This document shows, piece after piece, positions 1-64,000 of a stretch of 64,000 nucleotides of DNA. The position numbers were made by a program, and so were the translations under genes. Source of the DNA: Hygrocybe punicea (taxonomy: Eukaryota > Basidiomycota > Agaricomycetes > Agaricales > Hygrophoraceae); NCBI GenBank assembly GCA_963556145.1, contig OY744465.1:3968001-4032000 (forward strand). Direction: 5' to 3'. The notes beneath the pieces are model-generated. The model was not told the DNA's origin. It saw only the letters and a list, made by a program, of their open reading frames with translations, and ran no database searches. Position 1 is the stretch's first letter; each line of letters begins with the position of its first letter.

Positions 1-590
1 TGTTTATGGGATGTCCCACTTCAGTTCATAGGATATCCCTGCACAGTACCAGAGCCAGCAAACATGTATACAAAGAATCTTCTACTATCATGCTTATAAT
101 AACTCAGTGTCAGACATGGGCTATTCTACTGTCCTTTCACAAGATATCTCTACACTCTCCCAGTTCATTCTCTTGAATCTCAGAACATTCTGGAGACAAA
201 TCAACATGTTGCATTTTGATTGGCTAGCATCTAATATTTAGTTTGAATAGTAGATCATACAGTCAGTTCCATGAGCAGAATGTTCTTTAAGCAGCTTCTC
301 AATATTATGTCAAAGAATATTAATTGTTCTCTTCTAGTTCAATTCCTTTTCCTGGTCCATCATAATTAAATATGCTCTGTCATGAAGACTGAGTAGCTAT
401 ATGATTGCAATCTTGACAACCAACATCATCCACCTGAATTGGCTGTGGTCAACTGGAGTCTACAAGTCACATGCATGTAGCTATACAGCTATCATATGTT
501 GTATATGATGGCTACTAACATTCCATTGACTATTAACCACACTATCATTGTGGCCACAGCAAAAAAAATATTTCAAAAAAATATCCAAAA
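1..590. other. Non-coding, no gene recognised
   Basis: No supported gene. The stretch is AT-rich with scattered stops in all frames. The only coding-length frame is short and runs into the tandem repeat that follows. It may be older transposon debris, but no termini were found. Confidence 0.5.
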
Positions 591-594
591 ATTA

Positions 595-745
595 GTTTGG
601 GACATCCCAAATGACCCCCTGGCACCAGGGACGTCCCATGTCCCTGGGACATACCATTGTCCCAATGCTTTGGACCAGGGACAGCCCAGGGACAGCCCAG
701 GGACATCCCAGGATAGCCCAGGGACAGCCCAGAGACATGGATATT
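595..745. repeat. Short tandem repeat, CCAGGGACAGC-type units
   Basis: The stretch repeats imperfect units of about 10-11 bp built on CCAGGGACAGC and GGGACATCCC, in both direct and inverted order. The short open frames over it are a by-product of the repeat. Confidence 0.55.
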
Positions 746-887
746 AGCCCTGGGCCAGACCTGTTATTTCTCAACATGTAGAAGTAACATATGACCCATT
801 CAGTTACATCTACAAGTTTAGGAAATCGGGTGGCCTGAAGTGGACATGTCAATGTTGTTCATGAGGTACCTAGCACCAAGATGGATG

Positions 888-918
888 ATGGGAGCGTGGG
901 CTACACCCACGCTCCCAT
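888..918. repeat. Perfect hairpin, 13-bp arms
   Basis: The arm ATGGGAGCGTGGG (888-900) is followed by a 5-nt loop and its exact reverse complement (906-918). A related hairpin-like motif built on TGGGAG and CACCCAC lies near 47190, and GGTGGTGCACC-type palindromes occur near 14800, 38095 and 44775. All lie close to copies of the 52-bp palindrome, so this looks like a second motif of the same element group. Confidence 0.6.
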
Positions 919-953
919 TTCCACAGCTCATGGCTCATCCACAAATACGACCA

Positions 954-1006
954 CCTCACGAACACGCACGTCCGTGTCAATTGACATGTGCATGGCGTTC
1001 ATGAGG
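954..1006. repeat. 52-bp tripartite palindrome, copy 1 (53 bp)
   Basis: Outer arms CCTCACGA and TCATGAGG flank a core around TGTCAATTGACA, with 11- and 10-bp spacers. The arms differ from CCTCGCGA/TCGCGAGG only by CpG-type transitions. A partial half-site lies just upstream at about 843-866. Confidence 0.75.
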
Positions 1007-1265
1007 TGTCTGGTATGGAAACTGTGGGCACCTGCCGTCAACAGGTGTGGTTCAGTACCCATCACCGGGATGGTGGAGAGGTCCAGAGGGACCTCTCCGG
1101 GTGCTCACGCAGGACTCAAGTGGAAACGGTCGATGTCGAAGGGATGAGACTGTCTACTACATCAGGAAGCCTACTGACTAAGGTCAACCGTGGGAACTGG
1201 GCACATGACAGCCCAGGCACATCTACTACAATGGGGGTGGTTACCACAGGTATGGGCCTGTTTTA

Positions 1266-1318
1266 CCTCGCGCAAGCATGCCGCAATGTCAATTGACATT
1301 GGTGTGGTGAACGTGAGG
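1266..1318. repeat. 52-bp tripartite palindrome, copy 2 (53 bp)
   Basis: It starts with CCTCGCGC and ends with ACGTGAGG, with the core AATGTCAATTGACATT. It lies 260 bp from copy 1 and is followed by inverted ATCCAT repeats (1330-1416), which look like the subterminal repeats of a decayed element. Confidence 0.75.
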
Positions 1319-1324
1319 TAAATG

Positions 1325-1420
1325 CCCACCAATCCATCTGTATCCATGACAAAATCCATATCCATATCCATATCCATGGCTCAGGTATGGATATTGATGG
1401 ATACGGATATGGATAGCCTC
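1325..1420. repeat. Inverted TATCCA/TGGATA repeats
   Basis: A run of ATCCAT units is followed by its inverted form (GGATATGGAT). The same motif type recurs at about 47440-47540 next to another tripartite palindrome, suggesting two relatives of one element family. They are not telomeric repeats. Confidence 0.5.
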
Positions 1421-1579
1421 AGATGTATGCACAGATTAAGCCTATCTGTAACATGAATATCTGTATATTATAAAATGTAAAGTTGAAATTCGGCCTAGGA
1501 TGCCATGTTGTCTGATTCAGTTATACTGATTGCAAGGTCTTTCCTTCCTGTTAAAATACTGCAAAACATTTGCAATGAC

Positions 1580-1693
1580 CATCTGAACAGTTTGAACCTG
1601 AACTGAACCTATCTGAACCTGAACCAAAGGTTCAGTTCAAGGTTCAGATTTTTTTTGGCCTGAACCAAACCAAACTGAACCTTACCATCACTA
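1580..1693. mobile_element. Decayed end of the GGTTCGG hAT-like family
   Basis: Many CTGAACC/GGTTCAG repeats end in ACCTTACCATCACTA, a diverged version of the TIR of the elements at 37085-38515 and 44243-45524. The matching left end and TSD could not be found. Confidence 0.45.
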
Positions 1694-1744
1694 CTTGGAA
1701 GTGGCTTGGCAGGAGCCTGAGTTAGACACAGACTTTGGTTCAAT

Positions 1745-2215
1745 AAGGAAAGATGGACTTGGACAAATTATTTTCTGTGCTCTGTCTTGTATCTCATGAA
1801 ATATTGCATGGATTGACATGGTGATAGAGAGAAAGTTGTACTATTTTTGAATGGCTATCAGGCCCTTTAATTAAATTTGGAAAATATTCAGTGTGTAGTA
1901 AGTTGTGGATGAAATAAAATGTAAACTAGTACTTTTTGACACTCAAAATGATATTGTCAAATTATGGCATCAAATGAACTCCTATGAAGAAGATTGTAGG
2001 GAGAAACTTGTTTAGTTTTTCAAAGGCTAGAAGTACTTATACTATGTTTTTCTTTATTTTTCTCCTTTCAGTCGATATTACATCTGTATTATGTTTGTCT
2101 GGGTTCGATCTGAAATATGACAAGAATCATAAATATTGGCTAAAAGGAGAAAAATAAAGAAGAACATGGTATATGTACTTTAGCCTTTGAAAAATGAACA
2201 ACTTTCTCCCTGCTT
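1745..2215. mobile_element. Decayed relative of the 17168-18014 foldback
   Basis: Blocks such as GTATCTCATGAAATA, GAGAAAGTTGTACTATTT and GATATTGTCAAATTATGGCA occur in the same order as in the foldback at 17168-18014. The region folds on itself around 2090. Its termini are missing, so this is a truncated copy. Confidence 0.55.
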
Positions 2216-2284
2216 TGTAATAGCTCGAACAATTCAATAAAGGTGGAGAAGGAGAATAAGGTAGAGAGGAGAGTGAAAGGAGGA

Positions 2285-3005
2285 TTACAGCTATTTGCGG
2301 AACTTAGGGCGGAAATGCTTTTTTTTTTTTTTGAAAATGTCTAAAAACCACCATATCTTACTCAAAACATGTTCAATTGCTCTAATATTTGGAATTTGAA
2401 ATCCCACATAGAATCTCTAGGGGACTGTCTCTTCATAAATTTCAAATAGCTGCTTTAACTTTTTTCAAAAAAATAGAGTACTTTCTCTCTGTGACCAACC
2501 CTATTGGCCAACACAGACGGCTCTGGCTCTGAAAATATTATCTGCTATACCCATATACATCCTCTAGGGAACTGCCAATTCACTTTTCTGCTAATGTGTA
2601 CAGAACATTTATAATTAAATTACTTAGGAAACTATTAGATTGAGTAATAATTATAGTCCAGCCAAAGGTTTAATTATAAATGTTCTGTACACATTAGCAG
2701 AAAAGTGAATTGGCAGTTCCCTTGAGGATGTATATGGGTATAGCAGATAATATATTCAGAGCCAGAGCTGTCTGTGTTGGCCAATAGGGTTGGTCACAGA
2801 GAGAAAGTACTCTATTTTTTTGAAAAAAATTAAAACAGCTATTTGAAATTTCTAAAGAGACAGGCCTCTAGAGATTCTCTGTGGGATTTCAAATTCCAAA
2901 TATTAGAGCAATTGAACATGTTTTGAGTAAGATATGATGGTTTTTAGAAACTTTCAAACAAAAAAAAAAAAGCATTTCCGCCCTAAGTTCCACAAATAGC
3001 TGTAA
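2285..3005. mobile_element. Foldback (long-TIR) element, about 720 bp
   Basis: The two halves are nearly complete inverted copies, beginning TTACAGCTATTTGCGGAACT and ending in its inverse, with the centre near 2645. The right flank is TA; the left flank is GA, possibly a mutated TA. No coding capacity. The first bases match the end of the 17168-18014 foldback, so the two belong to one TTACAGCT-ended group. Confidence 0.75.
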
Positions 3006-3438
3006 TAGAGTTAATTATTTCTAGGATGTAATAAGAATGAGAAAATCTTATTTGATGATTTTCCAGGTTCAGGGGAAGTTTCTCAATCTAGCATTGGACA
3101 ATTTCCAAGCTGTCAGAAAATGCCAAAGAGGGAATCTTTGAGGATTGACGAATCCACCTATACAAAAACCATAACCAAAGATGTCAAGCATGTTAGAATC
3201 CTTCCAGATGCCATTAACACATTCCAGAAACCATGCTTTCATTAGAGAAGTCCAGCCACTACTGAGGGTCTCAAAGGTGAGTAAGGGTGCATCCACTGGG
3301 GGGACAGAAGCGTTGGTAGCAAGGTGATGTCAAAAAGCTGAAACAGGGTCCATAGAAATCAAAGTGATGTTGGCACCATCTGCTTGCATTGTCTTCATTC
3401 ATGGAATAGCCATGAGTGAAGCTGAAGTTTATTGTAGT
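3006..3438. other. Unrecognised, minus-strand coding-like stretch
   Basis: A minus-strand frame of 75 codons (3069-3296) has no motif that I recognise, and related-looking codons continue toward 3415 in another frame. It may be a fragment of a transposon gene; I cannot name it. Confidence 0.25.
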
Positions 3439-3446
3439 GCCATGTT

Positions 3447-3766
3447 TAGGGAAATGCAGGGATAAGGGTAAATGCTTTTCCGCAGGTATCCGTACTCTTA
3501 AGAGTACGAGTACGGATACAGATTCTCGTATCCGTGGGCTTCAAAATGAGCCGGAGATCATCCAAAACGGTCAAGAATTGACTGAGATAGAGACTAAACA
3601 TTGATTGGACTCTATCTCAGTCAATTCTTGACCGTTTTGGATGATCTCCGGCTCATTTTGATCGCGAATCCGTGGGTAAAATCCGTGGATATTGCATCCG
3701 TATCTGTGGGGAGTACGAGTACGGATACAGACAAATGTATCCTGGGATTACCCCTGCATTTCCCTA
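3447..3766. mobile_element. hAT-type MITE, family TAGGGAAATGCAGGG, copy 1
   Basis: Ends are TAGGGAAATGCAGGG and its inverse CCCTGCATTTCCCTA. The 320-bp body is largely self-complementary, including an inner AAGAGTAC palindrome. A perfect 8-bp TSD, gccatgtt, flanks it (3439-3446 and 3767-3774), the length typical of hAT elements. No ORF. This intact copy also gives the empty-site sequence for the LTR insertion in copy 2. Confidence 0.9.
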
Positions 3767-4038
3767 GCCATGTTTCTACTCCCAACACAGCTAATTACCG
3801 TTGTAGAGGGTTGACGTCCCTCTGAGTCCATATCATCGATAGGCAATGACACGGGTATACCTGCGGGTGTCCCGAGGCCGACCCAGACCCAGACCCACTC
3901 CAACCCATACCCAGACCTGCTCCAACCCGTACCCGTCCACCCACGGGTCTCTTTTCAGTAGGTAGATGGTGGGTAGTGGTGGGTCGGGTACGGGTATTGA
4001 CCCATGCAGGAAACCTGGTGGGTTCCAGCCCACATCTA

Positions 4039-4091
4039 CCTCACGTTGCTGACACGCACATCAATTGACGTGGCGGTGTGCAAACGTGAGG
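4039..4091. repeat. 52-bp tripartite palindrome, copy 3 (53 bp)
   Basis: It runs from CCTCACGT to ACGTGAGG with the core ACATCAATTGACGTGG. It lies about 200 bp inside the left terminus of the ACCCG-type hAT-like element. Confidence 0.75.
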
Positions 4092-4209
4092 AGTGGGGGG
4101 GCTGGGAACCACATGATGGGTGGTTCTCGTGGGCGAGAGTCTCTCACCCATTGTATCCATCTTCTTGTTCCCCACACCATCTCCAATTCTCCCCTTCCTC
4201 TCATCCTCC

Positions 4210-4287
4210 TTCATCATCTCGAACCTTGCATACGTGTCATCTCGAACCTTGCGTACACGTCGTCTCGAACCTTGCATACGCGTCAGC
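4210..4287. repeat. Tandem repeat, three units of about 24 bp
   Basis: Three consecutive units begin TCTCGAACCTTGC and differ mainly at CpG positions. They lie inside the hAT-like element. Confidence 0.7.
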
Positions 4288-4398
4288 CTGTGTTTCGATG
4301 CCGATGAGCCTTGGCATTCGCAGTTGCAGCATCTGGATGGCGGCGTCATGATTCTGGGCTGATGTGGGCACGTGTGGGCATGTAATTGGGGGGAACGG

Positions 4399-4962
4399 TG
4401 TAGAGGCTCCGGGCCGTCTGGACCCAAATCCTCTTCATATCCCACATCGTCCCCGTCCATTCCCATTCATGTATCGTCGATTCCGCCCGATTCCGGTCCG
4501 GATCCCCCTCCGGAATTGTTCATACTCAAGATGCAGTGTCTCTAACGACCTGGAATCACTACGTATATAGTCATATATCATGTATCTATGTTTTCCGTCT
4601 CCTAGTACATAGCATTCCTCCACTCCACTCCACTCCTATCAGTTACAGCCTTCGCTTGTAGTACATAGTTACTACAGCACAGGATCACTCCCAGTAGTAT
4701 AAAAGATGTACCATATCATATCACATCCCATCATATTACAGGTTATCGCTCCCCTTCAGTTCTATTTCTTAGTCCCCGCTTCGTATCGTCTCCATATTAG
4801 TCTTCGTACTCCACTCCCTTCACTTCCCCTCTGATCCGGAACCCCGGATTCGGGTTGGATTGACTAGACACTATAGAAACTAAATTCCTCTGATCACTTC
4901 TTAGCTGATCAACCCTTTCCGTAGATTCCTATTCCAGGTCTACAACAGAACTCGCCATCACA
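4399..4962 (+). repeat. 5' LTR of the family-1 element
   Basis: 564 bp, closely matching 6077-6661. The last 18 bp (ACAGAACTCGCCATCACA) belong to the LTR, because solo copies elsewhere also stop there and the TSD starts right after the copy at 6661. Confidence 0.85.
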
Positions 4963-5145
4963 ACTGAAGCCCACCGCGAGGAGTTTAGTTCTTTTGTCTT
5001 TTCATACCCTCCCCACCATCGGGTTGGACTTTCATGACGTTTCTCTTTTGTTCCTGACTCTAATCGCTCAGCCCCGCTTACGACTTCAACCCCTTCCTCG
5101 TACCTCCCCGACCTGACCCACTTCCCGATTTGGACATTCCCCAAT

Positions 5146-6081
5146 ATGACGCACAGATTGATGCCTCTCCGAGGTGATCGTTCAGCCCCGACGTTTCACA
5201 GTGACGAACACGACCTTCCCCGCTTCTTTGACGAAATTGACATGCTCGGCTCTGACTGTGGACTCACAGATGCTTTGAAGATTCGCTATACGCTCCGGTA
5301 CCTCAATAACGACGATTATGAACTTTGGTCTACCCTACCCGCCGCTTCAGCAAAAGACTTCATTGCTTTCCGACGTGCCATTTTCGCCTTCTATCCCAGT
5401 GCCATGGACAGTATTCGGTATATGATCGCGGATCTCGATCAATTGATTAGACGACAATCGGCTTATGGTATAGAGAACAAAGTGGACTTAGGACAATATT
5501 TCCGGGATTTCATACGCATTTCCGGTGTCTTGTTTGACAACGGCCGTCTATCGGATAAGCAACGGAACACATACTTCGCCAACGGATTCGACTCAGACCT
5601 TCATCTACATATTGAAGAATGCCTCCATTACCTTCGTCCCGACCATTACCACGACGATCCATACCCGCTCGACGTTTTCCACGATGCCACCTTATTCCTA
5701 CTTTCCGGTTGTCGCTCCATTCCGAAATCCCCTTCCCTTGCCATTACTATCTCTAGTCCCGATTCCGGTCCCAGTCCCCCACCCGTCATAGCTTTGTCAT
5801 CTCTGTTCCCGATTCCGACCTCGATCCCGCCCACCATCGTTCGTTCCATCGCCCACGTTCATTCCGGTCCTACATATACTCCGTCCCCTTTATCACATAT
5901 TCCGTCCCCACCCATTCAGGTGCCTGTCGAGACCATCATTTGTTTACAGGTATTGTCGTCCAATCCCGTGTCATCCCCGTCCGATCCCATTCCCGATTTA
6001 TCGATGCTGGTCACCAATTTATCCAATTCATTTCCTATTTCGACCAGGGATGGTCTCTATCTGAGTCCTGACCGGATGTAG
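5146..6081 (+). CDS. Gag-like polyprotein of the family-1 retroelement
   Basis: 311 codons. The N-terminal half resembles the gag of basidiomycete Ty3/gypsy elements: RGDRSAPTF near residue 9, then DLPRFFDEID and RYLNNDDYELWSTLP, a helical capsid-type domain to about residue 190. The C-terminal third is rich in Pro and Ser and has no CCHC zinc knuckle. The ATG at 5146 is the first good start; MPLRGDRSAPTF a few codons on could be the true start. The TAG stop lies inside the first bases of the 3' LTR. By inference it packages element RNA. No frameshift is seen, so this is the best-preserved retroelement gene in the window. Confidence 0.75.
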   Translation: MTHRLMPLRGDRSAPTFHSDEHDLPRFFDEIDMLGSDCGLTDALKIRYTLRYLNNDDYELWSTLPAASAKDFIAFRRAIFAFYPSAMDSIRYMIADLDQLIRRQSAYGIENKVDLGQYFRDFIRISGVLFDNGRLSDKQRNTYFANGFDSDLHLHIEECLHYLRPDHYHDDPYPLDVFHDATLFLLSGCRSIPKSPSLAITISSPDSGPSPPPVIALSSLFPIPTSIPPTIVRSIAHVHSGPTYTPSPLSHIPSPPIQVPVETIICLQVLSSNPVSSPSDPIPDLSMLVTNLSNSFPISTRDGLYLSPDRM

Positions 6082-6661
6082 AGGCTCCGGGCCATCTGGA
6101 CCCAAATCCTCTTCATATCCCACATCATCCCCATCCATTCCCATTCATGTATCGTCGATTCTGCCCGATTCCGGTCCTCTCCATCGATTCTGCTCCGGAT
6201 CCCCCTCCGGAATTGTTCATACTCAAGATGCAGTGTCTCTAACGACCCGGAATCCCTATGTATATATAGTCATATATCATGTATCTACGTTTCCCGTCTC
6301 CTAGTACATAGCATTCCTCCACTCCACTCCACTCCTATCAGTTACAGCCTTCGCTTGTAGTACATAGTTACTACAGCACAGGATCACTCCCAGTAGTATA
6401 AAAGATGTACCATATCATATCACATCCCATCATATTACAGGTTATCGCTCCCCTTCAGTTCTATTTCTTAGTCCTCGCTTCGTATCGTCTCCATATTAGT
6501 CTTCATACTCCACTCCCTTCACTTCCCCTCTGATCCGGAACCCCGGATTCGGGTTGGATTGACTAGACACTATAGAAACTAAATTCCTCTGATCACTTCT
6601 TAGCTGATCAACCCTTTCCGTAGATTCCTATTCCGGGTCTACAACAGAACTCGCCGTCACA
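6077..6661 (+). repeat. 3' LTR of the family-1 element
   Basis: 585 bp, TGTAGAGG to CGTCACA. Compared with the 5' copy it carries a small insertion near 6178 and scattered transitions. The acgg TSD follows at 6662-6665. Confidence 0.85.
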
Positions 6662-6665
6662 ACGG

Positions 6666-7200
6666 GGTCTGGGGCGTGTTTGGGCATGTTCTGTTGCATG
6701 GGCACGGGCTTTGGGGCTTGTGTGGGCATCAAATGGTCGGGTGTTGTGGGACTGCAGTCTGGGACGCATTTGAACGTGTTTTCTTGCACAGGCATGGGGC
6801 TTGGGGCTGGGGTGGGACTTGAGACACGTTCGGACGTGTTCGGACGCGTTGTGCAGCAGGGACAGTGTGTTTGGGGCTGATGCAGGCACGTGATGCGTCT
6901 CCTGTTGGGTTTTTGGCATGGGGGTTCGCATTTGGGCACTATTTGACGATGGGGTGTCATGGAACATGTTGGGACACGGTTTCGCGCGACGATGGGGCCA
7001 TTTGGGTCGTCGTGGAGATGCCGTTGGTGGGTGATGTTTGCATTGAGGCAGAGGCAGTGGGCACTTGAAAATGGAGGTGTTGGTAAGCCATTTGCGGCTG
7101 GGTTGTTGCATCCATTTGTGTTGATGCTGATATGCGGGTATGCCAAGACCCGCGGTCACAGGTACAGGTTTTGCCTGGGTCCAAAAAAGGTAACCCATAC
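6666..7200. other. Remainder of the hAT-like element, repetitive
   Basis: GC-rich, with recurring GGGGCTTG, GACGCATTTG and GGACGTGTT-like words and ACCCG/CGGGT words near 7140-7200. The minus-strand open frames (up to 196 codons) are rich in His, Pro and Thr and follow the repeat. I do not regard them as genes. Confidence 0.5.
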
Positions 7201-7204
7201 CCGT

Positions 7205-7997
7205 TGTAGAGGGTCCTCGACCCTCTGAGGCCGTAACATCGATATCTAGCGAATCCGCTCGAACCCGACGTCTCTAGCAATCTACGTTCGAACCCGACGC
7301 AACCCGACGCAACCCGGTGCATACCGACTAGCACGGCCGCTCACGTACCTGGTCGGTCTATCTCCTAAACTCGCGGAACTTCAAATATCAAAGATAGATC
7401 TCATCGGACTGGGATCCTGACATCGGACTTGCCTTATTCACGCCTAGCGTCTCCCTTATGGGGATATAGTAAAATATTTTGCATCTTTTACGGTTTTTAT
7501 ATCTTCCACCCATTTTCCCTGTCATCGTCGCCTCGCAACGCTCTTCCTACTTCCCCATTTTTATTCTCCTTTGTTTCCTCTCATCGGCCGAGGACTCTCG
7601 TCCGAATCTAGGTACAGAACTTTGTAGTATAAAAACGGTGCCCAAGCGCCGTCTCAAAATAAGAAACCAGTTACCCCATTTCCTCTCTCTGAGAATTAGT
7701 CTCTCAGTAAATTCCATCGCACACATTGCTCGTCGGATTCCTCGATGCCCTCCCCGTCGTTCTACCGCCTTTATCTCTACGTTTCTCATCACCCGACACC
7801 CGACCCGCCGTACCCGACATCGTCGGCTTCGTCGGCTTCGATCGGTCTCGATAGATTTCAGTAGTTTACTCGGCGGCTTCTTACTTTTTATATCCTATTA
7901 TCTTACTGAAGCTTGTTAGACTATTCCTAGTCACTTCTACGCTGACCCCACAGGCTTAGGATTATTATTCCGCAGCCACCCCGACCTCGCCTTTACA
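7205..7997 (+). repeat. Solo LTR, family 2, inside the hAT-like element
   Basis: It runs from TGTAGAGGG to GCCTTTACA, 793 bp. The TSD ccgt is identical at 7201-7204 and 7998-8001. Its sequence is more diverged than other family-2 copies and its CpG content is better preserved. Confidence 0.8.
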
Positions 7998-8918
7998 CCG
8001 TACCCAGCAGTACCCATACCCGCAACCCGTGCGAGTTACCTGTACCCATGTCATTGCCTAATTGTCGATATATCATGAATCCAGACGAACCCAACACATC
8101 CAAACGACTCCCATTCCAACCCAATGTAACCTGATGTGACATGACCTGATGTGACCCAATGTATGCTGCTTTGTCACAGCTCCTTTTGGACCAAATCTGG
8201 CAGCCTCAGAAGCCCCGGAGTTCCAATTATAGGAGATGGATCTCATCGGATGTGATTCCCGACTTCAGACTTGCCTTATATATGCATCCCCTCGTCCTTT
8301 CAGAGATATGTAGGACATTTTAGATCTTTTTCATGGATATTTGTTTTCCCCTCCATTTTCCTGTCTTCATTGCATCGCAACCCCCCTCTTTACATCCCCA
8401 TTCCAACTTCTCTTTGTAGTTTTCCATCAGCCGAAATAGACATGTCCAAAAGTAGATTACTCACTCATGTACTATAAAAATGGTCCCCGACGACTGTACA
8501 AAAAGAGATACCCTTAGTCCCCGTTTCCCTACAGTCAGAGTCATGTTTTAATCCCTTCAATTGCTTGTTCTCATAGACCCTTAGATTTTTATAGTTCACT
8601 TCGTCGTCTTTATCGTTGTTCCATTATTTGCTCATCATTCCTGACCCAACCTGACCTGACCCGCCATACCTGACATTGTTGGCATCGTTGGGTTCATTCA
8701 TTTTCAGTCTGTTCATCATCGGGTTCCTTCTTATTTCATCCATTTTCAGTCTAGATTATCGATATTTGTTTATTTTCTTAGTTTATATGGCAGCTTTACA
8801 TTCTATTCTTTTACCACTATTCCCGACACTGACTTATCCACCGTCACTTCTATGCTGACACCCCTATGTTAGGATCATTATATCTTCCAAAGCCACCCTG
8901 AACCTGTATCTACACCGT

Positions 8919-10260
8919 AATCATCATTGGCAGCATTGCCATCACTTTCCTTATCAGTTTCTACCTTGTTATGATCTATCTTTGGCATTGGCACCGAAAC
9001 TCTTCTGCCATTGATATGTCTGACTTTCACATCAACAATATTTCACCACGTAATTGACAATTGCCATTCCTGGATATATGGTTTCCACTTTCATATTCTG
9101 TGCCTACCATTATCCTCCCTGATCATCTGATGACATTCCTCACCTGCATGCATACTCTGAACAATCCTTGATCACAAGACATTTCACTGTTCCTTCCAAT
9201 CTGACCATCCCTGAAGTACACACCTTTATGCTTCAACCACAGACCATACAACTTCCCAATACAGTGAACCAACCCCTATTGTGTATTGTTCACACATCAT
9301 TGCTTCAATGCAGTACCTGACAACTTGTTCCCACAGCTTGTCACCTGTGCCATGACTCGAAACCTGGACCCACATTCATTTATCCTTTTTCATCTATAAC
9401 CTTGATACCTCCCACACTCATTTACAACAATACCCTTTCTTGGCCAAATACCAACATCAGGTGGACCTCATTGTTCCACACACAGGACAAGACATCACCC
9501 CTCAATATGTCATCAACACAGACATCATCATCCAGCACAGCATACATTGTTCGCATGTCTGACCTTGACTATTCCACCATCCTGGTTGGTTTTTCCCCAG
9601 CACATTCCTTTGTTTTCTTTCATACCGACCTTGCTGCTATATCCACGCTACCTCAAGACACTCTCTTCACCAATCCCACACTGGACGATACCTCTCTTCA
9701 ACCCAACTGTGCAATGCACTTGCCAGACTGTGCACTTGCCCATTACAGCAAGTGTAGACCACAAATTGGCAATTCTGCATATCACATGACCTGATGACAA
9801 ATCACCCAAGCCACCTGGACCTCTTCCACCCAGGCCCCCAGTTGGACCATGAGAACACCAACATGAGGACACCTCATGCCCGCCTCATAGTGAACACATA
9901 GTGTAGTTGGACTTGCTGTAGCTTCATAGTTGGATTTCCATTTACCTCCCCTCAAGACCAGTCACTATATCTACTGTTCTTGTAGTTGGTTGGGACTTTT
10001 TCTTCTTTTCTCTTCTTCACATTTAGTCTGGTTCTTGGGGAGACCCTCTTGTTTTGGGTAACCCCCATGGCTCGCAATGACTTTAGACCATGAACCCCCC
10101 CCACTTGTAGCAGTGTTGTCTAACAATGAAACTGCTGTTCTCTCCTCTGGAAACTGCCTCTCAGTTAAGTTGATTGTTGCCAGAGCCCACTGCAGAAGCG
10201 ATCTGTAACAGCTGCACTGGGAATGGACTACAACACGCATGCCCATGCAACATCATGTCA
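8919..10260. other. No gene recognised
   Basis: Pyrimidine-rich on the + strand. A + strand frame at 9402-9794 (130 codons) and adjoining shorter frames have Thr/Ser/Pro-rich coding-like composition but no motif that I recognise. It could be a decayed transposon gene. Confidence 0.35.
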
Positions 10261-10289
10261 ATGCCCAACTGAAGGGCTGAAATGACAGA

Positions 10290-11560
10290 TGGCAGGCAAT
10301 GATGATGACAGAGATGATGAGGGCACAGATGGCCAGCCAGAGGATATGGAGATGGCCAGCAAAAAGATGACAGGACTATGGAGATAATGATGACCATCCA
10401 GGGGATGACAAGGATGAGGACAGGGACAGAGATGGGGATGACAATGACAATGAGGATGAGAGGACAACAACAACAACAATGAGAATGAGAGGACAACAAG
10501 GATGATGATACACAATATGTAGCTATAAGAAGAGAATCCTACAACTACTAAGGTGAAAAGGTACAAGGAAGCTTTGGAAAGCCTACACTAGTATAAGAAA
10601 TGAAAGTGAAGGAATAGAAGTGAATGAGAAACTCAATAGAAGTGCTGCAATCAAAATCAAAGAGTTGCGATAAAATCAAAAGTTGCAGTGGGGTCAAAGG
10701 GTCAGACAGTGAGAGAACATGATAGAATGTGAAGAGAATGGAACTAGGATGAAGGGGAAGCTCTGAGATGAAGGGGAATAATGGTCTGTCTTGATTCTCT
10801 GGGGGTTCTCTGTCTAGTGGCTCATACAGGCAGGTAAATAAGCTGTAAAGACAAAGAAAGAGGGATGAAAGGATAATACAAAAAGGAGATATGTGAAATA
10901 AAGGGCATATAGAAGAAAGGATAGGTAGAGAGAACAATAAATGAAAATAGAGAACAAAGAGAACAAAGGAAATACTTTGAAGTGCAATAACTAAAAATCT
11001 CCAAAGTCGCAGAAGATCGCAATACTCATGATGTGATCAGAAGGTCAAAGAGTGGTAAGTCACATCAAATTTCAAGGAATTGCAAAATATATAAAATCAG
11101 AGCTCAGGATGGCTGAGTGCATATCAATGAGGATGATGATGAGGATGATGATGAGGATGAGGAGGAGAACAGTGGGAGTGACAGAAGGATGGGGATGGAA
11201 ATGGCAGGGATGGGGACAATGGGGGACAGGGACAATGGGAATGGGAATGACAGGGACAAGGATGGTGGAGACATAGACAAAGATGACGAGGATGAGGAGA
11301 ACGCAACAGGTATGTACATTCCACTCGTCTCTCTCTCCTCCTCCCCCTCTCCCTCTCCCTCTCTCCCTCCCCCTCCCTCTCCCTCCTGCCCTTCCCTCCT
11401 AGCCTTCCCACCTTCCCTCTTCTTCCCTTCTCCCACTCCCACCTTCCTCCACTCCCACTGCCACCTTCCTGCCACTCCCACACCCACCTTCCTGCCACTG
11501 CCACTCCCTTCCTCCCACTCCACACCCACCCACCTTCCTCTCACCTGCCTTCTGCCCTTT
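10290..11560. repeat. Low-complexity tract: GATGAGGA, AG-rich and CTCC-rich runs
   Basis: Blocks of GAT/GAG/GAC triplets (10290-10510 and 11130-11300), an AG-rich middle (10690-11050) and a CCTCCC/CCACC-rich run (11320-11550). The open frames here (poly-Asp/Glu, poly-Ser or Cys depending on frame) follow from composition. No gene is called. Confidence 0.6.
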
Positions 11561-11990
11561 ACTATTTAATAATGTATTTTAATAATCATTAAATTTATAT
11601 GTCTATTTTAAGTAATAGTGAGGTTATATATATTGATTCCGAATAGAGAATTGAGCAATATTAAATAGAAATGCGCAATATTCCAAGTGGGGGAATTTCT
11701 GATTTTGCCATAGATTGTCATTGGGGATAAGTAGCTCCTGTAATGGTTGATAGCTGATAGTAAAAGTAAGATATTGTGCATTGTCAAAATAATAATTTTG
11801 TAATTTTGCTATTCCCTGTGCTTGCATTCAAATTATACTACATGGTACATTTATGTGAAGTACAGATTGAAACATTTTGATTATTTTATATATACGGCAG
11901 TTTCTGAATAAATATTGGCTTGAGCTGTTATGAGCTCTGTCAATGTTGTCAACTTTGAATATATGCAGAGTGGGACGTGGCTCAATCTGG
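11560..11990. other. AT-rich spacer, nothing recognised
   Basis: AT-rich, no coding signal, no repeat structure noticed. Confidence 0.5.
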
Positions 11991-12007
11991 TGGACTGACA
12001 TGAGCTC

Positions 12008-12512
12008 ACATTGCAGCAAGAGCTGGACCCTTGTCAACCCAATCCTGCAGCAAGAGCTGGGCCAGGTTCAACCCAATTCTGCAGCAAGAGCAGGGCCATG
12101 TCAACCCAATGCTGGAGCAATAGCTGGACCCTGATGAACCAAATCCTGCTGCATGGGTGGGTCTGGGATCAACACAATCCTACAGGACAGCCTGGACCCC
12201 AATCAAGCTACCCTACAGGAAGTGCTGGACCCCAGTCAACCCAGTGCTAAAGCAATAGCTGGACCCCGGTCAGCCCAAGCCTGCCGCAAGAGCTGGACCT
12301 GGGTCAACCCAGTGCTGCAGCAATAGCTGAAGCCAGGTCAACCCACATTGCTTGAACAGCTGAACCTGGGTCAACCCAACCATACTGGAATAGCTGCCCT
12401 GGGCTAACCTACCCCATGGCCAAGCTGACACCGGGTTGACCCACCCAGCTGCCCTTGACCAGCAAGAGCTGTACCTGGGTCAACCTACCACACCACATTT
12501 TCCCAGCAAGAG
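12008..12512. repeat. Minisatellite, unit about 33-36 bp
   Basis: About 14 imperfect units share GCAGCAAGAGCTGGACC and GGTCAACCCA. Units diverge toward the right end, and the MITE at 12520 was inserted into the last one (its TSD gctgtctt lies inside an AGCAAGAGCTG unit). The short open frame over it is a repeat artefact. Confidence 0.8.
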
Positions 12513-12708
12513 CTGTCTTTAGGGAAATGCAGGGATAAGGGTAAATGCTTTTCCGCAGGTATCCGTACTTTTAAGAGTACGGATACGGATACAGATTCTC
12601 GTATCCGTGGGCTTCAAAATGAGCCAGAGATCATCCAAAACGGTCAAGAATTGACTGAGATAGAGACTAAACATTGATTGGACTCTATCTCAGTCAATTC
12701 TTGACCAT

Positions 12709-12870
12709 TGGAGAACGGATCTCTGGACCTGAGGGAAAGGCTCAGGGGGAGCCGCAGCTGGGAGGGGGAAGCTGAGGAAAACCCTAAGATGGATGACTAA
12801 GCTACTACAGGAATGGGAATCTACTGGCTAAGGGTCTCTGGGGTCCTAGGGGCTAGCAGCAACTGCTGCA
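12709..12870 (-). repeat. 3' LTR, family 3 copy 1
   Basis: 162 bp, nearly identical to 20055-20218, differing mainly by small indels near the start. Confidence 0.85.
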
Positions 12871-12927
12871 GATACCCCCCTCCACAATGGTGTGTGCCCT
12901 CGCACACATCTCCTGCCTCTGAGAATC

Positions 12928-13316
12928 TCATCCTCCATGAAACTCCACCCAATCATCCACTATCCTCACTATCACTGGTGCTAAGAGGGGTCCTAAAAGC
13001 GGGTCGGGGTTGCCACACAGAGGGTCTACCATCTCCATGAGAACATGTAGCACAATCTTCATGTCTGGGGGAAGAAGCTCTAAGAAGGTATACCATGAGT
13101 CAATTCCTGGGCCCCATGCAAGCTCAGCTATAGCCCATGATCGATCAATCACAAATGGGATGGCCACACCAAGGGCAAGTGCTATCAATGACTGGACAGG
13201 ACCATATGATGTCGATACAGGGAAGATTGTCAGCCATTCGTCTTCCGTAGTCTGGGTACCTGTGTTGACGAGTCGTGGGGGCGGTGCGATCGGTGGGATA
13301 ATTTCGGTGGGAACTG
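12928..13316 (-). pseudogene. C-terminal part of the family-3 gag-like gene, copy 1
   Basis: The minus-strand frame runs from APPPRLVNTGTQ to the stop after IVDDWVEFHGG. It matches the C-terminal end in copy 2 (IVRIVDDWVEFCGAYG), sharing the IAELAWG motif and PxxGPxLAPxIVRIVDDWVEF. The N-terminal part is at 18524-19736, separated by a 5.2-kb insertion, so the gene is broken. I do not recognise the domain. By position in the element it is a structural gag-type protein. Confidence 0.6.
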
Positions 13317-14208
13317 CATCAGGAAATTTACAAGCCCTTTTTTTGCACCTTGGAGGCTCTTGACCTTTTTTGAAACCTCTTGAACTTTTTTCTGAGGTTT
13401 TTTTCATCTTTTTTAACAACTTCTGCTACCTTATGGCACTTTGAGTCACTTGGAAATATTTACTACATAATATCCCTTGCACACCTTTTCACCCTTTTCG
13501 ACTTTTTCCCACCTTTTCAAACTTGGATTACTTTGACTCCTTTAGCACTTTGCTTACTTGTTGGTCCTTTACAATTAATCACTTTACTTGTCTTACCACT
13601 TTTGACCTTATGACCTTGGATCACTTTTGACCTTTGATGCTTTTTCTTCTTTTTTTCTACTTTTCCCATCTTTTTCAAAAGTGAATTACTTTGAAAAAGG
13701 ATACCTCTTGTCCCAAGACAAAGAGCTTTTGTAAGCCAGGTCCATTTCTTGAAAAAGTTCTTTTGTCTTTGGAAAAGAAGAATCTCTTGAAAGCTTTTCC
13801 ATATCTTTTGTGGTTTGTTAGCCTTTTTTACAGGTTATTTAAATACTTCTGAATGAATACTTTCAGTTTCAAAATAAATTGTGTACAGTATACATTTGAA
13901 ACTTCAATAATTTCAGTAAATGTCTTATTATTGAAGAAGTACTGTAAAATTGTCAATCAACACTGGTAATGTACTTTGTTTCAAAATATTGGATCATTAT
14001 GATTTTGAATGCTTTTTGAATACTGGTGCAACAATATGATAACAATATGTAGTATACCCTCCCAATAAATTCAGTATATGGACCATGTGTGGCCAGCCTG
14101 TCTGCGAGGTGGAATTCGGGTGCTGGGGCCTTGCACTGGCCTTCAGCCATACGTGGGCCTCTTCGTCTGGATGTCCCGATGTGTCCGCGTTGAACCAGAC
14201 AACTTCCA

Positions 14209-14570
14209 CCTCACGAGAGAGCTGCGCATGTCAATTGATGTGGCCAGCATCTTCGCGAGGTGGGAATGGGGTGCCCTGCCCTGCCCTGCCCTGCCCTGCC
14301 CTGCCCTGCCCTGCAGATACTCCATCTGACCTCGCAAGAGAGCCGCACACGTCGGTTGACATGGCCGGCATCTTCGCGAGGTGGGAATGGGGTGCCCTGC
14401 CCTGCCCTGCCCTGCAGATACTCCATCTGACCTCGCGAGAGAGCCGTGCACGTCGGTTGATGTGGCCAGCGTCTTCATGAGGTGGGATTGGGGGGTGCCC
14501 TGCGGTGACTCCATCTGACCTCGCGAGAGATCGGCGCACGTCAGTTGACGTGGCCAGCATCTTCGCGAGG
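14209..14570. repeat. Tandem array of four 52-bp tripartite palindromes
   Basis: Copies lie at 14209-14260, 14330-14381, 14431-14482 and 14519-14570, each CCTCRCRA-N10-core-N10-TCRYGAGG, with cores such as CACGTCAGTTGACGTG. Between them are (CCCTG)n runs and a repeated ATACTCCATCTGA. A half-site follows near 14630. The long minus-strand frames across it (up to 261 codons) are repeat artefacts. Confidence 0.85.
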
Positions 14571-14963
14571 TGACGAAACGCACGCGTTGTACGTGTGCGT
14601 TCTGCCTCGGTAGCGTCTGCGGTGCCGGCACACTTCATCGCGAGGTGGGTGCCATGGTGCCGTGGCCTGTCCTGGTGAAACACACTCGTTTGACGCGTGT
14701 GTTCCGGTGGTGGTAATGGTGGTGGCAGCGCGGTGGCGCGTTCTTCAGTTAGAAGAATAAAATTGATGGAAAAAATTAATGAAAAACATACCATGAAGCA
14801 GCGGGGGTGGATGCACCACCCCCTGCTGCTCGTTCCGTCTCGTTGACTCGCCCACTCCATTCGTTTGCGTGTGCGCATGTCCCGGTTTGCCATGGGGCCT
14901 GTTGTTGGCACGTCCGACGTGGCATTGATTGTCGATGTCATGGTTGTGGCTGTCGTGGTGGCA

Positions 14964-14998
<35 letters not shown>

Positions 14999-15035
14999 CA
15001 TGGTGGTGGTTGCCATAGACCTGTAATTTAATTGT
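14571..15035. other. GC-rich repeat body with (TTG)n run
   Basis: It contains a GGTGGATGCACCACCCC palindrome near 14806 and a pure GTT run (14966-14998) that yields a poly-Thr or poly-Cys frame. It resembles the GTGGTGCACCCACC region of the elements at 37085 and 44243. No gene is called. Confidence 0.5.
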
Positions 15036-15040
15036 TAGTG

Positions 15041-15083
15041 TCGAATAAAATAAAATAAAATAAAATAAAATAAAATAAATAAA
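15041..15083. repeat. Microsatellite (AATAA/TAAAA)n
   Basis: About eight consecutive AATAAAATAA-type units directly before the solo LTR. Confidence 0.8.
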
Positions 15084-15107
15084 ATGAAAGGAAATAAAAA
15101 ACTACGC

Positions 15108-16015
15108 TGTAGATGCGGGTTCGGGGTGGCTTCGGAACTATAAAGAAAGAAATAAAGATCCTAACCAGAGGGGTGTCAGCGTAGAAGTGACGGTGGATAA
15201 GTCAGTGTCAGAAATAATAGTAAAGGATGTGGAAATGTAAGTAAAATATCAAGCCTCCGTGTAAAACTAAACAAATAACGATGAATCCGGCGATGAACAG
15301 AGTGAAAACGGATGAATAACGAAGAACCCGACGATGCCGACGATGTCGGGTATGGCGGGTCAGGTCAGGTCGGGTCAGAAACGATGAACGAATAATGGAA
15401 ACAATCAATAAAGACGATAAAGTGAGCTACAAAAAGCTAAGGATCTACGTGGACGAGCATTTGAAGGGATTAAAGAAGATTCTGACTATATGAAAACGGG
15501 GACTAAGGGTATGTTTTTTTTTTTGTACGGTCGTCGGGGACCGTTTTTATAGTACAGGAGTGTGTAGCTACTTTCAGACATGTCTATTTCAGCCGATAGA
15601 TACTACAAAGAAAAGATGGAATGGGGATGTGGAAAGGGGGGTTGCAAAGCAACGAAGACAGGAATATGGAGGGGAAAACGAATATGCAAGGAAAAGATCT
15701 AAAAAGTCCTACATATCTCCGAAAGGATGAGGGGATGCACAAATAAGGTAAATCTGAAGTTGGGGATTGAGTCCAATGAGATCCATCTCCTATAATTAGA
15801 ACTCTGGGGCTTCTGAGGCTGCTGGATTTGGTCCGAAAGCGGCTGTGATGAAGCGGCATGTGTCGGGTCACGTCAGTCATGTCGGGTCACATCACGTCAC
15901 GTCACGTCATGTCGGGTTACGTCGGGTTCGAATGCAAGTCAAATGGCGGCATCGGGTTGGTCCGGATTTGTCATATATCGATGATACGGACTCAGAGGGA
16001 CGTCGACCCTCTACA
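15108..16015 (-). repeat. Solo LTR, family 2, minus orientation
   Basis: It begins TGTAGATGCGGG and ends CCCTCTACA, 908 bp, the reverse complement of the other family-2 copies. Flanks are acgc (15104-15107) and acgt (16016-16019), a 4-bp TSD with one transition. No internal region is attached. Confidence 0.85.
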
Positions 16016-16253
16016 ACGTGGGTGTAAGGGAGTACTGCATGTACCAGGGCTGCGTCACTCCTGGCCTTGCTCATCATCATTGTTGCGTTGGCGTCGTCCT
16101 ATGGTCAAAGGTCAGTACTGGTTAGTCGCCAAGTCCAAACTTACCGAAAATGGCAAAAGTGATGATGTTTGGCGCTCCATTTTGCCAAACTTCTCCAAAT
16201 GGTCTGTGCACGACCTCCAAACATATATAAGTCATGCACATGCATTTACTCGT

Positions 16254-17135
16254 TGTAGAGGGTCGACATCCCTCTGAGTCCGTATTGTCGATATATCATG
16301 AATCCGGATGAACCCACTGCCTCCATTGAACTCGCATTCGAACCCGACGTAACCTGACGTGATGTGACCCGACATGACTGACGTGACCCGACACATGCCG
16401 CTTCATCACAGCCGCTTTCGGACCAAATCCAGCAGCCTCAGAAGCCCCGGAGTTCTAATTATAGGAGATGGATCTCATTGGACTCAATCCCCAACTTCAG
16501 ATTTACCTTATTTGTGCATCCCCTCATCCTTTCGGAGATATGTAGGACTTTTTAGATCTTTTCCTTGCATATTCGTTTTCCCCTCCATATTCCTGTCTTC
16601 GTTGCTTTGCAACCCCCCTTTCCACATCCCCATTCCAACCTTTCTTTGTAGCTTACCATTGGCCGAAGTAGACATGTCCGAAAGTAGCTACACACACATG
16701 TACTATAAAAATGGTCCCTGACGACTGTACAAAAAAGAGATACCCTTAGTCCCTGTTTCCCTCATAGTCAGAATCATTTTAATCACTTCAAATGCTCATC
16801 CTTGTAGACCCTTAGATTATTATAGTTCATTTCATCGTCTTTATCATTGTTCTCGTTATTTGTTCATCGTTTCCAACCCAACCCAACCCAACCTGACCTG
16901 CCATACCCGACATCATCGGCATCATCGGGTTCATCGTTATTTACCCGTTTTCATTCCATTCATTACTGGATTTATCGTTATTTGTCCAGTTTTATGCGGC
17001 AGCTTACATTTTTACTTTCATTTTCACCTTTTATTACTATCCCCAACACTGATTATCCACAGTCACTTCTACGCTGACACCCTTAGGCTAGGATCTCCTT
17101 TATTGTTCCGAAGCCACCCCGAAGCCACATCTACA
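16254..17135 (+). repeat. Solo LTR, family 2, plus orientation
   Basis: It begins TGTAGAGGGTCGACATCC and ends GCCACATCTACA, 882 bp. The TSD is tcgt (16250-16253) and ttgt (17136-17139), differing by CpG-to-TpG. It lies 238 bp from the oppositely oriented copy, forming a large inverted repeat. Confidence 0.85.
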
Positions 17136-17167
17136 TTGTTACGTGCGTATTACTCACTTTCATTTTA

Positions 17168-18014
17168 TTACAGCTGTTTGCATAATTCTTGGCAGTAAAT
17201 GCACTTTTTTCAATCAATTAAGAAATATGGACTTGGTGGAATTTTGAGTGCTCTGTTCTATATCTCATGAAATACTGCATGGATTAAGATGGTTATAGAG
17301 GGAAAGTTGTACTATTTCTTAAGGGCTATCTACTCCTGTAATTACATTTGGACAATATTTAGTGTAGGGTGAGTTGTGGATGAAATAAAAGGTAAACTGT
17401 GTTTTTTGACACCCAAAATGATATTGTCAAATTATAGCATCAAATGAACTCCTATGAAAAGGTTTGTAAGGGGGAAGTTGTTCATTTTTTCAAGGGCTAG
17501 AAGTACATATACCGTGTTTTTCTTTATTTTTGTTCTTTCAGCCAATATTTATGGTTTTTGTGATATTTTGGTTCCAATGCAGACAAACATAGTACAGATG
17601 TAATATTGGCTGAAAGCACAAAAATACGGTATATGTACTTCTAGCCCTTGAAAAAATGAACAATTTCCCCCCTACAATCTTGTTCATAGGAGCTCATTTG
17701 ATGCCATAATTTGACAATATCATTTTGGGTCTCAAAAAGTGCTGGTTTCCCTGTTATTTCATCTACAACTCACCATACACTAAATATTATCCAAATGTAA
17801 TCACAGGAGTAGAAAGCCCTTAAGAAATAGTACAACTTTCCCTCTATAACCATCTCAATCCATGCAGTATTCCATGAGATACAAGAGAAATTTCACCAAG
17901 TCCAAAATTTTTACACCTCAAATCTTTTTTTAACTTTTCCACATGTTTATGAAATCAGCTGTAATTGATTGAAAAAAGTGCATTTACTGCCAAGAATTAT
18001 GCAAACAGCTGTAA
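17168..18014. mobile_element. Foldback (long-TIR) element, 847 bp, TA TSD
   Basis: The ends TTACAGCTGTTTGCATAATT and the inverse are flanked by TA on both sides (17166-17167, 18015-18016). The two halves are near-perfect inverted copies around about 17570. There is no coding capacity. The TA target and long TIRs suggest a Tc1/mariner-like or related non-autonomous element; the superfamily is not proven. Confidence 0.8.
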
Positions 18015-18225
18015 TACTGATTTAGTTTACAGACATTGTCATATACTTTGTAAGTTGTTGTTAGTAAATATGAAGTTACTCTAAAATCAATTAAATATTT
18101 TTGTAATCTATTGATTATTATTATTATGTTTGTCCTTGAATTTGTCCACAATTGTGGATGTGTGTTATCTGGTCTGAAAAAAGGCCTTCTTTTACAAGGA
18201 ACAAAAGGGGCCAAAGGTCCCAAGA

Positions 18226-18447
18226 GGTAGCACCTTTTCCAAGAAAGTGACCTGGCTTAGAAAAGTTCAAACTCTTGGAAAAAGAGGTCAAAAGGAGGAA
18301 AAAAAGGAAGGAAAAAAGAAGGGAAAAGAATCAAAAGCTCTTCTTTTCCCTTCTTTTTTCCTTCCTTTTTTTCCTCCTTTTGACCTCTTTTTCCAAGAGT
18401 TTGAACTTTTCTAAGCCAGGTCACTTTCTTGGAAAAGGTGCTGCCTC
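18226..18447. repeat. Long hairpin, arms about 105 bp
   Basis: The arm 18226-18331 is followed by about 10 nt and a near-perfect inverted copy at 18342-18447; the outermost words are AGGTAGCACCTTTTCC and its inverse with one mismatch. The arms consist of AAGG/AAAAGG-type purine-rich sequence. Low divergence between arms points to a recent origin or to correction between them. Confidence 0.85.
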
Positions 18448-18523
18448 TTGGAAAAGGTGGACCTCTTGGGACCTTTTACAAGGTGCAAAAGGTGCAAAAA
18501 AAGGGCTTGTAATTTTTCTGATG

Positions 18524-19736
18524 TGGTTGGCAAGGAGGCTGTACAGCTGGGTTGGGAAATGGGTGATGGGCATGGTGTTGGGGTAACAGGCGACAGTTGC
18601 GGCGGCATGTGCTGCTCCACGGTCGAGCACCTGTATGTAGGTCAGAAAAATCGCGTTTATATATACTACAGAGCTGTGAGACAAAAACGGGGGTTAACGG
18701 TGGTACTGGGGGGTATATCACGCTGTGGCTCTTTGGGGTGCATGTCCTGGGGCTCCGTTCGGGTACGGGGCATCTGTGGGGCCATTCGCGGCGTGTTTTG
18801 GGGCATGTAGGAGGCCTGGGGTGTCTCTGTTCACGTTCACGACGCATTTTGGGGCATCTGCAGGGTACCTGGTGTCCGTGAGGCCATTCGCGACATGTCT
18901 CGGGGTGCGTAATGGGTATGGGGCGTCTGCATTCGCGTTCGCATGTCATTTTGGGCTGTGGTTGAAGCGTTCTGGGGTGTCCCTGGTGGTGCAGACAAAG
19001 GCGACAGCGTTTGGGCTGATATTGACACGTTGGATGGCTGTGTTGGGTCTTGGGGCCATGGTCTGGCCGGTATCAACGTGTCAGGGATCGACGTTTGGAC
19101 GTGGGGTGTTTCTCAACGCGTGGGGGCTGGTGGTGACGTGGTGGCAGCGGCAGGGCTGGACTGGGGCTTGTTTGTGTATGCAGTTGCTTGTGTTGGCTGT
19201 CCTTGGGTCAACGGCGATGGGGCTGGGCGATGGGGTTGTGCGTGGGGCGTTCTGGATATCCCTGTTGCATTTTGGGGTGCCGTTGGTTGCATATGCAGCA
19301 GCAGCAGCGTTTGGGCAAGTGGTGATGTGGCAGTCATGTTGGGCGACGGTGGGCTTGTTGGGGCACGTGCGGACTGCGTTGGGGCCTGTAAAACAGGAGA
19401 CAGGGTTGCCATTGACGTTGTGGGGACTTGGGACGCGGTTGGTAGCACGGGGGACACGAATGGTTTTGCGCCTGTTGTTGGCTGCGCGTTTTCTGCCTGT
19501 GGTGAGTCTTGCGCCTTCGTTTCAGGGTGCGTATCTTCTGTTGCACGACGGAGCGCCTGTTGTGCGGTCTTTTCCTTCTGTCTCATCTTTTCCTTCACCT
19601 TTTTCCCTGCGTTTTTCTCTTTCTCCTCGCGTTCGTCCGCTAACCGTTTTTGCAGTTTGTGTATACGCGCGTCGCGTTCCACGTGGAGTTCCTTCTCCAT
19701 CTTCCTGATCCTGTGGTTTTGTGTCTTGGGTCCCAT
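18524..19736 (-). pseudogene. N-terminal part of the family-3 gag-like gene, copy 1
   Basis: Starts at 19736 with MGPKTQNHRIRKMEKEL. Residues 1-75 are charged and likely coiled coil (KLQKRLADEREEKEKNAGKK). The rest is Pro/Thr/Ala/Gln-rich with TPQNAS-like repeats. A short GT-AG intron is likely near 18640-18690, before a TYxQVLDRGAA-type exon shared with copy 2. The C-terminal part lies beyond the insertion. Frameshifts divide the Pro-rich region. Function beyond a gag-like role is unknown. Confidence 0.6.
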
Positions 19737-20028
19737 GGTATAGTCACGTAGTTAAGACAGCTTGTATGAATAGAAATGCAGTCGGAAATAATAATTCCGG
19801 CGTGTGAAAAAAAGGGTGAGAAGTGAGACCAAACTGTAAAGGCGGGAAAATGAGACAGAATGATGAGAAACTAAGGAAAGGGAAACAAAAAAGAGGTGAG
19901 GGGGAAAGGGCGTTGTGTCGGTTGTGTTTTGCGCTTCGTTTGCGCGTCCTGTTGATTTCCTGGTTACTTGCTTCAATGTCCGAGTTTGTGTGTTTCAAAT
20001 CTTTCGAGATCTGGTCCTATGGGTGCAT

Positions 20029-20051
20029 GGCTCGAATCTCTCTCATCACCA
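20029..20051 (-). promoter_or_regulatory. Putative tRNA primer-binding site, family 3 copy 1
   Basis: Read on the + strand, these 23 nt look like a tRNA 3' end: a T-loop-like CTCGAATC, then the acceptor strand and a terminal CCA. It lies 3 nt from the LTR at 20055. On the element's own (minus) strand it is therefore complementary to a tRNA 3' end, including part of the T arm. Confidence 0.65.
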
Positions 20052-20054
20052 CAT

Positions 20055-20218
20055 TGGAGAACGGATCTCCGGACCCCAGAGGGAAAGGCTCAGGGGGAGC
20101 CGCAGCTGGGAGGGGGAAGCTGAGGAAAACCCTAAGATGGATGACTAAGCTACTACAGGAATGGGAATCTACTGGCTAAGGGTCTCTGGGGTCCTAGGGG
20201 CTAGCAGCAACTGCTGCA
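20055..20218 (-). repeat. 5' LTR, family 3 copy 1
   Basis: 164 bp, TGGAGAACGG to CTGCTGCA, followed by the TSD ccat. Confidence 0.85.
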
Positions 20219-20509
20219 CCATTTCAGGTGATCTCCGGCTCATTTTGATCGCGAATCTGTAGATAAAATCCGTGGATATTGCATTCGTATCTGTGGGGAG
20301 TACGAGTGCAGATACAGACAAATGTATCCCGGGATTACCCCTGCATTTCCCTAGCTGTCTTTCAGGTTAACCTACCCCCCCGCAAGCAACTGCTCTATGT
20401 GTACCTACCTTTTGCAACTATATCTGCAATTGGGTTAACTAAAATGACTGGGTCCACTGGTTTCTCTGCATTTGTTTTTTTGATCACATGTTTCATCATG
20501 CTTTATCGC

Positions 20510-20823
20510 TAGGGAAATGCAGGGGTAATCCCAGGATACATTTGTCTGTATCCGTACTCGTACTCCCCACAGATACGGATGCAATATCCACGGATTTTAC
20601 CCACGGATTCACGATCAAAATGAGCCGGAGATCACCTGAAACAGTCAAGAATTGACTGAGATAGAGTCCAATCAATGTTTAGTCTCAGTCAATTCTTGAC
20701 CGTTTTGGATGATCTCCAGCTCATTTTGAAGCCCACAGATATGAGAATCTGTATCCATACTCATACTCTTAAGAGTATGGATACCTGTGGAAAAGGATTT
20801 ACCCTTATCCCTGCATTTCCCTA
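20510..20823. mobile_element. hAT-type MITE, TAGGGAAATGCAGGG family, copy 3
   Basis: 314 bp, inverted relative to copy 1. The 8-bp TSD tttatcgc lies at 20502-20509 and 20824-20831. It contains a CTTAAGAG inner palindrome. No ORF. Confidence 0.9.
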
Positions 20824-21071
20824 TTTATCGCGTTACTGTTGGGAGTGCCCCAAGTCCCATTCGCACCTTTGTGACATTTTCATCTTTTATTACCTCTTCA
20901 TCCAGGGTCATAGACATAGAAACCGTATCAATGCTTCTGACCCTCAATTGCTGTGACATTGATCGCAATAGTGGTACTATCAGTTGTGCTCGTCGCAACC
21001 TCTGTAGAGGTTTTCTCGCACCTATACCAGTTGTTTAGTGTTGGCGTAGTGCCTAACACTTCCACTTGCAT

Positions 21072-22517
21072 TGTGATGGCAAGTGTGGGTGTAGATCCAG
21101 ATAGGAATCTACAGAAAGGGATGATCAGCTAAGAAATGATCATAGGAGTCCAAGGTTTTCTATAGATTTGTCTTCATCAATCCTACTGGATCCAGGGTTG
21201 TTGAAGTGTGGGGGAAAGGACAAAGAGGGAAGTAAAGTATAGAACTGAAGTGCAGTGATAATCTGAGGTGGGATGATAACCACTCTTATGATCATTTTGT
21301 AGTGTAAAAGTACAACTTTTAGACTACTGTGTAGAATCCTGTGCTGTATACTATGGGTGAAAGCTGTATCTGATAGGGGAGGAGTGGAGAGTAAGACAGG
21401 AGTAAAGTCCTATGTACTAGGAAACAGGAAACAAATACATATGATATACAAATGGATATATACTAATTCTGGGTTGTTAGGAACATTGCATTGTTGATAG
21501 GGATGATTCTGGAGTTGGAATCTGGAGCAGAATCAGTGGAACAGACTGGTGTAGATGTGGGTTTGGGTGGCTTCAGAACATATAATCCTAACCTAGGGGT
21601 GTCAGCATAGAAGTAACAGTGGATAATCAGTATCGGGGATAGTGGTAAAAGGATAGGAATGTAAAGCCACCATATAAACTAAGAAAATGGACAAAACAAA
21701 CAACTAAATGAAGAACCCGATGATGAATGGACTGAAAACGGATAAATAATAATGAACCCAACGATGCCAATGATGTCAGGTACAGCGGGTCGGGTCGGGT
21801 CAGGTCAGGAACGATGAATGAATAATGGAATAACGATGAAGATGACAAAGTGAACTATAAAAGTCTAAGGTTCTACAAGGACGAGCATTTGAAGGGATTA
21901 AAACATGATTCTGACTGTAAGGAAATGGGGACTAAGGGTATCTCTTTTTGTATGGTCGCCAGGGACCATTTTTATAGTACATGAGTGGGTAGTCTACTTT
22001 TGGTCATGTTTATTTTGGCCAATGGTAAACTACAAAGAAAAGTTGGAAAGGGGATGAGAAGAGGGGGGGTTGCGATGCGACAGAGACAGGAAAATGGAAG
22101 GGAAAATGAATATCCAAGGAAAAGATCTAAAATGTCCTACATATCTCCATAAGGACAAGGGGATGCATATATAGGGCAAGTCCGAAGTCAGGAATTGAGT
22201 CCGATGAGATCTGTCTCCTATAATTGGAACTCCGGGGCTTATGAGGCTGCTGGATTTGGTCCAAAAGCAGCCGTGACAAAGCGGCATATGTCGGGTCACA
22301 TCAGGTCACATTGGGTCATGTCACATTGGGTTACATCAGGTTGGAATGTGAGTCGTTTGGAGGCATCGGGTTCATCCGGATTCGTGATATATTGATGATA
22401 TGGACTCAGAGGGACCTTGAGTCTCTACACCAGAATTGAGCAGAATCTATGAAAACAGAATGGAAATGGAGTAGGATATGGAAGGGATACAGATCCAGAG
22501 AGTCTGGAGCCTCTACA
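21072..22517 (-). repeat. Solo LTR, family 1, minus orientation (split)
   Basis: It begins TGTGATGGCAAGTG (inverse of the family-1 3' end) and ends GGAGCCTCTACA. The TSD gcat is identical at 21068-21071 and 22518-22521. It is interrupted by a family-2 solo LTR at 21550-22429. Confidence 0.8.
21550..22429 (-). repeat. Solo LTR, family 2, nested in the family-1 LTR
   Basis: 880 bp, TGTAGATGTGGG to GAGTCTCTACA. The flanks ctgg (21546-21549) and ccag (22430-22433) are the two possible decay products of ccgg. The homologous position of the intact family-1 LTR (6170 region, ATTCCGGTCC) indeed carries ccgg. Confidence 0.85.
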
Positions 22518-22521
22518 GCAT

Positions 22522-24057
22522 ATCAGCATTTGCATGTGTATTGATGCATCCTGCCCCATTTCCCCCTCATTTAGGCACCCATTTTCATCTACTTCATCCC
22601 CAAAAGTGAGCCAGGACATATTCCCAGTATCAGCAGCCATGCCAGCCCCAGAAACATATGTCTGCACCTGCCAAATGGCATTTTCAATGCATCCCAATGC
22701 ATTCCCCCTTGTTTCACACCTGAATTGCCCCAAGTCTTTGTCCAAGCCCCCTCTGTTGTCCCCAGAAGCACAGAATGACATGCCATCAGTGTCAGCAGCC
22801 ATGCCACCCCCAGAGATTGATGTCCACACTCACCAGAACCATACATCCACCCCTGTTTCCTCCTTGTTCTGGCCTCCATCTCCATATATGGCATTGTTGT
22901 CATCCCCAGAAGCTTGTCCTCACATACACCCCACATTTGCATGCCAGCCATCCTCCAAATCACCAATTCCATCACCTAATTCATTATCTACATGTCCCTA
23001 TCACCCTCCAGCTGTGTTCTCCCCCGTTTCTCCCCTGTTTCAGCACCTGTCTCTGTCTATGCCATTGCCCATATCCCCAGAGGTGAACCATGACACACCC
23101 CACTGCCATCAACCTCATTGTCAACCTCGAGTCCCTCCCAGTCCCAAATGCCCTGATCTCACCTTCACATTCCCCCCAGCATTTCATGACCCTGTATGGT
23201 CTCTTGCATCCCTGTTCAAGTCAAGACAACTCCTTAAGCATGGCTCTTCCCATCATCATCACCAGTATCACCCTTGGCTAAATCTATGCCCCCCTGTCAA
23301 CATCTATGTACAAGATCCATTCCACACCCTCATGTCCACCACAGCTGCCTTGGTTCTCTCAGGAAGAAATCAATGCCAAGATTCACAGTCAATAAGAATA
23401 TTCAGAACTTGAAAAAGTTCACATCAATTTTATCAATTTTCAAGCTGGTCGTTTTCTGTTGGACAAGCAAGTGAAGGATTTAGAGAAACAGTTTGGTCAT
23501 TTGTATAATTGGATTTCAGGTTTGGACAATCATGTTGCTGGTTTAGAGCAGAGTTCTCCTTCCTTTAGATTTTCTTTTGATTTTCTTGTTGATTTTCTTT
23601 CTGATTTTCTTTTCATCTTATTTTTGATTCTACTTGTTCTTTTTCTTTCATTTTTTGATTTGTTCTTCTTTCTCCTGGGGCTGACTGGGGACAGTCAGAT
23701 TTTCAGTGTATTGATGCATCCATCTGTGTTTCCCCCCTATTCTGCCTGCTGTCCCTGTCTACAGACTTGCCTCCATCCACAGCATCTAGTTGTCATGCAT
23801 CCCTAGCATCTGAGCCAGAGCTGAACCCAAAAACACCATTGCCACTGCCTTTTTTGTCCACCAACACATTTGCAGCTGCATCCAGCCACATTTCCCCTTC
23901 ATTTTGGCCTCTGTCTCCACCTATGCCATCACTGTTACCTCCAGCAGCAAACCATCACATATCTCTAGCATCTGTGTTCATGCCATCCCCAGGAAAACAT
24001 GACTGAGCCCACCAAATTGCATTTTTGATACTTTTGACATGTCCCCCCCATTTTGCA
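22522..24057 (+). other. Pro/Ser-rich repetitive coding relic
   Basis: The + strand frame at 22534-23412 encodes repeated blocks of about 70-80 residues of the type PVSxLF...SPE. After a stop it continues as a leucine-rich helical stretch (23420-23570: DKQVKDLEKQFGHLYNWISG), then a second Pro-rich block (23690-24004). Before three later insertions it was contiguous with 30729-31646 and 38524-38670, where the same order (Pro/Ser-rich, then a short coiled coil) recurs. This suggests two tandem copies of one unknown gene. I do not recognise a family. Confidence 0.4.
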
Positions 24058-25019
24058 CCATTGTAGAGAAGCTCCAGATCATCTGGACCTGTATCCTCTT
24101 CATGTCCCACACTGTTCCTTTCCATTTCCACTCTGATATTACTGATTCCACTTAATTCCACTCTGTTCCACCAACTCTGCTCTGGATTCCAACTCCAGAA
24201 TCATTCCTATCAACAATGTGATGTCCCTAACAACCTGAAATCAGTATGTATATACTCTGATATCATATATCTTCATTTCCCATCTCTCAGTACATAGGTC
24301 TCTTCTCCTATCTCCCTCTTCACTTCACCCTTATCAGTTACAGCCTCCACTTGCAGTGAGTATATACTGTAGGTAGTAGTGGTTTATTGTAGGAGTAGTA
24401 CTACTACTAGGGCACAGCACAATAGGTACTACTTCTACTGCAGCACAATGTACTGTGGCACAATGCCCCGAGTTGAGGCATGTGTATTGGTCATGTGACC
24501 AAGACAGCACACCCAAACAGGTGTGCTGATCATCATCGCACTGTATATCTTTACCCCCTACCCTTATCCCCTCCCCTCATCCCCTCCCCCCATCCATGGC
24601 CCTCTCTGAGATGCTGGCTGCTATCCCCCCGACGTCATTTCCCTTTTCAATGCCCCTTGTTTGTATGCCACTTGTTCGCACTCATATGTGAGGCCACCAC
24701 TCAAGTGTGGCCTCACACCTTTCCAGGTATGTGGCTGTCTTCACCCTACATTAACTGCCAGCCCTTTCCTCAGATGCTGCCACAATCTGTTATTCTCCCC
24801 TGCAATCGCTGGCCCATCCCTACTGCTCAATCTTATGACAGCTATGATACCTGGATTGCCACCAACTCAACCAACTCCTATCTTGCATTCCCATGCCTTG
24901 CCAGCCTTATCCTGGACCCCATCAGTCTATTCTCTGACCTCTTCAACATCTTCCTGGTCAACTCCAACCCACAACACAGCACAGAAGGGCAAATCACAAT
25001 AAATTGAGCCCATCACACC

Positions 25020-28000
25020 GCTTGCCCTTGATTGGCCCCAAGAATTAAAGAAACATGCCATTTTGGATTCAGATGACAATCTGGTCAAGATTAGTTTTGA
25101 CCATGATGTTGCAGTCCCCAGATACATTCTCACACCCCTCAAGAAGCGGAAGGTGGGGCTTAGTTGGGCCAGTAAAGCAACAGGTACCGAGATCAAGCAG
25201 GAGATTGTCAAGCCCAAGATCAAGCAGGAACCTGGTGAAATAAGGATCAGACAAGAAGTCATTGAGATTGATGACTTGGATACTAATGACACTCAGATTT
25301 CAGTGACATGCAAGGTGAAAGTAGATGAATTATGAACGGTTATGACACCCCTCAAGTATTGGGATGTTCCATGACCTGGCAAGTCCTTTGCAATGGTCCT
25401 CGATATGTTAGGGAAGCTAGAGGGCACTTACCTGGACAAGAAGGGTGAGATCCTCTTGATCACTCAAATTTTTCAAGCATATGTACATTTAATTACTCAT
25501 TCTGGATCTATTACTGACTATTGCTGACACAATGATGAGCAGGATCAAGAGGTATGGGTTATGGTCACTGGTGGCTCCAAAAATCTGAAGAAAGTGACAA
25601 AAGTGCTCTGCCTTGGATCTGCCATCATCCTCTGTCAAGCCACAATCTTGCAATGCAACGGCTTCTATGCATGCGACCAAATCCAAGAAGACATACTTCC
25701 TTGTGAATGCTTTGAGGTTGATCTTGAAGTACAGAAGGAGATCATTGACATGGAGTGTGATCTCAACAAGTTGGAGCAGTTGTCCATAGAATGCAGAGTG
25801 ACCCAGTAAGTTTTTTAAGCATTACACAACAAGTTCTGATGTATAATCACCTTCAAAACAGGTTCTACAACAAGATCCAGTCCATCCAATGTCAATTTGT
25901 GGGAGGGGATGTAGTTTGTAATGGAGGGCCAGTGATGCACAAATTCAAGCAGGTATGCATGCTTAATACTGAGCTGATAATCAGTATGTCAACAGATCTC
26001 AGCTGATGGAAAGGTGTACTTTGTTGGATGTGCCAGGTATCGTTGGGGAGATGACATCAACAGCCACCACTACACTGGAATCCCGCTATCTGTAAATGAA
26101 AAGATGCTCTTGAAGGTGATGCAGAACAATGGCGCATTAAAACATGCTCTCAATGACATCGTGGTTGCTCAAGGATGTGTCAATATGCGCTCATGTAGGT
26201 CAGGTGCCAAATATAAAGATGGATGTGGTGAGTGATAAATCTAGGTTCTTGCAGCACTGATTTAAATGTGCTTGCTCACAGAATATACCCACATCAAAGA
26301 TGGGGTGATCACCAAAGGCAAGATGGTGCATCACCCCTGCTCTACCTGGGTCACAATCTACTCACCTATCAATTGCAGGCTGCTGCATGGTGTCATTGTA
26401 TTCAAGAACAGTCACAGTCATCCAATCATTGCTGCAGACAAGGCCACAAAACAGGGTATACATCTGTATGAACAGGCAATTAAAGCATTTGGCATTACAG
26501 GTGCAACAGTAGGAAAGGTAGTTTGGGGTATGTAGTTTGGTTACAATACAATGATGTTTCCTCATCTGAGTGATGTCCCTCAGCTGTGACTACTCATGCC
26601 ATGTTCGAGAACCACAGTCCCTCACATGTTGACACGGCCCTAGGCAACAATCACAAGCGACGCACTATCCCTGCATGTGTGAAGGCAAAGTCACTCCTTT
26701 TGGTACAAGGATTGAAGAAGTCATCAACACAAGTAGATCTGAGTTGCAGTTACCAATTGAAGATTGATACATACATGAAATCCACACCATTAATGGTATT
26801 GACATGTTGCTGTATCTTGAAAATCTCATACATTCCACTAATGCATTGCTGGCCAATGATACCTACAAGTGTGTACACAGGTCCTGGAAAGAATGGGAGA
26901 TAGTAGTTTGGAATACCCAACTAAATATGCATATGTCACCTTCTTATGATCCTAAGTCAATGTTTCCCTCATTCTACTCCAGGTACTACAATTGCTCGTC
27001 TCTACAGCCAACATGAGACTCGTGTCACCTACAAAATGCTGTGGAAAGCACTCTTTGATGCCTTTGACCGGGTCATGATCAAGACCATAGGATTACGCAT
27101 CTAGGATGGCTACAGACTTGAAGGTATCATACTAGATGGATGCCAGGCACAAGCTGAGGGTTTGGGAGATAATTTGGTGTCCAGACACAGACCTGAGATG
27201 ACAGGAGTTACCAATACAGATCTGCTGGTGATGGTAATGCATATCTTACATCTCTGTTATGTTCACATTGACCGATAAGCTAACCTTCACTTCTCATTAT
27301 CATGCTGCTCACAGATCCAACTTGACTAGGAATCAAGAGAAACTGCAGCCACATCTCAACCAACCTGACTTCGACCATGTCCATGGTTCAAGATTCCTTG
27401 AGACCCAAGAAGAGCTGGAGTCATTTGAGAGATTGTGTTGAGCACATAAAGTAAAGGAGCTTCAAGGTGAGTACATCAATTCTGCAGTCCAGAATACTGA
27501 TGCCGGGGGTACTCTAGATTGGATCAAAGATAAAGATTCATGTCATCCCTGGTTCTGGGCATCCATCAACAAAAACTTCACAAGGATACCAGCCAACTGA
27601 TGGGATCTGCTACCTAGCAGCACGAATCTCAACAAGAGCTCTCATCCACACCAATCAGAACACAGGAGTCAACCTGCCATTGTTAGAAGCTGTCATAGCA
27701 TATATATCTTAGTCTTTTCACCCACTTAGCTCACATCTCATGTTTTATTTAGTGCTAAACGATTCGACGAAGCTATCCATGAGAAAATCCAACAGGCAAA
27801 TGACACTGGCATTCTGCCAAATCATCTCAACTTGGAATCCAAATGGCTTCGCAAGAACCAGCTCCAGAAAGAGAGCAAGATGTGCTAAGCATCTGCTCAT
27901 CATATGGCCATCGCTCAGTATGACACAATCCAGGCTGAGTTGGAGGCTGAGTTGGCCAATCAAAAGGAGTCTGTGGACAAAACTAGGGCATTGAAGGAAT

Positions 28001-28370
28001 AATTGGCAGCCCTGAAGGCATCCGGCACCACATACAGGTCACATCGGAAGGGTGCCAAGCAGGGATTGCAATATCCTCCAGAGCCTGAGGACATGGATGA
28101 CGATTTGGTCACCAGGGGGACAGGTATCTTAAAAATTCACACTGTATGCGCTCACTTAATTGTTACAAATAGATGCTACTGGATCAAGCGACAACAACGA
28201 TGAACCCAACTATTTGGATGGCAATGACAACACCCTTAGTATTCTGGGGTGCATATTCAATAAGGCCCTGACCCCACCACCTGAGCCTGGACCTTCTGAA
28301 CCTTCTGAATTCAATGCCATGAAGGCTGAATCTGGACATGTGGAGTCTGACCTGGACATGGCAACATGAG
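25020..28370 (+). pseudogene. MULE-like transposase relic (uncertain)
   Basis: Scattered exon-like frames. At about 26040 HYTGIPLSVNEKMLLKVMQ; at 26270-26530 a region with GAKYKDGC and KNSHSHPIIAADKATKQG; at about 27110 DGYRLEGIILDGCQAQAEGL, resembling the catalytic region of MULE-type proteins in basidiomycetes; then a helical C-terminal part (27750-28120) with DTIQAELEAELANQKES. Many TGA and TAG codons and likely introns interrupt it. The MULE assignment rests on the TSD length and a vague resemblance around GIILDGCQAQ. A different basidiomycete DNA-transposon family is possible. Confidence 0.4.
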
Positions 28371-28598
28371 CAGCAATGCAATCCTAGACAATGGCAACAT
28401 GTCTACTGGCCCAGATCCGGATCTGCCAGTGGTATCAGCTCCCAACGGTGATGCATCTCCTGCCAGTGACCCAGAACTGGATCTCCTGGCCATATCACCC
28501 CCCAAGGGGCATGGACACCGGTATGTTACACTTAGCCTATCTTAGTTGCATCCGAGTTTTAACCATTTTTACATAGTAAAATCAAGATGAGAGTCATG

Positions 28599-29038
28599 TA
28601 GGAAAATGCAAGGGTATATCCTTGGCATAACAAGCATTTTTAAGGATTTTGCTTTTACCATCTCAGATTTGAGATAATTGGGAATTTTTCTATATGACCA
28701 AGAAGATTATGTCTATCCCTTTCAGGATCCTTGATGCTTTGGGTTACATTAACATTCTAGATGCTTTAATTCCTCATATCAACTGCCAAGGATACGCTAT
28801 ATCCATAACTCCGATTAACTCTGAGTTTTTATGGATATAGCGTATCCTTGGCAGTTGATACAAAGAATTAAAGCATCTAGAATGTTAATGTAACTCAAAG
28901 CATCAAGGATCCTGGAGGGGATAGACATAATCTTCTTGGTCATATAGAAAAATTCACAATTATCTCAAATCTGAGATGGTAAAAGCAAAATCCTTAAAAA
29001 TGCTTGTTACACCAAGGATATACCCTTGCATTTGCCTA
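28599..29038. mobile_element. hAT-type foldback MITE, TAGGMAAATGCAAGGG family
   Basis: Nearly perfect inverted halves of about 210 bp around 28815, ends TAGGAAAATGCAAGGG and inverse. An 8-bp TSD gagtcatg lies at 28591-28598 and 29039-29046. Its first bases match the TAGGGAAATGCA terminus of the other MITE family here, so both may use the same transposase. Confidence 0.9.
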
Positions 29039-29163
29039 GAGTCATGTACACACCAGAGATCAGTCCACCTAAAAAGAGATGGGGTCATAAATAGTTTTTT
29101 TTTGTCTATTGTAATACATTTCAAGGTTGGATTTACCAATACTAAATAAGTGACTGGCAAGTA

Positions 29164-30406
29164 GAGTCATGTGCAAGAAGTATTTGTGCGTTTGCATAAT
29201 ATAAATGATGTCATGTCACGTTATGTCATGTCGTGTCACTATAAAACCTTACTGGTTCATCATGTAGACTATGCCCAAGGCTCCTGGCTGTCATGAGACA
29301 GCCCCTCAGCTGCAAGAACTCATCTGCCAGAAAGCAGATGAGGGCATACCTCTCTCTGAGATTGCTCTCTTCTTCAATCGCTCTCTTTGCACAATTCAAT
29401 CTATTGTCAAATGGGGGACTGAATGAGGTTATCACAAGAATGCACCTTGACCTGGTAGACCACTCAAGCTCAATGACTGAGCCCTATGGCATCTAAACCT
29501 CTGTGTTATGCCCAACCGGTGCCAGTGTCTTGGTATCAATGGCTGCCATACCATCTCCAGTGTGTCCACAGACCATCCATACCATGCTGAAGACCCACCT
29601 TGGCATATCCAACCATGTCGCAGTGAAAAAACTGTTTATCAATGCCAAGCAGCATGCAAAGAGGTTAGAATGGGTGAGGAACCACCTTGGCTGGACAATG
29701 ATGGATTGGCAGAGGATTATTTGGACAGGTGAGTCATCAGATGAGATCAGGAAGGAGTCAAGGAAGTGCAGGGTATGGTGAAGGCCAGGAGTACATTATC
29801 AGGAGGAGTGCTTGGTGCCTACATTCAAGTCTGGGAGGTTGAGTATCATGGTCTGGGGTTGCATCTCCTATGGGAGATGGGGCCCATTGGTGCATATACC
29901 TTCAGATAGGTGGAAAGGAATAGATTATGTGGAGTTGATACTAGCAGGGCCATTGTGGGATTACTATGTAGAGAGATATGACAGAATGAGGGCAGCATTT
30001 GTCATGGAGGATGGTGCACCTGTGCACTGTGCAAAGATTGCACAAAAATTTCAGTTGCAGAACTCCATGGAGAGCATTCCACACCCACCTCAATCACCCA
30101 ATTTAAATTCAATAAAGCATGTATGGACACAACTCAAGATCTTGGTCAACAAGTGTCCAACACACCACGAAATGCAGATGAATTGTGGGTGGTATTGCAG
30201 GAGGAGTGGCAAAATATTACCATAGAATTTATTAATTCCCTCATAGATTAAATGCCTCAGCATGTCAAGGCAGTCTATGAGGCTAATGAAAAGTCTAGCA
30301 AATATTAGAGTAGCAGTTATAATATCTGTTGCCTTCATTTTCACTTGATACATGTTATGTCTACATCATATTGGCGTGACACGCAAATACTTCTTGCACG
30401 TGACTG
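29164..30406 (+). mobile_element. Tc1/mariner transposon copy, 1.24 kb
   Basis: TIRs of about 25 bp (GAGTCATGTGCAAGAAGTAT and the inverse at the right end) are flanked by TA (29162-29163 and 30407-30408). It encodes one degenerate transposase. Size, TA target and TIRs fit the Tc1/mariner superfamily. Confidence 0.85.
29271..30308 (+). pseudogene. Tc1/mariner (DDE_3-type) transposase, broken
   Basis: Starts MPKAPGCHETAPQLQ with an N-terminal helix-turn-helix (EIALFFNRSLCTIQSIVKWG). The catalytic part includes WQRIIWTGESS (the first Asp of the usual WxxVxxSDES-type motif appears lost), SIMVWGCISYG, VMEDGAPVHCAK (second Asp) and HPPQSPNLNSIKHVW, where the usual SPDLNPIEHxW has N for D. Stops and frameshifts near 29425, 29500 and 29780 break it. 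Length before decay would be about 340 residues, normal for the family. Confidence 0.8.
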
Positions 30407-30728
30407 TACTACCTAAGGCCACAGGTACTCATAGTACTACTCACTACCTGTTTGGTCACCCCCCACTTGCAGTATACAGCATAGGACTTCCCAGTAGTAT
30501 AAAAGATGCACTTTTATACTACAAAATACAGCATATTACATACTAGTTCTCTCTTCATATTCTACATATTCGTCTTTGTCCTCTTCTTACACTTACCCTC
30601 TGTTCCAGAACCCCTAGATCTGGGTTGGATTGATTACAACAAGACCTAAGACTCAGATCAATTTCTAGCTGATCACCCTTACTGTAGATTCCTATCCTGG
30701 TCTACACTTACACTTGCCATCGCACCAT

Positions 30729-31622
30729 CCATTGCCATTGCCCTCCAATCAGTCCCTGGCTGCAATCCATGATGTACATCCAACATCTGCACCTTTGCTG
30801 TTCCCACAAACTTCCCCATTGCTACCAACTCCATTCCCTTGGCCTTCCACTATGTCCACCCCCATTTTGCCCCCATGTCATCCACAGTACATGTCTCTGA
30901 ACTTGCCCTCATCCCCATCTATGTCAACATCATCACTGATCCCATCTGTTGCATCCCATATATTGCCACTGCCCTTATTTTTGTCACAGCTTAGTATGTC
31001 CAACTCAGTTCCCACTTCACCCTTGATTTGTTCTAGGTCCCTGTCTACACCTTTGCCCTTGTCCCTATCAACAGTATTGCCCATGCTGATGCCCCTGATC
31101 ACATCTCAGACCTTGCCAGTGCCCCAGCAAGCTCCTACAACAACATCGACACCAGATCATGAACTGCCTGATCATCCCCCTGCGACCTCATTCCCAGCCC
31201 CACGTACAGTCACTAAAACCTTCCAAAGCTGTATTCCAATGCTCAAAGGCCATTTACCAACATGTTTTGGCAAGTCTAGTCCTGTTCTGCCCACAGTTTC
31301 CCTACCATTTGTGCCTATGATCCCACCATCACCCCAGGAGATCATGTGTCCAATCCATTTTGGTGCACCCACCCTTGCTTCCCCTTTGATTTGCCCTCAG
31401 TCACCCTCTATGACATTGTCCTCACCTTCATCCATGACCCCATCAATGCTGAAATTGTCTGTGACATGTATGTCCCCACCATCATCACAAGAGACCACAA
31501 ATTCAACTTGTTCTGATGTGCCCACCCTCACCCTGTCTATGTCTATGTCCTGCCCTCCTACAACCTTGCCATTGTCCTCAGAACCCACTGCCACTCCCTC
31601 CCCTTACAACTGTACTATATGA
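30729..31622 (+). other. Pro/Ser/Thr-rich repetitive open frame
   Basis: The open frame of about 300 codons consists of PxxLPLSxSPSMST-type repeats and is a continuation of the low-complexity coding relic at 22522-24057, separated by the LTR insertion at 24062-30724. It is probably part of the same unknown gene; the copia element is inserted just after its stop. Confidence 0.35.
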
Positions 31623-31651
31623 TATCCTTGCAGCACTCCCTCATCCACAAC

Positions 31652-31893
31652 TATTGGAATATATAGTTGCAGTGGTTGTTGACCGCTAAGATATTTTATG
31701 TGGAATGAATTATATTTGCCTCTCTCTGAGAGGGCTTTTATACTACTAGCTAAATCTACTAGAAGTTTCTTGTGGTGAGTAGAATACATGCTGCACTTCA
31801 GCATTATTCATCGGACAGGTGGGTTTGAGTTCTGGGGTCACGTGATACAGATTACTAATCCTTTCCGCGACTATTCGGCCACTATTCCCAACA
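31652..31893 (-). repeat. 3' LTR of the copia element
   Basis: 242 bp, almost identical to 36837-37078. Confidence 0.92.
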
Positions 31894-31920
31894 CTCCACC
31901 TTGGTCGAATACTCTTTGAC

Positions 31921-34900
31921 TCATTCCAGGTCGCGGTAAACATCGTCCATGTATTCTGTTACATGTTCCGCTCTTTCAAATTCCTCTCCGGTCAATAGAC
32001 CAAGTTCAGCTGTGAACTTTGCATGAAGTGGGCGAGGTAACCCTTTTGTAAATATGTCCGCTAGATTTTCTTCTGAAGGAATACATGTGACTTTGAGGAT
32101 ACCAGACACGACGTGATCTCATAGGAAATGTAGATTGATATCTATGTGCTTCGTCCGCTGTGACAGCGAGTTCTGTTGTAGACCCGGAATGGGAATCTAT
32201 AAAAAGTGGTGATCAGCTAGAAAGTGATCAGAGGAATTAGTTTCTTTAGAGAAGTCTAATCAATCCAACCCGAATCCAGGGGTTCTGGAATCAGAGGGAG
32301 AGTGTGGGTGAAAGGACAAAGAGCGGTGTAGACGATACGAAGAGTGGACTAAGAAATAGAACTAAAGTGTGCTGTAATGAACTGTATTTTCTATATGGTT
32401 TGTAGTGTAAATGTGCTACTTTTATACTACTGTGAGGGATCCTGTGCTATGGTAACTATGTGCTACAATCGAAGGCTGTAAGTGATAGGGGGCAAGTGGA
32501 GAGGAGGATAGGAGAAGTGCTATGTACTAGGAGACAGGAAACGAAGATATATGATATACAACTATATATGTACTGATTCCGGGTCGTTAGGGACATTGCA
32601 TCACAAGTAGGAACGATTCCGGAGGCGGAATCTGGAGCGGAATCGATAGGAAAGAGCAGAATTGAGCAGAATTGATGATATAGGAATGGGAATGGACAGG
32701 AACGGTGTGGGATATGAAGGGGATACAGATCCACATGATCCAGAGCCTCTACACTGCACGTGGAATTCTGGGTTGTGCGATATAGCAATCGCGGCCTGAT
32801 TATCGGATCATAAAATCAATGTTTCATCCGACCGTAGGTCCAATTCCTTCAATAAGTTTCTATGCCAGATTAACTGCTTCATGGCATGAGTAGCGGCAAC
32901 ATATTCTGCTTTGGCTGTTGACAACGCAATTGTGCTTTGCTTCTTCGAGCTCCAAGCCATGGCTCCCCCTGCGATCATGAACACATATCTGCTAATGGAT
33001 TTCCGGTGCGGGTTGGATCCCCAATTGGCATCGACATAATGAATGGTCTCCATCATAGTCCTTTGGTCCTTTCTGCTGTACATTAGTTCGTAATCCATCG
33101 TTCCTTTTAGATAGCGGAATATCTATTTAAGTGCTGTCCAGTGTTCTGGGCTCAGGTTCTGTGTGAATTGCGCAACGGTTACAGTTGCATACATGATATC
33201 AGGTCTTGTTGCATGCGCAGCATACAAGAGCTCTCCAACTCATGTCACATACTCGATCAAGGTGCATTTTCACTCGTTCTTATTGGTTTCGGTTGCATTT
33301 ATTCATAGGACCACGTTCTGGTCCATTGGGGTTGATACCAGCTTGGCATCCTTCATTCCAGCCTTCGTGAGGATCTTCTGGATATAGCGGCTTTGTGATA
33401 GGGTGACTTTCTGTTGTTGGCAGTCTCATTTGATATGGATGCCGAGCAGTAATGTTGGGTTTCCAATGACCATTACCGTGTATTTTTCCTTCAGCTGGTT
33501 GATTACCTGCTGATTCATTGCTTGGTTGTTTGCGTAAGCCATGAGGTTGTCGACCCATATGAGTACAATGGAAAAGTTTTCACCTTCCTGATAATAGTAT
33601 GCACAGTAGTCGGTCCACAATCTCATATAATGAAATTCCTTCATTGTGTTATTGAAATCCGTGTTCCATATGTTTCCGGCTTGCCTGAGACCATATATAG
33701 GGCGTATGAGGCAGCAAACCTGTCCGGTTCCATCCTCAAATTCTGCCAGCTGCTTCATATACAGCTCCTCCTTCACCCATCCATTAAGGTATGTGCCTTT
33801 GATATCCATCTGCTGGATATCCCAATCCTTGACCACGGAATATGTGAGCAATGTCTGTAATGTCTCGAACCACATCACAGGAGCAAATGTTCTGGTTTCG
33901 CTGAAATCCACTCCAGGCTTCTGCAAGAACCCCTGGGCTACCAACCGGGCCTTGTGCCTAGCGATTGCACCCATCTCATCATGTTTCCGGTGGAAAACCC
34001 ACTTGCTTCCGATGGCTTCCCACCCCTCCGGTAAGTCTACAAGTTTCCAAATGCCCATTTCTTGTAGCTGATCAAATTCCTCTTTCATCGCTACCTTCCA
34101 GTTCTCCCAATCTATGGCTTCCCTGGCTTCCTTTAAATCCCATGGGTCCTTGTCAGAGACTGCTATCCTGCTGCATTGCGCTCAAGAACACATATGCTAT
34201 GGTTGTTTCCATGCTGACTTTTTCCTTTGGTTTTGCTGCGGATGATTCCGTTGGTCTCTGTACATCAAGCCGTTTGTGTATCTCATGTTGTGTTGGTTGT
34301 GCACGTGGGTTGTTTAACTGTTGGTAGTTGCAGTTGACTCCTCGGGTTGCTCTCGGTGGGTATGTTATTTCAGTTTCCGGTCTGTGAATGGCCCTTTCTG
34401 GTGCCGTTACAGTGGGTTCCGGTAATTCCGTTGCAGGTTCTGGTGGTTCTGGAGTTTGCGAGTCATCGGATTCACTCTGCTCCCCCTCAAATTGCAAACC
34501 CAGTAAGTCGGATACAATCCGGACTTCCTGCAATGCCCCATCCTCATGAAATGCAACATTCCGTGATGTCTTAACAGTCCGCATTGCCGCATCATAGTAT
34601 CAGATAGCCTTCTGTGACTCCACAAATCCTACGAACTTCATCTTAGCTGATTGCGGTGCCAGCTTCAATCTCTTTCCGCCTTGATATAAGACCCAAACAT
34701 CGCATCCGAACTCCCAGAAATGCGATACGTCTGGCTTCTCGCCAGTCCAGGCTTCATGTGGAGTCATTCCGTCTAGAGCCTTGGTGGGGGATCGGTTTCG
34801 AATGTATGCCACATGTGCAATGGCTTCTGGCCAAAGGAATGCGGGCAGGTTTTTAGCGATCAACATCACATGGGCTAACTCCAGTAGCGTGCAATTAAAT

Positions 34901-36753
34901 CTCTCCACCGTTCCGTGTTGCGAGGGTGAGTAAGGGGCCATTGTTTCAATGACAATTCCCTTCTCTGCTGCCCATCTCTCAACTTCCTTGTTGACGAGTT
35001 CCTTTCCGTTATCGAACTGCAAATATTTAGGGTTTCGATTGAACTTCTTCTTGATCATGTTAATGTAAGCCTTGATGCATTCCATCGCCTGGCTTTTCCG
35101 TTTCATGAATAAAGTGGTTACGGTGCATGTTGCGTCATCTGTGAATGGGATATAGTATCTCGATCCTCCAATAGACTCTACGCATGCTGGGCCCCAGACG
35201 TCACTCAAAGTCTGCTCTCCAGCGACTTTGGATCGTCCATTGGCCTCTTTTGGAAATGGTTGGATGGCTTGCTTCGCCTGAATGCAAGCTTCACAGGTTC
35301 GGGAAGGGACACTCCCTTCGTCGATTTCTAGACCTGTGACTAACCCCCTTCTCTGCAGGGTCTCGAGTCTGCTCATTCCAATGTGTCCATATAGGCAGTG
35401 CCATTCATCCCAAGACATTTTCTTTGGCGTGGCTACATTTGCCTTTTCTGGCATGCAAAATTGCGCTCGGGCATTCAAACAGTATAGTTGTCCATCTTTC
35501 TGGCCTGTTCCAACAAGTTTATTCTCCTTCGTATAGAGCCTGCATATTCTGTTGTGGAAGTTAACCCATCCACCACTTTCATCGAATCAGCTCAGCAATA
35601 GTAGCAAGTTCCGTGACTCCGGTACATGTAGTACATCTCATAGCTGATGCTGTATGTCCTTTCCATCCACTGTGAAGTGTAAGATGACAGTTCCGCGACC
35701 AAGAGCTTGAGTGGCTACCTGTCCTAGTCCTTGAACAGTAGCTTCATCCAGAGTTTTGTACGTGATAAATGCGTTTCAGGAATTGCTGATGTGACTTGTC
35801 ATTCCAGAATCCAGTAACCAATCGTAGTTTGAAATATTGTCTGTATTCACTGCATACGCTACATCCTGTAACATATTATTGACATTGTCCGCAGCTTGAT
35901 TCGATCGGTTCTGTTGGTTTCCACCCTTTCCAGCACCCTTTCCTTTCCCTTTGGGCCCTTTCCCTTCCTTTCCGCCACCTTTAGACCAGCAGTCCTTCGC
36001 CATATGTCCCTTTTTGTGGCAGTTGAATCATTCTGTTTCAGAATCGGCTGCCTTCTGCTTTCCGTTACCCTTTCCGTTGTGCTTTCCGGTGAACCTCCCG
36101 TGCATAGCGACATTGTTAGGATCCCCGCTGCACTCACGGCACCTGCGGTCTTCCTCCAATAGGATCACGACTAGCTCATGTGACATCAGTGACATTCTGT
36201 CCTTCTTCGAGCCTAAATATGCTGATGTATACAAGTCCCAACTTTTTGGTAGGGAGGATACAAGTATCATCATGAAGTCTTCATCGGAAATAAGGCTTCC
36301 CATCAAGTGGAGTTCCTCCTGCAGTTTCTGGAGCTTCAATATGTGCTCGATTAGGTCAAATCCTTCTTTGGCAATCAACCGGTACAATGCATGTCGCATT
36401 GCTAATATTCCGAGCCTCCCCCTGGATTCCTTTACCAAGGTTAGCTGCTTCCACATCTCACTCGCCGTGTGTGCGCCAATGATATGTATCATTTCTGCAT
36501 TGCCAATTGCGAGCTTGATCCACATCCTCATCTTGGTGTCTCCACTGCGCCATTTCTTCATCGCCTCAGATTCCTCTGATCTTGGACGGGATGTGTCCAC
36601 TGGGACAGGGGCCTTTGATTCCGCATCAATGTACATCTCTAACCCAAGATCCCGAAGAATGGCTAACATCCGTCTCTTCCACAGCATCCAATTGTTTCCC
36701 TTCAATAACTCGTTCCAGTAGGATCCCGATGTGTGCGTGACTTCGTCCATCAT
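31921..36753 (-). pseudogene. Copia gag-pol polyprotein, broken
   Basis: Gag runs from 36753 (UBN2-type: SYWNELLKGNNWMLWKRRM), followed by the zinc knuckle CHKKGHMAKDC near 36010 and the protease site DWLLDSGMTSHIS near 35800. Integrase (about 35480-34600) shows HLYGHIGMSRL, CEACIQAK, FTDDATC, QFDNGKEL and YSPSQHGTVERFN. RT (34088-33426) starts EEFDQLQEMGIW, and its active site reads IWVDNLMAY, so the second Asp of the usual VDD is changed to Asn. RNase H (33098-31921) has YVDANWGSNPHRKS and STAKAEYVA. In-frame TGA codons occur at 36028, 35776, 34600 and 33426 among others, mostly where Arg is expected. One frameshift lies near 34155, and a solo LTR splits RNase H. The gene is non-functional. 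Confidence 0.9.
32158..32753 (-). repeat. Solo LTR, family 1, inside copia RNase H
   Basis: 596 bp, from TGTGACAGCGAGTTCTG to GAGCCTCTACA. The TSD is ccgc (32154-32157) and ctgc (32754-32757), one CpG-to-TpG apart. It interrupts the copia frame between the RNase H core and the C-terminal SEENLADIFTK motif, so it is younger than the copia insertion. Confidence 0.88.
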
Positions 36754-36836
36754 AGTCGGCTAGTATACGAGGTGGTAATGCGATGTTCGGAGGTGCGTGA
36801 TCGTGTTTCCGTTAAAGCCGTTCAGGGCTCATAACC

Positions 36837-37078
36837 TATTGGAATATATAGTTGCAGTGGTTGTTGACCGCTAAGATATTTTATGTGGAATGAATTATAT
36901 TTGCCTCTCTCTGAGAGGGCTTTTATACTACTAGCTAAATCTACTAGAAGTTTCTTGTGGTGAGTAGAATACATGCTGCACTTCAGCATTATTCATCGGA
37001 CAGGTGGGTTTGAGTTCTGGGGTCACATGATATGGATTACTAATCCTTTCCGCGACTATTCGGCCACTATTCCCAACA
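36837..37078 (-). repeat. 5' LTR of the copia element
   Basis: 242 bp. On the minus strand the next bases are GGTTATGAGCC, a possible primer-binding site, though no tRNA match can be verified here. Confidence 0.9.
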
Positions 37079-37084
37079 ACAACA

Positions 37085-37774
37085 TAGTGATGCCGAAGTT
37101 CGGTTCGGAACCGATCCGAACCCGGTTTGAACCGCGAACCGAACCGGAAGTTCGGTTCTGGTTCAGCCATTTGGCTGAACCGAACCGCTGGTTAAGTTTG
37201 CGGTTCTGGCACTGACATGCGGTTCAAACCGCGAACTGTAATGTATAGTTACCTACGTAGATACTCATTTACTTAATCCTTCACATTTTTTTCTATGCAG
37301 TCGCGTGAACTTAGGTCATGTGACCTTAAACATACTCGCGCGCAACTTCAAGTTCGACTCAACACTAACGTTACTCAACAACCACGGTAAGTAATGACTT
37401 TATTTCATATTTTACTGACATTTTTTTACATAGAACAGCCCCACAGGGCCCACCTTGACCACATAAATAAGGCGCCCGTGGTCGACTTCACCCAACAACC
37501 TCCCTCGCGTTCCAACGCGAGTCGGAGTGAATCGATGGCAGCAGCGGCAGCAGCAGCAACGGCAGTGGCAACACCACCAATCCCACCACCCCGATGACGA
37601 CGACAGCGACGACGACGGCCAAATGATCCCCAGCGACAGCAACTGCAACAGCAGCAGCAGCAGCAGCAACAGCAACGCCGGCAGCAGCAGCAGAGCAACA
37701 CCGGCAGCAGCAGCAACCTGCTGCCTCAAACGCGGATGATCGTGACCACTGCCACCTACAACACCAACACCAAC

Positions 37775-37805
<31 letters not shown>

Positions 37806-38515
37806 TGATGACGACGACGACGACGACAGGGAAGTTGAAGGCTGGTAGGGTGGTGCGCCCACCTACCAGCCCAGGTACGTACGCTAGCTTTAACCCGTCG
37901 ACAACTTGCTAACCACACACCTCGCAAACCCGGGCTGACGCGTCAACAGATGCGCAGATGTCGTTTGCGAGGAATTCGGCATGGCAACGATGAAGAAGGA
38001 CGCGGAAAGGCCCAACAACAGCAACAACCATGCACAAAAAAAACGCGACAAGCGAGAGAACTGGCCGCGGAAAGCAAGAGAACTGGCCGGGAGAGTGGTG
38101 CACCCACCCCGGTCGCCAGGTAAGTCTTTTTTCGTTTGCTGTCGAATTTTCCCCACCACCGCAGACAGGCACGGTCCACGCCTTCGACCATCCCGCCTCC
38201 ATCCGCCCGCCAATGCACCGTACCGGGCCCGAAGATGCCCCAGCCTGAAGCTACAACCACCCCACCTCCAATCCCACCTCCTGCTTCCCTCGTGAAACCC
38301 AGCGCCACATCAATTGATGTGTGCCTGGTCTTCACGAGGAGATTTGAAGGTTGGTTCGCGGTTCGAACTGCGTTCGAACGCAGACCGAACGCGTTGAAAC
38401 CGTTCGACGCGGTTCCGGTTCCGGTCCGGCATTTGGCTGAACCGAACCAACAGTTTCGGTTCCGGTTTTCCAAAAAAGTCGAAAAACCGGACCGAACCGA
38501 ACTTTGGCAACACTA
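37085..38515. mobile_element. hAT-like non-autonomous element, GGTTCGG family, copy 1
   Basis: TIRs TAGTGATGCCGAAGTTCGG and TAGTGTTGCCAAAGTTCGG (right end inverted). The 8-bp TSD caacaaca lies at 37077-37084 and 38516-38523. Subterminal GGTTCGGTTC, GAACCGCGAACC and TTCGAACG repeats occur at both ends. The centre has GAC/CAG triplet runs and splice-like GGTAAGT sites (38119) but no transposase; open frames there are poly-Gln/Ser/Asp artefacts. One 52-bp palindrome lies at 38288. An inverted relative lies at 44243-45524. Confidence 0.88.
38288..38339. repeat. 52-bp tripartite palindrome, copy 8
   Basis: CCTCGTGA, 10 bp, CACATCAATTGATGTG, 10 bp, TCACGAGG. It is about 175 bp inside the right end of the hAT-like element. 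Confidence 0.85.
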
Positions 38516-38523
38516 CAACAACA

Positions 38524-40237
38524 CAGCAAGAATTTATGGAATGGGTTGAGAGGCATGAATTGGATCTCATCAAGCTCAATCTTGCCCACATTGTCTCAGT
38601 AAGGCAAGTCAAGAGATTAGAAGGACTTGTTGGAGGTTTGGACCATTGTCTTAAGTCATTTGGAGGATACTTCTGATTTAATTTTTTAATCTTTAAATTT
38701 TTTCTTCTGATTTTCTTTTTGATTTCTTTTTGGTTTCTTTATCTCTTCTGTCTTTTTGATTTGTTCCCCTTTCTCTTGTAGCTCCAGATATATATAGATT
38801 GTATGAGGATAGAGACAACAAAAAGTCAGATTTTTCCCCTTTCCCCTTAATCATTGAAGAGCTCAGAGACTACTCTAGGACCCAGTACTTGCACCCCCAC
38901 TCAGACGACACTCCTGAGTATCAGCGCGCAGACACTGAGGACTTGTGAGTAGTATAAATGATCGGATGTGAGAATGGTTCCGACTTGATGGCTATGTCTT
39001 AAAATGGGCTATGTCTTAAAATGGGTTATTGTACGAAACTCTCTAAATGATAGGTGGACGTTTTGTGAGGTTTACAATCTAAATTGAGACCCTGACAGAC
39101 CCAGGGCATGGTGCATCAGGGTACTTTGGGTTGAAGGGATGACAGATGAGAAGTTTTTCCTGGCAATGTTGCTACAATGTGACAGCCTATTTTGACCAAT
39201 GTAAAATAAATGATTGCGTCAACCCTCCATTTAAACATGAGAAGCCAGCATGGTACTAGGGCTAGAATCATCATTTGTATGGCTTAACCTGATGAGAAAT
39301 TGAACAGTGATTACCAATCGTTGTGCCAACATTGATGACCGAACCTTGAATGAACCTTGGATTCTCATGTTCTATCAAAGGTTTGCCTTGAATCCCTGTA
39401 CCAGCCTCGCAATGCCAAGGTTGGCCTGAGGTTGGCTCCATGTCCATCTCAATGTTGACATTAGCCTGAGCCCAAGGCCAGATGTAAGTGCAGGACATTA
39501 TTGGGGTAAGGCTTAAATTACTATTGGGTCATGACCCATATTCATGCACATTGTAAATTGATGGCGACATGGCATGATGAATGTATTGAATGGCAAAAAA
39601 ATATTATATAATGGCTATAAAAAAGTGGCAAGAACGCGAGTACAAAGCAATGGCAGGTTTGAAAGCAAGCGGAGGGGGGGAACCGAAGTGATGAGTGATG
39701 AGACAGCCGAAAAAATCGAGGATGAAGCAGATCTGGGGCAGCAGAGGGATAATCCTTGAGCAATGCGACAACAAACAGGACGATGCGACAAGCCGGGAAG
39801 GGTTGAACACTGAAATGTGAAGACAAAAATGGGGAGCGGAGATCCCTCAGATGGAACAGATGACAGATCACCACTGCAGATACATGGTAAGAATTCAATT
39901 TATCATGGAGAGAACCAAGGGGAAACATACGAATAATGCTTCACTTGATCCACAGTCGCAAGGGTTGTTTGAGCCTTTGACCTTGATGATTTAGCTGGCA
40001 ACGAAGGTAACGCCTGTCTAGCGACATTATCACAAGGCTGAGTCATCATGGATTGGCACCTCAGACCTTGGACTTGAGACGAACCTTGTCTCAAGGTTGC
40101 GCCACCAACATTCATCAAATGATTTGAGAAATCCTTTTTTGGAGGTTGCATAATTATTACATCAAACATGACTCCCAGGCTATCAAATCCTTTTTTGACC
40201 AAGGCTGTTAGTCTCGCAAGCCGACTATGAGGTCGGA
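38524..40237 (+). other. Intergenic; coiled-coil coding relic then repeats
   Basis: 38530-38670 encodes EFMEWVERHELDLIKLNLAH and a RQVKRLEGLVGG helix, the end of the Pro/Ser-rich relic. A poly-pyrimidine tract follows (38680-38780). Between 39250 and 40205 the words GAACCTTG and CAAGGTT repeat in both orientations, like subterminal repeats of a hAT-like element, but I found no matching termini or TSD. No gene is called. Confidence 0.35.
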
Positions 40238-40241
40238 CCGA

Positions 40242-41125
40242 TGTAGAGACTCAATGTCCCTCTGAGTCCGTATCATCGATATATCACGAATCCGGACAAA
40301 CCCGACACCTCCAATCAATTCCCATTCCAACCCAACGTAACCCGACGTGACGTGACCCGACGTGACCAATGTGACCCGACACATGCCGCTTTGTGATGGC
40401 CGCTTTTGGACCAAATCCAGCAGCCTCAGAAGCCCCGGAGTTCTAATAATAGGAGATGGATCTCATTGGACTCGATCCCCGACTTTGGACTTGCCTTATA
40501 TACCCATCCCCTCGTCCCTTTGGAGATATATGTGAGATTTCAGATCTTTTTCTTGGATATTCCTTTTCCCCTTCATTTTCCTGTCTATGTCGCATTGCAA
40601 CCCCCCTTTCCACATCCCCATTCCATCTTCTCTTTGTAGTTTCTATTGGCCAAAATAGACATGTCCGAAAGTAGACTACACACACATGTACTATAAAAAT
40701 GGTCCCCGACAACCGTACACAAAAAAAAGAGATACCCTTAGTCCCCGTTTCCCTCATAGTCAGAATCATTTTAATCACTTCAAATGCTTGTCCTTGTAGA
40801 CCCTTAGATTATTATAGTTCATTTCATTGTCTTTATCATTGTTCCCTTACTCGTTCATTGTTTCTGACCCGACCCGACCAAACCCGCCATACCTGACATC
40901 GTCAGCATTGTCGGGTTCATTGTTATTTATCCGTTTTCAGTCCATTCATCGCCAGGTTTGTTATTATTAGTCCAGTTTTATGCGGCAGCTTTACTTTTAC
41001 TTACATTCCCTTTCTTTTACTACTATTCCCGACACTGACTTATCCACAGTCACTTCTACGCTGACACCCCTCAGGTTAGGATCTTTTCTTTATTGTTCTG
41101 AAGCCACCAAGAACCTGCATCTACA
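40242..41125 (+). repeat. Solo LTR, family 2
   Basis: 884 bp, TGTAGAGACTC to ACCTGCATCTACA. The TSD is ccga (40238-40241) and tcga (41126-41129). It lies 138 bp upstream of the helicase start. Confidence 0.87.
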
Positions 41126-41263
41126 TCGAGATGTCCAGGTCAGAGTGTCAAATTTACTTGCAGTGGTCCTCCATTGATAGTCTGGTGAGCTTTGGTACAG
41201 TGGGTGTAGATAAGTAATTATGTAATGGAATAGCCTGCCAGCTGAGCTATACTGCCCCACGAC

Positions 41264-43593
41264 ATGAGCACGTTTTTGACCCCTTCGATCATGGATTCCC
41301 AAGGTACAGCACCCTCTCTGCTTGAGATGGAACGTTTGGCCACCTTTACTTCTCGAAAATACGACTCGGAAGTGACACGCAAGGTGATTGACGACAAATT
41401 TAGGCAGGTCTGCCCCAGCAAAATTCCCCACAAATGGCAGGTAGACATAACTGAAGCCCTCTTACTCGGCCTCGACTCCATCATGATTGCGGGGACCGGC
41501 GCTGGCAAAATGATGCCGTTTATCATGCCTCTGCTTCCAGACGAGACTAAGACAAAAATGGTACTTGTAATTTCACCCTTAAACGAGCTCGAGGCGGAAC
41601 AGGTGAGTTTTTGTGCCCCTTGATGCCTTGGCATGTAACCATCATATCCAGGCCCCAAAATTCCAGGATATGGGCTTTACCACGACTACTGTCAATGCCG
41701 ACAACTATACGCCACAGCTCCACAAGGTACATACCAATCTCACATTTGTTTCATGTAATCCTTATGTTCTATGCCTCAGGACATTCAAAACCGCAAGTTT
41801 CAAGTCATAATAACCTCCCCCAAGATGTGTCTCGAACATCCGAAACTCTCGTCCATTTTTCGATCACCCGAATTCACGAAGAACTTTCTCACTGCCGTCT
41901 TTGATGAAGCTCACTGCATCTCTCACTGGGGCAACAAGTTCTGCAAGAAATACTCTGAACTCAGCAAGCTACGATCACTTTTCCCATCATCGGTCCCTTT
42001 TTTGGCTGCGTCAGCAATGTTACCGCCTCATGTTCTCTCTGACATTCAACACTCACTCAGTTTCAACATGAAATGCACATTCTTCGTCAACTTGGGCAAC
42101 AGTTGGCCCAACATCACACCAATCGTCTGTCAGATGCATGGCACTGCAACAGATCTCAATGCTCTCGACTTCACGGTCGAAAAACCCCTTTCTGGTGCTC
42201 CTTTTATCTGCACAATCATCTTCGTCAATACTCGCAATCTTGCCTACAAAACCTGGAGGCATCTGAAAACCCTTTACCTCCTGATCTCGCATCAAAGGTT
42301 GACTTCATGCATGCTGGACGTTCGACTCGTGCAAAACGCAAGGTCATGCATGACTTTCGAGAGGGACAGATATCTATCTTGTGTGCAACTGATGCCGCCG
42401 GCATGGTGAGTGCTCTATTCAATGTCTCAACATCGCTAACATCTTTTTAGGGTATGGACATACCAGACATTGCTCGCATCATGGGATTCATGGTCCTGTC
42501 TTTGCTCTCAGTTTGGGTCCAGCATTATGGCCGAGTTGGACGTAACGGCAAACCAGGAGAAGCTATTTTGTTGGTCGAACCATCATTTTATCAACTCCGC
42601 AAAGAACATAGGAAGCAAACCAGCCCTGGCCAAGATGATGACGATGCAGATGACCCAGACAATGGATCCACAGACACCAATGCCCACAGTGTTGATGCCC
42701 GCTATGCCAAGAAGGTTGAGGGCGGTATGCGGAAATGGGTTGATGCTTTGGCCATGGAGTGTCGCTGTGCTGTCAAGAAGGAGTATTTTGGCAATCCCGA
42801 TGGTGGGCGGGCACTGATTGTGCCCTGTTGCAACCTATGTGTTCTCAAGAGCACTCGTGAATGCCCAGATGATCTATCTCCCCAGGAACAGATGATCTTC
42901 AAGCTCATCCATCGCCTACACTCAAGAACTATGGATCAAGCTGATTCTACTCGAGATGAAGATGTACAAGACATGTCTGACAATGAAGAATGACCCTCTG
43001 TATCTCAGTCTACTCAAACGGCCACCAAGTGGCCTCGCCGCGCAGGTCTCCACCATGCAGAACGCCTCGAAAACTGTTGTGATAGTCTCATCAAGTGGTG
43101 CGATGAAATTTGGAACAGGGACTTCCTCAACTGTACCTTTGATTCAGAAAGTATTATGCCCAACACGATCCTCACCAAGATCGCGAGCTGAGCCCATCTC
43201 AACACATTGGATGACCTCAAGGAGGAGCTTGGAACCTGGATCTGGTTGGTTGAATATGACAAAGAAGTCCTTTGAGTATTGGCCCCCATTGACATCGCAT
43301 GGAATGAAGAAAACAAGAGGGAGAAGGCAGAGAGGAAGGCAAAGAAGGCGAGGGTCACCAAAGAAAATCAGCAAACATGGTATGAGGAACGACTTGCACA
43401 ATCTTGGGCAGCCACAGTGCTGCACACCCTCGCAAGAGCACCCACTCGTCCAGCGTTGCAACCCACGCTGCCATTCCCAACTGTGCCTGCTCTTCCATGG
43501 CCAGCTGTCCCCTCTGGATTGCCATTACAAGCTCCATACAACTTTCCATATTATCCATTTCCTCAGCATGTTCCAGAACTTTGTCGAGTGTAA
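41264..43593 (+). pseudogene. RecQ-like DEAH-box helicase, decayed
   Basis: Starts MSTFLTPSIMDSQGT. Walker A is changed (MIAGTGAGKMMPF for the usual GxGKT). The DEAH box is kept (VFDEAHCISHWG). The helicase C-terminal domain has WVQHYGRVGRNGKPGEAILL (motif VI, Q-GRxGR). A cysteine cluster follows (ALIVPCCNLC). GT-AG introns are visible at 41603-41651, 41728-41779 and 42405-42450. A frameshift near 42268 separates RHLK from the ENPLPPDLASKV frame, and TGA stops lie near 43189 and 43272. The family unwinds DNA with ATP; many diverged copies occur in mushroom genomes. It converges with the DUF6589 gene, leaving about 36 bp between their ends. Confidence 0.8.
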
Positions 43594-44418
43594 AATATTC
43601 CTGTTCCATATGTAGTACATGCAATACAGTCAATATGTTGTCCAATCTTCCTCGAGTGACCACTCCAATGCTCTATTTGCATGCCAGTTGTCAATTGCCC
43701 TGCACAACCTTGAAGAATCTGAACCCATTCCCTCTACGTCTATGATCTTTTCTTTTCTGTCGATTTTCCATCCTGGTTTATAAATGTGTACCTTGGAGGC
43801 ATTGTATGACTCTTGTAGTTGTCGTACATCCATTTCTTTTTCAGGTGAGGTGTGTGATTTCCTGCAGTGGAAGTGATTGATTTCGTCTTCGACGTGATCC
43901 TTGACTTTGCATTGACATGGAATTGAAGCAGAGATCTTCCCGATGTACTCCCACGCAGCATAAGGACCAGTTGAAGCAAATGTGTACTGTAATGTAGAAG
44001 ACGTGAGTCATAATCCGACAAGTAGACAATGTACCTTGATATCCCTGACATTGTGCTCTTGCAGCAGGTCGATCAGAAGGAAGCGGTCCCATTTTCCTGT
44101 CGTGTTAGCCAGCCAGCAATATTGAATGATGAAGGACCTGGAAAAGATATGTCAGCAGAGGAATAATGCATGAAAGCCTTGTACTTGAGATCATCTGGCC
44201 ACTCGCACTGCAAACCCTGGATTAAATCAAGTATTTCTATGGTAGTGTTGCCGAAGTTCGGTTCGGTCCGGTTTTTCGCCTTTTTTGAAAAACCGGAACC
44301 AAAATTGTTGGTTCAGTTCAGCCAAATGCCGAACCGGAACCAGAACCACGTCGAACGGTTTCAACGCGTTCGGTCTGCGTTCCAACGCGGTTTGAACCGT
44401 GAACCAACCTCCAAATCT

Positions 44419-44470
44419 CCTCATGAAGACCAGGCACACATCAATTGATGTGGCGCTGGGTTTCACGAGG
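44419..44470. repeat. 52-bp tripartite palindrome, copy 9
   Basis: CCTCATGA, 10 bp, CACATCAATTGATGTG, 10 bp, TCACGAGG. It is the inverted counterpart of the copy at 38288, in the same relative position of the element. Confidence 0.85.
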
Positions 44471-44571
44471 GAAGCAGGAGGTGGGATTGGAGGTGGGGTG
44501 GTTGTAGGAACTCGGGGAGGAGAGGAGATGGGGATGCTGCTAGCCCCCTCACCCCCTCACCACCTATTTGA

Positions 44572-44623
44572 CCTTGTGACACCAGATGCACGTCAATTGA
44601 TGCATCACCATGTGTTCGCGAGG
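44572..44623. repeat. 52-bp tripartite palindrome, copy 10
   Basis: CCTTGTGA on the left, core TGCACGTCAATTGATGCATC, right arm TCGCGAGG. It is a second copy inside the 44243 element and is absent from the 37085 copy. Confidence 0.75.
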
Positions 44624-46924
44624 TGGAACGGGGTTGGGGGCATCTTCGGGCCCGGTATGGTGCATTGGCGGGTGGATGGAGGTGGGATGGTCGAACGCGT
44701 GGACCGTGCCTGTCTGTGGTGGTGGGGAAAATTCAACAGCAAATGAAAAAAGACTTACCTGGTGACCGGGGGTGGGTGCACCACTCTCCTGGGCAGTTCT
44801 CTTGCTTTCTGCGTTTTTGTTGTGCGTGGTTGTTGCCATTGCCATTGCCGTTGCCGCTGCCATTGTCATTGTTGTTGCAGTTGTCGCTGTCATTGTCGTT
44901 GCGGTTGCTGCTGCTGCAGTTGCGGTTGATGTCGCTGGGGGTCATTTGGCCGTTGTCGTTGTCATTGTCATCGTTGTCGTTGGGGTGGTGGCATTGGTGG
45001 TGGTGGTGGTGTTGCCACTGCCATTGCTGCTGCTGCCGCTGCTGCCATCAATTCACTCCAACTCGCGTTGGAACACGAGGGAGGTTGTTGGGTGAAGTTG
45101 ACTGTGGGCGCCTTATTTATGTGGTCAAGGTGGGCCCTGTGGGGCTGTTCTATGTAAGAAAATGTCAGTAAAATATGAAATAAAGTCATTACTTACCGTG
45201 GTTGTTGAGTAACATTAGTGTTGAGTGGAAATTGAAGAGTTGCGCGTGTATGTTTAAGGTCACATGACCTAAGTTCACGCGACTGCATACAAAAAAATGT
45301 GAAAATTTGAGTATCTAAATGAGTATCTACATAGGTAAATATATATTATGGTTCGCGGTTTGAACCACGTTTGAACGCGGTTTGAACTGCATGTCAGTGC
45401 CAGAACTGCAAACTGAACCAGCGGTTCAGTTCAGCCAAAGGGCTGAGCCAGAACCGAAATTCTGGTTTGGTTCGCGGTTCAAACTGGGTTCGGATCGGTT
45501 CCGAACCAAACTTCAGCATCACTATTCTATGGTGTAGTTCTTGTTTTTGCCACCAGCAAAATGAAAGAGCAGCCATGGAAGGATGTCTGGTATGCAGCCT
45601 ACATCACCGACCTTGATAGCATCATCAAGTTCCATGTAGTTGAGTATGTCACGCAGGAACTGTGTCATTTGGTGCAGGAGGTCGTCTGGAGACTTCTTGG
45701 CAGCTATCTTCTGTAGTGCGCTCTTGGAGGCATAGTCGTTCATGATGCTGATGGCCATGCTGTGTAGTTCCTGCGGATTAAGTTGCCGTAAGTCTTTTAC
45801 ACCGTCTACCCCACCAATTTTACACCAGAGATCTCGGAAGTGTGCCTCAGCAATGTGATAGAGTCCATCCTGGAAATGATAATGAAAATTACCTTGTACG
45901 CTTGGGGCATGGAGTCCTTTCCATTTCAGAAGGTCGAAAGCATGCTGGAGCCCAAAGCCGCCATGTGTGCTGTAGTATTGATGGTGCAATGAATGTTCGA
46001 GAGCAACCAGCGCATGAAACCAGCCAAAGACAGCCTTGATGAAACTCAGTCATTCCAAAGAGTTTGGATCCATGCAACAGAACTTCTGCAGACCGCAGAT
46101 CTGCGAAACTGTGAGCTGGTCACCTACCCAGACTAGAACCCATTTCGTTCCTAGATCCTTGAGTTGGTCTCCAGATGTAAAGCCTAGTTGCCACCACCAT
46201 TCATCAAGGACCCAATCATTACCTTCATAAGAAGCCTCTTCAATGTGAACCGTGTACAGCATATATTGTGTGGTTATGTGTTCAGGGCCAATGGGAAGTG
46301 CATGACGAGGAGCAGGGGCTTTGAGACGTTCATCATCCTTGTGAGCGTATGTTTGGAAATTGAAGTCTGGAGAGTCAAGCAAGAAAGATAAGACTTGGAA
46401 GATTGCTTGCTGCCGAAGATGAGAGGCAGCATCTCGATCTAGCTTAAGCACATCTTTGTAGCTGATTGGAGTCTTGGCACCAAGTGCTCGTTGACGTTGA
46501 AATGCCTGGTAGTCAGGTCGTATACCAGCTGCCACTGGATCTTTGATGATGATGATCGTGGCAGCCATTCCACTATCAAAGTGACTTTGATTGTCCAGCC
46601 TTTGCTCGTAGACTCTGAACGGCAAGTTTATGTTGTCGTGAGTCCCAAACCAGCTGTACTTGTCAACATCGGCCAGCAGGTTGTTTCGGACATTCTCAGA
46701 CAACTGGTCAATGGCATCATAGGCCCACTTCTGGCTCATGGTGAGGCCCAGAGCGTGGAGGGTGTTGAAAGCCTTGGTTGTGAGGCCACAGCTCTTGAAG
46801 TAGATGGTGAGTAGCTTTGGAACCTTGCTGCGATGATGCAACTGAGAAAAGGAGCTCATAGAGACCATAGTGAGGACGACCTAGTATCATTCATACATTC
46901 AGTGATAGAAAGATTGATTTCAAG

Positions 46925-47551
46925 GTGTACGGCATCTGGACTTTTCGTTGTATTGCGGATGTCTTGCTTTGGTGTGTAGGGATCAGAAATTTTGTATCCA
47001 CAGATTACCCGTGCCATAGCCTACCCTTGCAAGGTGTGTGCAGGGCTGTTGTCACTGTTGATGTGTTGCTGGTGTTCAACACTGGTGATGCATGTTTCTA
47101 CACCTCAGGTGGGCCAGACACACATCAATCGACATGGCTGTCACCCTCACGAGGTGTGTGCGGAGCCTTGGATGAACAAAAATGGGAGTGCAAGGTACAC
47201 CCACACTCCTGTTGTCCTTCTTCTCCAGGTCTGGTGTGAAGGCAGCGGGGAGTTAGCCAACATCGATGTGGATGTGTTTGGAGCACATACCTTGGCCGGT
47301 AGGTGGGCACCCTCCTGGCCATTCTCCTTCTGTTGCGTTGATGTGGCTGTTGCATTCTTGTTGTTGTCGTGTTCTGGTGGTGGTGCCTGCTAAAGTAATT
47401 ACTTGTCACATACATGACCACTATTGCTATATCCAGCAATATCCATATCTGTGGACCCATGGATACAAAATTTCTGATCCGTACCTGTACTCACATGAGT
47501 ATGGATCAGCACGAATATGGATTTACCTGTATCCATGCCATAGCCTAACCA
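46925..47551. mobile_element. Palindrome-bearing hAT-like insertion, ends unclear
   Basis: TATCCA/TGGATA subterminal repeats, a right end reading CCATGCCATAGCCTA (inverse TAGGCTATGGCATGG, similar in style to the TAGGCAATG terminus at 3840) and one 52-bp palindrome mark a relative of the other hAT-like elements. A second GCCATAGCCTA lies at 47018-47028. No TSD was found. Confidence 0.45.
47103..47154. repeat. 52-bp tripartite palindrome, copy 11
   Basis: CCTCAGGT on the left, core CACATCAATCGACATG, right arm TCACGAGG. It is the most diverged full-length copy. Confidence 0.7.
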
Positions 47552-48606
47552 CAGCTGTCATGTCAACATCGAAATGAACTTTTTGCTGGGTGGGTTGACA
47601 AGCCGACACACTCCTCCAGATCTCACTTGCACATATGAAGTCTTGCTGGCATACATGGGGACACACCAACTGAACGCAATGCTTATGGGCGCAATACTGC
47701 ACATTAAGTTCCAGATATGATTTCAAAAGGCCTAACGCTACTACAGGCTGTCAAAATGTCTAATGAAAGTGGCAATGAATCAGTGGAGGACATAGTAGAG
47801 TATATAGATATAATAGGAGAGATGTAAAGATTAGTAGAATTACATGGCATAAAAAATCTCTGGCGGTACAATGTTCAGTGTCGGTTTCACAGGAGGGAGA
47901 TTTTCTTTGTGTACAGCTATAGTAACCCTCTGCCGGGATGGATGTAAAGTGCACTTGTCACAATTGCTCGCTGTGTAAACACAATGAATATGAAAAGTCA
48001 AAACAGCATGAGAAATACACGCACCAATGTATCCCTCCATTTTGCATGCTCCACATCTGTTACGCTGTTTTGGGGCTGCCATCTGTGTTGGATTACCAGG
48101 TATATTTTCAGGCAGTTGGATTCAATTTTGCAGTGGGGTGGAAGTCGTGAGCGGGGCAGTGACAGAGGGTGTAGAGAAAGTCTTCAACATTGCCAAGATT
48201 TCTTTGTGAAATTCACTGGCCCAGATCCACAGCATCTCCTGCGAGAGCTGCTCCAGCGTCTCAATTTTCCCATAATTGGCACAGTCAGTGATGTGTTAGA
48301 GAAAATTGTCTGTCATGACCAACCCTAGGCCCATGCTAAGAAGAGCTGGGTGACCAAACTTCACCTCTGTGGCATGTTTGCATAACACGTGCAGCGCTGT
48401 TGCAAGGGCTCAATCGCTTTCACCAGGTTGATACTCTTTGAGTTGTGATCAAGGAAGTGGCAGTCTGGGGTGTAGTCAAGAGGCTGTGGGAGCAAAATCC
48501 ATGAATACTTCAGGCAAACAGGCTTTGCAACAGACTGGGGGTGTGTTGTAAATGCAATGGGGACAACCAGAAGGAATGTCAGGACAGCACGCTTTTGATT
48601 GGATGC

Positions 48607-48769
48607 TGGAGAGGGGATCTCCGGACCTCAGGGGAAGAGCTCAGAGGGAGCCGTGGCTGAGAGGGGAAAGCTGAGGAAAACCCTTGGATGGATGACTAAG
48701 CTACTACAGGAAAGGGAATCTACTAGCTAAGGGTCTCTGGGGTCCTAGGGGCTAGCAGCACCTGCTGCA
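48607..48769 (-). repeat. 3' LTR, family 3 copy 2
   Basis: 163 bp, TGGAGAGGGG to CCTGCTGCA. Confidence 0.88.
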
Positions 48770-48822
48770 GGTACCCCCCTCCGACATGGTGTGTGCCCTT
48801 GCACACATCTCCTGCCTCTGAC

Positions 48823-50361
48823 TCATCCATATGCTCCACAAAACTCTACCCAATCATCCACTATCCTCACTATCATGGGGGCTAGCACGGGTCCAAAAAC
48901 CGGGTCGGGGTCGCCACGCAGAGGGTGCATCATCGCTGTGAGGACCTCCAGAAACGTCCTGTGGTTTGGGGCGAGGTCTAGGAGACTATAAAACCATGGG
49001 TTTCCTTCTGATCCCCATGCGAGTTCAGCGATCTGGTAGATGTGAGAAATATTGGATGGGAGAGCCTTGTTAAGGGCAAATGCGAAGCCGGTTTGAACTG
49101 GTTCATAGTGCTGGGGTGGTGGTTCCTCTTCTATCATTTGGGTACCAGCGTCTACAAGTCATGGGGGAGGTGGGACCGGTGGGGTAACTTTGGTGGGGGC
49201 TGGTTGGCAGGGGCGCTGTATGGCTGGGCTTGGGAAAGGGCAATGGGCGCGATGTTTGGGTAAAAGGCGACGATTGCAGTGGCGGGTGCTGCTCCACGGT
49301 CAAGCACCTGTGCATAAGTCTGAAAAATCACGATCATATATACTAAGCTGAGATATGAAAACGGGGGCTGATGGTAGCGCTTGGGGGGGTGGTATCTCAT
49401 GTGGAGGGGCACCGGGGTGCGTTTGCGACGCGTTTTGGGGTTTCATTGGGGTATGGGGCATCTGTGGGGCCACTTGCGGCGCGTTTTGGGGCGTGTAGGG
49501 GGCCTGGGGTGTCTCTGTTCGCGTTCGCGACACGTTTTGGGGCGTCTGTGGGGTACCTGGTGTCCGTGAGGCCATTCGCGACGTGTCTCGGGGCGCGTAA
49601 CAGGTATGGGGCGTCTGCGTTCGCATTGGCATGTCATTTTGGGGTGTGCTTGACGCGTTCTGGGGTGTCCCTGGTGGTGCAAATGAAGGCGGCGGCGTTT
49701 GGGCTGATATCGACGTGTTGGATGGCTGCGTTGGGTCTTGGGGCCATGGTCTGGCCGGTATCGACGCGTCAGGGATCGACGTTGGGACGCGGGGCATTTC
49801 TCGACGCGTGGGGGCTGGTGGAGATGTGGTGGCAGCAGCTGGGCTGGGTTGGGGCTTGTTTGGGCATGCGGCCGCTCGTGTTGGCTGTTTCTGGGTCGGA
49901 CACTGGGGCCATGGTCTGAGTGTTGGAGGTGAAGGTGGTAACATTGGGTGCAGCTGTGACGTGGCAGCTGTGTTGGGCATGATGGGCACGCGTGCGGACG
50001 GCGTTGGGGCCTGCGAGACGGTAGATGGGGTTGCCATTGACATTGTGGGGACTTGGGGCATGGTTGCGAGGGTGGGGGACGCAAACATTTTTGCATTCGT
50101 TGTTGGCCGTCCGTTTTCTGCCTGCGGTGAGTCCTGTGTTATCGTTTTGAGGTGCGTACCTTCTTCTGCGCAGCGAAGCACTTGTTGTGCCGTTTTTTCT
50201 TTCTGTTGCATCTTCTCCTTCATCTTTTTCTCCACGTGTCTCTCCTTTGTTTCGCGTTCATCCGCCAACCGTTTTTGCAGCTCGAGTATGCATGTGTCGC
50301 ATTCCACATGGAGCTCCTTCTCCGTCTTCCTGATTTTGTGGTTTCGTGTCTTGGGTGCCAT
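48823..50361 (-). pseudogene. Family-3 gag-like gene, copy 2
   Basis: Begins MAPKTRNHKIRKTEKEL at 50361. Residues 1-75 are basic and likely coiled coil (LQKRLADERETKERHVEK); then about 250 residues rich in Pro, Thr, Ala and Gln with TPQNAS repeats. A 43-nt GT-AG intron is likely at 49320-49362, joining PSAP to TYAQVLDRGAAPATA. The C-terminal domain (49137-48823) contains IAELAWGSEGNPWFYSLLDL and ends IVDDWVEFCGAYG. One frameshift and one TGA (near 49160) lie before it; copy 1 has CGA (Arg) at the TGA position. No family recognised; its place between LTRs suggests a structural protein. Confidence 0.6.
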
Positions 50362-50648
50362 GGTATAGTCGCGTAGCTAGAGCAAAATGTATAGACAAAA
50401 GAGCAGCAGGGGAACTGTGTAATTCAGGCGTGGGAAAAAGTTGAACCAAATTCTGGAAGCAGACAAAAGGTGAGAAATCAAGGATAAATGATATAAACGA
50501 GATGGGTGAGGGAAATGGTGCTGATTCAGTTGTGTTTTCGCACTTCGTTTGCGCATCCTGTCGAGTTCCTGGTGACTGGTGACAAGTGTTTTTCAGTGTT
50601 CGAAATGGCATGTTTTGAGCTCTTCGGGATCTGGTCCTACGGGTGCGT

Positions 50649-50671
50649 GGCTTGAATCTCTCTCATCACCA
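50649..50671 (-). promoter_or_regulatory. Putative tRNA primer-binding site, family 3 copy 2
   Basis: The same 23-nt tRNA-3'-end-like block as at 20029-20051, with one C-to-T change in the T-loop-like part (CTTGAATC). It ends in CCA 3 nt from the LTR at 50675. Confidence 0.65.
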
Positions 50672-50674
50672 CAT

Positions 50675-50837
50675 TGGAGAGGGGATCTCTGGACCTCAGG
50701 GGAAGAGCTCAGAGGGAGCCGCGGCTGGGAGGGGAAAGCTGAGGAAAACCCTTGGATGGATGACTAAGCTACTACAGGAAAGGGAATCTACTAGCTAAGG
50801 GTCTCCGGGGTCCTAGGGGCTAGCAGCACCTGCTGCA
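50675..50837 (-). repeat. 5' LTR, family 3 copy 2
   Basis: 163 bp; only a handful of transitions separate it from 48607-48769. Confidence 0.88.
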
Positions 50838-52170
50838 ACGCTTTATTTATGTCATGAAGCGACATTTTCTCAGGCTGGAGATGTCAAAGGACTCTGACTC
50901 ACCAAACCCAGCATTACCAAAATATGCCTTTACAGGCTTGTGGAAGCACTTCAAGTGGTGTCGCGTCTTGGCATTCACAAAATCATCCATCACCAGCTCA
51001 ATTTCCTTTGTCTTATTGCAATCTTAAGACAAAGTGAGGTATGAGTGTGACATAAGAAATAGTCTTTGAGCGAGTGACAGGTGTGACATGGAGTCAACAC
51101 TCTGTGTCCTGCTGTCATCATCATTGCGGCTCGTTTTCTTCACCCACCCACCACTCCCCTTCTCGCCCTGCCTCTTCCTGCACCTCAGAGTTCCTGACTG
51201 CTGCCTGGACAAATATGTTTCCTCCTGTGATCTGAACCCTGCAGGGTGGCCCATCCCACCCTCACTGCTCACATTGGTTCCTTCCCACAGACAGAACCAT
51301 CCTTCTCGGGGCCAGGAAGCCCTCTGGCTTTCACCCAACCCTCTCTTCACTCACTCTTTCCTTCTCCCAATTCTTACAAGTAGCTACATGCCTTGCACCT
51401 TCCTACCTCTCTTCTACCTTGCAATCTAAGCTTCACCATAACGGACTCTCAAAGACCTCTCACTGTGTGTGTCTCTGCTGGCATGCTGTTGTATACCTTC
51501 GCAAGTGTAGAAAGGTTGGCATTGAGGTCCTCTGGGTCATTTCCAGGTGCTGGAAGAGCTGCTGGCATGGCAACATTGGGCACTGATTGTGTTTGCCGAA
51601 ACCCTTTTGGTGCGTTCGGAGTTCTCAAGCCTTTCATTAGCCTTTCATTTTTTCTCCTCCAGCTGTGTGGCCTTCTGTGCAATATTTGCATTGAAATACT
51701 TGGGCTCCACAAGCAACATGGCCATGCCTGTTAATGTCAAGTCCTGAACTGCTTGCCCGAACCACTGCCAAAGCATACATAGGTCGCAGGTAACCTTCCA
51801 TTGGATTATAAGTCTAACATCTGGTACGTCCAGTCCCTGCCACTCAGTTAGACATAATTGCAGACTACAGAAGGTAAGCTCACCATGCCAAACAAGTCTG
51901 TTGCAAGGTAACCCCATGAATGTCCATCTTGCAGCTCTTCACATCTGTGTTCTCAGAACTGCACTGACATCTTGGAGTTAAACCACTTTATCAAGCCTCA
52001 CATCTCGATTGGCAAGCAATTTCACAAGAACTTTGCTGCACGCACTGATTCTGCAATCTTGTCAAAGAACATTAGGATTTTTGGCAGCTTCCAACCATCA
52101 GGGGGATTCTCTGGTATCAAAAATGCAAGGTCGAGAAAACTATTGGCTGGATGCACCATTTTGTGCATGG

Positions 52171-53081
52171 TGTAGAGACTCAATGTTCCCCTGAGTCCAG
52201 ATTGTCGATATATCACAAATCCGGATGAACCTGATGCCTCCAATCGACTTGCATTCGAACCCGACATAACCTGATGTGATGTGATGTGATGTGACCTGAC
52301 GTGACCAATGTAACCCAACACATGCCGCTTTGTCACAGCCACCTTTGGACCAAATCCGGCAGCCTCATAAGCCCCGGAGTTCCAATTATAGGAGATGGAT
52401 CTCATTGGACGTGATTCCCAACTTTGGACTTGCCTTATATATGCATCCCCTCGTCCTTTTGGAGATATGTAGGACATTTTAGATCTTTTTCATGGATATT
52501 TGTTTTCCCCTCCATTTTCCTGTCTTCATCACATCGCAACCCCCCTCTTTACATCCCCATTCCAACTTCTCTTTGTAGTTTTCCATCGGCTGAAATAGAC
52601 ATGTCCGAAAGTAGATTACTCACTCATGTACTACAAAAACGGTCCCCGATGACCGTACAAAAGAGATACCATTAGTCCCCATTTCCATATAGTCAGAATC
52701 TTGTTTTAATCCCTTCAAATGCTAGTCCTCGTAGACCCTTAGATTTTTATAATTCACTTCGTCATCTTTATCATTGTTCCCATTATTCATTCATTGTTTC
52801 TGACCTGACCCAACCTGACCCACTGTACCTGACATCGTCGGCATCATTGGGTTCATTATTATTCATTTGTTTTCAGTCCATTCATTGTCGGATTCCTTCT
52901 TATTTCATCCATTTTCAGTCTGGATTATCAATATTTGTCCATTTTCTTAGTTTATATGGTGGCTTTACATTCCATTCCTTTTACTATTATTCCCGACACT
53001 GACTTATCCACAGTCACTTCTATGCTGACACCCCTAGGTTAGGATCTATTGTTCTGAAGCCACCCCGAACCCGCATCTACA
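52171..53081 (+). repeat. Solo LTR, family 2, inside the helicase
   Basis: 911 bp, TGTAGAGACTC to ACCCGCATCTACA. The TSD is atgg (52167-52170) and acgg (53082-53085), one CpG-to-TpG apart. It is oriented opposite to the helicase gene. Confidence 0.88.
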
Positions 53082-54317
53082 ACGGTAAGCTGAATATTTG
53101 GCCAGTTGTTTGAGCGGTGCATAATGTATGCATTTTCCTTTCGTATCTGTAGGGTATCCATGACATCGCAAAGAACCAGGGTCAGGAATCTGGCTGATGT
53201 CACAACAAGGTGGACATGTTTCAGGAGAAGGTAGCATAGTCATTCAACCTGTCGATATTCTGGCCAGAATCCACCCCATTTGCTGATGCAGTTGGCTTCA
53301 TTGAAGGTAAGTGCAATAAGTCTACTGGTGAAAATGTGATTTTTCCATAGCGCTTCAAAACCTCCGCCTGGTTTCATTAATGTCTTGATGTTAGTCATGA
53401 TGGCACGGTATTTTAGGTTTGTGATGTCCTTGTAAATTTTTATTTCAGCACAGAGATGTGGTTCATTGATTGGTACTTACTCTGAAGTTGGCAGGTGTTG
53501 CAGTCTCTGCCATAATGGATATAGCAGGAATGCCTCGTTTGACGAGACTGGCAACATTGACAGTCCCAAGGAGATTAAGGGGTGTACAGACTATCTGGAT
53601 ACCTCCCTCCAAGGCTAACAGAGGCATCCAAAAGGTAAGTGTTTTTCCTGAACCTGTTGTGGCTGTAAGTATTACATCCTTGTCTTTCCCCAGGACGGCC
53701 TTTATGACAGAGCTTTGCCAGTGGCAAGGATTATGCCCCAAAGCCTTGATGGTTTTTTCCCTGAGTTTTTCAGGTGATAAGGGTATGCCTGGTGACATCA
53801 ACATCATTTTCTCTAGAGATAGGAATACGTATTTCTCGAAATCACTACATTAGGAGTCAACTGAATCTGTGGCTGACATTGTTTACTAATGTTATCTGCA
53901 AGCCTAGGGTCGAGAGGAATAACGGTGTTTAAATTTGCATTCTCACAGTCTCAATATATCGGAATTTTCCAACCGAAGCAGAAAGTTCCGGTTTTGGAAA
54001 GTCCGCGTGTCTGAGTCCAGTCCAAGTCCGCATAGCCCAATAATGCCAAACAAACACATCAAAACTTGTCAAACGACGCCGACATAGACCCCAGTGACGC
54101 CAACGACAACAACGCAGACCCTAGCGATACCATTCTGATATCACCGAAGTTTCGTACGTCTTTTTGTTACACTATTGCAACCCAGTGAGTAGTTCAAGTC
54201 TCAACTCATACCAGTCTGACTTCGTGAAATTCAGGCTCTCCTCACAATATGTTACTTGTCGCTCCTTTTCAATTTAGTGTCATCCTCTATCCGTTTTGGT
54301 GCCGAATACCGTCAATA

Positions 54318-56287
54318 ATGTCTGATGATGAGGGATTGCTATGCCCGACCTGCCAACGGTTTGTTTCATATCGTGCCGTGAAATCCAACAACAACGGCAA
54401 CCAAGGCCGTATGATTGCTGTGGTGAGCAGTTCCTGGCGATGCCCCATCAATTTACTGGTGATGACCTGTTGGTTTACCGATTCAATACAGTGCAAGATG
54501 CTTGATCCCATCACGCGCATACAGTGTAATTTCTTCCGATGGCAAAAAGGTTCCCGCTCAAGCAGTTCCCGCTCTCCCTCGCTCCCTTCCTCCAGCCAGC
54601 TTCAACCAGTCGCTGAGAACATCCCTAGCTCCGGTCAGCCCGAAAGACATCCTGAAAGCACCCCTCATCTTTCCTATACCACTACGCCTGCCGAACTGGT
54701 CGTTCCGCTCCCTCAGGCCCAGAAGGAGTCTTGTCCAGCTCCTCAATGCAAATCTACCAGGATTCGAGCTGATTGCCGCCGCCGCTACTGCAAAACCCAT
54801 TGCATAGTGGCCAGTGGTTGCCTCAGTCCGCCGCATTTTGTGACCAAGGCTACGGCATGTCTAGATCCCATACCTGCTGCTCGTCAGACTCCCATTTCTG
54901 CAGTCCCATTGGGTGCTCCACTCTCCCTTCCAGTGTATACACCAGTAACGGCATCGTCCTCCTCTGTTTTGCCTATCGCCGAATCTGCCACTGCTACCTT
55001 GCCAGCTTCTCTTCCCACTCCAATCACATTCACTCAGGGTGACACACTGAATGCTCAGCCTGACCCACGATATGCATCACAAATGTCGGCCATCTTCACT
55101 GAGCAGTGGAAGACAGAGCAACAACTTTGGGAGAAAAAACGGCATGTTGATGCCCAGCGGCTTGATTACATACAGAAGTCTAAGCATAACATCATTGTCT
55201 ACGTGTGGTTGAAGGTCTGTTGTCCGTTAAGTATGATTTATCATGTTGCTGATATGTTACACAGGATGACGTGGAACCTGTTGTTACCGACTGCCAGGAT
55301 GCATTCACCTGGCCATATTTTGTTGTCACCCGCGATGTTCTTGATGACCTTGATTTTCCGTCCAATGTCACCTGCTTACAGCTCCACCGCACATCACTCG
55401 GTACCTGGACACGCATCAAGCTCGGACACGTCATTACTGTTCAAGAGAATGAGCGGATCTTTCTCAAGGCACTCGATGTTGTCCGCTGCAAGGACTTGGA
55501 TCGACACCTTGCGTTGACATCCATGCATGATGTGCCTCATTTTCGCAACAACTTGCCTCGTGAGCGTCGCTATGTCAAAAGCAAGATACAGGAAGGAAAG
55601 ACTCATCCATCACGTCGCAAGTCAATGCCATACATTGAAATTACCGATTCGTCTGATGAGGAGTCGAATTCACTGAAACGTAAGCGAGACGATGCAAGCC
55701 GTGCTAGGACAAGAGTTAGACGAAAAAGCCGTGTAATGCCGATACAAAGACTTGACATCTCGAGTGACCCCGATATCGTTACGCCTCAACCAGGGCATAC
55801 CATCAAAGTGGAGCCTGTCTCGCTGTCACATCCTACTTCACATCCTACTTCACGTTCTACCTCATGCATTGGATCACCAATTGTCATCAGTGCCGATTCA
55901 TCTGACAATAGTGACAAGTCGGACAAGTCGGACAAGATTTCATGGCCACGGGACTACCATGTTGTTGATGTGGTTGCCTTCTTCCATGCTTGCGAGAACT
56001 CTGAGGGCCAAATGGAGCAGATATTCAGGGCTCATTTTGATACTCCATTTCGCAGATCCACTGTCTACGATCACAAGCGGCGCTGGCAGAAAGCATCACA
56101 AGTTGTAAAGGATGACGCCCTCCATGCTGGCCACACCCCAGCAGGACTATGGTCTAAATTCATGGCTAACAATCCAGCAAAGGGGTCCAAGGTGAAAGCG
56201 GCGAAGGTGAAAGCGGTGATGGTGAAAGCAGCGACGGCGATGAATAGTAGGCTCTCCGCATCAGGAAGTGATGAGTGCAGGCCATAA
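54318..56287 (+). CDS. GRF zinc-finger protein, KDZ-element accessory gene
   Basis: Start MSDDEGLLCPTCQRF (ATG 54318). A 69-nt intron (54423-54491) can be read through but its removal joins a GRF finger: CPTC, GNQGRMIAV, CKMLDP, then C-N-FFRW. A second intron (55215-55264) joins YVWLK to DDVEPVVTDCQDAF. A second Cys/His cluster (CRRRYCKTHC) follows near residue 155. The middle has FTWPYFVVTRDVLDDLDFPS and LGTWTRIKLGHVITVQENER; the C-terminal part has YHVVDVVAFFHACENSEGQ and HAGHTPAGLWSKFMANNPAK. GRF fingers bind nucleic acid. The tail after MANNPAKGSKVKAAKVK may be altered by the deletion next to it. The role in transposition is inferred from location only. Confidence 0.65.
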
Positions 56288-57558
56288 TGGATGCGGCAAT
56301 AGCTATCACGGTTGCTCGCAAGAGGAACATGACAGTTATGAAAGGAACAGCATGGCCGTCCCACTGTGACTCCATCGATCACGACAGCAGAGACAATGCG
56401 ATTAGCTGAAATAGGATTCAATTGTATGCAATTTTATAACGAAAGAGAAACTACCTTCTCCATTCACCCCACCATAAATTCGAACACACTTTTTACAAAA
56501 GTGGCGTATCTCAGGCTGACAATAGAGATGCATGCGGTCATTCCGCTCTTTCATGGCACCCCGAAACCTGTCCTTCTGATCACCTGTATTTGGAACGACG
56601 AGTGTTGCATGGCGCATCTGATGGTCCTCCAAAAGGGAAAGAACCAGAAACCCATCATATACATGATCTGTTTTCAGCGAGAAGCCAAATTTCCAGCCCT
56701 GAGGTGGATCATGATTCTTTGAAAGGGCAAGGTGGTATGACCGTGCACAGTTTGTTGCTGACTTCCAGGCAACATTCATGTCTGTTCGCCAGAGGTGAAT
56801 GACTCGACGTTCCACGAATTGATGTTCGCCAACCTAGATAACCGTTACCATAGAAGCAAGTCCAAGAGGAGCCACTAACTTGTATGATGTCAGGGATGTC
56901 ATTGTAATAGATCCGCCTGCCGTTTTTCACACAAAAGTCATGGTGGTAATTAGTACGGCATGCTTCCAAGGTTATTATCAAAATCTGTGATCATGATCAA
57001 CGGTTTCAACTCACCTTCACAATACAAGTGCACAACCCACACAGGCAAGACACCTTTATCCAGTGTGTATAATACTCCTTGCCGTTTCTCAGCCTTGTGA
57101 AGACGGAGTCCCTTCCTGGCTCGGTCACAATCAGCATTCACACACTCATGTCGTGGTGGGTAAAGTGTGCATGAGGATGCTTATCCATTTGTGTCAACAG
57201 CTTGCTGTAAGGCGGGTGGACTACACGCACCAAATCCAAGTTCATGCCCATGTTCCCGGAACATGGCTTCCCTTCCATTTTCAACAAAATCGTTCGGATC
57301 CCAGATAATCTCCTTCATCATTTTCCAGCAGGTAACAATGAGAGAATGCGAGATCTTGCAGACACGGCTCAAGAATGTGACAATAGAGGGAGGAAGGATC
57401 TGGGGTGGATTAAGAGACGGATGATTGGAAGGTTGTGCAAGTAAGATATCATCCTTGAGGAGGCGGGCATAGGTATAAAACCTGAATAGAGTGATAAACG
57501 AATGACTATCAAATGTATCGGGGTTATGCTTGAGAAGGTATAGTAATGGTGGTAACAT
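56280..57558 (-). pseudogene. KDZ transposase N-terminal half (CxC5/CxC6), truncated
   Basis: From about MLPPLLYLLKHNPDTFDSHS at 57558. CxC5-like region: CVNADCDRARKGLRLHKAEK, QGVLYTLDKGVLPVWVVHLY C, then after a likely intron TNYHHDFCVKNGRRIYY and DIIQV. Next come SATNCARSYHLALS, FGFSLKTDHVYDGFLVLSLL, NTGDQKDRF and IRHFCKKCVRIY. CxC6-like: VVIDGVTVGRPCCSFHNC and NRDSYCRIHYGLH. The frame ends near 56280 against the end of the GRF gene, where the rest of CxC6 and the whole catalytic domain should follow. One stop near 57178 and mutated Cys positions show decay. Families CxC5 and CxC6 are described as cysteine clusters associated with KDZ transposases. Confidence 0.7.
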
Positions 57559-57759
57559 ATTACTAGACTCAGACTCGGACTCGGACTCGGACACTCAGAC
57601 TTTCCAAAACCGGAATGTCCTCAACCGAAGCCTCTCACCTCTCGGAAGGCTTGGCAGGAGCCTAAGGCCCTAATAAATTATTTGGCAGGGCTTGGTCATG
57701 TGACCGTCGATGTCCAGCTGTGGGAAAAGTTGGTGAACTTTAATAAGTACCACAACGCC

Positions 57760-58320
57760 ATGCACTCCCGGTTGCCGCATACATTTATCCGGACCTATAT
57801 ATCACGGCGAGTGGACAAACGTCGGGCTGAAAGGCCACCCTACCGTGCACCGGACCCCCTCATCAACAACCGAAATGCCGTGGTCAAGCCACTATCAGAG
57901 GATGGGCAACTCACGTTTATTTACCGTCCTCCACCCACCTCCCCAACCCCCTTCTCTCTGACCACAGCTCCGGTATCACCACTACTGCGACCTGCGCCTC
58001 CGCGGGCATCGGATGTCTCCCTCCCGCCCTTCATCCGCCCGTCCGCGGACAAAGTAGAACCTCCCCGCTTGTCTCAGGAGATCATGGCGGAGATTCGCCG
58101 ATTGCGGCTATCGAACCCGACACACTACAGTCGTGGACGACTTGCGAAGCAGTTTGGGTGCACGGAGAGTTTTGTGGGGAAGATTGCAGCGCTGCCGAAG
58201 GCGCAGAGACGCGGGTTGGTGCAGAAGCGCGACGAGATCCACGACAAGGCTAGGGAGAAGTGGGGCGAGAGGAAGGAGCTTGTGAGGGCGATACGAGCGA
58301 AGCGACGGGAATATTGGTGA
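57760..58320 (+). CDS. Mitochondrial ribosomal protein mL58 (MRPL20 family)
   Basis: 186 codons, one exon. The ATG at 57760 gives MHSRLPHTFIRTYISRRVDK, an Arg-rich presequence fit for mitochondrial import; no earlier ATG continues this frame. Family hallmarks: DPLINNRNAVVKPLSEDG, LTFIYRPPPTSPTPFSLTTA, PASPLLRP-like VSPLLRPAPP, then PRLSQEIMAEIRRLRLSNP, HYSRGRLAKQFGCTESFVGK (an HTH-like segment) and the basic tail AREKWGERKELVRAIRAKRR ending EYW. It belongs to the large subunit of the fungal mitoribosome. A KDZ-type element ends 138 bp upstream, so little native promoter is left between them. Confidence 0.88.
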   Translation: MHSRLPHTFIRTYISRRVDKRRAERPPYRAPDPLINNRNAVVKPLSEDGQLTFIYRPPPTSPTPFSLTTAPVSPLLRPAPPRASDVSLPPFIRPSADKVEPPRLSQEIMAEIRRLRLSNPTHYSRGRLAKQFGCTESFVGKIAALPKAQRRGLVQKRDEIHDKAREKWGERKELVRAIRAKRREYW

Positions 58321-58420
58321 ATTATTATTTTTGCTTGAGAGTGTGATTGTCCCGGGCCGCCCGAAGTTTTTCACGTGTCGCCGATTATCTCCGAAACATG
58401 TACCGTTTAGCATAATACGG

Positions 58421-58429
58421 TATATATAT
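58421..58429 (+). promoter_or_regulatory. TATA-like box of the malic enzyme gene
   Basis: TATATATAT, 53-61 bp before the ATG at 58482, in the 161-bp space after mL58. It supports the short N-terminus chosen for the gene. Confidence 0.4.
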
Positions 58430-58481
58430 CCAGTAAAGTATACAATCCCAAGCCTACCCTCTCTTTACCCTCATCGTTGAT

Positions 58482-60771
58482 ATGCAAACTCTCTCCAGAC
58501 TGGTTCCCCCTCGTTTCGCCGACACCGACCACCTCCACCGTTGTCTCTTGCAGCTTCGCTCAAAGCAATCCGAGCTCGAGAAATACGTCTACCTCAATGT
58601 GCTCAAGGAACGCAATCACTTGCTCTTCTATGAGCTCTTACTGGCCAACATGTTGGTGGGTCCACTCCTGGCAACTTTCATGCCCGTCTGTCTTAATCAC
58701 CGTCCAGGAATTGATCCCTATCCTCTACACGCCAACGGTAGTCCTCACCGCACCCATTGCTGACGTGTACACCTGTTGACTCTTGATTTCCAGGTTGGCG
58801 ACGCGTGCATACATTATTCTCAGATATGGCGTTGGCCCGAAGGTATCTACGTGTCCATCGAACACAAGGGCCACATTCGTGAGGTACTGTCGTCATGGCC
58901 TGCCGCTCCTCAGGCTCGAATCTCGGTCGTCACAGACGGTAAACGAAGAAACAGCCATCACATTTTTCTTGCATTCCAAATCTGACCTCCAGGCTCTCGT
59001 ATCCTTGGCCTCGGCGATCTTGGCGCGAACGGCTTGCCCCTCGTCATCGGAAAACTGTTGGTTTCGATATCCAATTAACCTTGCCTTCGACTAAATTTTA
59101 ATCAATGAGTTAACAGAGACCTGTACATTGCAGGCGCGGGGATCAAGCCTGAATCAACCATACCAATTTGTCTTGACATGGGTACAAATACCAACAAATT
59201 CATCAACGATCCCCTTTACTTTGGTTTGCGACGGCCGCGCCCTTCACCTGCGGAGGTACACATTCTGTTCAGTCTAATGCTGTTGCTATAAAGTATTGAT
59301 CACCCTGGACAGATGGACGAATTCATGGACGAATTCATGGAGGCAATGCGGGATGTATTCCCTCAACTGCTCGTCCAGTTTGAGGATTTCTCAACCGACA
59401 ACGCATTCAAGTACTACCAGTCCCTTTACCATGCTGGACAACGGTGGCTTATTCAAACGGTTACTTCCTTCAGGTACTTGGATAGATATAAAGAACGATA
59501 TAGATGCTTCAACGATGATGTCAGCCCAAACTTGCGCCCAAAGATGTCTTTCATTAATTTCATTTAGATTCAAGGGACCGGGGCAGTGGTACTCTCAGGT
59601 TTTATCAATGCCGCACGCCTCGCCTCCGCAGCTTCTGGCCTCCCATTAACGGACCATAAAATTCTGTTCTTTGGAGCTGGATCCGCGGGGATCGGCGTTG
59701 CGAAACAGCTTTTGTCATTTTTTACTCTGTTAGGCATGAGCGAGGAGGAAGCTAGAAATAGAATATATGTACGTATGGTCGTCTCATGTCCGTTTCTTGA
59801 CGTTCAACCGTTACTTTTTTAGACTGTTGACTCCAAGGGCCTCGTCACGGCCGACCGAAAGGGCTTGCAAGAACACAAGAAATGTGAGAATGAGTAGACG
59901 CTCCCTGTGGATCTTACCTGGGCTCATCATTTGTCTCCTAGTCTTCGCTCGCACGGACTACGACGGACCTGCGTTGACGAAATTAACGGATATCATCGAA
60001 TACATCAAGCCCACCGCGCTTCTTGGGCTCAGCACCATCCGGGTATGATATCCATCTGATATCTGTCAACTTAGGGGCCTCACATGCCACCTTAGAACGC
60101 TTTTACCGAGGACGTGGTTAAAGCCATGGCTGCACTCAATGAACGCCCGATCATCTTCCCTCTTTCAAATCCGGCCTCTCTCTGTGAAGTCGACTACGTC
60201 AACGCAGTCCAATGGTGAGCCGCTTAGAATCTGGATGTGAAATGTCCATTGTCAACCCTTCCGACTTTTCGGTCCTTTGACAGGGCAAACGGGAAAGTAA
60301 TTTTCGCCTCAGGAGGCCCATTCAAGCCGGTACAGTACGAGGGAAAGATGCTCGAGCCGGGTCAGGGCAACAATATGTACATCTTCCCCGCCATTGGCTT
60401 CGGGAGCATCCTCTGCAAGGCCAGACACGTTACGGACGGCATGGTCGAGCAGGCGTCTATCGCGCTCGCTACGGCACTCGAACCAGAGGAGCAAGCTGCC
60501 GATTTAGTGTACCCGCGTTTGCCGCGTATCAGGGCCATCAGCGCGAAGATCGCGCTGGCTGTCATCAGGAGAGCACAGACTGAGGTCAGTATTCATTTTG
60601 GATATGTCCTTTTGTGTCGTCTCGTGCCGTCTCGTGCTCACTATCGTCCTGGAGCAGCACGTCGACGAAAACGTGTCGTTATGTGATTTGAGCGACGAAG
60701 CTCTCCTACAGTACATCAAGATCAAGATGTGGAGGCCCCCATCAAATAATGGCGGGACAAGCAGGTTGTAA
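58482..60771 (+). CDS. Malic enzyme (malate dehydrogenase, decarboxylating)
   Basis: Thirteen exons keep one frame and give 533 residues: 58482-58655, 58708-58737, 58794-58938, 58993-59056, 59117-59255, 59313-59419, 59474-59519, 59568-59768, 59823-59883, 59942-60042, 60096-60214, 60284-60584, 60658-60771. N-domain: LEKYVYLNVLKERN, then ELIPILYTPT joined to VGDACIHYS, VVTDGSRILGLGDLGANG (catalytic region), LYIAGAGIKP, DMGTNTNKFIND, VQFEDFSTDNAF. NAD-binding domain: GTGAVVLSGF, KILFFGAGSAGIGVA, LSNPASLCEVDY and GQGNNMYIFPAIGFG. It converts malate to pyruvate and CO2 with reduction of NAD(P). No mitochondrial presequence is evident and the usual first 50-60 residues are lacking, so a cytosolic form is likely; an unseen upstream exon is not excluded. 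The intron 4 donor (59057) is the least certain. Confidence 0.93.
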
Positions 60772-60973
60772 ATGGAGAAGATATTTGGCATTGGAATGGC
60801 ACTAAATATTATCTAGACCAAAAAATGATATAGAAAGTACTTCATGCACAAGTCTAAATTTGTAGACAAAGTTGAAGATTTCTCCTGCTATCATCCACCC
60901 TGTTATGCCCCGGGCTAAACGACACCTACCTTACATGTACATGGCTGTGAAGAAGGAACTCCTTAATTCTCCT

Positions 60974-61342
60974 TTATGTAATTTGCACCCCAACAATCTT
61001 GCGGAATATTTGCATGGCACAGGCCCCGCCACCCCCCTCCATCAACTCCGTGGCGCTCTCCGTTCGAGATATCTCAATTCTGGTATCACTAGACCGGTCT
61101 GTCTGAGACACCTTATAATATAAAGTGGACGCTTTGGAAACAAGAGGGGAGATGATTAGCCGTGGTTCCGGCACGCCTACCACCCTGGACAAAACTATTC
61201 CATCAGTCGTGAATACTTGGAAACCGGTAACAATCATACCGGTGAGAATGGCGCTCAGTTCATCATCTTCTCCTGGCACAAGGTTGATGGAAGTTCGCAT
61301 TCGGGAATAATCGGCTACTTGATTTTCGACCACCCCAATCAT
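60974..61342 (-). CDS. Unrecognised small open frame
   Basis: A minus-strand frame of 122 codons starting MIGVVENQVADYSRMRTSIN, followed by DELSAILTGMIVTGFQVFTT and VLSRVVGVPEPRL. The upstream frame could encode a basic, Ser/Arg-rich leader (SLSLRSFSRTAFSGKR) but lacks an ATG before a stop. Composition looks protein-like, and it lies between two conserved genes, so it may be a real small gene or an exon of one. No family is recognised. Confidence 0.3.
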   Translation of the reverse strand: MIGVVENQVADYSRMRTSINLVPGEDDELSAILTGMIVTGFQVFTTDGIVLSRVVGVPEPRLIISPLVSKASTLYYKVSQTDRSSDTRIEISRTESATELMEGGGGACAMQIFRKIVGVQIT

Positions 61343-61612
61343 TGCCCGTTTCCCTGAGAAGGCAGTTCGAGAGAATGACCGTAAACTTAAACTTGAAGTA
61401 TATGATCTGGCGAATGGTCTGAATATTATCTAATAGTAGGCAAGTCTCAGCCGTTGTGGGGTACGTACTACCACGTACTACCACGTCCTAATACGCCTGT
61501 AATATATACTCAGTGACAAATAACCAAAAAAAACGAGTTTCCCGTCCCCAGCGCAAGAAAGATTTCTGCCGACAGCGTTGCTTCTCCGAAATAACTGTCG
61601 AAATAACTGTTG

Positions 61613-63418
61613 ATGGCCGTACCACGACAATTGTCCTCCCTTTTCCTGTTTTCCCTGGTCCCAGTCGCCGCTTGGTTCGTTGTGAGACCATTTCTAGATC
61701 CTGTTCCTGCGCTGCCGACGCTATGTATATCCTTTGGTTTCTCCCTATTTGCGTTTCTGGCAACTGTCCACCTGGTGCCTGCCCTCGGACCCACTTTCGT
61801 CAAGGCAAATCTTAAAGGAGTGGATTTACTCAAAACCGATCGCACCCCAATGTCTGTCCAATCTCGGTTATCTGCATTTTTATTTTGCTGATAGAATCCC
61901 AACAGCCCAGAGAGTCTGGGTCTTGTCTGCGCGTCCATATACATCCTGATCTTGATGCTGTTTATCCCGTTCCCATTCTCAAATACGCTCACCAGGCCCT
62001 CAAACTCTCAGGATACAACGCTCCGAGGGAACATACAGGAAGGGATCAAAGTCGTGGAATTCCCCCATTACCAGGTATTTGTGCTATCGAGTATTGCTGC
62101 GGACCCGTAGGCCAAGTAGCTGACTGCTGGGAAAGTTGTCAGTTTATCTGTCCTCCTTATTGTCTCTGCTCATGGCCACTATGCTTGGTCTCTTGGACGA
62201 TATCTTTGATATTCGGTGGCGCCACAAGGTGCCCATACCGATTATGGCCTCGATTCCGCTCCTCATGGTTTATTATGCTGATCGCGGAAACACCCATGTT
62301 GTGGTGCCTATTCCACTTCGCCCCATTTTTGGAACTCTCGTGAACCTAGGTGGGCACCAATATCCTTTCAACACCTTATTGCATTTGGGCCCTATTTCAC
62401 ATTCTACTACACAAATGTTCCCCCAGGCCCGCTATACTACCTGTACATGTCATTACTGTCCACGTTCACTACCAACAGCATCAATATCCTTGCGGGAATC
62501 AACGGCTCCGAAGTCAGCCAAGCCATCATCATCGGCCTCTCAGTTGTTCTCAACGATTTTCTGTACCTCCCTTGGCCCGTCGACTTCCACATACCCTTGC
62601 ACCTTCTTGGAGGCAAGGAGGTAGACGTCGGTGGGGTGTGGAGAGCTGGGATGGCACATGGAAGCCAAGTACTCGTTGAAAGACACCTGTTCAGCCTGTA
62701 TTTTATGCTTCCACTGGTGTGTATTTGCGTAGGCTTTATGTATCATAACTGGTATGTTTGCCTATTCATCATCTCGATTTTATATCAATGTCAATTATGT
62801 AGGTATCCAGCGCGTGTTTTCCCCGGGGATACGCTATGTTATGTTACAGGAATGGCTTTTTCAGTTGTGGGCATTCAAGCGCATTTCTCAAAAACGCTTC
62901 TTTTATTTTTCATTCCACAAATATTCAACTTTGTCTTGTCGTGTCCTCAACTCTTCGGACTCGTGCCTTGTCCCAGACACCGAGTACCAAGGTGTGCAGA
63001 TGCCGGTCGGTTCTTCCTCCCCGAGACTTTAATTTAAAATATCTATGTTTGTAGATTTGACCCTGACTCTAATCTCCTCCACCCGTCAAAGGTGTTGTTC
63101 CTGAAGCCACCCTCGAAGCTCACGACATTTGTACTCCGGATGATGTCTGCTCTAGGACTTACAGACCTCACCACGCATCCCAGGACTGGCTCTATTCTAG
63201 AAGCAACTAATCTGACCATTCTTAATTTCTTCCTCTTGCGATTGGGCCCTATGAATGAAAAATGCCTGGTTCAGGTGTTGATATGTTCTCAGGTGCATGC
63301 TTCTATCCTACTCTCTATTTTTTCTGTCACTTACTGTTTTCAGATTGCTGGGAGCGCTGTTGCATTCTTTGTAAGATATGGGCTGGCCGGACTGGTCTAT
63401 GATGGCGATAGAAGGTAG
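61613..63418 (+). CDS. ALG7: UDP-GlcNAc:dolichyl-P GlcNAc-1-P transferase (ALG7/GPT)
   Basis: Seven exons keep frame and give 482 residues: 61613-61851, 61906-62074, 62136-62349, 62427-62751, 62803-62991, 63055-63292, 63344-63418. Ten or so membrane segments are expected; the first is LFLFSLVPVAAWFVV. Motifs in order: KANLKGVDLLKTDRTP, PESLGLVCASIYILI, MATMLGLLDDIFDIRWRHK (the Asp-rich catalytic site), LLMVYYADRG, NILAGINGSE, LFSLYFMLPL, YHNWYPARVFPGDTLCY, GIQAHFSKTLLLFFIPQ and LVPCPRHRVPRFDPD. The enzyme starts the dolichol-linked oligosaccharide in the ER membrane by moving GlcNAc-1-P from UDP-GlcNAc to dolichyl phosphate, and is the tunicamycin target. No disruption is seen. Confidence 0.94.
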
Positions 63419-63638
63419 TGAATAGGATAAACGGCCATTGTGTGTGATAAGGATATGGTTCTTGATCCTTAACCATATGGTATCCCACTGGGACCCCAGA
63501 AAAAGGAACTCTTCATATCACAGGAGATGGATGAGGATTTTTTGCGATCAAATAATACACAGATATTCAGTCACATTTTGAAACTATTTGTGTTGTTATC
63601 TCACTTGTGAAAATATTGCAGAAAATAATATTATCTAA

Positions 63639-64000
63639 AAGTGGTATTCATCCAGAAAATAGTGCATCAATTATTTAGGCCTTTATTGTCTTCATTATTG
63701 TGAACATGTATTCATAAAAGAGAAAATGAGTCAAATATTTAGGATTTCTAGACCGATATTATTGTGAGGGCAGAATTTTAGACTATTTGGTCTCCAGATA
63801 ATCAGGACCTGGCTTGTGCCTGAATTATCTCAAGACCAAATATCTTGAAGATCTGCCTGACAATAAGATCCACAGATATCTGGCCAGAAAATCTAAATAT
63901 TTGGGTCTTTTTTTCTGAATACATGTACACAATAATGAAAACAAGAAAGATATAAATAATTGTATTTTCTGTATTCACTATTTTCTGTATGAATACCGCA
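63639..64000. mobile_element. Foldback element, right end outside the window
   Basis: The left half (from GTGGTATTCATCCAGAAAAT) is mirrored by the sequence up to the window end (inverse TGCGGTATTCATACAGAAAA), with the centre near 63820. ATTATTGTGAACATGTATTC and its inverse match well. AT-rich, no ORF. The right boundary and TSD cannot be judged. Confidence 0.65.

Follow-up and report, generated by a model that had tools for sequence, protein, structure and literature searches.

A strong central-CpG preference at the 4-bp insertion sites of four LTR retrotransposon families in Hygrocybe punicea

LTR insertions in the window and their flanks

The window analysed here is a 64,000-nucleotide stretch of the Hygrocybe punicea genome (contig OY744465.1, positions 3,968,001 to 4,032,000). 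It carries 13 LTR insertions with both flanks readable, all of which we re-located from a preliminary description of the sequence, and a copia element that serves as a control:

3798..8918 (element 3802-8914), + strand: putative family 2 copy, flanks CCGT/CCGT
4395..6665 (element 4399-6661), + strand: family 1 element with two LTRs, flanks ACGG/ACGG
5038..6081, + strand: family 1 Gag-like open reading frame of 347 aa, with 40% identity to the Gag of element A across 187 aa
7201..8001 (LTR 7205-7997), + strand: solo LTR of element A, 97% identical to a copy on C3, flanks CCGT/CCGT
12705..20222 (element 12709-20218), + strand: family 3 element, flanks CCAT/CCAT
15104..16019, - strand: family 2 solo LTR, flanks ACGC/ACGT, unlike at an outer base
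16250..17139, + strand: family 2 solo LTR, flanks TCGT/TTGT
21068..22521, - strand: family 1 LTR with a nested family 2 insertion, flanks GCAT/GCAT
21546..22433, - strand: family 2 solo LTR nested in family 1, flanks CTGG/CCAG
24058..30728 (copy 24062-30724), + strand: family 1 copy, flanks CCAT/CCAT
31652..37078, - strand: copia element (control), 5-bp ACAAC duplication, no central CG
32155..32757 (LTR 32159-32753), - strand: family 1 solo LTR, flanks CCGC/CTGC
40238..41129, + strand: family 2 solo LTR, flanks CCGA/TCGA, unlike at an outer base
48603..50841 (element 48607-50837), + strand: family 3 element with 163-bp LTRs, flanks ATGC/ACGC
52167..53085, + strand: family 2 solo LTR, flanks ATGG/ACGG

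The insertions are nested in places. The family 2 copy that starts at 3802, for which a matching right end was recovered at 8914, encloses both the family 1 element at 4399-6661 and the solo LTR at 7205-7997, and subtracting these two leaves about 2 kb, more than one family 2 LTR. The solo LTR had been assigned to family 2 and belongs instead to element A, whereas the start given as 32158 is corrected to 32159. The copia element follows no such site rule, as had been stated, its 5-bp duplication having been placed by eye.

Six of the 13 pairs are identical on both sides, four set CG against TG, one reads CTGG/CCAG and two are unlike at an outer base. The proposal that every pair reduces to N-CG-N through CpG decay thus stands except for ACGC/ACGT (15108) and CCGA/TCGA (40242), whose outer-base differences are unexplained by decay. 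Both empty sites put forward earlier were recovered. The site of the 12709 element, now CCAT, reads CCGT in six of seven paralogous matches and CTGT in the seventh; the MITE concerned is palindromic, so several of these matches come from its opposite arm, and three further copies compared at the corresponding arm give CCGT, CTGT and CCGT. At the 21550 insertion, 24 of 28 matches are CCGG (17), CCAG (5) or CTGG (2), with the other four reading otherwise and some of the 28 loci overlapping.

Element A and its relation to families 1-3

The likely autonomous partner of families 1-3 is a Ty3/gypsy element, designated A, with Gag, RNaseH and integrase. Its 795-bp LTR (TGTAGAGG...TTTACA) has TG...CA ends, and a candidate primer-binding site, TGGAGCCCACCGCGAGG, lies 2 nt inside the LTR. 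Pfam places RNaseH, Integrase_H2C2 and rve in the Ty3/gypsy order, with rve and the protease below the cut-off and RVT_1 unmatched, such that the reverse transcriptase rests on a YMDD motif spotted by eye. The best PDB match of the integrase is the prototype foamy virus (PFV) integrase (E 1.8e-17; profile 5.9e-21), and no integrase relatives were found in viral_contigs. Members of the same integrase clade are named from Leucocoprinus, Pleurotus and Sparassis. The preliminary description had anticipated an autonomous relative with an extra integrase domain: the likely relative is A, and Pfam recognised no additional domain in it. In particular, A has no Chromo match, although both chromovirus control types do, and it is not classed as a chromovirus. 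We rejected an identity with the Helenus elements of some Agaricomycetes, as the 5-bp duplications described for these (PMC10886601) do not fit 4-bp sites.

A, family 1 and family 2 have the LTR start TGTAGAG in common, and in each the candidate primer-binding site TGGAGCCCACCGCG follows the LTR. Family 1 appears to be a non-autonomous derivative of A: it shares the primer-binding site and LTR ends, and its Gag is related to that of A, although the 347-aa frame has no Pfam match; no pol-like frame was seen by eye in the 3.3-kb internal region of one copy. For family 2, the internal region was read at its two ends, and its middle may still hold a pol. In family 3, the primer-binding site of the other three is absent and the sequence beyond the 163-bp LTR differs. 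The common LTR start, primer-binding site and site rule, along with the related Gag of family 1, make it well supported that A and families 1 and 2 would use one CpG-rule integrase, as the preliminary description had supposed for all three of its families; for family 3 the site rule is what points to such an integrase. We infer that the A integrase moves families 1-3, family 3 being the least certain.

Target sites across the genome

The genome-wide survey that had been suggested bore out the rule. For all 161 distinct flanks read from the four LTR families in the 92-Mb genome, the two middle bases of the 4-bp site are CG (110), TG (28) or CA (23), dinucleotides that together make up 19% of those in the window (CG, 3.2%), and CG peaks at the dyad and at no other offset. 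The flanks derive from 268 rows (100 listed matches, all exact A starts; 100 from a second listing; and 68 loci of families 1 and 2, in seven of which no LTR end was found) after removal of one duplicate and of 106 rows whose sequence marked them as internal 3'-LTR junctions (52, 40, 8 and 6); the family 3 junction motif resembles an N-CG-N site, and a genuine flank may have been discarded with it. There are at least 100 exact A starts, and the 790 matches with up to three mismatches include family 2 starts, which are only three bases off the A pattern. Searching the centres GA, GC, GT, TA, TC and TT ahead of the exact A LTR start returned no match genome-wide.

In two chromovirus control families, 19 of 120 flanks are centred on CG, TG or CA, and three on CG. 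These flanks comprise 55 from 100 listed rows (minus 42 internal junctions and three repeats) and 65 from another 100 (minus 32 internal junctions, two repeats and one tandem LTR start). As possible partners, chromovirus types II and IV were rejected: they have 5-bp duplications (one copy each) and no CG rule.

Among 20 two-LTR copies of A that were fetched, the 3' end was found in 19, each with a 4-bp duplication, and these pairs comprise 15 CG/CG, two CG with TG or CA, and two CA/CA. Genome-wide, 64 flank pairs divide into 45 CG/CG, 14 that set CG against TG or CA, four TG/TG or CA/CA (about one expected under independent decay) and one non-matching pair (L048, ACGA/GAAA). It is very improbable that CG, TG and CA are targeted alike and that the CG excess has another origin. 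The 51 TG and CA flanks agree with such equal use, as do the two CA/CA copies of A, which are young (LTR identities of 99.75% and 99.87%); yet the window contains roughly five times as many TG and CA steps together as CG steps, and A pairs are still predominantly CG/CG. The 14 mixed pairs further indicate that much of the TG and CA is decay. Since the young copies have CA on both sides, insertion into CA does occur, and the central CG is a strong preference, short of absolute.

Fifteen of the 16 N-CG-N tetramers occur at insertions, and the outer bases are mildly biased (T first in 17 of 161, A last in 19 of 161), yielding V-CG-B. Further empty sites were mixed: ACGA in three of three matches for L015, GCTT (no CG) in the single match for L006, and, for L052, TCTT in most copies of the paralogous repeat and TCGT in one.

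Reading of the central CpG

PFV integrase also makes 4-bp duplications and prefers a central pyrimidine-purine (YR) step, with the consensus VYRB (PMC4422553, PMC4477651). A flexible YR step might therefore be all that is needed here too, with the CG excess arising from local composition, and the outer-base bias agrees with V and B. We nevertheless hold this to be highly unlikely: central TpA occurs at none of the 161 flanks, with 33 expected were all YR steps used and with TpA (3151) outnumbering CpG (2048) in the window, and CG accounts for 68% of the flanks against 13% of the YR steps in the window. The absence of TpA refutes the YR step as a full account and leaves it as part of the mechanism: whereas PFV has a weak base choice, A narrows YR to CG, that is V-CG-B within VYRB.

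The explanation that we consider probable as a whole is in-trans mobilisation by A combined with reading of the central CpG by the intasome. Families 1, 2 and 3 would be LTR elements mobilised by A, whose integrase would make a 4-bp staggered cut and accept targets centred on CpG, tolerating CpA and TpG weakly (no TpA or other step was seen) and mildly constraining the outer bases to V first and B last. Because CG sits at the exact dyad, we favour reading by the intasome itself, through base contacts that would add to a foamy-virus-like bend at the central YR step, in place of a loosely tethered host factor; any assignment of these contacts to a part of the integrase would be conjectural, and conserved residues in its C-terminal part are candidates. 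The duplicated CpG would later decay to TpG or CpA, as elsewhere in the genome, which would cover most of the unlike pairs.

It is very improbable that the intasome is tethered to methylated CpG by a host protein that reads methyl-CpG or by a complex for maintenance methylation. Four genome locations match the DNA cytosine methylase family, and the CpG observed/expected ratio drops locally to 0.13 within the window, which speaks for such a tether; but a tether would set the neighbourhood and not the base pair, and CG lies at the exact dyad, with nearby offsets unenriched.

The closest precedents lie in two other systems, which set limits on the earlier view that this target rule was undescribed for any LTR family. 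Ginger1 DNA transposons have a gypsy-like integrase, TGTNR ends and 4-bp duplications of CCGG (75%) or CCGT/ACGG (24%) (PMC2836005); they resemble A in the integrase/transposase type and central CG, but have terminal inverted repeats and a narrower choice of tetramers, whereas A is an LTR retrotransposon with Pol. The Drosophila errantiviruses (gypsy, ZAM and Idefix groups) are, like A, Ty3/gypsy LTR elements with sequence-specific 4-bp sites, but these are palindromic (TATA, CGCG, ATAT) and fix all four bases around AT, GC or TA, while A fixes the central CG alone. The review that reports these sites (PMC5408687) holds specificity of this kind to be confined to errantiviruses and elements derived from them, and describes chromatin tethers as the main guide of LTR-element integration, local sequence choice being weak. 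The central-CG rule, nearly absolute and resting on one dinucleotide, is unusually strict for LTR retrotransposons, and no LTR retrotransposon with an N-CG-N rule was found in the literature searched, which left most subscription papers outside its scope. For structural work, A thus offers a relative of retroviral intasomes that has strong base specificity.

CpG is the dinucleotide that carries DNA methylation, and the rule may steer elements to methylated, silenced DNA. The decay of CpG makes its methylation likely in this genome but does not imply that the integrase reads it; a link between site choice and methylation is possible. A 1992 study by Kitamura, Lee and Coffin reportedly dealt, to judge by its title, with how CpG methylation affects the integration of retroviruses in vitro. 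Our most tentative proposal, which we rather doubt, is that the A integrase directly reads 5-methyl-CpG, requiring a 5-methylpyrimidine-G step at the dyad; equally speculative is that T, likewise methylated at position 5, acts as a half-mimic of methylcytosine. Such a requirement would have CG used, TG and CA weakly used and TpA unseen, and methylation itself would be the address by which A reaches silenced DNA rich in repeats, with no need of a chromodomain or a host tether. A offers a simple system in which to ask whether methylation can guide integration. Depletion of CpG around the insertions gave no clear sign of methylated targets: the observed/expected ratio is 0.68 in the pooled flanks, compared with 0.55 over the window's first 53 kb and 0.70-0.99 in the remainder. 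Young A LTRs are CpG-rich (about 1.45), so that each insertion supplies further targets, which may account for the nesting.

Insertion sites in the window and across the genome

The preliminary description proposed that three LTR-element families of the window (families 1 to 3) insert at a common 4-bp N-CG-N site whose CpG can decay to TpG or CpA. All 13 flank pairs behind this proposal were re-located: six show the same 4 bp on either side, four pair CG with TG and one reads CTGG/CCAG. At 15108 and 40242, the outer base differs between sides beyond CpG decay. The LTR at 7205, previously placed in family 2, was reassigned to the autonomous Ty3/gypsy element A (97% identity over 795 bp), and the copy at 3802 runs to 8914 and encloses two further insertions.

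Pattern searches of the genome (92.2 Mb) located 574 starts of family 1, 826 of family 2 and between 117 and 172 of family 3, the last number varying with the pattern used. The A-start pattern matched 790 sites at three mismatches or fewer, family 2 among them, and the 100 A matches listed were all exact. We read 268 upstream flanks (100 listed A, 100 listed family 3 and those of 68 excised family-1 and family-2 loci) and dropped 106 internal junctions and one duplicate, leaving 161 distinct flanks (A, 48; family 1, 22; family 2, 32; family 3, 59). The centre of the 4-bp site is CG in 110, TG in 28, CA in 23 and any other dinucleotide in none. The predicted central CpG thus extends genome-wide, with 161/161 flanks reading CG, TG or CA versus 19% in the window (3.2% for CG alone). 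No CG excess occurs at other offsets across the 11 bases read, and no flank has a central TpA, whereas 33 would be expected if every YR step served. Likewise, the exact A start following a central GA, GC, GT, TA, TC or TT has no match anywhere in the genome. Two chromovirus families used as controls show CG at the same offset in 3/120 flanks and CG, TG or CA in 19/120; the one copy read per family has a 5-bp duplication. Since the first base is seldom T (17/161 flanks) and the last seldom A (19/161), the site is V-CG-B.

Both flanks were available for 64 insertions: 45 are CG/CG, 14 pair CG with TG or CA, four are TG/TG or CA/CA, and one, at locus L048, does not match (ACGA/GAAA). Joined flanks were also compared with the window and the excised loci, which yielded an empty site in several cases. 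As the preliminary description had read it, the empty site of the 12709 element, itself flanked by CCAT, carries CG (CCGT in six of seven matches, CTGT in one), and that of locus L015 is ACGA in 3/3 matches. Results are less clear elsewhere: locus L052 (TCGT) lies inside a repeat in which TCTT prevails among the other copies and TCGT occurs once, and the only match for locus L006 (ACGT) is GCTT.

Element A and the internal regions of families 1 to 3

The preliminary description suggested looking for an autonomous relative with an extra integrase domain; element A is the likely autonomous partner, and Pfam shows no chromodomain in the A copy inspected. Of 673 candidates for the integrase zinc-binding family, 150 were scored, several gypsy types among them; the A type, with its 1257-aa frame, accounts for 42 of the 150 matches listed (manual count). 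In the copy read, the 795-bp LTR starts TGTAGAGGGTCC, a 910-aa frame contains a Gag region and weakly matches a protease, and the Pol frame, which carries domains for RNaseH and integrase, has rve under the Pfam cut-off and gave no match to RVT_1. Named relatives of the integrase come from Leucocoprinus, Pleurotus and Sparassis, which points to a mushroom-forming basidiomycete as the likely host. From the A matches listed, we retrieved 20 copies with two LTRs at their 3' ends; among the 19 readable, 15 are CG/CG, one is TTGC/TCGC, one ACGC/ACAC and two CA/CA. Downstream of pol in one A copy lies a minisatellite with offsets of ~34 bp (G000 C3:6317349-6320242, G000 being the genome), which may or may not belong to the element, as the stretch read ends before the 3' LTR.

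A shares its primer-binding site with families 1 and 2, and the family-1 Gag-like ORF is 40% identical to A Gag over 187 aa. No pol-like frame was seen by eye between the LTRs of one family-1 copy; for family 2, the reading covers both ends of the internal sequence. The bases preceding the 3' LTR do not form a classical polypurine tract in family 1 (CCTGACCGGA; loci L021 and L035) or family 3 (CATCACCACGT/AT; window 50664-50674), in contrast to A, which carries ACCCAAGGAGA there.

Antisense to gag, family 1 has ORFs with a cysteine-rich segment (Zn_clus E 0.036, under the cut-off) and a lysine/glutamate-rich region (locus L072:1395-2983, minus strand; C1:3632600-3635900), which may represent a captured host gene. 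An antisense ORF is present in family 3 as well (358 aa, window 49300-50376, minus strand) and has no Pfam match. Five family-1 Gag copies at exact 4334-bp spacing (G000 C35:1853569-1872175) apparently form a tandem array of elements.

CpG decay, target preference and the integrase

LTR pairs of eight A copies hold 44 differences, of which 40 are transitions and 38 lie in CpG context, and CpG observed/expected drops to 0.13-0.26 in several 2-kb window stretches; mutation here is thus chiefly CpG decay. This is as expected under CpG methylation, and the genome has matches to the cytosine-methylase family at four places. Although many of the TG and CA centres can be put down to decay, some cannot: the LTRs of the two CA/CA A copies are 99.75% and 99.87% identical, so these copies probably inserted straight into CA, and CG is strongly preferred, with slight leakage into CA/TG.

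In the PDB, the A integrase best matches that of prototype foamy virus (E 1.8e-17; profile 5.9e-21). Foamy virus is described as making 4-bp duplications and preferring V-Y-R-B, with a sharply bent central step (PMC4422553); the A site has the same frame, but its centre is narrowed to CG. Base contacts made by the intasome probably add C-G selection on top of the bend requirement. Core and C-terminal domain residues reportedly influence base choice close to the joint in both foamy virus and MLV (PMC4477651). Targeting through a host tether would not set CG at the exact dyad. A bolder and less probable reading is that the A integrase itself recognises methyl-CpG.

Searches of an open-licence library yielded no LTR retrotransposon that follows an N-CG-N rule. 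Ginger1 DNA transposons, which have a gypsy-like integrase, reportedly use CCGG (75%) and CCGT/ACGG (24%) (PMC2836005), and sites given for Drosophila errantiviruses are TATA, CGCG or ATAT (PMC5408687).

Other features of the window

ORFs resembling RecQ-type helicase fragments were seen by eye at 41759-42993. Four further features follow; the inverted repeats are possibly palindromic MITEs.

2284-3006, large near-perfect inverted repeat
18189-18482, large near-perfect inverted repeat
28599-29038, large near-perfect inverted repeat
46050-46880, minus strand, DUF6589 ORF (Pfam E 4.3e-28)
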